DNA of 64,000 bases from Xanthostigma xanthostigma (lineage: Eukaryota; Arthropoda; Insecta; Raphidioptera; Raphidiidae). Position numbers and translations under genes: made by a program. The stretch spans positions 22,651,001-22,715,000 of the forward strand of contig OY754467.1 in the NCBI GenBank assembly GCA_963575645.1. Reading direction: 5' to 3'. Of the stretch, positions 1 to 64,000 are shown piece by piece (position 1 is the first letter of the stretch; each line of letters opens with the position of its first letter). A model generated the notes under the pieces. That model saw only the letters and a program-made list of their open reading frames with translations. It searched no databases and was not told the DNA's origin.

Positions 1-168
1 CTTTTCAAAAATTTTTCTATTTTGCCCCACCCCCATATCGCCACCTCTGTCCATTTGGGGTCACTTTGGACGCTACCAGGGGGCTCTGTACCACTCAAAG
101 GGCCAGATTACCACTCGCCATCCGGTTGCCTCTCCGACACCGGATTGACGTGCCATTGCTTTGAATAC
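1..168 (+). repeat. Interspersed repeat, copy 1 (shared with 23651-23818)
   Basis: This stretch matches 23651-23818 nearly base for base, including the landmarks TTTTGCCCCACCCCCATATC, GCTACCAGGGGGCTCTGTA and CTCGCCATCCGGTTG. It is GC-richer than its surroundings. An open frame crosses it (22-387), but the frame runs past the repeat boundary into unrelated sequence and resembles no family I know, so I treat it as non-coding. The left end lies outside the window. Confidence 0.8.
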
Positions 169-2105
169 ATGGCTAGATACAGATATAAGGGTATCGTTTT
201 CCCCGCCCTCCCCTCTTCAGTTAACGATCCGTCAACGAGCGCTCATGAGAGAGAGAGAATGATGCGGAACGATTGCAGCGTTCTCTCTCTGACTTACAGA
301 CACTTTCACTTATGGCAAGCATACCTGCTAGCGTACTCTAGTACTTATATCTATATGGAAAATAATAATGTCAAAACCTATCTTTAACAGCTGGCAACCC
401 CTGTTTGCGGTCACTTTTACATAGGCAGTCGTATTTCATCGCACACAGAAAAAAAAATAGCTTTAATTTGATATATAAATTATAAATATACGTCATGAGT
501 GAATTTTTTTCCGAAAAATCAATAATATTATTTTAAATAAAAATATTAGCGGCCACATTTTGATAGGCACCCCGGCAAAAATACATTTCTCTATTCCTAA
601 ATATATGTAAAAAATAGATTTTGATTAAATACTAGATCAGTGTAGTAATCTTGCAGCTGGATCTCGGGCTATATGGATTTGCTTTAAAATGATATTACAT
701 GTACAAATTTTTTTACCCAACTTTACTGTACACCAGAAACACCAATCACCGACTTTCAACAGTTTAACGAAACACTATTTGGCGTTTTTTTGCTAAATGA
801 ATTGTGTATTGAACTATATAATAAACTTTAAACGTGCTATTGACCAATCAGTTAACAATGCAATTTTAACCAGTTCAATCCAATCATAAGTCTATAAAAT
901 AATTTTTTAGAATCCATTATACTTTTACTGTTGATACTGTCTGCACCTATCATTAAACTTTGCATTTGTAACGTTTTATTTTTATTATTTCTAAGCTGTT
1001 GGCACATAATTTTTAATATTTACTGATTATTTCTGCATAACGAAATACGAGTATTATATTTATGTATGCACTTTCGAAAATGTATAAATTTTGAAAAAAC
1101 GAGTTTTATTATAAAAAACCTCGTTATAATCGAAGTCAGGAGTCGGTTTTTTTTTTTTGGGGGGGGGGTGTTTGCTTTTTTTTGTCAATATAGAGACCCC
1201 CCCCCTTGTTTTCAAGATCGCTGAACACGATTGTGAGGGTCCCACAATATTTTTCCTCAGCAACCTCTTCAAATTGGCCCTCCTGATTTCCACCCCTTGG
1301 AATAAAATTATAAAGTATTTTGAACACAACAGTTTTTTAGGAAAATTAATTGTCTATAAAAAATCTTTCTTGTTTTTTTCTGTATGTAATACTTTAAGAA
1401 ATTATTACAGGCCTTCATAGATGATCATTTACGTAAAATTTCCCTAGTTTTTTTAGGCGTCTACCTCATTTATTAGGACCTCCATGGGCAATTACATGTT
1501 TGGATTAGGCTTTATCTAATTTAAACTTTCTAGGTCGTCTAGTCTCTGAGCTTTCACGACTGGACAAAAAACTGGCTATTATTAAGCAGATGTTTTCAAT
1601 TTCAAAAAAATGTCGGAAAAACTCTTTGAGTCAAACGCACACTTCAAGTCGAATTGCATCATTGTCTACTTCAAGATTTAATCGATAACACCGGTATTAG
1701 TAGCGTAACATGTCCACTTGATACGAAAGCTGTTTTTAATGTGTTTGTAAAAAATAGATAAGTAGAATGTTGAAAAAATCGGAAAAAACAAAACTTTAAA
1801 CAATATTACAACTTTTTGTATCTGCATTTAGCCGTGGAGATTAAGACTTCAAATGTGACAAAAAATAGAAAAAAACAATGTTTTACAAAACACCGTTAAT
1901 CTGAGACTTCACAGTAAAATTTATCTAATTTAATAACCACTGTCAATTATTTGTTTTAAGAGCACAATATGTAAGAATGATGTACGGCACCTAACCGAGA
2001 TTGTCTCGAGTCTTTAAGATAAAACAACCCTCGTCACATATTTGCTTCTTTGGCTCTCTTCAACACTAAAGCAGCGCTTACATGTCGAACTGTATTTTAT
2101 AGTAA
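169..2105. other. Unresolved AT-rich DNA
   Basis: No gene, RNA or complete mobile element is recognisable. The one structural oddity is a run of about nine G near 1160 facing a run of about nine C near 1200, which could form a hairpin. Overlapping short frames on both strands here are by-products of these homopolymer runs. Confidence 0.5.
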
Positions 2106-2690
2106 ATAGCGGTCCGTCCCGGTTCACCCGGGTGCGATCGATATAATTCTACAAAATGTATTTCGCGGCCCGGCGTCTGAACTAAAAGGTCTGAGCAAGT
2201 TTTGAGCGAATTCTAACAGATGTCGCTACTTGGTACTAAAACAGTTTTTTTGTTTGCTTCTGAACTTAGAGCTTTGAGTAAATTCTATTAGATGTCGTTA
2301 CATGTTACTAAAACAGTTTTTTTGAGAAAAACGAACCGCCATGACTATGTTGTGCGAGCGGAATGGTCAAATTATTACAAGTGATACTGCCGCCAGAGCC
2401 ACTGGCATCATTACTTTCTGGCTAAGATCCTCAATCGAAGCATTTCTTAGAGAATATACAAAAATACAACAGTACCTTCTAAATGACATCATTTGTAGCG
2501 AATGTATTTATAGGTTTGGATAATAATAATCTATCAACTGTTATTTCGATGTCGTTGCCATAGAAATTCTATTACATTTTAAATAATAGTCGCGAACAAC
2601 TACTGTCAATCGTTGTTTTACGTATAACGAAAAAACTGCTTGCTTAGAGTTTATTTGTGTTTTTATTAAATAAATTTGGTACATTCCTCG
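2106..2690. other. Region with a Helitron-like boundary motif and a local duplication
   Basis: Around 2110-2135 the sequence reads AGCGGTCCGTCCCGG followed by an inverted CACCCGGGTG. Read on the minus strand this resembles the GC-rich end of insect Helitron-like elements, but the last bases are CTATT rather than CTRRT, so it is degenerate. Around 2200-2320 two similar segments of about 70 bp (GAGTAAATTCTATTAGATGTCG and its variant, each followed by ACTAAAACAGTTTTTTTG) lie in tandem. The 60-codon frame at 2341-2523 has no recognisable homology. Confidence 0.35.
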
Positions 2691-2815
2691 GCGTTTCGGG
2701 GGATTTTCTTATAACAGGGTGGTGTCGATGCGTTTTTTTTTTATGTGAAGTGAAAAGGGGAGGGCGTTTCGGGGGAGTTCCTTAAAAAACGATAACGGGG
2801 TGATTTTTGCGTTTT
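2690..2815. repeat. Solitary unit of the G-rich minisatellite seen at 32441-32747
   Basis: It shares the layout GTGAAAAGGGGAGGGCGTTT, then GGGGGAGTT, CTTAAAAAACGATAACGGGGT and a T-run, which is the order of the roughly 82-bp unit repeated at 32441-32747. About one and a half units are present. Confidence 0.6.
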
Positions 2816-2910
2816 AAAATTCGCCAAAATCGGAATTGTTGATTCAGTAAATTGTTACCAACAATTTTGCAAAATTTTCCAATTACACAAAATATATTAG
2901 TCAGATTTTT

Positions 2911-3107
2911 TTAATTGGATAGCTTAGAAACATCATCCAAAACGCTAAAATAATGTTCTCTGACAAATAACATGAACCAATTAAAATGTCTGACATCTCG
3001 AATATGTTCGACATATTCGAGGTGTCAGACATTTTAAATGGTTCATGTTATTCGTCAGAGAACATTATTTTAGCGTTTTGGATGAAGTTTCTAAGCTATC
3101 CAATTAA
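2911..3107. repeat. Foldback (inverted repeat) element, about 197 bp
   Basis: The two arms of roughly 90 bp are near-perfect reverse complements. The left arm begins TTAATTGGATAGCTTAGAAAC and the right arm ends GTTTCTAAGCTATCCAATTAA. The centre is itself palindromic (CGAATATG TTCGA CATATTCG). There is no coding capacity. This is a typical shape for a miniature inverted-repeat element or a source of hairpin RNA. I could not define a target-site duplication. Confidence 0.85.
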
Positions 3108-3299
3108 AACAAAAAACAAACAGTATCTATAAATTTTTACATGTCGTCAAAACGACATCTTTCGGAAACTTTAGAGGGAAAACACTCCAAAATCAAGAAA
3201 TGTCATAGAGGAAATAGGTGTCAGACTAGGCCTAATGAAGCCATATACAAAGTTTGGGGAGAGTATGTATCAATAAAATTTTTGCCGACGGGCACTCTG

Positions 3300-3460
3300 A
3301 CTATATCTATTGCACCCGGGTGAAACTAATAAACTATTAAATTTACTAAATCTTTTGTATTCATTTTATCACGTTAATAAAATCCTAAAGTGAGTTTAGC
3401 TAAGAGTTAACACGACATTCATTGACTGTTGGGCGGTACAAAGTTCGCCGGGTCAGCTAG
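3300..3460 (+). mobile_element. Helitron-like 3' terminus
   Basis: The segment ends GGTCAGCTAG at 3460 and is followed by T, as expected for Helitron insertion between A and T. A short hairpin precedes it (GGCG, ten bases, CGCC). Upstream lies CACCCGGGTG, a motif repeated in other Helitron-like fragments in this window. I could not locate the matching 5'-TC end, so the element may begin well upstream, possibly taking in the foldback at 2911-3107. No Rep/helicase coding sequence is present, so it would be non-autonomous. Confidence 0.6.
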
Positions 3461-5763
3461 TAAGATATAAAATTTGAGCTTTGTAAGTAATGTTTAAGTA
3501 TCGGCTCGTCACGTCTCGATAATAATTCAATATTATATTTCTAATAAAGTAACGGAAATAGTGTTTTTTTTTTGCAGTGGTTGAAACGCATTGTATGTTT
3601 CCAGAGTGCAGATTATCACCAACTCCTAGAGTTATGTGCGTTCTTAAACGGAATATGTTTATAAGTTAAAAATCCAAGCGATACTTAATATTTAATAGTT
3701 AATCTCGTCTCAATATTTCGCATCCAGACAGAAATATACTAATTTTAAAATATATACTTTCCAGACTCCAAATAGTGAAAGTCTAAAGCTCAAAAAATAT
3801 GAGTAATTATACAAAAGAAATTTCAGAGACAGGAAGTAAAAATGAATAAATCACAACATAGCGAACTTGCGAAATATGTTTTGTAAATTTTTTCAACAAT
3901 ACAGATTAAATACAAGATCTGTATTGTTGATAACGACTATTGTGAAATATAAATGAATTAAATTTACAGCAACAAGGTGTGAGAAAGTTCGACCTTATTA
4001 CATTACGAGAGTATTGTCACCTTAAAGAAGGCGCGTTCAGCAGACAGAGGGAGGAGCGAGACTTGATCTGAATGACTTACACTGGATTCAGGTGACAATA
4101 ACGTGACAAGGTGTTGTTAACAGGGTTGTAATGAAGTGCGTAACTATGTTCTCGTTCGTATCAATGGATGTATGAATGAACAATGACAGGAGAGAGATGA
4201 ATTTTTTTATTGAAGACTACAAATTTAGGTTTTTTTGAATCTGTACGCGCAGAAGCAATCATGTTTCAGGCTACGGACAACTGTATTTTTGGATTCGGTG
4301 GAAACACGAACCTACTAAATAACAGGACAGGTGAATAAAGAATGTAATCCGGAGATATGTCTCCCTGTTTTCACCAAAGTATATAAGTTTCTTAGAGAAA
4401 TTAAAACCGAAGAGGAACGGCAAATCGAAGTCGAAGGAAGAATGATGTCGGAAATAACAATAATTACTATTTTTAAGTACGTTACCACAATCGACGTCAA
4501 TACATTTTACCGACCCCAATGAAGTCGCAGTGGTAATTTGAAGGGACAATGGAGTGCTGCCTCTGGAACTCGATTTAACAGTTAAGTCGCGAACAAGACC
4601 TTTTCGCATATAGTCTATTTTAAGTCCACATTCACTGAGCTACTCACTGCTGATCCTGAGGAGGAAAATCAACTGGCAGTTAAATATGTACCACCAAGTT
4701 TTCACGCCACAAAGAAAAAATATATCGCTCTTACATATTACAATTATCACTTTAATACTGAACGCCGTAAAATTCACACAGCTTGAAATTGATACGTAAA
4801 AATCGAAGAATCGCCATTTGAGTATTTTAGACAGTATAAAAAAAAAAAGTCATACATTAAGTTAACCCTATTTTATTTTTGACGTCAGGTTACAAGTGTC
4901 ATAAAATGACAAAGAAAAAAAAATTTAAACAGCATACCGATTAGCTGATGGATATAAATTTCAATGAGATAAATGCGGTTTATTAAATAATGTTACGTTT
5001 GCCATTCTGCTGAATTGAAATCTGAAATTCAAGGATACATCTTATTGCTGTCAACAGCAGGAATTTCATATTAGTATCTGATACATTACTACCCCAATAT
5101 TTCCATATGTTCCTGGTGATATAGAGTCTGTTGTCAAACAACTTGACATAAGTAACTTAGGGTACCTATGTTACTTCTTTTCATAACTTCAGGATATTTA
5201 GTCCGCAGGAGATTTTGAATAAGAAATTACATGACGATCCGATTCTCATTTGTTATAGAGCACTTTCAGCTTACAACATTCGTAATTAATGCTGATGTGT
5301 CTTGTAATCTGAAATCGCAACATAACAGCTTTGGGATCTTTTAATTTGAAACTAACAGTTCTGATTCTGTTTGTTACTAGTGTTTCTACTCGAGAATTCT
5401 CGAGAAATTTGTCTTTATTCGAGACGGGAAGAAAACTCAACGCCTCGAGAACTCTAGAAATCAGTTCCGTACGCTAGGTAACTAAAAAAAACAAGCATAT
5501 AACACGTGACGAGTCTAGAGTATTTTGTTGATTTAATTTATCTAATTATTATTTTATATTTAATTAAAGACTGTACACTTGGGAATTGGTAGAGACCCAA
5601 TAATTATAAAAAAGTTAAGTACTACTCTACTCTTCACTTTGTATATATAGTTTGTTTAATTTATTATTTGTTGTTGATAATTTGTTAATTAATAAGTGCA
5701 ATTTATGGTGACTAAAAATTTACTATTTGATTTAATTGATCTCATTTATCAGTCTAATTTGTA
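3461..5763. other. Unresolved AT-rich DNA
   Basis: No gene is recognisable. Small structures include an inverted pair TATTGTCACCT / AGGTGACAATA at 4012-4100 enclosing about 65 bp, and a 16-bp perfect palindrome CTCGAGAATTCTCGAG at 5389-5404. The overlapping open frames on both strands at 4271-4609 show no domain that I know and are most likely chance. Confidence 0.5.
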
Positions 5764-6290
5764 AAAAAACTCGGGTCGCAGTGCGAAACCCTGCCGACAA
5801 TATAGTGTATTTGCTTTTATAGGCAGTGTGGCTCTATTGTATGAGCTTAACTTTGTTTTTGAACAAAATAAAAAAAATTACCCCTTAATACACCCCTTAA
5901 AACAACATTTTTTTAGTTAATTTTAATACTACATATCAATTCAACATCTGTACCAAATTATATACACCCTTCTGTATGTAAATCTATATCAGTAAACTTG
6001 TGTTTTCATAAAATTTGTAAGTCCGGTCCTGTGGGGCCGATTTTTTTTAAATTTTAGCGGCACATTTTAATAATTACTAAAGGGTTAAATTTCAATTTTG
6101 AAACGATTCTGAGCATTTTTTCGGTATTTTTGGGCCCGAAAACTTTTTTCGACCCCTAAATACCACCCTTAACATGTCCCGATTAGGCCCATTTTAAATA
6201 GGCTTCGTGCGGTGATGGATTCCAACGTGTGGACCAAATTTCGTTTAAATCGATTAAGTCTGTCGAGAGTTATCGTGCTAACACATATAT

Positions 6291-6327
<37 letters not shown>

Positions 6328-6490
6328 CATATATATATAAACATTTCCAAAAATGGTGCCAAACTTCTTAGAAACTTATGAAACGTCGAGAAATTTTGGT
6401 CCGACCCCTAGGTCCCGCCATCCGACCGACGCCAATAGTGTAAGTGCCTTATGGCAAATACACTAATAAGTGCCTTATGGCAAATACACT
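5764..6490 (+). mobile_element. Repeat family A, copy 1
   Basis: The copy opens with a T/A-run and ACTCGGGTCGCAGTGCGAAA and closes with GCCTTATGGCAAATACACTA, the last segment being duplicated in tandem here. It is nearly identical over its whole length to 7628-8346. More diverged reversed copies lie at 15675-16067 and 61211-61642, and a fragment at 48838-48933. Near the ends it carries the inverted pair TAGTGTATTTGC / GCAAATACACTA. An (AT)n tract sits inside it. No protein is encoded, which suggests a short non-autonomous element of unknown class. Confidence 0.75.
6283..6341. repeat. (AT)n microsatellite inside family A copy 1
   Basis: A nearly pure AT dinucleotide run with a few interruptions. 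The same tract is present at the equivalent position in family A copy 2 (8152-8216), so it belongs to the element and did not arise independently. Confidence 0.9.
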
Positions 6491-7334
6491 AATAAAGCAA
6501 AAATTTGAAAATAACATCGTGTTCTATTAAAAATATCAAAATTTCTCGATGTAGGTACTCGAAAAACTCAAAAAATCCTGATCGAGTATTCTCGTGCCTC
6601 GGGAAATAAAAAAGGTCGAGAAACCAGAAATTCTAATTTGTTACAGATTCGTAACTCTAGAACAATTATTGACATAACATTTTAAATTCAAAATAGCTTA
6701 CGGAATTAGAAATATTTACGACCCAATGTAGAGTTTGCATAACGTTCTGTATTCCAATTAATTCCCATATTCTACTGAAATGGACGTAGGCATGAAGAAG
6801 ACTAAAAATCAGGCGATATATCAAAACCTTTTCAAAATTTGACAGAATATTTTGTAAAATGTATTTTATAATTCTTATTTTTGTGTAACTAAACCGTTAC
6901 TATTGCTCTGTATGAAAACTTTCCCAGGTTTCCAGAATAGATCTAGTAGTTTTTAGGCGCGAATAGCGTAAGCTAAAGCGCCTATATGTACTCGCTTTGT
7001 CTGTGAATCTGTGAATCTGTGAGTCACGCTTTTTGTATCCAGCGTACAGCCCAAACGACTTAACCGATTTTAAAAAACTTTTTTTTGTTCGATTTGTCTC
7101 CGGGTAACTTAGATCCTAACGTCGCCCGATTTTTGAATTTTTGCTCCAGAGGGGAGCAATTTAGAAAAAACGAAGTTTTTCGCTTATAACTCGCTCAATT
7201 TAAATCAGATCGGTTCGAAACCTGTCTTAAACGAAAGAGGAGAAAATTTTACATAAATTTCGTACAACAGAATTCGCCTAATCATTTTTGTTATACACAT
7301 TTATATAGAAATAAATTCAATCTGATATAACCGA

Positions 7335-8146
7335 TTATTATACCCCCAATCTTTTCGCACTCACAGAGTGTCCAACTAGGCCCGCCGTAGCTCGTCGGCG
7401 TTGAGGGGGGGTTCGATAAAAATTGTAAACTAAACTGCATTGATCTTAATTTATCACGCACTTACTTATATTGTCATTCGTTCAGCAGTAAAAATCAAGC
7501 AACCCTTTTACGGGGATGTTAAGCTTGTGAAAGTATCTTGATTGAGCGCCAAGTCCGAATTTCACTTGCTGATCGACGTCTGCAAATGCGGACTTCACTT
7601 GTAGACGTTGTCTTGTAGATGTTAAACAAAAAAAAACTCGAGTCGCAGTGCGAAACCCTGCCGACAATATAGTGTATTTGCTTTTATAAGCAGTGTGGCT
7701 CTATAGTATGAACTTAACTTTGTTTTTGGACAAAATAAAAAGAATTACTCCCTAATACACCCCTTAAAACAACATTTTTTTACTTAATTTCAATACTACA
7801 TAAAAATTCAACATCTGTACCAAATTATATACAACCTTCAGTATGTAAATCCATATCAGTAAACTTGCGTTTTCATAAAATTTGTAAGTCCGGTCCTGTC
7901 GGGCCGATTTTATTTAAATTTTAGCAGCACATTTCAATAATTACTAAAGGGTTAAATTTCAAATTTGAAGTGATTCTGAGAATTTTTTCCGTATTTTTGG
8001 GCCCAAAAACATTTTTCAACCCCTAAATACCCCCCTTAAAATGGCCCGATCGGGCCCATTTTAAATAGGCTTCTTGCGATGATGAATTCCAACATGTGGA
8101 CCAAATTTCGTTTAAATCGATTAAGTCTGTCGAGAGTTATCGTGGT

Positions 8147-8210
<64 letters not shown>

Positions 8211-8804
8211 TATATAAACATTTCCAAAAATGGTGCCAAACTTCTTAGAAACTTATGAAACGTCGAGAAATTTTGGTCCGACCTCTAGGTCCCGCCATCC
8301 GACCGACGCCAATAGTGTAAGTGCCTTATGGCAAATACACTAATAATAATATACGAAATGACGTTTTCACAATAAATTTTAATAGACAGTCCAAAATATC
8401 GAAAGAAAAAAATAATTGTTACACTCGTTACCCTAGTTACTACAGTACACAAACAATATTCTTTTGGTGACGTAAAACGTTAATGTTGCTTACTTTAATA
8501 TAGTTATTACTTTACACTTTTATTATACTACAGGGAACCAGTATCTTCCCTGATCGCTGACTATTGTTTATCACAACCAAATTGATGCACTTTTTTTTTT
8601 TTAGACTTTATACACTGTTCACTGCTCTAAATTCTTTTCCACCACAAACTACCAAACCGATCCTTCCCAAAACCAACAACTACTCCCTCTCTTTTTTTTT
8701 CCTAACAAACTCTACCTAATGCTTGACTACCACAATTTTGAATTTGAATTATTAAATTTTATCACATGTGCCGTGAGTATAAAGGTTGTCAATAATTGCG
8801 TAAC
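7335..8804. mobile_element. Insertion interrupting element L copy 1
   Basis: In the other two element L copies the leading block runs straight into the middle block (AACCGATGGCAAACATC at 35885, reversed near 27280). Here the join is broken after CCGAT at 7333, and the middle block resumes at about 8808 after another CGAT. That leaves about 1.47 kb inserted, flanked by a possible CGAT duplication. The insert contains family A copy 2 (7628-8346) and unassigned sequence on both sides. I see no clear terminal inverted repeats. Confidence 0.65.
7628..8346 (+). mobile_element. Repeat family A, copy 2
   Basis: Nearly identical to 5764-6490 and in the same orientation, 1.86 kb downstream. It carries the same (AT)n tract at 8152-8216 and the same ending GCCTTATGGCAAATACACTA, here present once. 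The start T-run is followed by CTCGAGTCGCAGTGCGAAA. Non-coding. Confidence 0.75.
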
Positions 8805-9291
8805 ACGATAGCAAACATCTTTCGGTTATCTCTCTCTGTTGCACGGTATAACATGGTAATATAATTATTGCGTATGCTCAGTCTTAAAATAAAATTGGTC
8901 GATAATTTTATTTATGACAATAATGAAATTAAAAGATAGCATTTGTTCAAAAACGGATGCCGTTTCGAATATTTCTGAAATGCAACGCCTTCTAAGTTAA
9001 CAATTTGAATAACTAATTATTAGAACTTAATACTTTGACAGAAGCAAACGTCACTTTTGACATTTCTTATCATTCCGACACCAAGGATGAGCGGATTGAA
9101 ACCAAATTTTGGGAGGATGTTTAATATGCAAATATGAAGTGGCCTATTGTTTTTGGGGAACATCGGCGCATGCGTAAAAGAATATATCTCTTATAATGTT
9201 GTTTTATATAATAATAATATATTTTTTAAGACGGTTTTTACTCTATCTATTTTTACTAGAAATTTTTGTAAATTTTTTGGGGAAAATCGGT

Positions 9292-11138
9292 GCCGTCACT
9301 CTAAATCCAATATGGCGGACTTCTAAAGATGGCGGACTAATGTTATTATGCTTTCCTACAATATGGGTATCAAATGAAAGGGCTTGCTGAGATTAACTCG
9401 AAAAATAAAGTGACGTCAGTCTAAAACCAATATGGCGGACTTTTAAAGAAGGCGGACTAAGTTTTTTATGCTTTCCTACAATATGGGTATCAAATGAAAG
9501 GGCTTGCTGAAAATAACTTGAAAAATAAAGTGACGTCACTCTAAATCAAATACGGCGGACTTCTAAAGATGGCGCACTAATTTTATTATGCTTTCCTACA
9601 ATATGGGTATCAAATGAAAGGGCTTGCTGAGAATAACTCGAAAAATAAAGTTACGTCACTATAAATCCAATATGGCGGACTTCTAAAGATGGCGGACTAA
9701 TTTTATTATGCTTTCCTACAATATGGGTATCAAATGAAAGGGCTTACTGAGAATAACTCGAAACATAAAGTGACGTCACTCTAAATCCAATATGGCGGAC
9801 TTCTAAAGATGGCGGACTAATTTTATTATGCTTTCCTACAATATGGGTATCAAATGAAAGGGCTTGCTGAGAATAACTCGAAAAATAAAGTAACGTCACT
9901 TTAAATCCAATATGGCGGACTTCTAAAGGTGGCGGACTTATTTTATTATGCTTTCCTACAATATAGGTATCAAATGAAAGGGCTTGCTGAGAATAACTCG
10001 AAAAATAAAGTGACGTCACTCTAAATCCAATATGGCGGACTTCTAAAGATGGCGGACTAATTTTATTATGCTTTCCAACAATATGGGTATCAAATGAAAG
10101 GGCTTGCTGAGAATAACTCGAAAAATGAAGTGACGTCACTCTAAATCCAACATGGCGGACTTCTAAAGATGGCGGACTAATTTTATTATGCTTTCCTACA
10201 ATATGGGTATCAAATGAAAGAGCTTGCTGAGAATAACTCGAAAAATAAAGTGACGTCACTCTAAGTCCAATATGGCGGACTTCTAAAGATGGCGGACTAA
10301 TGTTATTATGCTTTCCTACAATATGGGTATCAAATGAAAGGGCTTGCTGAGAATAACTCGAATCATAAAGTGACGTCACTCTAAATCCAATATGGCGAAC
10401 TTCTAAAGATGGCGGACTAATTTTATTATGCTTTCCAACAATATGGGTATCAAATGAAAGGGCTTGCTGAGAATAACTCGAAAAATAAAGTTACGTCACT
10501 CTAAATCCAATATGGCGGACTTCTAAAGATGGCGGACTAATGTTATTATGCTTTCCTACAATATGGGTATCAAATGAAAGGGCTTGCTAAGATTAACTCG
10601 AAAAATAAAGTGACGTCAGTCTATAACCAATATGGCGGACTTTTAAAGATGGCGGACTAAGTTTTTTATGCTTTCCTACAATATGGGTATCAAATGAAAG
10701 GGCGTGCTGAAAATAACTTGAAAAATAAAGTGACGTCACTCTAAATCAAATATGGCGGACTTCTAAAGATGGCGGACTAATTTTATTATGCTTCCCTACA
10801 ATATGGGTATCAAATGAAAGGGCTTGCTGAGAATAACTCGAAAAATAAAGTAACGTCACTTTAAATCCAATATGGCGGACTTCTAAAGATGGCGGACTTA
10901 TTTTATTATGCTTTCCTACAATATGGGTATCAAATGAAAGGGCTTGCTGAGAATAACTCGAAAAATAAAGTGACGTCACTCTTAACCCAATATGGCGGAC
11001 TTCTAAAGATGGCGGACTAATTTTATTATGCTTTCCTACAATATGGGTATCAAATGAAAGGGCTTGCTGAGAATAACTCGAAAAATAAAGTGACGTCACT
11101 CTAAATCCAATATGGCGGACTTCTAAAGATGGTGGACT
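9292..11138. repeat. 120-bp minisatellite array 1 (about 15.4 units)
   Basis: Units of exactly 120 bp run head to tail with few differences and no visible indels. Each has GTGACGTCACTCTAAATCCA, TATGGCGGACTTCTAAAGATGGCGGAC, a T-rich part with ATGCTTTCC, then CAATATGGGTATCAAATG and GGGCTTGCTGAGAATAACTCG. Because 120 is a multiple of 3, a minus-strand frame stays open over many units (9744-10379 and 10746-11192), giving a 40-residue repeating peptide with the core SFDTHIVGKHNKISPPSLEV. I regard this as a consequence of the repeat, not as evidence of a gene. Eleven of 15 unit junctions keep a perfect TGACGTCA palindrome. A three-unit signature at 9301-9660 recurs at 10501-10860. Confidence 0.95.
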
Positions 11139-11147
11139 AAGTTTTTG

Positions 11148-11288
11148 ACGTGATAACGTCTTATAAATTGATGAAACACCAGCTGCACGCACGAAAAAGT
11201 GTAACGTTCCGCCTGACCCTGTGCGCGCAAGCGAGAGCGCAGTAATGTATTATTAAATATGATATTCGAGCGGAATACGTTATCACGT
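11148..11288. mobile_element. Short inverted-repeat element next to array 1
   Basis: It is bounded by perfect 12-bp inverted repeats, ACGTGATAACGT at 11148-11159 and ACGTTATCACGT at 11277-11288. The interior contains TTATAAATTGATGAAACACC and GCACGAAAAAGTGTAACGTT. The reverse complement of that interior part occurs at 31150-31235, again beside pieces of the 120-bp satellite, so this piece travels with element L. I see no target-site duplication. Confidence 0.6.
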
Positions 11289-11329
11289 AAAACTATCGTC
11301 CGTAAACCGACTTTACAGACATCCAATTT

Positions 11330-11760
11330 TTTTATATAATAATGATGTACTTTTTATAATGTTTTATTATTCTACTTTACAAGAAAGTTTTGTAAAATGT
11401 TTTTTGAGGGAAAGTCGGCGCATGCGCAGAAGAGGTATAAGTTATAAAGTTGTTTGTATATAACAATGGTATACTTTTCATAACTGTTTATTATTCGATC
11501 TATTTTTACAAGAGTTTTGTATAATTTTTGGGAAAAATCGGCGCATGCGCAAAAGAGATACATGCCATCGTTGTTTTTTATATAATAATGGTGTACTTTT
11601 TATAATGTTTTATTATTTTATTTTAAAGAAAGTTTTGTAGAAAATTCTTTGAGCTAAAGTCGGCACATATATGTTATAAAGTTGTTTTTATATAATAATT
11701 GGGTACTTTTCATAACGGTTTATTTTTCTATCTGTTTTTACAAGAAAGTTATGAAATTTT
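11330..11760 (+). repeat. Array of about 130-bp units (about three copies)
   Basis: Each unit reads TATATAATAATGGTGTACTTT, a TTTATTATTCTATT part, CAAGAAAGTTTTGTA, then TCGGCGCATGCGCA and a purine stretch. The CGGCGCATGCGC motif is at about 11415 and 11540 and degenerate near 11660. The reverse complement of the same unit is repeated at 26560-26935 and occurs in the family C copies at 45420-45560 and 62690-63010. Confidence 0.75.
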
Positions 11761-11962
11761 TTTTCTAAACTCATAATTTCAGAAATATTTTGAAAAAAAA
11801 TCTGTTGTTCTTTTGTTCTGAAGATGTTAGTTAGGTTTAATTTTTGCATGACACAATAACATATTACATAGAAAACCATGAAATTATTAAAATTATATTT
11901 TCCTTTCTGTGTTTCATTATTTTCAACTGTTATTTTTTTCTTAGAATAAGTAACGTTAAATA

Positions 11963-12059
11963 TATACACCGATTTTCAAACAAAACACCGGGGTATATGA
12001 CGTAAAATTTCGCGCCTTGTAATTCTTGAATTACTTGGGCATATACTCCCACTGGTTTA
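11963..12059 (+). repeat. Element L end block
   Basis: The block runs from TATATACACCGATTTTC to CATATACTCCCACTGGTT. It recurs at 38593-38690, and reversed and shortened at 25675-25750. Its outer parts (about ACCAGGGTATATG and CATATACTCCCACTGGT) are imperfect inverted repeats around a palindromic centre AATTCTTGAATT, so the block is itself a small foldback. Similarity between copies stops just after CACTGGTT, which suggests the right boundary of element L. Confidence 0.7.
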
Positions 12060-13800
12060 ATTACAAAAAGACTTTGGGCTACTGACACCCTGGACCTAAT
12101 AAGCTTTAGCGGCCTTATAACCTATTAAGGTGCTGCTTGAAATCAACATAGCCAATTTGCTATGTAGAAATTGTAATAGTAATTTAGGTTTGCCTGCGTG
12201 TCTGTTTCATGTAGTGGATGCTTAGGGAAAAGGAATTTTTTTTCTTTTTTTAGTTTTTTGTCTTATCGGCAAAGAGAAATCACAGCCCTGTAAATATTTA
12301 CACGCGATCGTGACAGGTCCTTTTTATAAACGGTAATATTTACTTATATTACAAATAGTGAGCGTATGAAGTCAGTTCATTAACATAAGCCGTATTTGTA
12401 TGTATGGATGTATGAATGCAAATCAAACGGAGCAATCATAACTCAATACAATATTTCATTATAATAATTCATGTGTATTTGCAGAGTGTGGTGAATTTCA
12501 ATAGTTGATTGTTTTACAATTATGTCGTTAACCCCGCCCTTACGCTTGTTCTATGTAAATCAAATAATATGTCTGCTCATACACGCAGGTTGTGTTGATC
12601 CCGAATTACTTTCACGGAGTCCGAGAAAGTTACTTTTTCTAATAGTCCAAAAGCTCATGGTCAAAATTTTTTTTGGAAAGACTGATATTTTTTAATTAGC
12701 TAACATTAAGGCTGTAAATAAATACACTACAGTCAACTTTAAAATATGCAAAAAAATTAGCATTCTGTAAAAACCTAAAAAAAAAAAAAAAACAGTGACT
12801 GACTCAGCACTCGGTAGAAATTCCTAATTCCGACTAGATCGGTTTTATCAAAATGAATGTTAACTACCCCGACGTCAGAGATTTTGACCGGCTAGCTCTT
12901 TGAGTGTTACTATAATAACTACAAATGCTGGTGTCGCCTGAAAGAGTTTTGTTGTTTTCTTAAATAATCCGTTTATCTAAAGGTCCAATGACGACCTAAA
13001 AATCTTTGTTCGTGAATGTTAGAGAAATCTCTGAACACACTCAGGAAATAACCTACCCTGGGCCTCCACCTTCAAGATTAGCTCCGAAAAGATATTTTCA
13101 AATAGTTACCTTAACATTTATAAGTTGATGTTTTTTTTCGCCCAAATTTATGATCAGTAACCTTATATTATGATATATTCGTTCCTCTAGTGCTACTGTG
13201 CTCTGGACAAAATAAATGTTAAAAAAGTATACGAAACTTTCACACATTAGAAATGACATTTTTTAGGTTTTAGGATTTGTTGACGATTCTGTTATTTTAG
13301 GATTAGGAAGTGGTTATGTGGAATAGAGAAAATGCTGCGTATATATACAGTAAGAAAGGGGGGAAAAGTGTAAATGACAGACAGATTCTCTCACAATTTC
13401 CACTCAACTGCTGGTTGAGGGGAAACGTTTCACTATTCGTCTGATTCATGCTAATTTACCCCTTAGCGCACCTAAATAAATTTCACTTAAAAAATTAAAC
13501 TGGAAAAAGTTAATTGTGACAAGTGGTGCTATTTACGATTAGGTAGAAAGACATTTGGACTATGATAACTGTAGTGTATAAGCAAATGATAGTTTGATTG
13601 TGTAAAATCATACTCTATAATGATTTCTACCTATCAATTTTCTATTTAATCTGTCTGATTGTCTGCTATGGAAATTATACTGAAATGGCGTAGACCCGAT
13701 CTATTTACATAATGCAGTCTACAGAATGTCCGTTAAATCTTTTCAAATATATTAGTTATTATGAAAGATAAAATCGCATCCGAATAAGCAAATTAATTTT
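12060..13800. other. Unresolved DNA without recognisable genes
   Basis: I see no repeat shared with the rest of the window and no coding signal. There is a small hairpin CATAG/CTATG near 12150, a T-rich run near 12240 and an A15 run near 12780. It may be unique intergenic sequence. Confidence 0.45.
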
Positions 13801-13845
13801 TTAGCACGGCAGCACTTGGGACAATTTTGTCCACAGATTTATTAG

Positions 13846-14200
13846 TTCAAGTAAATAAAATTGTCGATCAATTTTTCTTAGACCATATATTGACAAAAAA
13901 TAATAAAAATACAAATAAATATAACACAAGATGACGTTTCGATCCGGATTTGGATCTTCTTCAGAAATATCTGAAAAATACAAAAATTAATTAGTATTAA
14001 GTTATTTATTATTGCGTGCAATCTATTTATTAGATAATAAATAACTTAATACTAATTAGTTTTTATACTTTTTAGATATTTCTTAAGAAGATCCAGATCC
14101 GGATCGAAACGTCATCTTGTGTTATATTGATTTGTATTTTTATTATTTTTTGTCAATATATGGTCTGAGAAAAATTGGTCGACAATTTTATTTACTTGAA
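13846..14200. mobile_element. Foldback with hammerhead-like motif in each arm
   Basis: Arms of about 165 bp pair across a loop of about 25 bp. The left arm starts TTCAAGTAAATAAAATTGTCG and the right arm ends GACAATTTTATTTACTTGAA. On the minus strand at 13933-13964 lies CTGAAGA, A, a GATCC/GGATC helix, then GAAACGTC. This fits the hammerhead ribozyme core CUGANGA...GAAA with one extra base before helix II. The right-arm copy (14082-14113, plus) reads CTTAAGA, losing a core base. The right arm and 30 bp beyond it match 35010-35140, so the two loci are one family. Penelope-like retroelements are known to carry hammerhead motifs, which is the closest known parallel. I see no GIY-YIG or reverse transcriptase sequence here. 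Confidence 0.65.
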
Positions 14201-14325
14201 GAGTTCTATTCAGACGTTAATCAAAGATTTGTATATTTATTAGTGTTGGTTGAATAGCGGGATCTAGGAATCGAATCAAAATATCTTAACATTTCACATC
14301 ATCCTGAACAATTTTCCACGATTTT

Positions 14326-14850
14326 TTTATTCTCTCACTCTCTCTCTCTTTTCTTTACCCATTTTTAACAAATTTTTCTTTATCCGATCTTTATCCATTC
14401 TTCTTTATCCCTTCTTTATTCATTTTTCTTTATCCATTTTTATCTTTTTTTTCTTTTTACAATGTTTATCCATTTTTCTTTACATATCTATTCCTCTTTG
14501 TCCCTTCTTTACCCAATCTTTATCAATTCTTCTTTACCATTTTGTCTATTCTTTTTTATCCATTCTTCGTTATCCCTTCTTTTATGTTCCATCTTTATCC
14601 ATTTTCTTTGTCTCATCTTTATCCTTTCTTCTTTATCTATTCTTTATCCATTCTTATTTGTTCAATCTTTATCCTTCTTCTTTATCCACTCTTTATCTGT
14701 TCTTCTTTGTCCCATCGTTGTCTTTTCTTAAAGAATTATCTGTCCATTCTTCTTTGTCCATTCTTTAACTATTTTTCTTTATCCAGCTTTATCCATTCTT
14801 TGTCCTTTCTTCTTTATCCATTTTATCCATTATTTATACAATCTTTACCC
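14326..14850. repeat. Pyrimidine-rich minisatellite, unit about CTTTATCCATTCTT
   Basis: About 500 bp of loosely repeated CTTTATCCATT/CTTCTTTATC words, almost purine-free on the plus strand. Two long plus-strand frames (14462-14731 and 14542-14979) translate into phenylalanine, leucine and serine runs and look like membrane proteins. They are compositional artefacts of the repeat. Strand asymmetry of this degree can favour triplex (H-DNA) structure. Confidence 0.85.
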
Positions 14851-15370
14851 ATTTTTAATGAATCAATTAACAAAAATATGTCTTCAAAAACCGTATGCTC
14901 ATTTTTGTGCGGAGAGTTTGTACTAAACGTTCTTAGTTTCCGGGCTTGTAGGCCGTGGTCTATTGGTATTTATACCTGACGTTTCCTCGGTAATTTAGCC
15001 CAAGTTCGAATTTTGTATACATTTTATATTTTGATTGTATTTTTAGATACTAATGAAACTATTTTCGGAAACAATTTGGAACTTACAAAAATTAAATAAC
15101 AATAAATAATGCATAATAATTAATTATTTAAAAATAAAACCTAGGTATGCCGCTTTTAATTTTCTGTTGATACATTTATTTTTTATATTTTCATTATTTA
15201 ATAATAATGACAAAAACATAATAAATAATAATAAAATACTAATTGGATATCGGGGCACTAACTCCCTTCGCCAACACCGACTCATAAAACTGGCATTCAG
15301 AATAAATGTATTTTTTTTTTTTGAAAAAATGTACAAATTTTTTTTTAATTTTTAAAGAGAATAAAAAAAT

Positions 15371-15516
15371 AATAAAATTTTGAAAATTCTACAAAATGTT
15401 TTCTCTCTTGACGATCGCTTCGGGCAATCAGTGTCTGTACTCCTGAAGATGGACTAATTGTCTGAAAAAATCGGCAAGAGAGAAAATATTTTCTTAGAAT
15501 TTTCAAATGTTTTATT
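15371..15516. mobile_element. Short foldback with a hammerhead-like centre
   Basis: Arms of about 40 bp (AATAAAATTTTGAAAATTCT ... AGAATTTTCAAATGTTTTATT, and TTTTCTCTCTTG / CAAGAGAGAAAA nearer the centre) enclose about 65 bp. At 15443-15467 the plus strand reads CTGAAGA, T, a GGAC/GTCT helix, then GAAAAA, which resembles the motifs at 13.9, 35.0 and 42.3 kb but without the CGT that follows GAAA there. Confidence 0.55.
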
Positions 15517-15674
15517 ACTTTATTATTTTTTATTAATCATGGTCTAACAAGTGCGAAGAGAAAAATCAGTACAAATTATATTTTAAAAAGAATTAACGAA
15601 AAATAAACCTACAAAATCATTACCTACTGATGATATCTAGAAACGCTTATGTCTCAAATACAGTGGAACACACT

Positions 15675-16067
15675 GTATATTTATATGTACGGGCAATAAC
15701 TTTCGAAAGAGTTAATTGATTTTAACGAATTTGGTTTACATATTGGTATAAATCATCGTATGAAAAGAACCCTATCAAACCGTTTTAAGGGAGGTTTTTA
15801 GGACTTAAAAATTTGGGGCCAAATATAACGAAAAATTTTTAGTTTTGTTTCAAAATTGAAATTTAATCTTTTAGTTAAAACTACAATGTGCTGCTAAAAT
15901 TTTAATAAAATCAACCCATTGGTTCGCATTTACAAATTTTATTAAAACACTATAGTTTGTGGAATTGTATTGATTTACCGAAAGGCGTTTTTATTTTGCT
16001 GAAAATGTTGAATTAGTGATAATATTGCAATTATTTTAAGGATGCGACCCGAGTTTTTTTTTATTTA
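15675..16067 (-). mobile_element. Repeat family A, diverged reversed copy
   Basis: Read on the minus strand it follows the same order as 5764-6300: ACTCGGGTCGCA, a part with AAATTTGTAA and a second with GCTGCTAAAATTTT, the all-purpose ATTTCAATTTTG, then CTCTTTCGAAAGTTATTGCC. It lacks the (AT)n tract and the distal end. It is more diverged than the pair at 5.8 and 7.6 kb. Confidence 0.6.
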
Positions 16068-16240
16068 TTTATGTTTAGTTAGTAAAGTTTGCCTGTTACA
16101 AGCCCTTGTTACCGAATACAACGTGAAAAATCGGTAATCTTTGAACTTGGTTGTTTTCTTTGGAGAAATACATTGAAAATGAAATAAATTCAACTTACTA
16201 GACAGCAATTCATATTAAGATTCATATTTCTTCTATCAAT

Positions 16241-16648
16241 CAGTGTTGCTAGAACTTTTTTGTTTTGCGTACTAGATTAGGGTTGAAAAAAGTACTAGAT
16301 AGACAGGTAAAATTTAAAAACGTCTGTAAACTAACTACAACAGCTAACAATGTAGCGAAAAAATTTAGTCGAAGAGCAAAAAAAAAAAACCTTAAAAACT
16401 TTTGGCGTGCGCACAATTGAAGAGCAAAAAAAAACGAATAGCCCTTTTTTTCGTTTGTTGTGCTGACGAATCCTGGGGTGGTGGGTAATTTCCCTTTTTT
16501 CGTTTGTTGTGGTGACTGTGTGGACATTGGATATTAAAATGTACTAGATTTTTTAAAAAGTACTAGATTTTTGCTTCAACGTACTAGCGTACAGAAAATG
16601 ACAAAAAAGTACTAGATCTAGTACAATTGTACTAGACTGGCAACACTG
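16241..16648. mobile_element. hAT-type miniature element with perfect 8-bp target duplication
   Basis: The element is 408 bp, starts CAGTGTTGCTAG and ends CTGGCAACACTG. The ends are inverted repeats with one mismatch over 12 bp. It is flanked on both sides by CTATCAAT (16233-16240 and 16649-16656), an exact 8-bp duplication, which is the hallmark of the hAT superfamily. The interior is non-coding, rich in the word GTACTAGAT, especially near the right end, and contains a partial duplication of TTTTTTCGTTTGTTGTG. The 92-codon minus-strand frame at 16249-16527 lies across A-runs and is not a transposase. It is mobilised, if at all, by a transposase encoded elsewhere. Confidence 0.9.
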
Positions 16649-16656
16649 CTATCAAT

Positions 16657-18999
16657 CACGGCAAAATATTCACCTTACATGCAAGTAATTGGTTATTCAA
16701 TTTTACTTGCATTTACAAATAATCTGCAGCAGTTATATGTTTAATTCTCAAATGAATTGAAACGATAAAATTATATTTGCATATTTCACACAACGCAATT
16801 TTCAAGTTCACTGATCTTTCGTTCATTTATACTATAACCTCTCAATTTGCATTCCAACAGAAAGATCAAATTCGACAAGTCATTTTCATGATCGTATAAA
16901 TGGGTTATTAAAGTTTCAATGGCCAATGATTTCGTTGAGCGTTTAACATTTCGAATTTGAATATGCATTCAACTGATAGCAGTATGTAATTGACCTGAAT
17001 CATGCATTTAAAAACGTATTCTAGACGTCTACTTCGATCGTTTTGTTAACTCTTTGTAAACATGTGCTTTAACCCTGCATGCACGAATAATCATAAATCC
17101 TTAAAGCAGCGCTGGGTAACCTCGGATCTTTGAGTTCCTAGGAGCTCTCCAGGTAGCTCCCATAAGCGAATGTAAGAGTGACTGGGAGAGGTATAAAACT
17201 TTTATTCCAAAAAACTATACTTGTCTCACTTGGGGTCGTAAATTTACCTGTGCGTAACGAAGAATAGATTTCCTTGGAACAATAGAGATTAGTGCTGGTC
17301 GCACTTCAGAAGTCATAGGTTTCCCCTGATTATATTATATCATGGTCGGTTTATTTTTTTCATTATTTCACAGGTAGCTAAGCTGGAAAAAATGAAGGTT
17401 GTTATAATTTCCGAAAATATTAATTAATTGATTACTTTTCTCTAGAGAAAACATTAGATTACGAATTGTTTACAATTTAACTAAAGCGTTTTATTTATTT
17501 TAAAGTAGGTAAGAACTTTATTAAGTGCTTACAACATGAATCTTTTTTAGTAAGATTCAAATTAATGTTTGTATGAAAATTTGTTAGTGTTGTTTCGAAA
17601 ATATCAGCGAAAACGGATTCCTGTCAAGATCAGTAGAAAAGTAAAGGGGATGGCAGGGGTGAACCGTTTCAGAACTCTTTTGCAAGGGGGACCTCCTACG
17701 TGGCATATATTTCCGAAAAACAATAGGACTCTTCCTTTCATCATGCCAAACGTTCTATCAAAATTTGGTTTGATTCGTTCAGACGTTTGACTTGTATCGT
17801 ATACTCATGGGCTAGCAAACTAACAAACATAGGTATACGAACAGATTTTTTTCCAAAATATATTACACTCAGGGGACCTCAAAACGAGAAAAATATCGTC
17901 AAATTTTGAAAAGAGGTTAAGGGAAGTGCCCTCTAGATCAGTTTGAAGAAAAAATAAATTAGAAGAATAATTTAATCAAAGATGTGACCTTAATTGGAAG
18001 AAAATAAACATGTTTTATCTCTTCAACTTTTTACAATGAAAACTTTAGATTTAGGGTAGATTTAACATCAAATTAACATAATTTGTTCTCACGGCTGGAT
18101 ACAGCATTCGCTTGACAGTGTTAACAAACGTAGTGCGAACGACGCTTTACTTTAACAAAGTTTTCAAAATGAAAATAAAGAAAATTGTCGTTATAGTCGT
18201 AACTAAATCTAGTCGGTTCTGCTTCTTGGTGTGATCTGTCTCATGCAATAACTCTTTTTCAAACCTACAGGGGTTAGCTGAGTTAGCTCAAAATACTCTT
18301 ATCGGGGATAGTTTAAACAGAGGAGTGAGTTTGTTTAAATGACGTTTTAGTTTATTTTATTGCAATGTAGGCAGATATTCGAATGCAATATTCTTCCGGC
18401 ATAACTGAAAATGCAATACAATAATGCGAGTATATCAGACTATATTAAGTGGGTGCATTATTTTGTGATATGCATTGGGTCATATTTTAAGCTTAAAAGA
18501 CAAGATACACTTTAATGTGTCCATTTTAAATGCTGTAATTGTGTTAAATATCACATTTGATTACAGAATCAGTTATAATTGAGAATTGATATTGAAGCGG
18601 ATGCTTGCAAAAGAATAAAGTTTATTCTTTCTTTCTCTGTTATTCAAATTTTTAAATACGACTAGTCATAGCCAATTTAATCTATTTGATATTATTGTAC
18701 TATTTTTTTTTTTAAATTAAATTTATAGAAATCAAACCAGTTATTTTATCTTTAGGTTTAATATCCGGTCGTATATTATAAGTGCCAGAGCCGACCGTCG
18801 GATACAGAAATAAAATTTGTGTGAGTTAGCGTTGAGGCAGTCAAATAAGGAGACCCAATTGTTATTATTTGTATTCTGGCCGGAATTGAAAAATTATGGC
18901 TGCCAAGGTGTTGTGGTAGCTTGAACTCTGGCACCCCGTGATGATATGAAAGTAAAATCGATGAAGTAAGAAGACAATACAAAAATATAGTTTAAAAAA
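16657..18999. other. Mostly unresolved DNA with a family C remnant
   Basis: A diverged family C fragment lies at about 17700-17940: the order AAAAACAATAGGACTCTTC, CCAAA...TTTGGTTTGATTCG, AAACTAACAAACATAGG, CCAAAATATATT, GACCTCAAAACGAGAAAAAT matches 45565-45750. A possible short inverted pair GTGCCAGAG / CTCTGGCAC lies at 18781-18935. I see nothing else. Confidence 0.45.
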
Positions 19000-19237
19000 C
19001 ACGCTTTATATCGAACTAAAATGTAAAAAATATTTTTTTAAAAATAAGCTTAAAACAATAATAAATAAAAAATACAAGTATTATTGTGAAAAAAGCGTGG
19101 GGCGCTTTGTTCCACATTTTCGTACATCGAGCGCCCCACGTTTTTTTTCACAATAATACTTGTATTTTTTATTCATTATTGTTTTAAGCTTATTTTAAAA
19201 AAAATATTTTTTATTTTTTAGTTCGATATAAAGCGTG
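19000..19237. repeat. Foldback element, about 238 bp
   Basis: Arms of about 106 bp are near-perfect reverse complements. The left begins CACGCTTTATATCGAACTAAAA and the right ends TTCGATATAAAGCGTG. They enclose about 24 bp, and the arm tips next to the loop are GC-rich (GTGGGGCGC / GCGCCCCAC). Non-coding. Long perfect arms suggest a recent origin or maintenance as a hairpin. Confidence 0.9.
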
Positions 19238-19334
19238 TTTTTTAGTTTTTTTAAAACTAGATATATTTATTTTCCACTTTTTAGTTCGATTTATTGTCAA
19301 AAATTTGCCGAAAAAAAAAAATTTTTTTTTCGGC

Positions 19335-19430
19335 GTGGACGGGATTAGAACCCACGACCTGTGATTCCGAGAGTTGACGTCAGCGAAGACCCGTGCCTTA
19401 GACCGCACGGCCACACTGTAGTTACAGTGC
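19335..19430 (-). other. tRNA-like sequence, Leu/Ser type with long variable arm (SINE head or pseudogene)
   Basis: On the minus strand an A-box-like TGGCCGTGCGG with a GCC/GGC D stem is followed about 60 bases later by a B-box-like GGTTCTAATCC with a wobble-paired T stem. The spacing fits a type II tRNA with a long variable arm. The acceptor stem fails: the 3' side CCACGCC does not pair with the 5' side, and both conserved boxes deviate from consensus. This points to a tRNA-derived SINE head or a dead tRNA copy and not to a working gene. It directly follows an A/T-run hairpin at 19309-19333 (CCG, A-run, T-run, CGG). Confidence 0.55.
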
Positions 19431-19439
19431 TGGCATATT

Positions 19440-20534
19440 ATACTACAGTAATAAACCACTTGCTGTAGTCCAAAGGAAGGTTACAAACAAACATACATAC
19501 ATACATAGAAACTTACATACAAAGCAGCGTAGTAGCAGACATTCTGCATGGGAAGTGGGGTCTAAAAATTAGTAAATACGTGAAAAAATCATTTGAAAAT
19601 AAATGAAAAATATAAAAGTAGATGCACGAGTTGAAAATATATGAGTTAGACTGTGATTGAGTAAATCAGATGTATTACGATGTCCACTTTCAAGTTTCTG
19701 TGCCATATGATTTCTGAAAAAATCGACTGTGACAGGCGTACCTATAGACAGGCGAACACATGAGTATTATAAGGGCTTCGTTTTTTCTTCTTTTTGATGT
19801 ACAGACTCCTACAAATGAGCGGAAGTGTCGCCAGTAGCTCATGATTTAGCAGAATAAATATAATAATTGCAGTTCCCTGTTTCGATAAACAGTACACAGG
19901 AAAACTGACGGTGGATTCTTCGTCTATATCTCGCATTTTCTGAATTATTCAAAACTGTCTTTTTTTTTATTAACTGAATCCAGGAATCCAACCACCTCCC
20001 TCCTCTCCGAAACTTTATTACACATTCCCGATCGTTTTTTTTTATTTGAGACAAATCGTCCTCTCCGAGTTGTTAGATACCAAATTAAAAAAAAAAATAA
20101 TTTCCTGCCACACAGCGCCCTTCTGAATAATAGATGGTTTTATGTCAGCTCAATACTAAAAGAGATTTCAATATTTTTGAAAATTGTCCAGTTTTAAAGT
20201 ATATTCTTTCACCTTTGTTTTTAATTTAAGACCAAAACGAACTCCCAAGTTAAAAAATAAGATCGGTAAAGCGTAACTAGTGAGCGTTTGTCTTTCACTC
20301 TATTGCATTTCAATCGACGCATAGTACTATTTTTTGTGTCTTATTTTTGTCGACTGAATTTAAGTTTATTATACTGTCATTATATTATAATCAATATTTT
20401 TTGTGCAGTATTAATCAAAAGGATGCATTTGGTAATCAGTCGGAGAGCCGTTCTTGACAGCCCGGCTCGAGCAGAGAAATTATGTGAAAATAGGATAAAG
20501 TAGAAAAAATAGTGAACGCATAGAAGCCATAGCC
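19440..20534. other. Unresolved DNA
   Basis: Contains an ACAT-rich tract near 19490-19520 and several T-runs. The open frames at 19742-20054 on the minus strand and 20288-20503 on the plus strand show no recognisable domain. Confidence 0.4.
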
Positions 20535-20640
20535 TTATTCAATAAGGAACTACTACGGGTTACATGAAAAATCTTAACTAGGTGGCCGATACAAAAAAAT
20601 ACTGTTTCTCAGCCGGAGACTAAAAAAAATCATCAAAAAT
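20535..20640 (-). repeat. Degenerate SINE central segment (related to 46800-46885)
   Basis: The plus-strand order GGAACTACTACGGG, ACATGAAAAATCTTAACTAGG, TGGCCGATACA and ACTGTTTCTCAGCCGGAGAC aligns with AATTATTAAGGG, CCATGGAAAACCTTAATGAG, TGACCGGTACA and ACCGTTTCCCGGCGAGAGGC at 46797-46872. No tRNA-like head is recognisable here, so this is a 5'-truncated or decayed copy. Confidence 0.55.
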
Positions 20641-23230
20641 CGTATACATTTTACAAATGTCTCCAAACCACAACATATTGATTTCGTTTGTACGGAAAAC
20701 TAAAAATGCGCAAAGATTCTGACGAGAAAAATATATTTGATCTTTCGGAATGACACACGTCGGATACCTGTTAAAGCTATCAATATTTGCGAGTCAGGCG
20801 AAGATAAAAGTAAATAAATTTATCTTTTAACACAAATAAATGTCATGATTGCACAAAATGTTAACTAGAGATTAAGGTTGTGAATTTTCAAAAAGAAATA
20901 TGCAGACAAAAAATCGTTTGAAAAGAATTTTCTACCTGTTGCATTTCTTGTCAATGGCAGAATCAATATGTCAACATGTTTAGAGGATATGCAGAGACCA
21001 CCCTGCTAGTATTTGCTTTTGTTCATTTAAGGATGACCAAACTTTATTATACTTATTTGATTCAAATCATATATTTAAATTATAGTAATAGTATAACTTT
21101 GTAAATTATATACTATTTGACATGAGTAACGAATATTACCTTTAAATTTAATTATATGTAAGTACAGGGTGTTGTCTTTTATAACGGAAGATTAATATTT
21201 TTCTAAAACTTACCAATTTTATATATGAAAAAAGAAATACCCTGAAAAGTGATCAAAGCAGTCGATAGATCGTCGACTTCCTGAAACAGACGTTTTACCA
21301 AAAAGTTTTATTTATAGGAATAAAAATACACTTTCATTTTTTATTATTACATAAATAGATGGCAATACTGTGCTCGTATTTACATATTATCATGTTTCTG
21401 AACCTTATTTACACAAATGGAAACTTATTACTTTTCATTTTGCTATGGAAAATGGCGTGACTGGGATTATTTTTACATATTATCTTTATCATCGTAGTAG
21501 TAAATAAATAAACATTTTTATATTTTACAAAAACTGGCAATTATTATTCAAAAAATATATACAAATATTGAATATTATAGCAATAAAACAAAAATAAATG
21601 ATATTCTAAAAAATCGTTACAATTTAAACTTGAAGTTGGTGAATGCGACAAAAATAATAATTTCGTGAGTGTAGAAAAAATCAAATTTATCGACGATAAA
21701 CGACGCACAAAATAATAATTGCTTTATAAAACAGTGATTTTATTTTTCGTCGTCAAAGAGATTGTTCTATTAAATTAATTCTCATTTATACACTCTCCAA
21801 ACTTGATATCAGTTATTTTGGTCGCATTGACGAATTACATACTTTTTACATGGTAAATATTTTTTTTTAATTAATTCTCGTAGTGGTAATCATAATACTA
21901 TGAAGCTAACATAATTTCTATCTAAATAATATTATTAATGCCACGTACCTTAAATAATAGCTGAAAGTGCTAAATAATGAGAAAAAATTTCAGAAAATTA
22001 AGTTTATTATAGCAATTTTTAGATTATAACATAGAGCTTAGAGTTTGGCAATAGGTACCTACATATTAAAAGCACATGCTAAAATAAAATGGAAATCCAG
22101 AAGAATGGCCTGTGCAATGTGTGAAGGATGACTAACAGCTAAAAACGGACACCCCTAAAAAGTGCACAATAGTATGTTTATTGCAGACAAGAAATAGATC
22201 GGACTCCATTTGTGAAATATTTTCACGACTGAATTATTAATTAGATATTCAAATTAAAGCTCTTTTTTATACAACTATAACCACTTTAGTAAATTAGCAA
22301 ACTTGTACTCAAATACGAATTTGTAATTTCACAAGAAAATACAGTGGAACTGCTTTATATTTGAACTCAGTAATGAAAAGACGTACAATAAGGGCAATTA
22401 GAACTTGCGCATTAGGGTTTTGATAACAATTTGATAAAGTGACATTACTTTCGCTTACTTTCGACACCTGTAATGATGCACGTATTACAAAAATTAATTA
22501 TTTAATTAAAAGCCGTGTCTTTTCATGTGTGAATTTTTTACAAAACTGTGAGATTGTAAACTTTAGTGTGTGATATTAATTTCAGCTTAAAACATCTTAT
22601 GAGACAAACAGTCTTGACGGAACACTAAAAATTAAGTTTATCACGTGATAATTCTACAGATAATTTTAAGATTTTCGGATTTATGATATGAGACCTTCCT
22701 TCTGTTAAATGTCAAGATTCTGAATCGACGGGAAGTCCCTTACAGGTTTTGATGAATGAGACAGTATGAAAAAAACACATTTAAAAAAAATCTTCTTATT
22801 GCATAGAGTTAGAGGCTTCAATTTTTACAGAATTATAAGATCGTATAGACTTTAGTACTTGTTAATTTAACTTGATCCCGTTGAACGTTCCTGAGATAAA
22901 GGGCCTTGACTAACTGACGATGGACAACAAACTAGCCCTATAAGGTTTCTGTTTTCTCATTTTAAAGTTAGTTTTCTAAAGTATTCGGATTCACAAAAAT
23001 CGTCGGAACAAGTATTCAAAAATGCACTGTAATATAACCATACTAGATGCTATCTCCGACTTCGCCCGAATAACAATTTATATTTATTTAATACATTAGT
23101 CATTCGTTTCGATCGTTTACTTGAATTTATAATTAGCTAATACGTTCCCACTCACTTCTTTCCTTTGCTCGAATTAATAATTAAATATTCATTAAAAAGG
23201 ATTTTCAGCAATTTTTTGCAGCGTATGGCA
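20641..23230. other. Unresolved AT-rich DNA
   Basis: No gene is recognisable. A CAGGGTG word at 21163 resembles the end of the mariner-like element at 52001, but no partner end is visible. The part at about 21355-21520 shares short blocks (GTGCTCGTATTTACATATTATC, ATTATCTTTATCATC) with 44690-44750, which suggests a small diverged repeat. Confidence 0.4.
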
Positions 23231-23818
23231 TTATTGTTATTTTCATGAGGTTTGGGGGGTGGCTAAATAGGGGTTAATTTAATCGAAATCGGATGGCATT
23301 GATACACACCATTATTTGTACTTAGGACAGTATAAATTTCTCGATTTGAACAATTTTTAGTGTGTTTTTTTTACTTATTGTTGAAACAATCGAAAAAAAG
23401 GGTTTTCCGGCGACTTTGAGGGGTTGTTTCTCCGAAACTGCCCATCAGGATCAGATGGAAATTTTTTCCCAACGTTTGGTGGTGTCAATAAGTATGCTCA
23501 CTAATTTTGAAGCGGTTGCCTTTTTACTTTTTTCTTTTTTTTTTTTTAATTCGCTAGTGCGAAAACCGTCCGCCTGTTTCGGCTGGGAAAAAAATTTTAT
23601 TACATAATTAGGGTATTTCCTTCAATGCTACCGCATTTTTATCCGGTTGCCTTTTCAAAAATGTTTCGATTTTGCCCCACCCCCATATCGCCGCCCCTGT
23701 CCATATGGGGTCACTTTGGTCGCTACCAGGGGGCTCTGTAGCACTCAAAGGCCCAGATTACAACTCGCCATCCGGTTGTCTGTCGGACACCGGAATGACG
23801 TCCCACTGCTTTGAATAT
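23231..23818 (+). repeat. Interspersed repeat, copy 2 (distal part shared with 1-168)
   Basis: Positions 23651-23818 match 1-168 closely. The sequence upstream to about 23231 continues in the same style (GC-richer, TTTTCCGGCGACTTTGAGG, CCGCATTTTTATCCGGTTGCC) and may belong to the same element, whose left part lies outside the window for copy 1. The plus-strand frame 23362-23607 crosses a long T-run and shows no known domain. Confidence 0.6.
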
Positions 23819-23939
23819 TATTAGTGTCTGAATGACTGTACATTCAGACAAGCCTATCGATGGATGGATATGAATACTATTTTACTGAGCAATAGGCATA
23901 GAATACCGAATTCCGAAAGGAATCTGCTAAACTTCACAG

Positions 23940-24520
23940 ATGTATTCCTTGAGTCATTTTAAACAAAAACAAATTTTATATTTCCTCATTTAAGTTATGG
24001 CTGCTTAATTATTGCTCTGATGCTAAACGTTTATTTATTCTACAAAAAAGAGCTCTACGTATAATTTTCGGACTTAAGCCACGAGAAACCTGCCGCTGCA
24101 TTTTCATAAAATATAATATTATGACACTACCATCATCAATTTTTATTTACAAAGCTGCTAACTATGTGAGGAGCAACTACAGCAAGTTTGAATCGCTTGG
24201 GCATCAGTATTCCACAAGGAATAAGGACAACCTAAGTAGCATCAGGCCCAATTTAACTCTCTACACGAAAAGTCCTATATATTGTTGCACCAAAATATTC
24301 AATCTTATTCCTGCGGAAATAAAAAATAATACAAACTGTCAGCAGTTTAGGAAAAACCTTAAGGCTTTCCTTGTTTGCAAATGTTTTTATTCTTTAGAAG
24401 ATTTTTTTAACTTGTAAATTCTTGTTTATATATTGTGTAAATGTTTATACGACTTCTCCTGTACAAATCTTTTTGTTTTTTGGAGCAATAAAAATTATTA
24501 TTATTATTATTATTATATCA
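23940..24520 (+). pseudogene. LINE 3' end: C-terminal part of a reverse-transcriptase ORF plus (ATT)n tail
   Basis: This is the last part of a non-LTR retrotransposon ORF2. The frame read from 24001 gives AKRLFILQKRALRIIFGLK, then PRETCR, and continues through the 98-codon frame 24121-24417 with IYKAANYVR, QYSTRNKDNL, KIFNLIPAEIK and FYSLEDFF before a stop. These are the usual post-RT features of arthropod LINEs: the QKRALRII motif, a H/YSTRNK motif, and YN-LP-IK. Just upstream, FPHLSYGCLIIAL lies in another frame, so at least one frameshift is present. After the stop come AATAAA and a short (ATT)n run, the usual 3' end of such elements. The RT catalytic domain is absent (5' truncation). It is related to, but clearly diverged from, the tail at 63190-63711. 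Confidence 0.8.
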
Positions 24521-24956
24521 ATATTGGTCCGATTTGGAAAAACTAGCAAATTACTGTTTGTTGAAGAAAAATTCTAAAAATCTTGAAAAACTTTTTATTT
24601 AGCAAAAATTTAATTTAAAGGAGTAAAAGATTTTAAGGAGATAAATAAGTTACATGAAATGATGAAAGCATTTTAAATTTTCCTAATCGCATAAAGACAA
24701 TATTAAACAAATTGAAAAAATATAAAATATGTGAAATACGGAACAAAAAAAAAGTGTAATGTCAAATCAGCGAGCTTATCTTGCGAGACAGACACTCTAC
24801 CTATTCCACTACCGTAGAGTCATTTTTTATAGTATACGATATACTAAGTATCGACTATATAATATGTTAAAGCTTATCCGTGGGCTTCTAATGGTTTGTT
24901 TCCTAGACTATTATAAAATAGTGTACCTATACCGTTTCACTATTTTATATAATATA

Positions 24957-25407
24957 CAGTCAAACCTTAGTGAGTGAGAACTGGATAAGCAAGAAAACTC
25001 TCTAAGTGAGAGTAATTGCCAGTTACCGTCTTTGTAACCCTCTAAAACTTCTACAAGTGAGAAATAGAAATCTCTGTAAGAGAAAGAGGTTTTTCACTCA
25101 TGGACCTCTATAACTGAGACTACTATTGGCCTGTATCTCTATAAGCGGTAGTCGAACGTATTAATAGTTCCACGAAATTTAAGAATGAGTCATAAATACC
25201 TGAATTAACTAACATTGTATTTGTATCATTGGTTTTGTTTTTCATATTATATTCGAATGGCCAATTGTGCGTGTTTACTGACCTATTAATTGTCGAACAT
25301 ACTACAGTTGATAAGTATCAATTGCGAAGAAATAATATATACCTACCTATTCTTAAGCGAAAAAGAGATCGAGGTACCTTGAACTCTTGCTTATCCAGGT
25401 TCGACTG
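24957..25407. mobile_element. pogo/Tigger-like miniature element, TA target duplication
   Basis: The left end is CAGTCAAACCTTAG after TA (24955-24956). The right end, read inward, is CAGTCGAACCTGG, followed outward by TA (25408-25409). CAGTCRAACC at the tip and a TA duplication are typical of the pogo/Tigger branch of Tc1/mariner. The 451-bp interior is non-coding and rich in variants of CTCTATAAGTGAGA, a short word repeated several times near the left half. No DDE transposase is encoded. The minus- and plus-strand frames here are short and unrelated. Confidence 0.8.
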
Positions 25408-25674
25408 TATATGTATACAACGTTGACTACGGTCAACATCCATAAGCATATCAAATATTTAACAAGTAAAATAAACAGCACGTGCAATTGCTATTATTGT
25501 TTAAAACAAATATATCCTTTTAAAATATTAATTTACCAAATATGTAAAAGATTACTTTAAACGAATTTTTAAAGCAGTGCGTACTATAATGCTTTTCGTG
25601 CAATCTAAGAAAGTAGAGTTTAGTGTGCTTTGCCTCCAAAATAAAAAAATTATAAAAATATTGTCTGAAGACAC

Positions 25675-27640
25675 AAGTTTTCAAGAATTACAAGGCGCGA
25701 AATTTTACATAATATACCCCCACGTTATGTTCGAAAATAGGTGTATATTTTTAACGACACTTTGAGCTTAATAATATAATTTAATTAACATTAATGTAAG
25801 AAAAAAATAACAGTTAAAAATATTGAAACACAGAAAGGAAAAAATCATAATAATTTATTAATAATTAATTTAGGTTCATTAATATAAAAGCGTTAGCTGT
25901 AAACTCTATGGTCGTTTATTAGTCACAATCAATAATATAATTATGACCCTAAATTATTAAAAATTATATTTCCTTCTTGGTACATTTCAATAAAAACTTT
26001 CTTTTTATTAGTATTTTATTTTTCTTGTTTTTATAGTCTTTCAAAATTTTAACTATTATGACATTAATTTATTAAAATTATTTGATTATTTTATTCAAGA
26101 TGGTTGAGAAGGAAAAGGTATTCTGTCATCCTGGGGCATCCGCCATATTGGATATATACATTGTCACCAGACTTATGCATGTGTGTGAAATTTCAAAGCT
26201 TTAGTTAATTTAATCTAGTCGAACAAATTGCAGCAATTGGACTACGGGGCCTTTCCAACTAATAAATTATAATATTGACATTTGACATATAATAACAAAG
26301 AAAATAAAATTTCCGTTAACGCGTGCAGTAACGCGGGTAACGGTTACCACTAAACATTATAAAATTTGCTATTCGTTTTCATGGTTTTCTATAATATGTT
26401 ATCACGTTATGATGTTAAAATTAAACAAAGCATGCTTGTCAAATACCTAACTAACATCTACAGAACAAACTAACTTTAGATTTTTTTTATTTTCAAAATA
26501 TTTCTGTGACTACAAATTTAGAAAAACACATTTTTTTCATGACTATCTTGTAAAAATATACAGGCTAATAAACCGTTATGACATGTATATCATAATTATA
26601 AAAAAAAAACAAAATTAAATGGTAGGTACATCTTTCTCCGAATATATCTCTGTTACGCATGCGTCGATTTTTCCGAAAAATAAATTTCAAAACTTTCTTG
26701 TAAAACTTATAGAATAATAAACTGTTATGAAAAGTATACTATTGTTATATAAAAAAAACATCATAGCATATAATATCTTTTGCGCATGCGCCGATTATCC
26801 CCAAAAAAATTTACAAAAATTTTTAGTAAAATTAGATAGAATAATAAGCCGTTATAAAAACTATGTTATTATATAAAACAACATTATAAGAGATATACTC
26901 TTTTGCGCATGCGCCGATGTTCCCCAAAAAACAATAGACCACTTTATATTTGCATATCAAACATCCTCCCAAAATTTGGTTTCAATCCAATCATCCGTGG
27001 TGTCGGAATGGTAAGAATTGTCAAAAATAACGTTTGCAACTGTCAAAGTATTATGTTCTAAAAATTAGTTATTCTAATATTGTTAACTCAGAAGGCGTTG
27101 CATTTCACCAATATTTATAATGGCATTCGTTTTTGGACAAATAAAAACTTTTTATTTTATTTTTTTAATAAATAAAATTATCGACCAATTTTCTTTTAGG
27201 ACGAAACATACGCAATCTTTAAATTACCACATTACACTTTGCTACAGAGAGAGATAACCGAAAGATGTTTGCCATCGTTTATATCAAATTGAATTTATTT
27301 CTACAGAAATCTGTATAAAAAAACCGTTTGGGCAAATTCTGTTGTACGAAATTTATGTAACATTTTCTCCTCTTTCGTTTAAGACAGGTTTCGAACTGAT
27401 CTGATTCAAATTGGGTGAGTTATAAGCGAAAAACTTTGTTTTTTCTTTATTGCTTCCCTCTGGGGTCGAAATTAAAAAATCAGGTCACGTTACGATCTAA
27501 GTTACTCGGAGACGAATCGAACAAAAAGAAGTTTGTACACAATCCACAAAAAAGCGTGACGTACAGATTTATAGATTCACAGACAAAGCGAGTACATATA
27601 GGCGATTTGGCTTACGCTATTCGAGCCTAAAAATGCACCA
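25675..27640 (-). mobile_element. Element L copy 2, reversed and lacking the 120-bp array
   Basis: Read on the minus strand it begins at 27640 with the leading block (TTTTTAGGCTCGAATAGCG) and runs straight into the middle block at about 27285. Three units of about 130 bp follow (26935-26560), then the linker with CCTTTCTGTGTTTC and AACTGTTATTTTTTTCTTA, and a shortened end block (25750-25675). The order equals copy 1. The 120-bp minisatellite is absent, as is the small inverted-repeat element. The segment at 26220-26560 also matches family C (TTTCCAAC...GACATTTG, AACGCGGGTAA), which shows that family C and element L share modules. Non-coding. The plus-strand frame 27415-27630 is read through the leading block and is not a gene. 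Confidence 0.65.
26560..26935 (-). repeat. Array of about 130-bp units, reversed (about three copies)
   Basis: The minus-strand units match 11330-11760: the CGGCGCATGCGCAAAA word occurs (reversed) near 26785 and 26910 and as ACGCATGCGTCG near 26657, each followed by the TATATAATAAT and GAAAGTT parts. Confidence 0.7.
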
Positions 27641-28750
27641 ATTACTTTGCCGCCAAATTAGTGTGGAAAGGAGTGCATATTAGTGAGAAATCCAAGTTTG
27701 CAGTTTTCAAAATTTCTATAAGATGCGAACGATTTTTACAATAAAACTAACCGTTTAAGAGATATTCGCGAAAAACCAATTTCCCTGACCTTTGGCCTTG
27801 AATAAAAATTTTAGCACATGTTGATCGATGGCGACTTTTCACATATTTTTATTAAAAATGACTATTCAAAGGTCTGTGTAAATTTTTAGCTCTGTCAGAA
27901 TATTATCTAGGTTTAATGTCTATTTTGACTGAATTATTTACTATGATGGAAATGGCAGTACTACAACGTTTATTTTACTTTACGCAACTTTATAACACTA
28001 GTGTTAAATGTGTCATTCCACGATCGCTATACAAGCATGAAAAGCAGCTACTTTATTGTTATGTGTGCAAAAAATATACTTCGGCGATTTTCTTGTTAGG
28101 TGTAAAAAAACGCTTCTGCATGAATGAAGCACCATATTTACGAAAACGTTTGACATTCTGTCTGTACATTTTAGGTAACGGTGTGAGAGGTTAAAAGTCT
28201 ACGATGATTACTATGGATGTAGTTCTTAATTGACACTTGTAATTTATTAATTATGTCGAATAATAGCAAAATTTCCTGCTGTTCTTTAAAACCTTAATTA
28301 ATATTAATATCGTAGAAATAAATAAAACTAAAATATCCGCATCTATTAATCAAAAATATGTGTAAAAACATTCAAATAATATTTTTATATTTGAAAAATT
28401 ACAGTACATAACAAACATCTTACAACAGCAGTAAATCATAAAGTGCTATAATTAAAAATGTAACCGTTTTACATTTTGCAAACAAAATTTATGGGTTGTA
28501 CTAGATTAATAAATAGATGATACATTGCCAGAATGTAATTAAAATGTGATTAAAAAAAGTGGTAGTTCATAATAACAAGAAAATATAATTAAAATTTGAT
28601 AACATTAAAACTAATAAATATATGTACTTTTAAGGCGTTTAACGGTAAAATGTTTATATATTTCATATTTTAATCAGTATAATCAATCATATTTCCAATT
28701 TAAACTGTTTGTTTTACTTCAAATTCAAATTTTTAAAATCTTTCTTTTCA
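27641..28750. other. Unresolved DNA
   Basis: The 92-codon plus-strand frame 27916-28194 (MSILTELFTMMEMAVLQRLF...) is free of repeats and has a normal residue mix, but I recognise no domain and see no splice or promoter context. The rest is AT-rich without visible structure. Confidence 0.35.
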
Positions 28751-28779
28751 TGTACAAATATTTATAATATGATGTGACG

Positions 28780-30530
28780 GCAAGGGGGGATCTGCCATAA
28801 TAATTAAAAATGAAATAAGATTTAAACTTTAAAACTAAATTCAAATTCGGACAAGGTTCAAATCAGCGCCGCAAAGATACTAACTGTACCCATAGAATTC
28901 GTAAATGTTTCTGTATATTGTCAACCTAAACATATGTTTGATAGAAAGAAATGGAAAAACATTTTTGTTTCAATAAAGTCATCCATATTAATTCTAGGTG
29001 ATTTCAATGCCCATCATTTGTCGTGGGTTGTATATTCAATGATTTCGAGGGTAACGAACTGATTGAATTTGTAGATCTCACTAATTTAACCGTACTGAAC
29101 GATGGATCAAATACTCGAATAGTAGCCCCCAATCAAAATCCGTCCGCAGTTGACTTAGGCTTAGCAAGCTCCAATATAACTCTTATAGCTAATTGGTCAG
29201 TCAAAAACTGTTCTCTTGGGCCCGATCATCTTCCAATAATCGTAAATTTATTCCAAAAGCCTCCTCCCTCCTTTGCTCGTAAATCCCACAGAATGTGGAA
29301 TACAACTAAGGCAGACTGGAATAAATATCACATGTTATTATAACAAAATGATATAGAAAATCTATCCTCATCAGATCCTGTAGATTCGTACTCAAAATTG
29401 ATTAACTTAATATGCGAAACAGCAGATAACTGCATAGGTACCAAAAAAAGTAAAAAATAAGCCACAGTACTAAATCAATCCACTGTCCTTGGTGGGATAT
29501 AGAATGCTCTCTCATGAAAGAAAAGAGAGACAGAGCTTATGATCAGTACAAACAGACCTCATCAACGGACAGTTTTTTGAAGTATAATCGTATTAATGCA
29601 CAATGTAAACTTATTTTTCGCACTAAGAAAAAAGAAAAATGTCGCATTTTTTGTGAATCAATTTCTCCCGACACGTCTATAAAAGATTTTTGGAGTAAAA
29701 TAAAATCTTTTAAAAAATCTATGAACCCAGTAAACAGATCTAGTTATATCCAAAAGGAATTAATTGAAAATATTTTTAATAGTTTAGTCCCTAGTTCAAA
29801 TCGTGAATTACTTTGCAACATAAACAACGATAAGGACAATTGTCACTTTCTCAACTCGACAATAACCTTGAAGAATTCAATAAGTCACCCAAAAATACTG
29901 CTAATACGGCGCCAGGGATAGATGGTATAGAATTCTATATGCTGGATAACTTACCAGTAAAATATAAACAAGTGTTTACAAACATTCTCAATCAATTTAT
30001 AAGAAAACAATCATTTCCAGACGCTTGGAAAGAACAAATAATATTGTTGTTTCTGAAACCGGAAAGAGATCCTAATGCCCCCTTATGTCAACTGTAAAGA
30101 AAACATTCGAACGAATTTTGAACGATAGATTTACGTGGGGGTTAGAGGATAATTCTCTATTACCACAAGCACAGTTTGGTTTGATAGTCTATTCACTCTA
30201 GTATCAAATATTTACATGTCATATAGTGACAATAATTTTTCATTGTGTGCTCTATTAGATATCAAAAATGCTTAAGAAAATGTTAATATAAAAATTCTCC
30301 TAAACAAAATGTTACAGTTAGACATACCGTTCTTTTTTTGTAGCACTATAATCAAACTAATTGAGGAGAGGGAAATTTATCTATACGTGAATAATAAATT
30401 ATTAGGTCCTAGGGTCACATGGAACGGCTTAGCACAGGGTGAAATAATTAGCCCGATACTATTTACCATCTATAAGAGTGATTTGGAAGCAATCTTTAGT
30501 CTATCGCTGAAATTATGACGGAATTAACGA
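28780..30530 (+). pseudogene. Decayed LINE retrotransposon ORF2 (endonuclease plus part of reverse transcriptase)
   Basis: Successive frames spell a Jockey/CR1-like ORF2. The endonuclease-like (EEP) part shows AIIIKNEIRF (about 28795), FVNVSVYCQP, ILILGDFNAHHLSW (about 28985-29026), then after a frameshift NDFEGNELIEF, SAVDLGLASSNITL and GPDHLPIIVNLF (29038-29340). The linker has CPWWDIECSLMKEKRDRAY (about 29485-29530) and DFWSKIKSFKK. The RT part begins ANTAPGIDGIEFYMLDNLP (about 29900), FPDAWKEQIILLFLKP, and after further breaks GLAQGEIISPILFTIYKSDLE (30428-30492). The YADD/FADD catalytic motif and everything beyond are missing, with no poly-A or (ATT)n tail. In-frame stops and at least three frameshifts make it non-functional. 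The normal GLPQG motif here reads GLAQG. It may be the same broad clade as the tails at 24.1 and 63.3 kb, but the parts do not overlap. Confidence 0.85.
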
Positions 30531-30580
30531 ATTTTGTATTAAAAACAATATATCCATTTAAAAATTGGCAATTTGAAAGT

Positions 30581-30784
30581 TTATGATTCGTACTGTATCG
30601 TTCCTAACCTTATTAATCCATTTACGAGAGACTTTCGTGTTTGTGTTGGTCCTGCATTTTTAAGTTTATTGCTTTCCTTGCTTCCCATCCCTGTTTCTGG
30701 TAACCTATCCATCATTGTGTCCCAGTCTTGAATGTATTTTTTAGGGAATAAGATGCTGGCACATGGGTTAAACCCTGAAGCCAC
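30581..30784 (-). CDS. Unidentified open frame, possible coding remnant
   Basis: A 67-codon minus-strand frame beginning MASGFNPCASILFPKKYIQDW and ending LVNGLIRLGTIQYES has unusually ordinary residue composition for this AT-rich window and contains no simple repeat. It lies between the decayed LINE and a piece of 120-bp satellite, so it may belong to a transposon. I do not recognise a family. No splice sites or promoter could be assigned. The chance of a fortuitous frame remains high. Confidence 0.2.
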   Translation of the reverse strand: MASGFNPCASILFPKKYIQDWDTMMDRLPETGMGSKESNKLKNAGPTQTRKSLVNGLIRLGTIQYES

Positions 30785-30804
30785 AGGTTGCGGTTTAAAA
30801 TAAA

Positions 30805-31240
30805 ATTAGTCCGCCATCTTTAGAAGTCCGCCATATTGGATTTAGAGTGACGTCACATAGCTAACCATGCATTGTCATTCAAACTAAACGTGTATACAAA
30901 TTTTCATCTCAATCGGTTGATGATATCTGCTTCAAAATTATCGAAGGCATTTCCGCCATCTTTAGAAGTCCGCCATATTGGATTTAGAGTGACGTCACAC
31001 AGCTAACCATGCATTGCCATTCAAACTAAACGTGTGTACAAATTTTCATCTCAATCGGTTGATGATATCTGCTTCAAAATTTCCGAAGGCATTCTAGTCG
31101 CTCACTTAGTAATGTCAGGAACGTTAGGAACGTCAGGAACGTTAGGAACGTTACACTTTTTCGTGCATGCAGCCGGTGTTTCATCTTTTTATTTTGATGT
31201 GATTCATCAATTTATAAGACGTTATCACGTAAAAAAAAAA
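30805..31240 (-). repeat. Element L fragment: satellite edge and flank, duplicated
   Basis: Two tandem copies of a 142-bp segment start at 30811 and 30953. Each joins part of the 120-bp satellite unit, reversed (CCGCCATCTTTAGAAGTCCG, TTGGATTTAGAGTGACGTCA), to the sequence that flanks array 2 on its left (GCTAACCATGCATTG, TTTTCATCTCAATCGGTTGA; compare 36480-36545). After them come a 9-bp minisatellite (31110-31154) and the reverse complement of the small inverted-repeat element interior (31150-31235, ending ACGTTATCACGT). This is therefore a rearranged, mostly reversed element L remnant. Confidence 0.75.
31110..31154. repeat. 9-bp minisatellite, unit AGGAACGTT/AGGAACGTC
   Basis: Four to five near-perfect head-to-tail copies with alternating last base (T or C). 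The run ends in GTTACACTTTTTCG, which joins it to the element L fragment. Confidence 0.85.
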
Positions 31241-31379
31241 CTTCAATAGTAATTTTGTTCAAGCTTCAAAGTGGCGGGAAAATTAGTTCTTGACATCTAA
31301 CACAAACCTCTACAAACGACCTATGAAAACGACCATCACTAGCAGTGACACTAGATCGATCCAGTACTGCTAGACAGAA

Positions 31380-31480
31380 ATTGTAGGTGAACAACTGACG
31401 GTCATTGCTGGTCTAATGTGCGCTACTACGTTAAATAACATGGGTACCTTCACGAACATGCTTTTTTGCTTCGTGCTATG
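31380..31480. repeat. Short interspersed repeat shared with 61100-61165
   Basis: TGCTGGTCTAATGTG, GTTAAATAACATGGGTACC and TTCACGAACATG occur here and, as the reverse complement, at 61105-61165 (CTGTTCGTGAAGGTACCCG, GTTATTTAAC, CACATTAGACCAGCA). The class is unknown. Confidence 0.6.
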
Positions 31481-31614
31481 TTGGCCGTGCAGATTTATGC
31501 TTGACTAGTGGTTAAGCGTGTCTCTCTCAGGCGCAATATCGTAATCCGACAATTCAAAATAGCATCTTTCTTTTACATTATAATAAACAATAAATCTATT
31601 ATCAAAATACAGGA

Positions 31615-31694
31615 TTCTATCAACGGAAAGCTCAAACCACTGGACGGACTGGTGGAAATCTGCAAATTCGGGCGAAACTGAACCGGTCCGCTAG
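31615..31694 (+). mobile_element. Helitron-like 3' end fragment
   Basis: The segment ends GGTCCGCTAG at 31694 followed by T, consistent with a Helitron 3' boundary. Upstream AAGCTCAAACCACTGGACGG resembles the 5' part of the short Helitron at 44105-44601, and GGGCGAAACTG recalls other Helitron-like GC-rich ends here. It looks internally deleted. Confidence 0.45.
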
Positions 31695-31699
31695 TATAT

Positions 31700-32440
31700 A
31701 TATATACAAAAAAAATGAGCTGTGACACTGTTGTCACTTTATATTGCAATATCTTCTCACGACTGTTATACTGATTGTTTAAGAAATCAGCGTAGCCAAC
31801 AGTCGGAAGTTAATAAACAATAATCACGAATCATGAGTGACCTCAAGTACCAACCTAATAGCTTCAAACCATTACAAATTGATTTTATGTCATCCGTTGT
31901 CGTAAATTATTGATACATGTTTTGTTTACCTATATACACCGCGTTTGTTGTGCGTGCATAATAGATTTATTTCGGCGACGATTGATTCTAATTAATTAAG
32001 CATATATTATATCAATTACAAAAAAGCTATTCACTATTAACTTCTCGGTCTGGTTTCGCCCGAGTGCAAATTCAATTAAGTACCACATTTTTGTCATGAA
32101 GTAATAATACATAGTTTCTATTCGTGAAAGAAGAAAAAACGTTTCTTAAGCTCTTTAAAAGTACTGTGTGCTATTTGGACAGAAAATTGGCTTTTGTGAC
32201 TCGTGTGAGATTGTCAGTCTCGCTTCGCTCATGTGGCAGTGTGGCAGACTTCACAGCTAGTCGCAAACATCAATTTTATGCCCAAGTAGCACAATGTACT
32301 ATAATAACGGATAGAGTACGATAACTCGATGTGCAAAATATCCATTGAAAAAACATTATTATTTAAATAACATATAACAGTACCTATTATTAGCCGTTTT
32401 AAGTGCGGAAATTGATTTTAAAATTTTCTTTTATTTTTGC
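31700..32440. other. Unresolved DNA
   Basis: Near 32045-32080 GGTCTGGTTTCGCCCGAGTGCAA resembles, in reverse, the GC-rich Helitron-like end at 31665-31690, but no boundary can be fixed. Otherwise no recognisable content. Confidence 0.35.
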
Positions 32441-32747
32441 GCAGTGAAAAGGAGAAGGCGTTTGGGAAGAGTTCTTTAAAAAACAATTACGGGGTCGTGT
32501 CGGTGTGATGGCGTTTTTTTCGCAGTGAAAAAGGGAAGGCGTCTGTGGGAGTTTTAAACAAAAAAACAATTACGGGGTCGTGTCGGTGCTATGGCGGTTT
32601 TTTTGCCCAATGAAAATGGGAAGGCGTCTGGGGAAGTTCTTTAAAAAACAATTACGGGGTCGTGTTGATGCGATGGCGTTTTTTTGCACAGTAAAAAGTG
32701 GAAGTCGTCTGGGGGGAGTTCTTTAAAAAACAATTACGAGGTCGTGT
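32441..32747. repeat. G-rich minisatellite, four units of about 81-85 bp
   Basis: Each unit reads GCAGTGAAAAGGGGAAGGCG, TCTGGGGAGTTC, TTTAAAAAACAATTACGGGG, TCGTGTCGGTG and ATGGCGTTTTTTT. Units start at about 32441, 32522, 32607 and 32688. Related single or partial units occur at 2690-2815, 38387-38590 and perhaps 44795-44900. The minus-strand frame over this area is an artefact. Confidence 0.9.
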
Positions 32748-34600
32748 ATACAAGGTAAGATAGTAATACACCAGCTGTGTACCTATATGTGATTTTTGAT
32801 TGGTTAGATTCAAAAAATGACAGTGAAAGATGAAAAGTTTTTGAAATTGATGAATAATCCGCAAAGTTTTTTTTTTTTGGAAAGACAAAATTTAGCGTTT
32901 TCTAAAAAAAAATAGTCAAAATTTGGGCACATCGAGTTGTCGTACTGGGCCCTATAATAACTGTTCTTCCTTTCGTTTAAGACACATCTTAACTCAATAC
33001 GATTTCATTATAAAAGTTATCAGAATTAAAATTTTCTTATGGTGAAATTTTCATAGGCATATCTATTAAAAGTAGGCTTGTTAAATAACGAATGGTATTC
33101 ATACCGTGCAGCACATACTTTCATGGAACAAGCTGTCCAAATTATAATAAAAGTACACTGACTTGATCTTATCATCCATTTTGACACTTTAAATTCCATT
33201 ATTTCTAAATCCTACTCAAGAGTCACGCATTGTACGAGATGAAAATAACACTGGCTCATTGTTTTTGTTTACTGTTTAGTAATCATTGTCGATCAGTAAA
33301 TACGGTTAGTTTTGATGACTGTTCAAAAACATCTTCCTACACACAATAGACCAGTAGCTGTGTTGAAATGTTTTAGATGTTCATGCAATTCACGCCTAAC
33401 GTTAAAGTATTAGAGTAATCTCAACGAGGTGCCAAGCCTTGTTTACTTTTATTTAATTTAGCTAATGAATAGTAATTAACTAAAAATGTTTAATCTTTTA
33501 GGTGTTTTCTCATTAATAGGAAAATTTCGTGGGAATACAAAATATCTCATGAATAATTGTACTACTATATAATTATTCTGTAAACCCGGCAAAAGTCGAG
33601 GAAAACTAGAAAGAAAATAGAAATAATACAATAAGCATGATTACCCATCAGTTATCGAGTGTGGTATGTAGGGTAGACGGACAGTTTTGTCGACAGAGAA
33701 ACTTTCATCTACACTTTTTTCGATCATCTTTGATACCCATGAAAATAATTTTCCTTCCAGTATATGTACATATTGTGTTTATAATGTTTGCACTATGGCT
33801 GGTTATTTCTTAGAAACTGAAAGAATAGGCTACATGTGGTAGTGCCATAATTATGTGTTAAAATTCGAAAGGTTTTGGTTGAATCCTTCACGTGATTAAC
33901 TGCTTTAGATTTGTTATGCTAAAGCAATTAAAAATAGGTTCTAAGAAACTTGTGTAAATGAGTGACAATTGTAACGTGTTTTGGCTGAGAAAAGATGACA
34001 GTTGAAAGGTGTTTGAATTTTATTGGCCATCGCGAGCAAGGCTTGTTTGAGTATGACTGATCTTTAAAAATATAGTTGAATAGTTGGAAGTGTAAGTTGT
34101 AAGTCAAGCGTTGAGACTTGAGAGTTAAAGATTGAATTTGTAAATAAAGTATGTACAAAGTTGAAATTGTTTATTTCAAATTCACTTCCATCCTGACACG
34201 AGAAATAAATTAAGGATAGATGTAACAATTATCAGAAGTGTAAGATACAGATCGGTTTATCAAAAGTGGAGATATATTATATATAGCACATGTTCTATAA
34301 CTAAAATGTAAAAAGTCACATATACTGTCAACTAGACACCCCATAAATACCACTACACCTGAAATGTGATAAGCAATTTAAAAAAAAAACTGAAAAATAA
34401 ATTGATCGAAGAATCAAACTATACGAACGACACTTAAAATAATTTTAAAGACCATTGACGCTGTTTACATACAATTACTGTATTATATAAATAAAGATTA
34501 TTATTATTTATCATTTAAAAGCGACATCCAATAAAATCTCAATTATATCAAAGGTTACAACAAATATTTAAGTACTGAGATTCATAAGGAACTGGACAAA
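32748..34600. other. Unresolved DNA, possible retroelement end at right
   Basis: No gene is recognisable. The part at about 33930-34160 reads as an open minus-strand frame of 76 codons without known domain. Near 34480-34510 ATATAAATAAAGATTATTATT resembles a LINE 3' tail, but no coding remnant precedes it. Confidence 0.35.
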
Positions 34601-34604
34601 GAAG

Positions 34605-35140
34605 TCAATTAAAGACGTTCACACGAATTGATGTGCGACGTTTCGACACTTTTTGTGACATTTTTAAGAACATACGTATGGAGAAAGGATATTCTACAGG
34701 TCTCAAGTAGTTTGCGTCTAATGTGCCTTTACCAGATATTATACACAAATTATAAAAATAATCCTGATTCCAGTTCCCAAAATGGAGATGTTTTTTATTT
34801 TTAACGGTGGTTTTCAAACTGGGTTTAGATCTTCTTCAGAAATGTCTAAAAATCTAAAAAAATAATTAGTAAAATCTACCTATTTTGTAATAGAATGAAG
34901 AAGTTAATTATCGAAAATTATGAAAAATTAACTTCTGCATTCTATTATAAAATAAGTATATTTTACTAATTAATTTTTTATATTTTTAGATATTTCTGAA
35001 GAAGATCTAAACCCAGATCGAAACGTCATTTTTTGTAATATTGATTTATATTTTTATTTTTGTCAATATATAGTCTGAAAGAAATTGGTTGACAATTTTA
35101 TTTATTTGAAGAGTTCTATTCAGACATTAATCAAAGATTT
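34605..35140. mobile_element. Foldback family member with hammerhead-like motifs (related to 13846-14230)
   Basis: A foldback at about 34820-35012 pairs TGGGTTTAGATCTTCTTCAG with its complement on the right. The right arm continues to about 35140 in sequence shared with 14100-14235 (GTCAATATATAGTCTGA, GAGTTCTATTCAGAC, TTAATCAAAGATTT). At 34996-35027 the plus strand has an intact CTGAAGA, A, a five-pair GATCT/AGATC helix, then GAAACGTC. The left-arm counterpart (34810-34839, minus) keeps CTGAAGA but has lost helix II pairing. A further degenerate version (CTTAAAA, GTGTCGAAACGTCG) lies at 34637-34668 on the minus strand. The 70-codon minus frame 34605-34817 runs across these motifs and is not convincing as a gene. 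Confidence 0.6.
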
Positions 35141-36546
35141 TTATCTGTACATCGTTAAAGGTTTAATTTTTGTATTTTTCATAATGAATAATAAAATAAT
35201 ATATACTCGTGTAGACATTTGAATGTGTTTAAAAGACTTGAAATCTAGTTGAATTTATTATTATTATGTTATATGTAACAGCTAGCAAGTACCGTCAATC
35301 AATAATTGTACAGTGTGTTCACCAAATGTGGTAACAGTGAATAATTCGTGTATCCTACTAGATGCAAAAACAAATTTAAATAGTTTTCTGTTCAACTCGA
35401 GATTTACTATTGGAAACTGCTGAGGTATATTTTTTTTCTACTTCAAAATCAACAGGATGTGTAGGTATGTGCATTTTTTTTCAAATGGCAAAATATTTTT
35501 AGGCGCGAATAGCGTAAGCTAAAGCGCCTATATGTATTCGCTTTGTCTGTGAATCTGTGAATCTGTGAATCTGTATGTCACGCTTTTTTGTGGATTGTGT
35601 ACAGCTCAAACGCCTTAACCGATTTTAAAAAACTTTTTTTTGTTCGATTCGTCTCCGGGTAACTTAGATCCTAACGTCGCCCGATTTTTGAATTTTTGCT
35701 CCAGAGGGGAGCAATTTAGAAAAAACGAAGTTTTTCGCTTATAACTCGCTCAATTTAAATCAGATCGGTTCGAAACCTGTCTTAAACGAAAGAGGAGAAA
35801 ATTTTACATAAATTTCGTACAACAGAATTTGCCCAATCAGTTTTTTTATACACATTTATATAGAAATAAATTCAATCTGATATAACCGATGGCAAACATC
35901 TTTCGGTTATCTCTCTCTGTTGCACGGTTTAACATGGCAATTTAAAAATTACGTATGTTCTGTCTTCAAATAAAATTGGTCGATAATATTATTTATTACA
36001 ATAATGAAATTAAAAGATAGCATTTGTTCAAAAACGGATGCCGTTTCGAATATTTGTAAAATGCAACGCCTTCTGGGTTAACAATTTGAATAACTAATTA
36101 TTAGAACATAATACTGTGACAGATGCAAACGTCACTTTTGACATTTCTTACTATTCCGACACCACGGACGAGCGGATTGAAACCAAATTTTGGGAGGATG
36201 TTTGATATGCAAATATGAAGTGGCCTATTGTTTTTTGGGAACATCGGCGCATGCGTAAAAGAATATATCTCTTATAATGTTGTTTTATATAATAATAATT
36301 GGGGAATTATAAAACGGTCGAATAAAAAAAAAACTTGGTGATGAGATACTGTTTTAATAACTTGAATATTAAAATAACAGTTGTGTGACTAAATTAATAA
36401 GTGAGCGACTAAATTACTAAGTGAGCGACTGAATTACTAAGTGAGCGACAAGAATGTCTTCGGTAATTTTGAAGCAAATATCTTCAACCGATTGAGATGA
36501 AAATTTGTATACACGTTAAGTTTGGATAACAATGCATGGTTAGCTA

Positions 36547-38372
36547 TGTGACGTCACTCTAAATCCAATATGGCGAACTTCTAAATATGGCGGACTAATT
36601 TTATTATGCTTTCCTACAATATGGGTATCAAATGAAAGGGCTTGCTAAGAATAACTCGAAAAATAAAGTGACGTCACTCTAAATCCAATATGGCGGACTT
36701 CTAAAAATGGCGTACTAATTTTATTATGCTTTCCTACAATATGGGTATCAAATGAAAGGGCTTGCTGTAAATAACTCGAAAAATAAAGTGACGTCACTGA
36801 AATCCAATATGGCGGACTTCTAAAGATGGCGGACTAATATTATTATGCTTTCCTACAATATGGGTATCAAATGAAAGGTCTTGCTGAGAATAACTCGAAA
36901 AATAAAGTGACGTTACTCTAAATCCAATGTGGCGGACTTCTAAAATGGCGGACTAATTTTATTTTGCTTTCCTACAATATGGGTATCAAATGAAAGGGCT
37001 TGCTGAGAATAACTCGAAAAATAAAGTGACGTCACTCTAAATCCAATATGGCGGACTTCTAAAGATGGCGGACCAAGTTTATTATGCTTTCCTACAATAT
37101 GGGTATCAAATGAAAGGGCTTGCTGAGAATAACTCGAAAAATAAAGTGACGTCACTCTAAATCCAATATGGCTGTCTTCTAAAAATGGCGTACTAATTTT
37201 ATTATGCTTTCCTACAATATGGGTATCAAATGAAAGGGCTTGCTGAGAATAACTCGAAAAATAAAGTGACGTAACTCTGAATCCAACATGGCGTACTTCT
37301 AAAGATGGCAGACTAAGTTTTTTATGCTTTCCTACAATATAGGTATCAAATGAAAGGGCTTGCTGAAAATAAGTCGAAAAATAAAGTGACGTACTCTAAA
37401 TCCAATATGGCGGATTTCTAAAAATGGCGGACTAATTTTATTATGCTTTCCTACAATATGGGTATCAAATGAAAGGGCTTGCTGAGAATAACTCGAAAAA
37501 TAAAGTGACGTCACTCTAAATCCAATATGGCGGACTTCTAAAATGGCGGACTAATTTTATTTTGCTTTCCTACAATATGGGTATCAAATGAAAGGGCTTG
37601 CTGAAAATACCTCGAAAAATAAAGTGACATCACTCTAAATCCAATATGGCGGATTTCTAAAGATGGCGGACTAAGTTTATTATGCTTTCCTACAATATAA
37701 GTATCAAATGAAAGGGCTTGCTGAGAATAACTCGAAAAATAAAGTGACGTCACTCTAAAACCAATATGACTAAATTCTAAAGATGGCGGACTAAGTTTTT
37801 TATGCTTTCCTACAATATGGGTATCAAATGAAAGGGCTTGCTGTAAATAACTCGAAAAATAAAGTGAGGTCACTCTAAATCCAATATGGCGGACTTCTAA
37901 AGATGGCGGACTAATTTTATTATGCTTTCCTACAATATGGGTATCAAATGAAAGGGCTTGCTGAGAATAACTCGAAAAATAAAGTGACGTCACTTTAAAT
38001 CCAATGTGGCGGACTTCTAAAATGGCGGACTAATTTTATTTTGCTTTTCTACAATATGGGTATCAAATGAAAGGGCTTGCTGAAAATACCTCGAAAAATA
38101 AAGTGACATCACTCTAAATCCAATATGGCGGATTTCTAAAGATGGCGGAGTAAGTTTATTATGTTTTCCTACAATATAAGTATCAAATGAAAGGGCTTGC
38201 TGAGAATAACTCGAAAAATAAAGTGACGTCATCCTAAATCTAATATGGCGGACTTCTAATAATGGCGGCTTAAGTTTTTTATGCTTTCCTACAATATGGG
38301 TATCAAATGAAAGGGCTTGCTGAGAATAACTCGAAAAATAAAGTGACGTTACTCTAAATTCAATATGGCGGA
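36547..38372. repeat. 120-bp minisatellite array 2 (about 15.3 units)
   Basis: The unit is the same as in array 1 but with more indels (some units are 118-119 bp), so the minus-strand frame is broken into pieces of 60-151 codons. Nine of 16 junctions keep a perfect TGACGTCA. A four-unit block is duplicated: a shortened unit with CTTCTAAAATGGCGG and TTTTATTTTGC, followed by a unit with ACATCACTC, GGATTTCTAAAGATGG and CAATATAAGTATC, occurs at about 37515-37705 and again, 480 bp on, at 37995-38185. Confidence 0.95.
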
Positions 38373-38386
38373 CTAAGCTTTTTTTG

Positions 38387-38590
38387 ATAAAGGGGTATGC
38401 GAATTGTCTCGCAGTGAAACGCGATGGGGCAGGGGTGGAGTTTTTAAAAAAATAACTTCGGGGTTAACGATAAACGGGTATGCGAATTGTAATTCCGGGG
38501 TGAACGATAAAGGGGTATGCGAATTGTCTCTCAGTGAAACGGGAAGCGGCAAATGTGGAGTTTTTAAAAAAAAAAATCCGGGCTGAACGA
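38387..38590. repeat. G-rich minisatellite, about two and a half units of 82 bp
   Basis: The units begin GATAAAGGGGTATGCGAATTG, then CTCGCAGTGAAACG, a G-rich part, GGAGTTTTTAAAAAAA and CGGGGTTAAC. The middle unit has an internal deletion to 37 bp. The layout is that of the 81-85-bp unit at 32441-32747. The frames found on both strands here are by-products. Confidence 0.8.
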
Positions 38591-38699
38591 TAAATATACA
38601 CCAATTTTCAAACAAAACACCAGGGTATATGATGTAAAATTTCGCGCCTTGTAATTCTTGAATTACTTGGGCATATACTCCCACTGGTTCTTTTACATT

Positions 38700-41677
38700 T
38701 TCGAAATGTTCATTTCTCTCTCTGTAAATTCATATAAAATTTTCATAAGGTTACATAAGAAAATATTCGAGAAAAACGTTATCAATTTGTTAATTAATAC
38801 ACAGTAATAATTATTACTTATAATTTACACATGTGTGTATTTAGGTAATTAATAAATTGATAACTTTTTTGTCTAATAGTTTTTTGTGTAAGCTTTATGA
38901 AAATTGTATATGAATTTATAGAGAAAAGAATAGATTTCGAAAAAGTAAAAAAATATATATATATAATGCCATTAATAAATTCATGTACAGTTCCGGTTGA
39001 GTTTGAAGTACTACAAAACATACCTTAGAAGTTCCCGATAGTACTTAATTCTCAAAAAGACTATTTCAAGTTTTTTTGTATCTAGTAGCTGATACACATA
39101 ATCATTTGTTGCCACTTTCGGTGAACGTACTGTATTTAAAATATACCTATCTAAATTAGCATGTTTTTATTGCTTTAAATAGCAATCTATTTAAACATTT
39201 TTTTCAAAAGTGACATTAAATTAGATACAAATTGGGGGGTCCGTGCCAATAATACTTTACAATCAGCAATATGTAATTAAGATAAAGACACGCCAATTTC
39301 AACGGATGTTTGTTTTTAACGAATCGATAATCCCGTTTCTTATATATAGGTATATAATATAGATTATAGTATCACTAACATTGTAAAATATATGAAAATG
39401 GAAGGTTTGTTCTTTTGATTATTCTTGCAAGGTTAATAGGAATGAATTTCTTGAAATATGAATCAAAGCCAAATTTCAAACTTAAGACAAAAAAAATTCT
39501 TCAGGGAGAAGTGCTCTTATCATCACTCTATTTATCCTAAATTAGAGCAGGTTCTTGATGGACAAAAATTAAAAATAGCAAATGTCTCGAAAATAGGTGA
39601 AAAGATTTCAATCACATTTTTTAAATTAATGTTTCTTTAATGACTTCAATATGTCGTCATTCATTTGTTTCGGAAAAATTCAGAAAGTTATTATTGACCA
39701 TCAAAAATCCATACTGTACTCGTATAGTATCATACCTTTTATTTTAAATCCGTTTCAATTTTTTTATACAAATTTTTGACATTACAAAAAAAAATACTAA
39801 TTCGATTTAAGGAGAAATCATATGGAACCAATTGCACATTTCTCTGAACACAACGGAATCAAAATCATTTAAATCGGTGCAGCCATTCCCGAGTAATCGA
39901 TAAATCCGGTTGATGTTAACAATAATTACCAGCAAATATTAATAACTACCTAAACATTTGGCCAAAGTGATTACTAATAATAAAGCATGTTGTATTTTTT
40001 ACATTCACTGACATTTATTCGTAGTTTCCAATAGTCTGACAATAAAAAATAATTTGGTGTTGGCCACTTTTATTTGGAATAAACATTTTGAAGAATAAAT
40101 AATTAAAAAATAAGACATTTTGTTAATTCAAAAGAATAGTTTTCTTACTCTAATCAATAAATATTTCGGATTTTTTTAAGTACAACTTTTACTTTTTCCT
40201 ATGATTATCAATTACATTGTATCCATTTGTACTTTACAATTACTGCGCAGAGTTGATTTCCCCTTACACAGTTCCGTGTCATCAAATTAGGCACATACCG
40301 CCATAATAAAATGTTTACACATCAAAAATACATACTGGACGAATTGATAACAATCTCCTTTTTAAATCAGTTAAGAATAAAAACAATTTTCGACAGCTGT
40401 ATTTTTCAGTAAAAAAGAAAACAGAAAACTGCCCAAAATTACGCAAATGTTACATAAACTTGCAATAAAAACCCGATTTAAAGTGTAAGATAATCTAACT
40501 TTGTGTGGAATCATTTTACTATCAAAAGAACAAACCGTGTTCACCAGTATACCTATATATCTATGTACCTTATTTTGTACACGTAGTATACGTCAGACAG
40601 TATCAAACAGTTTGTATAGGTAGAAGTTAATTAATTCGCTTGTTGTAGTACACGATCAGTTTCCTGGCGTAATTAGCTGAAAATGATATCAACCTGTTAC
40701 CAGATATGAATAGTGTGATTTATCATGTGGATTATTGGCAACAGTTAACTGCACCTGAATATCTACTGACTGTTCCAAAATAATATACAAACTCTTTGAA
40801 AAACGAAGAATTCATGCGAATATTCTATAATGTTCACTCAAAAAATTGATTACAAGGTAAGTCAATTCAAAGGATTACCAAATGCCTTACGTAAAAATCG
40901 TTAAATATTTTAAGATGAAAATTTAAAAATAAAAATATGTAGTACTGCACCATCGATGTAATAAAATTATATTGGGAGGTTATGTGCCGCCATAACTCTT
41001 ATAACTCTTTATCCTATTTCAACGAATTTCAACAGATTTTTAGTGACAAATTGCACACATTATTACGACGCTTCTGTCTTCAAAAGACAGAATTTTATAC
41101 ACACTTTCATCTAATATATAAAGACTCCCAGTAGATCTTGATAAAACAAAATACTGTTTTGACCCTTCCACATCAAACCTGACCTAACCAAAGAAATGCA
41201 TTATGATGGTTGTTCCTCAGGGTGTTTTCGGCTAGCTGGGCCGTGAATAATTATTAAATTGCGTAATCAAGAAAAAGATGTAATTACTAAAAGGGCAAAA
41301 ATAACTTTTAAAATTGAAAACGAACCCGAGGCGATGAAAGCCTTTTGCTCTGTTTAAGAACCAGGACTGCAACTTCAGACGATTCTATTCTTTTTCTTGA
41401 AAACGTAGCAATGAAACACTTCAGTTATTTTTTATGTTCTTTATTGTTAATCAATTATTATGTTATTTATTATTATTTCAGTTTGTATTTGCATTATATT
41501 CAGTACATTCAAATTCACTATCGTCCTTACTTCTTCGCAACCAACTCAGCTCTCTTATTGTTTTTATTTTTCCATGGCCGCCTGATTACTAATGTTATAG
41601 CTCACAAAAACGGTGTGAAGTGAAACTTCTTCAATGTTATGAACTCATTTCATTGATGCGTTATTTATTTAACGTTA
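38700..41677. other. Unresolved AT-rich DNA
   Basis: About 3 kb without recognisable genes or repeats shared with the rest of the window. Short frames at 38818-39021 (minus), 39458-39640 (plus) and 41345-41623 (plus) have no known domain. This is the longest stretch with no visible mobile-element signature apart from 20641-23230. Confidence 0.45.
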
Positions 41678-41854
41678 GGGGTCATTCAAATATTACGTAA
41701 GCACCAAAGGGGGGAGGGGGCCTTTGCTTAGCTTATTTTTAATGACATGGGGGACGGGCAGGGGGTCTAGTTGTCTACTTGTCTATGCTCGAAAGCGAAA
41801 AGCATGTTCAGGGATTCCCTAAAAAATTTTTTAAAAAAATGTAACCTTCTAAAA

Positions 41855-42008
41855 GGGGTCACTAAAAAGGGTAAAATAACGAAATTTTGAGATCGACACC
41901 AATTTAATTACTACCACTTTTTATGTAGGTACCCACTTAAGTAGGTACTACATCAAATTGGTGTCGACCTCAAAACTTTGTTATTTTACCTTATTTAGTG
42001 ACCCTTTT
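41855..42008. mobile_element. Foldback inside the Harbinger-like element
   Basis: Arms of about 55 bp begin GGGGTCACTAAAAAGGG and end TTTAGTGACCCTTTT, with GACACCAATTT / AAATTGGTGTCG nearest the centre. The short centre contains two TAGGTAC words around ACTTAAGT. Non-coding. Confidence 0.8.
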
Positions 42009-42185
42009 TTGAAGAAGACTTCATTTTTTTAAAGATTTTTATTTTTAAGTTTTTAGTGTGAGTGTCTAATGAAATCGAAGAGCAACGTTCACGCCGACAA
42101 CAATTACTTAAAAACTTGAATAGATTTAAAAAAAATATATATATAGGTACCAATATTAGTAGAAGTTTTGTTCCAAAATATGTAT

Positions 42186-42563
42186 TGAAGGAGATTTATT
42201 TGGTTGAGGAACAATTGAAAAATAAGCTTTACCAAAGTATCGCTTGTGGCCAACGTTTCGAAAATTATATTTTCATCTTCAGGGCCTCAATGCAAGTTGA
42301 TATGATAAATTGTACAGATTATTGTAGTATGATCATTTAAAATTATGAATTTCAACAAAAATTTTTTAATTTAAAAATATCGTAAAACAGTTTTTTAGAT
42401 AAAATTTTTCTATCCAATGTGAACATAAATATTGTACAATTTACTATATCAACTTACATTGAGGCCCTGAGGATGAAAATATAATTTTCGAAACGTTGGC
42501 CACAAGCGATACATTGGTAAAGCTTATTTCAATTGTTCCTCAACCAAATAAATATCCTTCAAT
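42186..42563. mobile_element. Foldback with a hammerhead-like motif in both arms
   Basis: Arms of about 120 bp start TGAAGGAGATTTATTTGGTT and end AACCAAATAAATATCCTTCA. Each carries the same motif: on the minus strand at 42248-42286 and on the plus strand at 42463-42501. The motif is GGCC, CTGANGA, T, a GAAAA/TTTTC helix, GAAACGTT, GGCC. The outer GGCC words can pair as helix I. The only core difference between the arms is the N of CTGANGA (A or G), the position that is free in hammerhead ribozymes. A truncated relative lies at 59100-59170. Flanking GGTACCAAT words occur at 42147 and 42567. Confidence 0.7.
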
Positions 42564-42690
42564 AGGTACCAATGTTTATACGTAAGCATAGGATTAGGGG
42601 ATAAGAGCTTTGCTTACTTTTGCTAACAATGGGTAGGTGGGGTCAAAAATTACTAAAATTCTGCTTACGTAATACTTGAATGGCCCCTTA

Positions 42691-44104
42691 CCGAGGTTTC
42701 TCTTAAATTTCCCTGCCATTGAATCGTATCCTCTCTAATTTTACCTTACAAAGAATTCTCTTGTATTTCCCGGCATTAAATCATTTCCTGTATTACGTTA
42801 CACAAAATTTCGAACAGATACGTCGCTAAAGACATTTCACTTTAAAACAATTGGTCAACTGTCATTAACGAGACCGCTATATTCTGAACTGGAGCCTTTG
42901 GGTATTCCATATCAAGTCATGGCATTATTTTCAATGTAATGATATAGTTACACCTTCTATTGCAAAATAAGCCTGTGATAAATTGCAAAAAAATGTCTTT
43001 TTCGGCTATTTGTAAATTAATTCTGGTCCTATTGTTACCATGCGTCGATTTTATTCTACTAGTAGAAATAGTTACATTTTATGAAACACTTTGTATTTAA
43101 TATTAAAATGCTAATATCAATAGCATACTCTGACAATTAATGCAAACGAAACCATCTATAAAGCGAAACGATGAAGCCAATTTGTTTACAGTTATATAAC
43201 TTAAATAATTTATGGAAGAACAGAAATCTGTAAATAATAACACTGGATGCATCAACATAGTAATTCCATTTTAAAAATAACTACTTAATTATCAACCAAA
43301 GAAAAAACATAATGAGCAAAATGAAATATAGGTACATTTTTTGCAAAACAATTATCTTTTATAGTCTAAGATATCAGAATACACACAGTCAGGATCGGAA
43401 GTGCAATCTCACAGCATGCGCTGCATATGCAAAATAATTATTGAAATATAAACACTTCACAATCATCTCCAATAATTTATACATACGGATAACTTGAATT
43501 AAATACATTTACTGGAGGTTAAGCCTGACTTCACCGCAGGCACAATATCAAAATAAGCTTGAAATTAAGGGTTTAAGATAAATGTTGAAGTACCACCTTT
43601 TTGAACGCCAGGGTTTTCAAAAATTCCAGTTTCAGCTTGTGTGTTGGAAAACTTAAGTTAATACAAAAAACAATAAAACGTAAAAAATACTCTTTTAAAA
43701 CATTCAATCTTAATTTACACATAAATTAATTTTAAACGAATATTATCTTACAGAATTAATCAATCAATTAAAATTGGCGGATGTATGAAACAAAAATTAA
43801 ATTACGTTCTTGTTTCACGTAAAAAATGTTGTTGCAATATTTCTGAATTTTAATTTAACACAACAATGATTTTATAAAAAAAGACTACTGACGACACATG
43901 TTAGTTAACTACTGATACGGAATCTTTTAGAAACGACATTTTTTTAAAGATTGTTATCTGTAAATCTCTAATAATTAATTTGATAGTTATTTTAGATATG
44001 TTTAATTATCTGATATTTCAGTTAAGTATGTATAAAATATTTCAATATACAGAAGGAATATTAAAGATGTGATATTACCTAAAAATATTCATTATTATAT
44101 GCCA
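42691..44104. other. Unresolved AT-rich DNA
   Basis: No recognisable gene or repeat. Several short A- and T-runs. Confidence 0.4.
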
Positions 44105-44601
44105 CTAGCTCTTGCCCGCGGCTTTTCTCGCGCCAATTTTGATTTTGATTGATAAGTTGTTTTTTTTTTTTTAAATTAGGACTTTTTAGAATTTTTTGTT
44201 GTTCGAGTGTAACACATTTCGAAATTGATGACATTTTTGTGATCACCGTCCCGACAAAACTTGAAAATAACACCTATATTGAAATTTTTACACTATTTAC
44301 CTCTTTTCACCCTTTAACGGAATTATTTTTGAAAAAGCACGAAACACGTGTTTATTTATTTGTTGACAGGAGTAATCCTGCGCATTTTCGAATTGATACA
44401 TCTCTATCTTATATGACTTCTTCATGCAAATTTTGAATCCCCGTTGCACTCTTTCAGGGGTTGAATTTTCAAAAATCTGTTCTTATCAGATGCCTACGTC
44501 ACAATAACTATCTGTGTGCCAAACTTCAACCCAGTCCGTCCAGTGGTTTGAGCTGAGTGTTGATAGATCAATCAGCCTCGGTTTCCATTTATATATTTAG
44601 A
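44105..44601 (-). mobile_element. Short non-autonomous Helitron, copy 1 (complete)
   Basis: On the minus strand the element starts TCTAAATATATAAATGG (44601) preceded by A, and ends GGGCAAGAGCTAG (44105) followed by T. This is the Helitron rule 5'-TC...CTAG-3' inserted between A and T, without duplication. A GC-rich stretch near the 3' end (GCGCGAGAAAAGCCGCGGGC) can form the usual subterminal hairpin. The interior (GATCTATCAACACTCAGC, CAAACCACTGGACGGAC, TTTGTTGACAGGAG reversed) matches 55526-56037 throughout. It encodes no Rep/helicase; open frames at 44079-44273 and 44149-44436 are not conserved as proteins. Confidence 0.85.
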
Positions 44602-45154
44602 TTACCGAGTTCGTAAGACAGATGATCTACTGAAAATCTTTATTTACAGGCATACAGATGCATTTTGGCTTTTTATTTTTACATCGAAAGATGGCGTTAT
44701 TGTGCTTATTTTTACATAATATTATCTTTATCATTATAGTATTAAACAATTGAATTTGTTTAATATTTTTTCAAAAACTATGTATGTATTATTGAAGAAA
44801 GGGAGGGGGGTTGATGCGTTGGTGTTTTTCACGGAGTGGGAGAGGAAGGCTCGCGCAATGTTGCGGGAGTAAATGTGATTGGGGAAATGCGGTTTTTCTA
44901 GTTTAAAAATAACCAAAAATAATATGTCTTCCTTCTGTTAAATGTCGTCATATTATAAGTAGGTATTATATCAATAAAATAAAAAAGTGGTACCTATTGA
45001 TGAATAAAATAATTTTAGTTTTTGGAATTGTAATATCTTCACTACTATTAGAAAAAATGTAGTTTGCTATCGATTTCGACTGTCATATCATTCAACTGAT
45101 ATTGTAAAAAATGTGAATTAAGAATACAGTCGAAGGTATCAAAAAAATTCCAGC
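44602..45154. other. Unresolved DNA with a possible G-rich satellite unit
   Basis: At 44795-44900 GGGAGGGGGGTTGATGCG, GTTTTTCACGGAGTGGG and GAGGAAGG loosely follow the G-rich minisatellite order seen at 32441-32747. The part at 44690-44750 resembles about 21370-21500. No gene. Confidence 0.35.
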
Positions 45155-45806
45155 CAATTGGGCGACGGAACCATTCCAACTTCAAAAATGTTGACATTTG
45201 GTTATAATAAAGAAAATAAAATTTCCGATATCACGTGAGGTGACGCGGGTAATGGCTAGTATTCAATATGATATTAACTATTCGTTGCCATGGGTACCTA
45301 CATAATATGTTCCACGTCATGTAAAAATTAATCAAAGCATGCCTAACTAATTTATTTCTGACAGATCCATAAAACAAAAGAGCGGCTGATTTTTTTTTTA
45401 TTTTAAAATATTTCCGAAACTATAAAGCTTAGAAAAAAAAATTGTTAACAAAACTTTCTTGAAAAAATAAATAAAATAATAAGCCGTTATGAAAAGTATA
45501 CCATTATTATATAAAAAACACCGTGTTTGCGTATATCTATTCTGCGCATGCTCCGATTTTCCCCAAAAACAATAGGGCTCTTCATATTTGCATACCAAAC
45601 ATCCTCCTAAAACTTGGTTTCAATCCGCTCATCCGTTTAACCTGTATCTTGTTCACAGACAAACAGACTAACAGACGCATAGAGTTTTTCCAAAAATATG
45701 TTTTTTGGATTCGGGGGAGCTCAAAACGGAAAGATATTGTAAAATTTTTGTAAAGTGATTTTTGACCTAAACTAGTACCATTCTCCACTTGTGGGTTGGA
45801 ATGGTA
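45155..45806 (+). mobile_element. Repeat family C, copy 1
   Basis: It runs from TTCCAGCCAATTGGGCGACGG to CACTTGTGGGTTGGAATGGT. Near its ends it has the inverted pair ACCATTCCAAC / GTTGGAATGGT. Internally it carries one unit of the roughly 130-bp repeat (reversed CGCATGC word at 45545) and ACAATAGGGCTCTTCATATT, CAATCCGCTCATCCG and CAGACAAACAGACTAACAGACG. Other copies are at 52222-52745 (reversed) and 62450-63180 with 63712-63785, and a remnant is at 17700-17940. It shares modules with element L. Both frames at 45523-45788 follow the repeat and are non-coding. Confidence 0.75.
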
Positions 45807-46152
45807 AAATTAATTTCTGGCACATTCAACAAGTGAACCATAAGAATGTTAGTAGTTTAATGTAGGATTCAATTTTTTACATTTTTAACAAAATTCTCCT
45901 TAGTTTTTCTTGAGTAATTCTGATACAAACAGTCGAACAAACCACAATTCTGGAAATGCGTTTTCTCATCAAAAAAATATATATTAAAAAACTCCGTTAG
46001 AAAATTAAATTACAGAATTCTTGTTACTATTTTATATAATCAACATTAATTGAGAGACTCCCCTCAGTATAAAACTTTGTATCTTTACTTAGATAGTTCA
46101 ACGTCGTTCGCGGGCTAACAGCAGCAGAATGACTGCTGTGTGTTACACAGCG

Positions 46153-46545
46153 TCAATTGGAATGTTCAACCAATCTGTCAATGTTTAACAGACGGACTAG
46201 CGGTTCTGTTCGCCTCTGATTAGTGATAATTACGTAGTGTGTATCTAAAGCCAGCTCCTCACTATGTGGCATACTTGACGAACATCGGTCGTGTATGTGA
46301 AGTTTGTCATAATAGTGTGTATGGACTAAGTCAATAAATGGTTCACACATCAAAAAACATTGACAGAATGCAATCAATGACGTTTTTACCATTAGGGTAC
46401 GTGGGTTATAGTACCTGTGGTGAGAGTTGAAGCCAAGCATGTCATATGGAAGTGAACGCCTACTTGCCCGCAGACAGTGGCGTGTGGAATAAATCCGACA
46501 TATCCGTTTGTAGCGGTAGAATAAAAATAAACACTCGACGCACAT
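46153..46545 (-). CDS. Unidentified 130-codon open frame
   Basis: This is the longest non-repetitive frame in the window that is not LINE-derived. The protein begins MCVECLFLFYRYKRICRIYS, contains DMLGFNSHHRYYNPRTL, and ends RLLNIDRLVEHSN. The surrounding sequence (46080-46620) is GC-richer than average. I recognise no domain and no signal peptide or membrane segment. No splice sites or start context were decisive. It could be an exon, a fragment of a retroelement gag-like region or a chance frame in GC-richer DNA. It lies just upstream of a reversed SINE. Confidence 0.2.
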   Translation of the reverse strand: MCVECLFLFYRYKRICRIYSTRHCLRASRRSLPYDMLGFNSHHRYYNPRTLMVKTSLIAFCQCFLMCEPFIDLVHTHYYDKLHIHDRCSSSMPHSEELALDTHYVIITNQRRTEPLVRLLNIDRLVEHSN

Positions 46546-46796
46546 GGATCTCCGAAACAGCCAATAGCAAGCTAGAAGGCGAAGGGGCCCTGCATGGTCT
46601 AAGCCAGCCTTGAATGCAATAATAATAATGTGTTTAACGTCCGTTTCTCAGAAGACGCCATTCGCACCATTACTATTTTACATCTATTACACTTCCCGTT
46701 ATTTTCTACAATTTTCAACTTCAACTAATTAATAGCGATTGGCGAATGAAAGTTTCTTAGAACATTACGATAAGGAACCATCTCGATATTTATCTG

Positions 46797-46970
46797 GAAT
46801 TATTAAGGGAAGCCATGGAAAACCTTAATGAGATGACCGGTACAGGAATTACCGTTTCCCGGCGAGAGGCAGCAGGAAAAAGTACCAGCCACATCGCCTC
46901 CGCCGGGATTGGAGCCCGGTACCGAATGCGAGTCTAGTGCTCTCAACACTACGCTATGCAATAATGTGTA
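46797..46970 (-). mobile_element. tRNA-derived SINE
   Basis: On the minus strand a tRNA-like head begins near 46970 (ATAGCGTAGTGTTGAGAGC, an A-box-like part) and continues to a B-box-like GGGCTCCAATCCCGG (about 46900). A body follows: GGCGATGTGGCTGG, TACTTTTTCCTGCTG, GCCTCTCGCCGGGAAACGG and CCGGTCATCTCATTAAGG. The body recurs, diverged, at 20535-20640. Head plus shared body is the structure of a SINE. The partner LINE cannot be named because the tail is unclear. Confidence 0.7.
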
Positions 46971-47239
46971 ATAGAGAATAATAATCCTGTTCCATATACT
47001 ATGTGATGAACGTTCGACAAATAGAACTCGCGTATTTTTGTCTAAATTACTATTTAATAGTCGGTCTGAAGCTTTATTGAAATGGCGTGATCTAACAGCT
47101 TTATTGCGGTAGCAAATACTTGGAAAAATGTTTAATGTGAATAGTGAATTTTTTTATAGATTGTAACGTTTTACAACCTTAAGCCCTTTTGTCTTTGTTA
47201 ATTTGTGTAGTAAATAATATGTGAATATTAGAAGTAATT

Positions 47240-48830
47240 TAAAATTGCAAAAAAGGATATAATGAGTGCGAGCGAGAAAGGCGAAAAAGCCATGAGTCAA
47301 TAAAGAACAACACGATGTCTGCCTTCACATAGAGACGTATGGATGTTCCGACGTGATCAGCGGTCAGTGTGCGAGAGAGTGAACTATTGCGCAGAGCGGT
47401 GCGCTAGACGAGGAACCGTAGAGTGCACATTCTCTGTTGTGTCAAAACGGGTCTTAGACGACATGCACAAAACACTGTGTTGTGTGAGATTATTAGCGGA
47501 TGGATATTGAACGCGTAAACATCGGCCTTTTGTTGACGGATTTTGGTGTATTTAATATTGCGTTTCTGATTACTATTTTGTGGCGAATCTTCGTAGGCGT
47601 TTTGTGACTAGGTTTTAGTGGTTGTAAATTTCTAGTTTCGTTGGCGAGTTAGGGCATTCCTCCGTGAATCCTTTTTTAACACAGAAAATTTGGTTCCGCG
47701 CAGAGCGGTCCCAAATTTTAGGTTCCTTTCCACCTTTGATTGTTGTCACCATTATAGAAAATAGATCAACCGTGAATTAACAGGCCTGTTGGCACTCTGG
47801 ATATTAGTTTCGACCTTTCTGTTGTTTAGGATTAGCGTTGGTGTAGTTGTTGCGGATCAGGATTCATTCCTGGAATTTCTGTAATTATTTTGTTCTGAAA
47901 TTGTGAGTTGTCGTGAATTACGCCGCCACGTATCAGTTACGTCTTATTATTTACTGCGATCATTACATGTCGAATGCATTTATTATACGCCGATGCCCGC
48001 TAATCACTTAATGTTTTGATGCTTGACGATTAATGCGAGTCCTAGTTGTGTTATAAATTGGGTCTTAGGTTGGTGCGACACGCCGTCTCACCGTGTTGAA
48101 AGTTGATGCGTCAACTTTTATTTAATTTGAGTTCGACGGTAAATTGTTGCACGCGTCGATTATTGTAGATTTAAGTTTGCACTAAATTGGTTCAGTGCTG
48201 TTGAGTTGCATTTCGACAACCGTTACGAGTGGCTGTTTAGTCGCAATTAACTTATTTTTTTGTTGTGAATTTGGCTGTTTGTTTAATTGTTTTGGGCTGA
48301 ATTTGTTGGCGTTTGTTTTCTTTGTTGTTGTTATTGGTGACGATCCATTCTCCAGTGAGTGGATCGTTGTTGGTGTTGTTGTTTATTTTACGTTTGAAAA
48401 CGGTTTGGGGCGTAGATTTAGTTCCGTGTTGTCAGCGTGGCACGATTGTCTAGGAGTGGACTCCCTAGATACTCCTGCAGTGTGGCCCTTGTGTCCTGGC
48501 GCCCTTTTCACCTTTGGTCGGTGGGCCCACACTACTCTACTTATCATCGTCACGTGACAACACTAGTTAGTTGTTATTTGTGTCGTCTTAGGTTACCAAT
48601 TAAATTTATTTTAACCATTATTTATTTAATTCGTGTAAGTGGTCGGTGGTTGGATACTTACAGCCCTTCTGGCTTTTCCCATCAGGGTATTCTCATCTCT
48701 TACTGGCTTCGCCCACGCCCCTCGCGCCGCCTGAACTACGCTAGCCGCGGCTCCCCTCTCGTTGAGGCTACAAGATAAACGTGCACAGCAACTTAGGCTA
48801 TAATATGTACGTGGATAGTTATAAGGTACG
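47240..48830. other. GC-richer 1.5-kb island, identity unresolved
   Basis: Base composition is clearly less AT-rich than the rest of the window, with many CG dinucleotides and GTTG/TTGTTG words. Two overlapping plus-strand frames (48195-48557 and 48437-48778) and a minus frame (48626-48856) are open but have no recognised domain. GCGCAGAGCGGT occurs twice (about 47390 and 47698), so there is a partial internal repeat. Possibilities are an untranslated leader or promoter region of a gene outside the window, or a long terminal repeat or leader of a retroelement. I cannot decide between them. Confidence 0.35.
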
Positions 48831-48837
48831 TTATTAC

Positions 48838-48933
48838 TGTATTTGCCATAAGGCACTTACACTATTGGCGTCGGTCGGATGGCGGGACCTAGGGTTCGTA
48901 CCAAAATTTCTCGACGTTTCATAACCTTCTAAG
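48838..48933 (-). mobile_element. Repeat family A, 3'-end fragment
   Basis: The minus strand matches 6360-6475: CTTCTTAGAA, TATGAAACGTCGAGAAATTT, CCGCCATCCGACCGACGCC, GTGCCTTATGGCAAATA. The fragment stops where the foldback at 48941 begins. Confidence 0.8.
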
Positions 48934-48940
48934 AATTCAT

Positions 48941-50495
48941 ATTGGATTTATAATACCATAAGCAAAAAAGTTTACCTATTTAAAATTGCCGCAATTTTGA
49001 AAATCCATAAAGGAGGGGTGTCAATAAGGTTGGTTTTTTATCCACTTTATTTTTGAGCCAAAAAATTGTTTTTTTTTCTTTTTTAATATCCACTAACAAT
49101 AATAAGTCAATTTTACCCTTAACGAACCACTCCCAAGCCTCCCTAGCATCCATAAACTGGGGTTAAAGAGAATGATTTTACTATTGTTTCGTGCGCGGTG
49201 TATATAAATTCAAAAATATCTAAATTTGATCACCAGACTTGACCAGGATATCTTAGGGTTTTTGGGGTCGTTGACATCACATCAGGTTCAAGGTCGTTTG
49301 AAGGTCAAACTGTAAAAAAGTTGATACAGAAAATCAGATATACCTATCGGTTTTTGGGGTCGCTGATTTCGAATCTTTGGTCGATGACCTCCATCACATC
49401 AGGTTCAAGATCATTTGAAGGTCAAACTGTAGAAAAGCTGATAAAGAAATACAAGAAATCAAATATATAGATTTTTGGGGTTCCTGATTCCGTAACTTTA
49501 CTTCGGATGGTATAACATTAACAAGTTTACCTGTGGATTTGCAAATAAGGCAACGAGACTGTTTTACTGCTTCGATTGAAAGGCAATGTGATTTACTGAT
49601 CATCAGATACTGTTTCACTTGTAACATTTGACTCAACGTTGGCCAAGTTTCCCACCAATGAAGAGATACGGTCACATGATGACGACGCCTGCGGGTTCGC
49701 TTTCCCACCCTGACCAGTCAACGATTCTGGGGTTCCGAATATTAAGGTCTCATAAGTTCACTGCGACACACGATACATACTTTTCTGTCAGCGAATACAA
49801 TAAAGAATTTCAACAAATACTGTAAAAATGTCAAAAAAATCAAACGCAATACCTTTTAAAGGACGATTGCTGTCCCTTTGAATAGTTTACATAGAAATTA
49901 AGTAGCTCTCGAGAGAAAAAAGAAACATAAATGTAAAAAGAATATACTATACCAGAAGTAACGTCATTTTCATGGAAGTACCCTTAAAAAAATGGAAGAA
50001 TTCAAGGGATAAACTTTTCACTTTTTAGTATAAGAAATTACAAAGATCCGGAAACATTCAATTTCATTCATTATAGCTAGGTTCCGAAGTATAAACCTAA
50101 TTATCTCATTTTCTGTATTTCTTTATCAGATTTTTTACAGTTTGACCTTCAAATGACCGTGAACCTGATGTGATAGAGGGCAACGAACCTCAGATTCGGA
50201 ATCAGCGACCCCAAAAACCTTAAGATATCCTGGTCAAGTCTGGTAATCAGGTTTAGATGTTTTTGTATTTATATACACCGCGCACGAATAAACAGTAAAA
50301 TCATCCTCTTTAAACCCCCTTTAGGGATGCTAGGGAGGCTTAGGAGTGGTTCGTTTAGGGTAAAGTTGACTTAATAATGTTAGGTATATTAAAAAAGAAA
50401 AAAAATCATTTTTTTTACTCAAAAATAAAGTGGATCAAAAATTGCGGCAATTTTAAATGGGTAAAATTTTTAGTTGATGACATTATAAATCCAAT
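48941..50495. mobile_element. Large foldback element, 1.55 kb
   Basis: The left end ATTGGATTTATAAT and right end ATTATAAATCCAAT are inverted. The arms share, in mirror order, AAAATTGCCGCAATTTT, AAAGTGGATAAA/TTTATCCACTTT-like parts, CCTCCCTAGCATCC, GCGCGGTGTATATAAAT, GACCAGGATATCTTA, TTTTTGGGGTCGCTGA and CATCAGGTTCA. The arms total about 380-520 bp. The left arm has an extra tandem duplication of the part with TTTTTGGGGTCG and GAAGGTCAAACTGTA. The unpaired middle (about 49480-50100) is non-repetitive in this window and carries a 104-codon minus frame (49394-49708: HHVTVSLHWWETWPTL..., CLICKSTGKLVNVIPSEVK) that I do not recognise. Confidence 0.75.
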
Positions 50496-50893
50496 AAAAA
50501 AAGTTAATTCACTATAGCTGGGTTCGGAGGTATAAAGCTAATTGCACTGGACTAAAACGGCTTGATCGATTTTTAAAAATGTTCGAGTTTATTGCAATAA
50601 CTTTGAAATGTACTGGGAAGTTAACCAGATACATAGGTAATCAATTTTTTGCAAGTACCTCTTTTAAAATAACTGATTTTCAGTTCATAATAACTAATAA
50701 GTATATAATATGTTAAATGTATGACAGTTGAGATTTTAATTGGTTACGAAGACAACGCCTACTTTGCCGTCTCTCTTGCTCATATGCATTTAACAGGAGA
50801 CTATAAAGGCGTGAAAAGCAGCTATTTTATAATGGACTGTGCAAAAAATTATTTACACAATTCAACTGTCGACAATACATACCTACACATATT

Positions 50894-50922
50894 GCACATA
50901 CCGCTAAACTAGCGGTATGTGC
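50894..50922. other. Perfect 13-bp hairpin with a 3-nt loop
   Basis: GCACATACCGCTA, AAC, TAGCGGTATGTGC is a perfect stem in single-copy sequence, directly followed by TTTATTAT. The role is unknown; an RNA hairpin or a DNA cruciform is possible. Confidence 0.85.
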
Positions 50923-51129
50923 TTTATTATCGCTTTGTGCGTCAGAGCTGACTTTCGTTCATATAAGAAGTTATATCTAAGTTAATTTCACACGAAATCC
51001 ATTCAAATTGAAGCTTTTTGAAAAGAGGAGATTCTAATCTATAAAATAGAACCATTTTTAAATCAATTTGAGTTCATAAATACTATTAAAATTGTAATTG
51101 AAAATCACAAACAGCAGTTGTCGGTTGGT

Positions 51130-51173
51130 CTGTACGTATGTACGTACGTACGTACGTATGTACGTACGTACGT
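51130..51173. repeat. (ACGT)n microsatellite
   Basis: A tract of TACG/ACGT words with two TATG interruptions. It is self-complementary, so it can fold back on itself. The plus frame crossing it (YVRTYVRMYVRT) is an artefact. Confidence 0.9.
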
Positions 51174-51428
51174 CACGACTCTACAGATCGCAATTTTGGT
51201 CGGATTGCCTTGGGTTATATTTTATTCACTTTGTTTACTATCAGACCAGAACCCTATTTAAATTCACTAAAATGTGTTCAGTAGTTTAATTTTTATAAAC
51301 AGTTTTATTTTTTATTATTTTTGACAGCTATAATAGTTTAAAAACAATATAATTGCTGGTAAATATAGTGTAATCCATAAAACAAGTGCTACACTTGTAT
51401 ACCGTGATAACACCACTCCAGGTATTAG

Positions 51429-51501
51429 GCAGCCGTGGCGTAATGGTTATGCCGTTGGATCGCCGAGGGCAAGGTCCTGGGTTCGATTCCTTACGATATC
51501 A
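51429..51501 (+). other. tRNA-like sequence (SINE head or tRNA pseudogene)
   Basis: A-box TGGCGTAATGG and B-box GGTTCGATTCC are present with normal spacing. The D stem GCGT/ATGC pairs with one wobble. A seven-base anticodon loop ATCGCCG would give anticodon CGC. The anticodon stem, T stem (CTGGG/CCTTA) and acceptor stem (GCAGCCG versus CGATATC) do not pair well, so this is not a functional tRNA. A T-rich stretch follows, including a run of nine T that could terminate Pol III. Confidence 0.6.
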
Positions 51502-52079
51502 TTGAGTTTTTTCTTTTTTTTTTCTTTTTATTTTGTTTTATTTTATTCCACTTGATATTAATTATATATTATATTATGTATAGTTCTTAATTTTTTTTAT
51601 TTTTGCAAACTTAAAAAAAAATATTTTTTCAATTTTTAATTATTTATTTCTTAAAATTTTTAAATCTTTTTAAATTTATTAAAAGTATTTTTTAATTGTT
51701 ATTTTTTTATCATACAGTGGAAAACTTGCGGGATGTGCACTTTTGGTTTTGCCAACTATACATAGTACTTCTTTTCAAAAACTGTAGAAATACATACATA
51801 ATATATTCTATTCTAAAACTATTCTATTCTAATATAAGATTTTTATTTCAATTTTCGGATTTAAACAATAACTACGCTATATACTTAGTGGAAAGTTAAT
51901 TTAATTTTTGTAACTCTCTTTGACAAACATTATATTGTCGCATAAAATATATTGACCACGCACAAATCTTCGAGTTATCTCCAATTAGCAAAATAATGTT
52001 GTATACAGGGTGTATCACAGGAAACCGTATACATAGAGAAAAGTACACAGTACAAATTAGTTAAGATCAGAAATTGCTT

Positions 52080-52260
52080 TGCCCTCTATCCAGAGGTCGT
52101 TATCATGGTTTACGTAATGAAATTTATTCGAGATGATGGCACAATCTGGATGAACTTAAAGACAAAATCGCCGAAGTATGTTTTAATGTGACTCCTGTAA
52201 TGTTAGACAAAGGAGAAAAAGTTTTACCATTCCAACCCACAAGTAGGGAATGTTACTAGT
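52080..52260 (+). pseudogene. DDE transposase C-terminal remnant
   Basis: From 52140 the plus strand reads HNLDELKDKIAEVCFNVTP, VMLDK in one frame. The pattern (L/I)DELK..I...C..VTP..L is what insect mariner-like transposases show after the last catalytic aspartate. A stop lies in frame just upstream, and the upstream part continues only in other frames. The family C insertion begins near 52222. The catalytic domain is missing. The element is dead. Confidence 0.55.
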
Positions 52261-52745
52261 TTAGGTCAAAAATCACTTTTCAAAAATTTTACAATATTTT
52301 TCCGTTTTGAGGTCCCCCGAATCCAAAAAACATATTTTTGGAAAAACTCTGTGCGTCTGTTAGTCTGTTTGCTTGTGAACACGATACAAGTCCAATGGAT
52401 GAGCGGATTGAAACAAAATTTTGGGGGGATGTTAAGTATGCAAATATATAGTTTCGGAAATATTTGGAAAATAAAAAAAAATCAGCCGCTCTTTTGTTTT
52501 GATTGATCTGTCAGAAATAAACTAGTTCGGCGTGCTTTGATTAATTTTTACATGATGTGAAACATATTATGTAGGTAACCATGGCAACGAATAGCAAATA
52601 TCATGTTGAACACTAGCCATTACTCGCGTCACCTCACGCGATATCAGAAATTTTGATTTCTTTATTATAATCATATGTCAACATTTTTGAAGTTGGAATG
52701 GTCCCGTCGCCCAATTGGCTGGAATTTTTAAAACCGATTAAGCTA
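52222..52745 (-). mobile_element. Repeat family C, copy 2 (reversed, nested)
   Basis: It runs from ACCATTCCAACCCACAAGT to GGCTGGAATTTTT, the mirror image of 45155-45806. It lacks most of the roughly 130-bp unit, joining ATATGCAAATATATAG directly to TTTCGGAAATATTTGG. It lies inside the mariner-like element at 52001-53071. Confidence 0.75.
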
Positions 52746-53071
52746 CTGCTTAATCAAAATCGATGTTTACTTGAACTTTTGCTTTAATTTTGGATTTTAG
52801 TAGTTTGATTGGTTTAATTAGTAATTAAAAAAATATTTTCTAAATAAAAAATTGCTTCATTAATAAAAATAAATTCATTAATTAATACTGTAGAATTTAC
52901 TTTAACTGATTTTCTAATTAATTATTCATTATTAGCAATTATTGTTATAATGGTTAGTCAGCGTTATTATGGTACCCATTCTCATATTTGGCCAAAGTAA
53001 CCGTTGATCCTAACTAGTTTGCACAATGGAGTTTTCCTATGTACAGTTTTCTGTGATACATCCTGTATACA

Positions 53072-54359
53072 GAATATTTAATAATCATACAAAGAAGACT
53101 GCAGATTATAAAGAGTTAGTTCAGTAAAAGCTTCTTGTTAACAAATATTAATGATGTAAATTATTAAATTCACAGTACATTTGTTAAGCAGAAAGGCTAT
53201 TTTTCCCGTAAAGTGCGAATCGGTAAATCAGCATGCTGTAGAATGTATGCAATAATAATAGATGTGCTTGAAAGAATAACAGTGGTGTACGAAAATGCAA
53301 TTTTGTGTCATTAAAATTTGTTTTTGTTCCATAGAATGTTTGTTTCAGAAGTCTATTTGTGTCGATATAGATTTAAACCTATTATAAAAATATGATTTTA
53401 TTTGAATCAATAATGATAATAACAATATTAGCCGGAATGTAAATTACAAGATCTTCGGATAATAGAGAATGTGTCCAATAAGTCTGTTATTATGTTTTTA
53501 TTTGGCGCAATAAAGTCAACATTGAAACGAGACTTTTTCTGTCATTTCACTTTCGCGCGAATTTTTGCGAGGGTTTAATTTTGTATGCTGTCTAGACAAT
53601 AGAACATGCATTTCCACTAAAAAATGATTCGATTTTGATAAATGTTGGTACATTATTAATATATTACCCAAATTTAAAGTTTAGAGTACTTTTTAGCCAA
53701 TTACGTTCGATCACCAACTTGAAACAGTATCAAGAATCAAAATATTCGAAGTAGATAATGATAATTATTTAATGAATTTAAGGCAGTAATGAATAAAATA
53801 GACACGATATGTGATTATGCGCTGACTTTGCGGAAGATAATCGTGATCTTTACGTAGTCCGCGCCGCTGATCCGATGGAATGATCGTGTTCGATCCAGCA
53901 GCTGATAAAAGAATTTACGGCATAGAGGATTCTGGTTAAAACCGACAACAGCGTTGTGTTATGCTTGCGAACTGAGCCGTATTTCATGATGACAGATCCA
54001 ATATATATGACTGTCAAGCAGAATAATTTACTCTTATTAATCACATTTAAGTAATTACATACCGATATCACCCTATAATTCAATTACATACTTAAACATT
54101 TAATGTAGATTGCGTATCTTTCAAATAAATGTGAAATTATCACTGGACTTCGGATAATAGGATCTCGTATAGACTGCGCAGTATTTATCTCAGCAATATG
54201 TTGAAAGTTGCCTAATATTGTGTGGTAGAATTTAATCTCTCGTAAAAAAAAATTTCTCAACAAAACAATTGTCCTTTTGTTTTTGTTTTTTTTTTTTGAA
54301 GGAGGTTCAATGTTTTGTTTTTTAGTTTTTTTTATCCTGTATTGCTCAAATAGATTTTT
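53072..54359. other. Unresolved AT-rich DNA
   Basis: No gene or repeat is recognised. The minus frames at 53850-54083 and 54084-54368 are adjacent but lack any known domain. Confidence 0.4.
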
Positions 54360-54775
54360 AAAAAACAAAATTAAAAATTTTGAAAATTCCCACGACGAAT
54401 GTATATGTTGTAGGTATGTAATAGAAAAAGAATTTAATAAAATTCTAAAATCCGCGACTTAAAACAGGTAATTAACCAAAGCAATCCGTCGGGGACTGCC
54501 ATTCGCTGCCCTAAATTAAGAATAGCAGAATATAAATTAGACTACAGTTACTTACGTATCAAACTTGATTTCAATCAGCTACATACTCTAAAATTGCAGT
54601 ATTTTAGTTCATTTCCAGGCAGCGAATGGCAGCCTCCGACGGATTTGCTTTGGTTAGTGGTTACTTACCTGTTTTAAGTCGGGGGATTTGAGAATTTTGT
54701 TTAATTCTTCTTCTATTACAACATTTACATTCGTCGTGGGTTCTTCATAATTTTTAATTTTGTTTTTTTTAAGAC
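54360..54775. repeat. Foldback with arms of about 150 bp overlapping a possible exon
   Basis: The left arm (about 54361-54512: AAACAAAATTAAAAATTTT, CCCACGACGAATGTA, CTTAAAACAGGTAATTAACC, ACTGCCATTCGCTGCC) is the reverse complement, with differences, of the right arm (about 54615-54772). The two enclose about 100 bp. The right arm reads as coding sequence on the minus strand up to a splice donor, and the left arm looks like its decayed inverted duplicate (donor GTAATT in place of GTAAGT). Confidence 0.7.
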
Positions 54776-55069
54776 TTTTTAGAGATTTTGTAAAAGTGCT
54801 TTCAAATGGTCTGCGAGAGTGCTCATAATTGTGTTTTTAATAAAATAATGTTCAAGTGTATTGCTGTAAAAAGCCCTAGTAACGGACGATTGTTTTGTAT
54901 TAAATCTGTTCGTGCGGAGCACGTTTGTTATGGTTTTTGTGATTAATTTTTTGTGCAGTGCAGAGCCCCCTGGGGCGTTACCATCGTAATATCTGTCTAA
55001 GAACCATCGCAGATGAATTACAAACCCTTTACTGAAAACCGCATCTGAATTGATCAAACCGTTTTCCAT
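54669..55069 (-). pseudogene. Possible first coding exon, interrupted by one stop
   Basis: On the minus strand an ATG at 55069, directly preceded by an in-frame TAA, opens a 96-codon frame: MENGLINSDAVFSKGF, HLRWFLDRYYDG, TITNVLRTNRFNTKQSS, TLADHLKALLQNL. A TAA stop lies at 54779-54781. The same frame then stays open for 36 more codons (KNKIKNYEEPTTN, IEEELNKILKSPDLKQ) up to a consensus splice donor CAG|GTAAGT at 54669. Residue use is ordinary for a real protein. The family is unknown to me. It could be a transposon gene, because its last part is duplicated in the adjacent inverted arm. Whether the TAA is a mutation or the true end is open. Confidence 0.4.
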
Positions 55070-55525
55070 TTAAATGGCGACATTCGAGTGCACAAACAAA
55101 CAAACTAACGAACAAACAAACAATCTCTCAGGCTAAACGCACATACCTTCGTCGTACCGTCGTAGGTAAAAAAAAAGTCATGTAAATTTTTACTCTTGGA
55201 ATCTAAACTTAATACAAAAATGGCTGATTCTTAGAGCTGATTTAAAACGCACTATATGCAGCATTAGCGTTTGTATTGCATCCGAACGACACAAAATTAA
55301 ATATTAATTGCTTGCATCATCGACGAAAAGGATTAATAATAAGTCAGTGCCGTCGCTAGGGGTTGCGGTGGGCAAGATTCGCCACGGGTGGCACCCAATT
55401 CATAAGAAAAAAAAGATTGTGTATTTTACACTACACACTATATAAGTGTAACTTCTACGCAAAATTCACATTTATGATTGGAAAAAAGTCAGGAAATTAG
55501 ATCTGTTCTAATAATTTTCAACATA
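55070..55525. other. Unresolved DNA with a simple CAAA-rich tract
   Basis: 55095-55125 is an ACAAACAAACTAACGAACAA tract of the type often seen near transposon ends. Nothing else is recognisable. Confidence 0.4.
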
Positions 55526-56037
55526 TCTAATTATTATATTACAAAAGGAAACAGTGACTGACTGATCTATCAACGCACAGCTCAAACCACTGGGCGGATT
55601 GGATTGAAATTTGGCACACAGAGAGCTATTATGATGTAGGCATCCGCTAAGAACAGATTTTTGAAAATTGAACCCCTTAAAAGGATGTAACGAGGGTTCA
55701 AAATTTTCATGCATAAAATTATATAAGATAGATGTATCAATTCTAAAATATGCAGGTTTACTCTTGTTAACAAATGAATAAACACGTGTTTCGTGCTTTT
55801 TCAAAAACTACCCCTTCAGAGGGTAAATAGAGATAAAGAGTCTAAAAATCAACATGGGTGTCAATTTCAAGGTTTGTCGGGACGTTGATCACGTTAATGT
55901 CATGGATTTTGAAATTTATTACACTTGATCAACAACAAAATTCTAAAAAGTCATAATTTAAAAAAAGAATTGGCTAAAACTAAAATTTATCAATCAAAAT
56001 GTAACTTGGCGCGAGCGAAGCCGCGGGCAAAGGCTAG
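55526..56037 (+). mobile_element. Short non-autonomous Helitron, copy 2 (complete)
   Basis: It starts TCTAATTATTATATTAC preceded by A (55525) and ends GGGCAAAGGCTAG (56037) followed by T, obeying the Helitron 5'-TC...CTAG-3' rule in an A|T site. The subterminal hairpin CGCG AGCGAAGC CGCG precedes the end. It matches 44105-44601 (reversed) along its entire length, with CAAACCACTGGGCGGATTG and AAACACGTGTTTCGTGC as landmarks. The minus frames 55508-55804 and 55582-55785 are shared in part with copy 1 only as DNA and are non-coding. Confidence 0.85.
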
Positions 56038-58121
56038 TATACATTTACGGAAATTGTTTTTTTCAAAACCTATCATCTACTTTGGTAACATTAAAGATCT
56101 ATGTTCAGTCCTTAAAGTCTACTTAGCGCAATTCTGGAATCATACTACACATCGGTACGTCGAGCCCTTTTATCGTCGAAATCGGTGCAGGAGTTTAGGA
56201 GGAGATAGTCGTACAAAAAAAAAAAAAAATAAACTATAATATAGGCGTCATCATGCGTTAGAACTCGAAAAATCCAACGCTTTGAAAGTGAATAATTGAA
56301 AGTCATTATTCTCAATTATTCACTTTCAAAGTGTTGGAGTTTTGATTTATCATGGACTTTTATGAACTTCGTCAAAAAATTCATAACCAATATGAAACAG
56401 AACATTCCGCCTTCAAGAAGTTTCAAGAACTCAAAAAAATCATTCTCAATAACTTTTAATATTGCATTATTTTGGGATTATATATTTTTATTTCCAATAT
56501 CAGGTACCCCTGAAATCTGCACTACTGATTATTTTCAAAAAATAAAAATCCGGATTTAATTAATTCCGCACATTTAACTACGAATTATTTTATTTTTATT
56601 TATAATCCCGTATTTTTGAAAGTGGACTATTATCTGAAATTAATATTTCAAATCATTATTTTTGGATTATAGTACACGGTTTGTTTTTCGTTGCTATTGT
56701 TTTAATTATAATCTTGAAAATTAGAAGAACTTTTCTATGGTTATAATATTGAATTTGATAAGATACAAGCAAAACACTGATGATGCACAGTTTTTTAACT
56801 CATTTTTATCGTTTTTAACAGGTTTCAGTCATCGCTCGAAGGTGCAGTTTTGACAGATTGTGTATCATACTTGCATAAATATTCCCTCGCACCCTATAGA
56901 GATTTTGTGGAAATGTTAGGGTCAAATCATCTTCATTTTGCTGGTCTAGGAAAGATGCAGAAAATATAACAACGGTATATGTGTATCTTTGGTATGTAAT
57001 GTAGGTTTGATACTTAGAAAACGGTAACGCGAACTTTATCAGTATATTTAGTTGTTCTGTAAGCGCTGAGGTAGATAGTGTAGATTATAGACGCTCGACA
57101 GCAGTATGTAAGCGCAGTTGACGACCTTATAGAATTACCTTGCATTGTCTATCAGATGTCTAGTTACATATACACACACGATAATATTATGTGAGTTTAC
57201 GAGGGGCTGTTAAATACATAGGTAGTTTATAAATCTATTTTTTTTTTATTATTTGTACTACGCAATCAGACAATCTAATATTGTAATTTGATATAGATCT
57301 TAGATTATGACTATCGAAAAAAGTATAATTTTTTATGCGAGAAGCAGAAAATATGACTCATAATACGGGGAACATATTATGTAGGTATTTATATAAAAAT
57401 ATCAAACATGAAATTTCGCAAATCGGTGCTACTTCATAAAAAATCTTGAAAATTAAAAATAATATAGATTTTAGTATTTTTAACTTGATTGTAAATTTTG
57501 ATCGATTTTCAAAAAATGGAATTATTTGTGAAAATACCGAAAAGAAACAGTTTTCGTGATTTCAATAGATCCATCTGATTCTATAGTAGAGAGAGAAGCC
57601 AATGTAAATATTTTCGTTATTTTAAATATCCGATTTCAATATTTTTTTACTCTACTTGCCGATCGAATATTTTTACTAGCTACCCGATTTTTCTAGAATT
57701 TGCATTACCTTAATTTTTCTTTATTTTTTTTCATCTGCTGAAATGATACTACAATTCTCTATACCTATTGAATCAATCACAGTTGGCAGCTTTTACTCGT
57801 AACAAAAATCACAACAATCCTAGTAAACCTATTAATTACGGACGTTTATAAAACTCGTTACGTCGACATTGCTGTGTGCGCCTTGCAACTCTCCTTATTC
57901 CAGCATTAGCGCATGTTATATGGGAAAAATAACAAGCATAATCATAACTGATCACTTTTTCTGTGCATCGACTTATCCGAGAACTTGACGTAAATTTATC
58001 ATCAGTCGTGCATGCCATAATAAAGTTTTTATACAAAATCCGGCAACAGGATCGAACGATTTTTTTCCAAAACACTGTAAAAATTTCAATTATAGTGTCA
58101 CCTCGGTATTTTCAATGAATT
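56038..58121. other. Mostly unresolved DNA with a small hairpin
   Basis: A 64-bp inverted repeat lies at 56273-56336 (CCAACGCTTTGAAAGTGAAT / ATTCACTTTCAAAGTGTTGG). The plus frame 56296-56559 begins inside it. The minus frame 57836-58075 (79 codons, MFWKKIVRSCCRILYKNF...) is cysteine- and arginine-rich but not recognised. Confidence 0.4.
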
Positions 58122-58237
58122 CAAAACACAAGATTTGAGGTCAAAAAGTAAACAATTTTTATTTGCTTACTTTATTGATCAATAAAGTAAGCAAATAAAA
58201 ATAGTTGTATTTTTGCCTCAAGTCCTGTATTTTGAAT
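58122..58237. repeat. Foldback with a 44-bp perfect palindrome at its centre
   Basis: The central 58157-58200 is a perfect palindrome without loop: TTTTATTTGCTTACTTTATT and its complement meet at TTGA|TCAA. Imperfect pairing continues outward to TTCAAAACACAAGATTTGAGG / CCTCAAGTCCTGTATTTTGAA. A loopless palindrome is prone to cruciform extrusion or deletion. Confidence 0.9.
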
Positions 58238-59099
58238 GTAAAAATAATCTACAGGCTTTCAGTCTCAACCGGATTTTTTTATCCGCTGTATATTTTCTAG
58301 AATCGTCCCTGTTTTTAACGAATTTTTCCAAGTTCCGCTGTAAACACGAAAAGTGCAATTTAAGCACAATTGACAAAATAATTAAAAAAATGCCGAATCA
58401 TAGTTCGATCTTTGAAAGTTATTCTGAAAGCCTCAAATGGACAGAGAAACTTTTAACATCACACTCTCGCTTAGTTCTATTAAATTGAGTGCTTTAAGAA
58501 TTCCAAAGTAAAAATGATCTCTTGTAATTTCATCCAGCGTGACAAGAGGTCATCTAAGGTATGTTTTCATATTTCCTTGACAGATACATAACTGAGCGTC
58601 ATCAGCTTCAACGCTTTTATTGTATGTTATTAAAACTGATACAGCACGATCCAAAATTAAAGACATTTAAATGGAATTGATCATTATTAGCAGTTCATTT
58701 ATAACTATAATAGAAATATTTACAGATTTCCGAATTAACTAAATGTTTTTAGCGACAATTAAGACAATTTTTTTGATTGAATCATCATTCAAGACATTTG
58801 TTTTTGCTTTTATTTTGTACTAGGCTTTGTTCGCATTAAGGCCGGCTTTAATAGGAAAAGTATGCTTCCTGTTACTATTTTATAAATTAAAACAAAATGC
58901 TATATATCTCCCACCAACGGATATAATATATATCCCACTTCTGACAAACTGGTATATATTTCCTACTTCTGATAGTCGTATATCGCAAGAATAATTGTTA
59001 TGTCGTTTTCTTTCACGTTTGAGGATGGAAATAAATTTGAAATAAACAATCCCGACTTTATACAAACTTTACATTATTACTTACGATGAAAGACGGTTT

Positions 59100-59170
59100 G
59101 GTTGAGGATCATGAAATACACTTTACCAATGTAACGCTAGTGGCCAACGTTTCGAAAATTTTATTTTAAT
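59100..59170. mobile_element. Truncated relative of the 42186-42563 foldback
   Basis: GGTTTGGTTGAGGA, ACACTTTACCAATGTA and GTGGCCAACGTTTCGAAAAT match the left arm at 42205-42268. The motif then decays before the CTGANGA part (plus strand TTTTAATATCGAAC). Confidence 0.6.
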
Positions 59171-59512
59171 ATCGAACATAATAATAAAAAATATTTGGAC
59201 AATCTGTATAAGCATACAAACAATTATTGCTATATATGTAACTAAGACATAGGCGTGTTCCTGGAACGTAAATTTCGCATTATAAACCAAACACAACCAC
59301 AACAATCAACACACGGTCACTCATCTTTGCTAACATTCGTACACGTGGGGAGTTTAACGCTTGCACACGACCAACACCCAAAACTCTCATACTGATGGAC
59401 TAAAATGTTAAACAGTTATTTTTCAATAAAAACTGTTTCTCGACCTATCCCTGAAAAAGAACCTATCTTTTGCTGAAAATTTATAAATGATATCGTGTCC
59501 ACCGTGATAACA

Positions 59513-59698
59513 AATTAAGAAAAAATCACAGGTATGTGGACAAAAACATATTTTATTTATTTTACGACGTTTCGTCTATGTATTAAATGAAATTTTATTT
59601 TTCTGTACTTGAATAAGTCTACATAAATGAAACGTCGTACAATAAATAAATCAAATATATTTTTGTCCACATACATACCTGCAAATTTTTCTTATTAG
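59513..59698. mobile_element. Foldback, family shared with 62792-62948
   Basis: Arms of about 75 bp pair TTAAGAAAAAATCACAGGTA with TACCTGCAAATTTTTCTTATTA across a short centre, and both contain ACGACGTTTC/GAAACGTCGT. The same arm tips occur at 62820-62948. GAAACGTC recalls the hammerhead-like foldbacks, but no CTGANGA part is present. Confidence 0.7.
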
Positions 59699-59701
59699 TA
59701 T

Positions 59702-60082
59702 TGTTACATGCTTCCCGTTGCGACGACAAAGGATTTCGTGTGACAACAATTGCCTTGTTGTTCTAACAATTATACACAGATTGTTGTGGGGCAACAACAA
59801 TCGGCTTGTTGTTCTAACAATATGCGTAGGTAAAAAGGGCTTTGTTGCCAAATTCTAGACAACAATGAATGCAAGAAAAGAAAGACCGATCCAGCGCACA
59901 TATAAATCATGGAATAGCTCAGAAGACAGGCAGTCATACAATGTGTTTCATCGAGTTAACAATCGACAAACAGTACGCGAAATAAATAGTTTAACATAAA
60001 TAATCTCTTGTATATATAGTTAATAAATAAGTGTGCTAAATAAATTTTGGTGTGTTCCTGTGTTGTAAATATTTCGTGTACA
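59702..60082 (+). mobile_element. Possible solo long terminal repeat
   Basis: The segment begins TGTTACATGCTTCCCG and a candidate end is TTCGTGTACA, that is TG...CA. It contains two copies of CTTGTTGTTCTAACAAT about 50 bp apart, an AATAAATAAGTG-type polyadenylation region and a GTGTGTTCCTGTGTTG stretch reminiscent of the R-U5 end of insect LTR elements. No target duplication and no internal gag/pol or primer-binding site could be found, so this is a weak call. Confidence 0.25.
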
Positions 60083-61173
60083 TAAATAGTGACTTTGTAT
60101 TCTTCATTACTTATTCTTTTATTTTATCACTTAGAATTGTTGTTTTATTTCTGCTACGTTATAAAGAAGTACTTTTCGTTTGTTTGTTTTGTTACCTAAC
60201 ATTTTAATATTGTAAATAAATATTTTCTACCACGAACTAGAACAGTTTTGTTGCAGTATTTTGTTGTTTGAGATGAGCAAAAATAATTATTTTAGTAATT
60301 TTTACATTGGCAAGTACCTATCACAGTTCTGTTCTTGAAAAAGGAACAGATTCTAAATAACTATAGTCTTTGAGACAAGCAAAAAAAATGTATTTTAAGT
60401 AATATCTAATCGCGGATTTTTTTCATACATTCTACAATATAAAAAAAAGTAATCGTTCTTCTTGCAACTATACCCATTTGGTTAATTATTTACTAGTCGT
60501 TCTTTGATAATAATAATGTTCTTTAAGAATCTACTCTTTAAGAACGGTTATTGCTAAACAGCATAATAATTATAAAAACTGTTATTTTTAGAACCGATTC
60601 GTTTTCAGTAACAGTTCTAAAATAGCTGTAGCTGTTCAATTTCCTCTCATTCTTGGAAGTACACTTCTTGAATGTTGTATAAAAATTAGTCTAGCTAACT
60701 TCGACTGAAACTGATTATAATTTCTTCTATCATATTTGTATTCTCCACTTTTATATAATAATTATAATAGTGCAGATTACAAATATGATAATGGTCACGT
60801 ATAGTTTTTTATCGGTTTTTATTATCCACTACCTATTTTGCATAATCTGGCATTAAACGTTGGTACTACATAATTTCTCATCAGGATTTACAAAGTGTTA
60901 CTGTTTTTGCCATTGCATTGGCGTAAGAAAAATGTTAATCCGCAAAAAGGAAATGTTCAAAACGCTCCACTGACTAAATAAAATTTCAATTGTGCTTTTT
61001 GTTCTTCAAATTTTGATGTACAAGACGAAAGACTCCTCACTTAGATGTACTTGTAGTTACCACTCTAGAAAATAATAAATAACAACGGATCAGAAAAGCC
61101 TGTTCGTGAAGGTACCCGTGTTATTTAACGGAGTATCCCACATTAGACCAGCATCTGCAGTTATCCTGCACGT
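60083..61173. other. Unresolved DNA
   Basis: An imperfect inverted repeat lies at 60728-60790 (ATCATATTTGTA / TACAAATATGAT). At 61105-61165 is the reversed copy of the repeat at 31380-31480. No gene. Confidence 0.4.
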
Positions 61174-61210
61174 ACTCTCTCTCTCTCTCTCTTTCTTTCT
61201 CTCTCTCTCC
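61174..61210. repeat. (CT)n microsatellite
   Basis: About 35 bp of CT dinucleotides with two TTT interruptions, directly next to family A copy 4. Confidence 0.9.
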
Positions 61211-61642
61211 CTGTACGGGCAATAACTTTTGAAAGAGTTAATTCATTTTGACGAAATTTGGCCCACATGTTAGAATGCATCACCGCACGAAGCCTATTTA
61301 AAATGGGCCCAATCGGGTCATTTTAAGGGTGGTTTTTAGGGTTTATAATCGTTTTAAAATTGAAATTAAACCCTTAAGTAAATTTTAAAACATGCTGATA
61401 TAATTTTAATAGAATCGGCTCAACAGGACTTACAAATTTTATGAAAACACTGTATTTAATTCATAATAATATTACAGTTAAGAAAAAAATTATTATTTTA
61501 AGGAACGTATTACGTGGTTAGTTTTTTAATTTCAACTAAGAACAAATTTAAGTTTAAATAATAAAACCACAATGCCTGTGTTAGCAAATACACTATATTG
61601 TGGACAGGGTTTTGGCACTGCGATCCGAGTTTTTATTTTTAA
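61211..61642 (-). mobile_element. Repeat family A, copy 4 (reversed, internally deleted)
   Basis: Read on the minus strand it starts ACTCGGATCGCAGTGCCAAAA, then ACAATATAGTGTATTTGC, continues through the AAATTTGTAAGTCC and GGGCCCATTTTAAATAGGCT parts, and ends CTCTTTCAAAAGTTATTGCC. This is the order of 5764-6280. The distal (AT)n part and the 3' end are missing, and the copy stops at the (CT)n tract. Confidence 0.7.
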
Positions 61643-62449
61643 ATTCGTGACATAAACTCTTTATTTTTGTAGTAATTACGTGTAACGTCTTGTGATCTGA
61701 CATGGAAATGCCATGAAGTCACATGAAGTTTTGGCGCTAATTATAAAAAATAATATATTTATTGGTGTTTTTCTTTTAATTAATACTGCATCTTTTTAAT
61801 TTTTTAAATATATTTCAGTGACGCTTAAATCATTACTTTACGGTAAAAAAATATAACTTCGTCCATTTCGGTGATCATTTGGGCATTCTTAAAAAAACGT
61901 TACAGTATTAATTAATGTTATATTTACGTATGTGTCTGCAAGTAATATATTTATTTTCTAATTATTAATTATTTGTTTTAAAGCATATGATTGGCCGTTA
62001 TCTCCAGACTCCAGGCGACGCACTAAGAAGACTTATTTGGTTTCGTATGTCTATTGTCTATGCTTCGTAAGGTTGTTGACGTGGCCTAAGGATTAAATAT
62101 AATATGTACTTAATTATAAAGACAAAAACGTTACTTACTGTTTCAGTTTCTAATTGAATATTCCGCAAATTTACGTCTAAGGAAACGATAAAACATCTCA
62201 TTGTAAGTGGTAACCGCATCGCTGAGAACCGATAAAGTGTCGGCTATAAATCTGTGCCTTTCTCGTTATCGCTTTTAATACAAGACAATTATTGATGTAC
62301 TGACACTACATGACAGTGGCTAACATTTTACAGCGTTTATTCCTGCACATCCACGTGACAAATTCTATGAGATGAAACACCTACGACAGTGACGAGAAAC
62401 ATGTCTGTTATCATTTCACAAATAAATAAATCAAGATGATTACAGATGA
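61643..62449. other. Unresolved DNA
   Basis: No recognisable gene or repeat. Confidence 0.4.
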
Positions 62450-62791
62450 GATCCCAGCCAATCGGGCGACGGGACCATTCCAATTCAAAATGTTGACATT
62501 TGATAGAATATAATAAAGAAAATAAAATTTCTGATATCGCGTCTGGTGACGCGAGTGATGATAATATTCAATATTATATTTGCAATTCATTGCCATGTTC
62601 CACGTCATGTAAAAATTTAACAAAGCATGCTAAACTAGTTTATTTCTGACAGATTTGCAAAACAAAAGAATAGCTGACTTTTTTTATTTTCAAAATATTT
62701 TCTGAACTATAAAGTTTAGAAAAAAATTTTAAGCAAACTTTCTTGAAATAATAAATAAAATAATAAGCCGCTATGAAAAGTATACCATTAT

Positions 62792-62948
62792 ATATATTAG
62801 ATATTGTGTCCATCGATAATAGTTAATAAGAAAAAATTCGCAGGTTTGTGGACAATAGTTATATTTATAATTGTACGATTTTCGTCTATAAATTTAGACT
62901 TTTTATAAATATAACTATTGTCTACAAACCTGCGAATTTTTTCTTATT
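62792..62948. mobile_element. Foldback inserted in family C with a 12-bp target duplication
   Basis: GTATACCATTAT occurs once at this position in the intact family C copy (45497-45508) but flanks the insert here on both sides (62780-62791 and 62949-62960). The insert's arms pair AATAAGAAAAAATTCGCAGG with CCTGCGAATTTTTTCTTATT. A duplication of this length points to target-primed, retroelement-type insertion and not to a cut-and-paste transposase with a short fixed footprint. Confidence 0.8.
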
Positions 62949-63189
62949 GTATACCATTATTATGTAAAAACACCGTTATAGCATATATCTCTTCTGCGCA
63001 TGTGCAGATTTTCCTCAAAAACAATAGGGCTCTTCATATTGGCATACCAAACATCCTCCCCAAATTTGGTTTCAATCCGCTCATCCGTTTGACCTGTGTC
63101 GTGTTCACAGACTAACAGACGCACGGAGTTTTTCCAAAAATATGTTTTTTTGGACTCTGGGGATCTCAAAACGAAAATATATCTTTAAA

Positions 63190-63711
63190 ACCCAAAAAAA
63201 GCTATACAATAATGTACAATCTTGGACAAAGGGATTCATGCAGACCTGATTTTAAACAACACAAAATTCTTCCGCTAACTTCAATATATATCTTTGAAGC
63301 ACTAAAATATGTATATACCAACATATCCAGTTTTCCTAAAAACGAAGAGCATGGTTTGAGCACAAGAAACAAGTCAGCATTGAGAACTCCATACCATAGC
63401 AAATCAAGTACCCAACAATTTGTGGATTATTGGGGTCCAAAACTTTACAACAAGCTGCCTGGGAAAATAAAGATTTTAATGTAAAAAGTATACTTACCAA
63501 AGAAGCTTTTTATACTCTGGAAGAGTTTTTAAATTATAATTTCATGTGATGTCATTATTGTGATTTAAATTCATTTAATTGATGTTTAATTTTTTTACTT
63601 ATGAACCTTTTATCTATGTAGTTAATCTGTATTCCCGTGACACGTCATGTATTTCTTGATGACAATAAATATTATTATTATATTATTATTACTATTATTA
63701 TAATTTTTTTT
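63190..63711 (+). pseudogene. LINE 3' end nested in family C
   Basis: This is the C-terminal part of a LINE ORF2: PLTSIYIFEALKYVYTNI, HGLSTRNKSALRTPYHS, YWGPKLYNKLPGKIK, and after a frameshift FYTLEEFLNYNFM before a stop (about 63549). A short untranslated part and CAATAAATATTATTATTATA, an (ATT)n tail, follow. The layout matches the tail at 24.0-24.5 kb (YSTRNK, FYSLEDFF), so both belong to related LINE families. It is 5'-truncated before the RT domain, as usual for LINE insertions. Confidence 0.8.
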
Positions 63712-63849
63712 TGAAAAGTGATTTTTGACCTAAACTAGTACCATTCCCCACTTGTGAGTTGGAATGGCAAAAGCTTTATAGAATTAATAGAAAGAGCTAT
63801 TCGGCTAGGAGCATTTAAAAGGATTATGAAAACTTTATAAATTAAAGTT

Positions 63850-63990
63850 TAATCCAACTTCACAAGTGAATAGATAGTACCTATACCTCCCTACTTTAAG
63901 GTCAAAATTCACAATTCAACAATATTTTTTCACTCTGAGGTCACCGGTGTCCAAGAAACATGTTTTTGGAAAAAAATCTGTCAAATTACA
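63850..63990 (-). mobile_element. Inverted family C fragment next to copy 3
   Basis: CCAACTTCACAAGTGAATAG, CTTTAAGGTCAAAATTCAC, CAATATTTTTTCACTCTGAGG and CATGTTTTTGGAAAAA follow the order of 52230-52350, that is family C read backwards. The fragment runs off the window end. With 63712-63785 it forms a head-to-head arrangement of family C ends. Confidence 0.6.
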
Positions 63991-64000
63991 ATATTATTAT

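Follow-up and report, generated by a model that had tools for sequence, protein, structure and literature searches.

Three blocks of the 64,000-nucleotide stretch of Xanthostigma xanthostigma DNA analysed here (contig OY754467.1, positions 22,651,001 to 22,715,000; hereafter the window, whose own numbering is used for its features) are copies of one interspersed element, named HINE-L in this work. HINE-L is very probably a HINE, that is, a non-autonomous Helentron and thus a relative of rolling-circle transposons, in which satellite-like arrays form the central modules (Table 1).

Self-alignment of the window upheld the preliminary description of a leading block, a middle block, an array and an end block that follow each other in the same order three times, in copies A, B and C. 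The leading and middle blocks, initially regarded as separate, are one module that is contiguous in B and C and split in copy A by an insertion only. The two parts of this module in copy A (6950-7335 and 8801-9218) both align at 94% with copy C (35496-35890 and 35883-36299, respectively), the first part aligns at 81% with copy B (27633-27274), and the right ends of A and C (11952-12065 and 38586-38697) align at 92%. The insertion in copy A includes a repeat that is also present at 5763-6469. Copy B is reversed and devoid of a 120-bp array, as originally described, its sole array being of the second type (TRF period 123), but it does not contain the full end block attributed to it and ends about 26 bases before the 3' end found in A and C. 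HINE-L elements are mostly 2.4-5 kb long.

Table 1. Features of HINE-L and associated sequences in the window.
Feature	Positions	Strand	Remarks
HINE-L copy A (type A)	6950..12055	+	Interrupted at 7336-8800; Ts flank both sides
Left tip, copy A	6950..6984	+	T-run, 5' subterminal inverted repeat AGGCGCGAA, 7-bp inverted repeat TAGGCGC...GCGCCTA
Short microsatellite (TCTGTGAA)n past left tip, copy A	7000..7023	+	
Nested insertion of other repeats splitting the leading module, copy A	7336..8800	.	1.5 kb
Middle module and partial unit of second array type, copy A	8801..9293	+	
120-bp central array, copy A	9290..11146	+	15.5 units (9290-11145)
Spacer separating the arrays, copy A (type A)	11147..11326	+	
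Second array, copy A	11327..11820	+	TRF period 122; between 120-bp array and end block
Right module, copy A	11952..12055	+	3' subterminal repeat TTCGCGCCT, palindrome GTAATTCTTGAATTAC, end CCCACTGG
HINE-L copy B	25681..27633	-	Second-type array only, 3' tip missing
Rearranged HINE-L fragment	30799..31192	-	Type-C pre-array/array junction, internal 142-bp duplication
HINE-L copy C (type C)	35496..38687	+	
Microsatellite (TCTGTGAA)n, copy C	35546..35574	+	
120-bp central array, copy C	36548..38374	+	15.3 units
Short repeat, 3' part of copy C	38386..38594	+	Two 89-base copies, 120 bases apart, 86.5%
Right module, copy C	38586..38687	+	
Empty site TTTTT, paralogous to the site of the HINE-L copy at C1:13.992-13.995 Mb	51290..51294	+	

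HINE-L has the anatomy described in the literature for HINEs, with subterminal inverted repeats, a 5' inverted repeat, a microsatellite, a central array and a 3' palindrome. The subterminal inverted repeats of HINEs lie at a distance of 2-4 nt from the 5' terminus and 38-60 nt from the 3' terminus (PMC4067079, PMC7492417). In HINE-L, AGGCGCGAA stands directly after the left terminal Ts, and on the right 38 nt separate the end of its complement from the final GG; this exact repeat is 9 bp long, which is below the 11-15 bp described and is a length equalled in 16 of 2000 shuffles. The 7-bp hairpin reported earlier at the leading end was found in the left tip, where TAGGCGC and GCGCCTA, 17 nt apart, constitute the 5' inverted repeat, which is complementary to the subterminal one. 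On the right, the palindrome GTAATTC-TT-GAATTAC lies 21 nt from the end in copies A and C and is present in all 30 right loci, although the search pattern already covers nearly all of it. The microsatellite and the optional central tandem repeats of HINEs are present as well.

HINEs insert into TT or T-runs and alter the target by Ts alone, and this was also observed in the 30 left and 30 right flanks of HINE-L. Upstream of the left tip, T occupies positions -4, -3, -2 and -1 in 30, 30, 29 and 30 of 30 loci, respectively, with -5 being mixed, and downstream of the right end it occupies +1 in 30/30 and +2 in 29/30. Empty sites were readable in four of 14 pairs, with Ts counted by hand. A net gain of 2 T was found in three clean pairs (L034/L051, L015/L043, for which there are two paralogues, and L013/L042), none of which shows target duplication beyond Ts, while the empty site of L009/L039, a paralogue of 79% identity, indicates a gain of about 5 T. 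Among the sampled copies, HINE-L thus inserts into T-runs without other target duplication in clean empty sites. No TT insertion site had been visible to the preliminary description; the flanks and empty sites disclose the T-run target. Together, the HINE anatomy and the insertion into T-runs with a net gain of 2 T support the DINE/HINE Helentron-type assignment proposed earlier, which is borne out by the structural hallmarks tested, including the T-rich target.

Canonical Helitrons have a 3' CTRR end and an A/T target. It is very unlikely that HINE-L is a non-autonomous member of that group driven by a 1555-aa Rep/PIF1 Helitron, which is abundant, is nearly identical among its copies and contains in its 3' part repeats that the type C 3' repeat resembles (pieces of more than 120 bases, 80-88%). 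One copy of this Helitron adjoins the right half of a HINE-L element, where its 1555-aa Rep/helicase frame precedes the right end of HINE-L by about 5 kb (C1:45.53-45.55 Mb). However, the 1555-aa Helitron terminates on its 3' side in a hairpin and CTAG before T, and the HINE-L ends are unlike this, with CCCACTGG before TT instead of CTRR on the right and a 5' tip with an inverted repeat. The CTAG of one copy abuts the HINE-L middle module at GATAA/TATTATT, an exact junction that exists at one place only and for which the element was rejected as the partner of HINE-L; two further places have two mismatches each, and in one of them, which lies on C3 at 5.5 kb downstream from another Rep match, unrelated DNA follows this CTAG. 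The unique exact junction and the unrelated DNA on C3 argue for the insertion of a canonical Helitron (3' CTAG) into a HINE-L copy, and the 1555-aa Rep element reads as such a nested Helitron.

The preliminary description had called for a search for an autonomous partner with Rep/helicase. Helitron_like_N has 89 matches in the genome. No autonomous element with HINE-L ends turned up, and the single Rep-bearing stretch that was read is the nested canonical Helitron. One frame of more than 2000 aa was listed on C1 (60108002), and the listing of exact right ends places none of them within 10 kb of it. Four left tips that lead into other sequence (L017, L028, L030 and L033) were considered as possible autonomous relatives and discarded; among the frames listed for 1.5 kb of each, none is longer than 114 aa. 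In L033, an inverted-repeat insertion lies within the left end and the microsatellite resumes after it. The tip plus TATA followed by a non-T base occurs at only 21 places in the genome, none of them within 10 kb of a Helitron_like_N match.

Mobilization of HINE-L as a MITE or foldback element by a DDE transposase is similarly improbable: the left tip does form a short hairpin, but the inverted repeat common to both ends is asymmetric, at the very left end versus 38 bases before the right end, and the readable empty sites lack duplication beyond Ts.

The sampled copies of HINE-L share precise termini. Genome-wide, there are 1182 exact matches to the 29-bp left tip and 635 to the 36-bp right end, both reversed-pattern controls giving 0. 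Where the listings of left and right ends overlap on C1, 49 right ends are present; 39 of them pair with a left tip on the same strand, in the right order and no more than 10 kb away (random mean 0.7), ten have no exact left tip within that distance, and wrong-order pairs number zero. Module order was followed in sampled loci, which are the first on C1, chosen by their exact ends rather than at random. The leading module is present in 26 of the first 30 left loci, continues into the middle module in 25 and is accompanied by 120-bp units within 1.5 kb in 23, where these units always follow the middle module and share its orientation (four with a 44-46-base piece only); 120-bp units also precede the end module, in the same orientation, in 25 of the first 30 right loci. 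Random combinations of blocks without common termini are therefore not what the examined part of C1 contains. That satellite, leading block and end block are separate repeats joined by chance or segmental duplication, as one couple of loci with common flanks (L016/L022) and 5 of 15 listed satellite clusters outside any element with an exact left tip might suggest, is extremely improbable against this ordered pairing of ends and the remaining sampled 40-base flanks, which differ by eye yet adjoin the same termini.

These precise shared termini and paired ends support the view that the 120-bp arrays are part of a mobile unit and not independent satellites. The satellite core has 8148 occurrences, of which 100 were listed; in 87 of these, an exact left tip in the same orientation is situated no more than 6 kb upstream. 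The copy A junction at 11000-11600 recurs at full length and 99-100% in all 40 places scored, the window included, out of 2913 first-look candidates. The empty sites and the comparison of monomers at the same position suggest that the arrays travel with the element. Fragments at 30805-31240, previously taken as support for mobility, add little, as they are a rearranged, internally duplicated junction piece. The 120-bp array is followed, ahead of the end block, by the second array in copy A and by a different short repeat in copy C; the latter is present at 12 of the 30 right loci sampled (nine in the same orientation, three inverted). This third short repeat, seen in both orientations, resembles canonical Helitron repeats. 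A link between it and the 82-bp array at 32434-32747 was dropped; the similarity is weak, covering some 45 bases with a score of 39 against 33 for the best of 300 shuffles, and the 82-bp array has no match in the 30 right loci. Likewise, there is no support for selection on TGACGTCA, a palindrome within the 120-bp monomer (mean conservation 0.953 vs 0.968 for the whole monomer); GTGACGTCAC is intact in 124 of 205 monomers.

Dispersal of HINE-L is recent in the sampled copies: 22 of 26 left modules have their nearest relative at most 1.0% away, and the nearest sampled relative is 0.1% away for the left module of copy C and 10.9% away for copy B. A Helentron Rep/helicase protein encoded elsewhere would recognize the subterminal repeats and the 3' palindrome, make a single-stranded copy that reaches from the left tip to the CCCACTGG end, and insert this copy into a T-run, the 120-bp array being carried along inside. 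It is possible, though doubtful, that HINE-L is a satellite-swapping lineage, in which young subfamilies with the same two ends combine the 120-bp array, the 122-130-bp array and the third short repeat in different ways, these parts being exchanged by template switching during rolling-circle copying, and in which the transposon is the main route of the satellite to new sites.

Among insects, DINE-TR1 of Drosophila is a Helitron/Helentron-type element with central tandem repeats, likened to HINE-L by description only. As described by Thomas et al. (2014; PMC4067079), HINE and DINE-1 share with HINE-L subterminal inverted repeats that lie close to the 5' terminus on one side and 38-60 bases inside the 3' terminus on the other, a 3' palindrome 8-35 bases from the end, a microsatellite, optional central repeats and T-rich insertion with variable Ts, and DINE-1 also the 5' inverted repeat; the exact subterminal repeat is 9 bp in HINE-L versus 12-15 in the mite and 13 in DINE-1. 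The spacing of the 5' inverted repeat is 17 nt in HINE-L, 3-22 in DINE-1 and 1-12 in Cg_HINE of the Pacific oyster. According to Vojvoda Zeljko et al. (2020; PMC7492417), Cg_HINE also contains satellite-like arrays between left and right modules, some of its members having two arrays in tandem order or common flanks without common monomers, as in HINE-L. The mitochondrial gene order of the genome studied here argues against an oyster as its source, and none of the telomere motifs tried is repeated three times in succession in any of 20 stretches. The host differs, as do the monomers (120 and ~122-130 bp in HINE-L, consensus 138-181 bp in Cg_HINE), the units (~15 in each of two window arrays versus a mean of 2.3-5 per cluster, longest 29.3) and the subterminal repeats (9 versus 11-12 bp). 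Satellite-bearing HINEs are already known from oysters (PMC7492417), and central repeats also from fly and mite elements. HINE-L is a recent, clear and well-bounded insect example of a Helentron-type element dispersing satellite arrays, which backs the existing model and opens no new one.

HINE-L, a composite repeat, is present in the window in three copies with identical module order, as claimed in the preliminary description and borne out by self-alignment of the window; the three-copy finding is real (see table). Its leading and middle blocks, which had been regarded as separate units, are actually one continuous module; in copy A an insertion nested at 7336-8800 breaks it in two. Copy B, correctly described as having no 120-bp array, also misses its final ~26 bases. 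Diverged relatives of the middle and second-array modules, which are also related to each other, lie at 17703-17913, 45139-45809, 52222-52729 and 62451-63974; these have no 120-bp units in the self-alignment and are probably older HINE families. The window also contains a long low-complexity array of CTTTATCC type with open frames (14268-14979) and an 82-bp tandem array (3.8 copies, 32434-32747), a piece related to the latter being found at 2739-2801 and in one sampled locus, L030; a suspected kinship between this array and the short 3' repeat of copy C was dropped, the resemblance being weak and ~45 bases long.

That the two ends belong to one unit is seen across the genome searched (623 Mb in 28 contigs, the window being C4:22651001-22715000). 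The exact 29-bp left tip occurs at 1182 places and the exact 36-bp right end at 635, while reversed-pattern controls of both gave 0 matches genome-wide. End pairing was based on the 100 places listed per end, all on contig C1, and was confined to C1 up to 39.07 Mb, the stretch common to both lists, where left tips again outnumber right ends (100 versus 49). There, 39 of the 49 right ends have a same-strand left tip in the correct order within 10 kb, whereas random placement, tried 1000 times, gives 0.69 such pairs on average and never more than 4. Tip-to-end distances are 1.6-9.2 kb, with 33 of the 39 pairs at 2.36-5.01 kb. None of the 49 right ends in this stretch is paired in the wrong order, two lie within 10 kb of a tip on the opposite strand, and ten have no exact left tip within that distance.

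Module order was followed in the first 30 left and first 30 right loci. The leading module is present in 26 left loci, the other four (L017, L028, L030 and L033) matching it over 33-45 bases at the tip only, and the middle module follows in 25, being reduced to 30 bases in L014. Downstream of it, 120-bp units in the same orientation occur within 1.5 kb in 23 left loci, including four (L011, L018, L029 and L036) in which only a 44-46-base piece is seen; L013 and L019 have none in the stretch examined. At the other end, 120-bp units precede the end module in 25 of 30 right loci and are absent from the 1.5 kb upstream in L046, L055, L060, L067 and L068. Exact copies of a 39-base satellite core number 8148 genome-wide; of the 100 listed, 87 (in 10 of the 15 clusters) have an exact left tip on the same strand no more than 6 kb upstream. 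Several arrangements have common ends (see table). The short repeat in the 3' part of copy C (38386-38594) is found in 12 of 30 right loci and is inverted in three of these (L042, L058 and L061). The main modules thus keep a constant order and orientation, and this repeat does not. One left end carries an inverted-repeat insertion of ~165 bases (L033:1532-1702).

HINE-L copies, arrangements, empty sites (pairs give the left-end/right-end locus of one copy) and the Rep-bearing element
Feature	Position or loci	Detail
HINE-L copy A	6950-12055	self-alignment
HINE-L copy B	25681-27633	reversed; self-alignment
HINE-L copy C	35496-38687	self-alignment
Arrangement like copy A (type A)		leading-middle-120-spacer-second array-end
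Arrangement like copy C (type C)		leading-middle-pre-array-120-short repeat-end
Second-type units and pre-array ahead of 120-bp array	L013, L016, L024	
Extra stretch within middle module	L011, L018, L019, L029, L036	
Empty site of L034/L051	window 51290-51294	net gain 2 T
Empty site of L015/L043	in L043 and L001	net gain 2 T
Empty site of L013/L042	in L011	net gain 2 T
Empty site of L009/L039	window, within 1186-1446, 79% identical	gain ~5 T
1555-aa Rep/PIF1 element	C1:45533900-45549000 (L089, L090)	frame intact

The insertion target is a run of Ts. The left flank has T at -4, -3, -2 and -1 in 30, 30, 29 and 30 of 30 loci, with mixed bases at -5, and the right flank has T at +1 and +2 in 30 and 29 of 30. 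In the sequence sampled, window included, a readable paralogous empty site was found for 4 of 14 copies with both ends sampled; target duplications had been proposed as a check, and nothing beyond Ts is duplicated in these four. Elsewhere the empty-site alignment is broken (L032/L050), or the joined flanks match many diverged repeats at 73-83% (L025/L047), a 54-base stretch (L027/L048) or, for window copy C, a sequence at 73%. L016 and L022 have similar flanks (left 101 bases at 99.0%, right 114 bases at 95.6%) despite different element arrangements; this common site of L016/L044 and L022/L046, in a repeated flank, may reflect either same-site insertion or interior exchange.

Of 26 left modules sampled, 22 differ from their nearest relative by no more than 1.0%, the others being L012 (2.9%), L013 (1.5%), L031 (5.1%) and L014 (26%, mostly unrelated sequence); for copies A, B and C the distance is 0.9%, 10.9% and 0.1%. 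L023, L026 and L037 differ mutually by 0-0.1% and have flanks different by eye. Such small distances, together with differing flanks of near-identical copies, indicate that HINE-L moved recently. The first three 120-bp monomers were compared. In type C (5 loci), mean likeness is 0.962 at the same position between elements (n=30), 0.935 at other positions (n=60) and 0.931 within arrays (n=15), the pattern expected if an element is copied together with its array as a block. For type A (11 loci) the corresponding values are 0.969 (n=209), 0.963 (n=836) and 0.965 (n=84), a contrast so small that the position test says little.

By analogy with its family, HINE-L would be copied in rolling-circle fashion, with a Helentron Rep/helicase acting in trans. 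The genome has 89 Helitron_like_N matches. In an abundant 1555-aa class this domain is combined with PIF1 (domains from 1510 residues within L089). A 5.2-kb 5' stretch of the L089 element is common to 16 places, its own included, at 99-100% (36 candidates scored), and judged by this identity the element looks recently active; contig 16 holds three copies, ~24 and 25 kb apart. It was rejected as the HINE-L partner because its 3' end, a hairpin followed by CTAG and then T, seen once within a HINE-L copy and once on contig C3 ahead of unrelated DNA, marks it as probably a canonical Helitron. Repeats in the 3' part of this Helitron (10833-11442 of the joined L089/L090 stretch) resemble the type-C short 3' repeat in pieces of >120 bases at 80-88%. 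Frames >2000 aa are assumed here to be better Helentron candidates; among the matches listed, no exact HINE-L right end falls within 10 kb of the sole such frame listed on C1.

Other features of the assembly were noted. Contig 28 (17.7 kb) carries within its first 9000 bases, on the minus strand, an ND2-like frame followed by COX1, COX2, ATP6 and COX3; the ND2 label is ours, the Pfam assignment being NADH:quinone oxidoreductase family. This is the gene order of arthropods, which makes an insect the most likely host. Several contig ends (L071-L074, L076-L078, L080, L083 and others) carry arrays whose units resemble CCCTTTTTTGGGCCGTTTTTT or AGCTCCTTTTTTCCCTTTTTT, and triple TTAGG or TTAGGG is absent from the 20 stretches read.

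As far as seen, HINE-L is a new family of an already known kind, its novelty being judged from the literature by family terms rather than by sequence, and it may already be named in a repeat library. In the structural account of Thomas et al. (PMC4067079), the subterminal inverted repeats of HINEs lie 2-4 nt from the 5' end on one side and 38-60 nt from the 3' end on the other. A palindrome is placed 8-35 nt before the 3' end, microsatellites and tandem repeats may be present, and the T-rich target changes only in its variable number of Ts. Oyster elements of the same plan carry satellite-like arrays, according to Vojvoda Zeljko et al. (PMC7492417). HINE-L agrees with these points. Its exact subterminal repeat of 9 bp (AGGCGCGAA), a match length also obtained in 16 of 2000 shuffles, is shorter than those accounts describe for HINEs; apart from this length HINE-L fits the structural features just listed, which supports the earlier guess of a DINE/HINE Helentron type.
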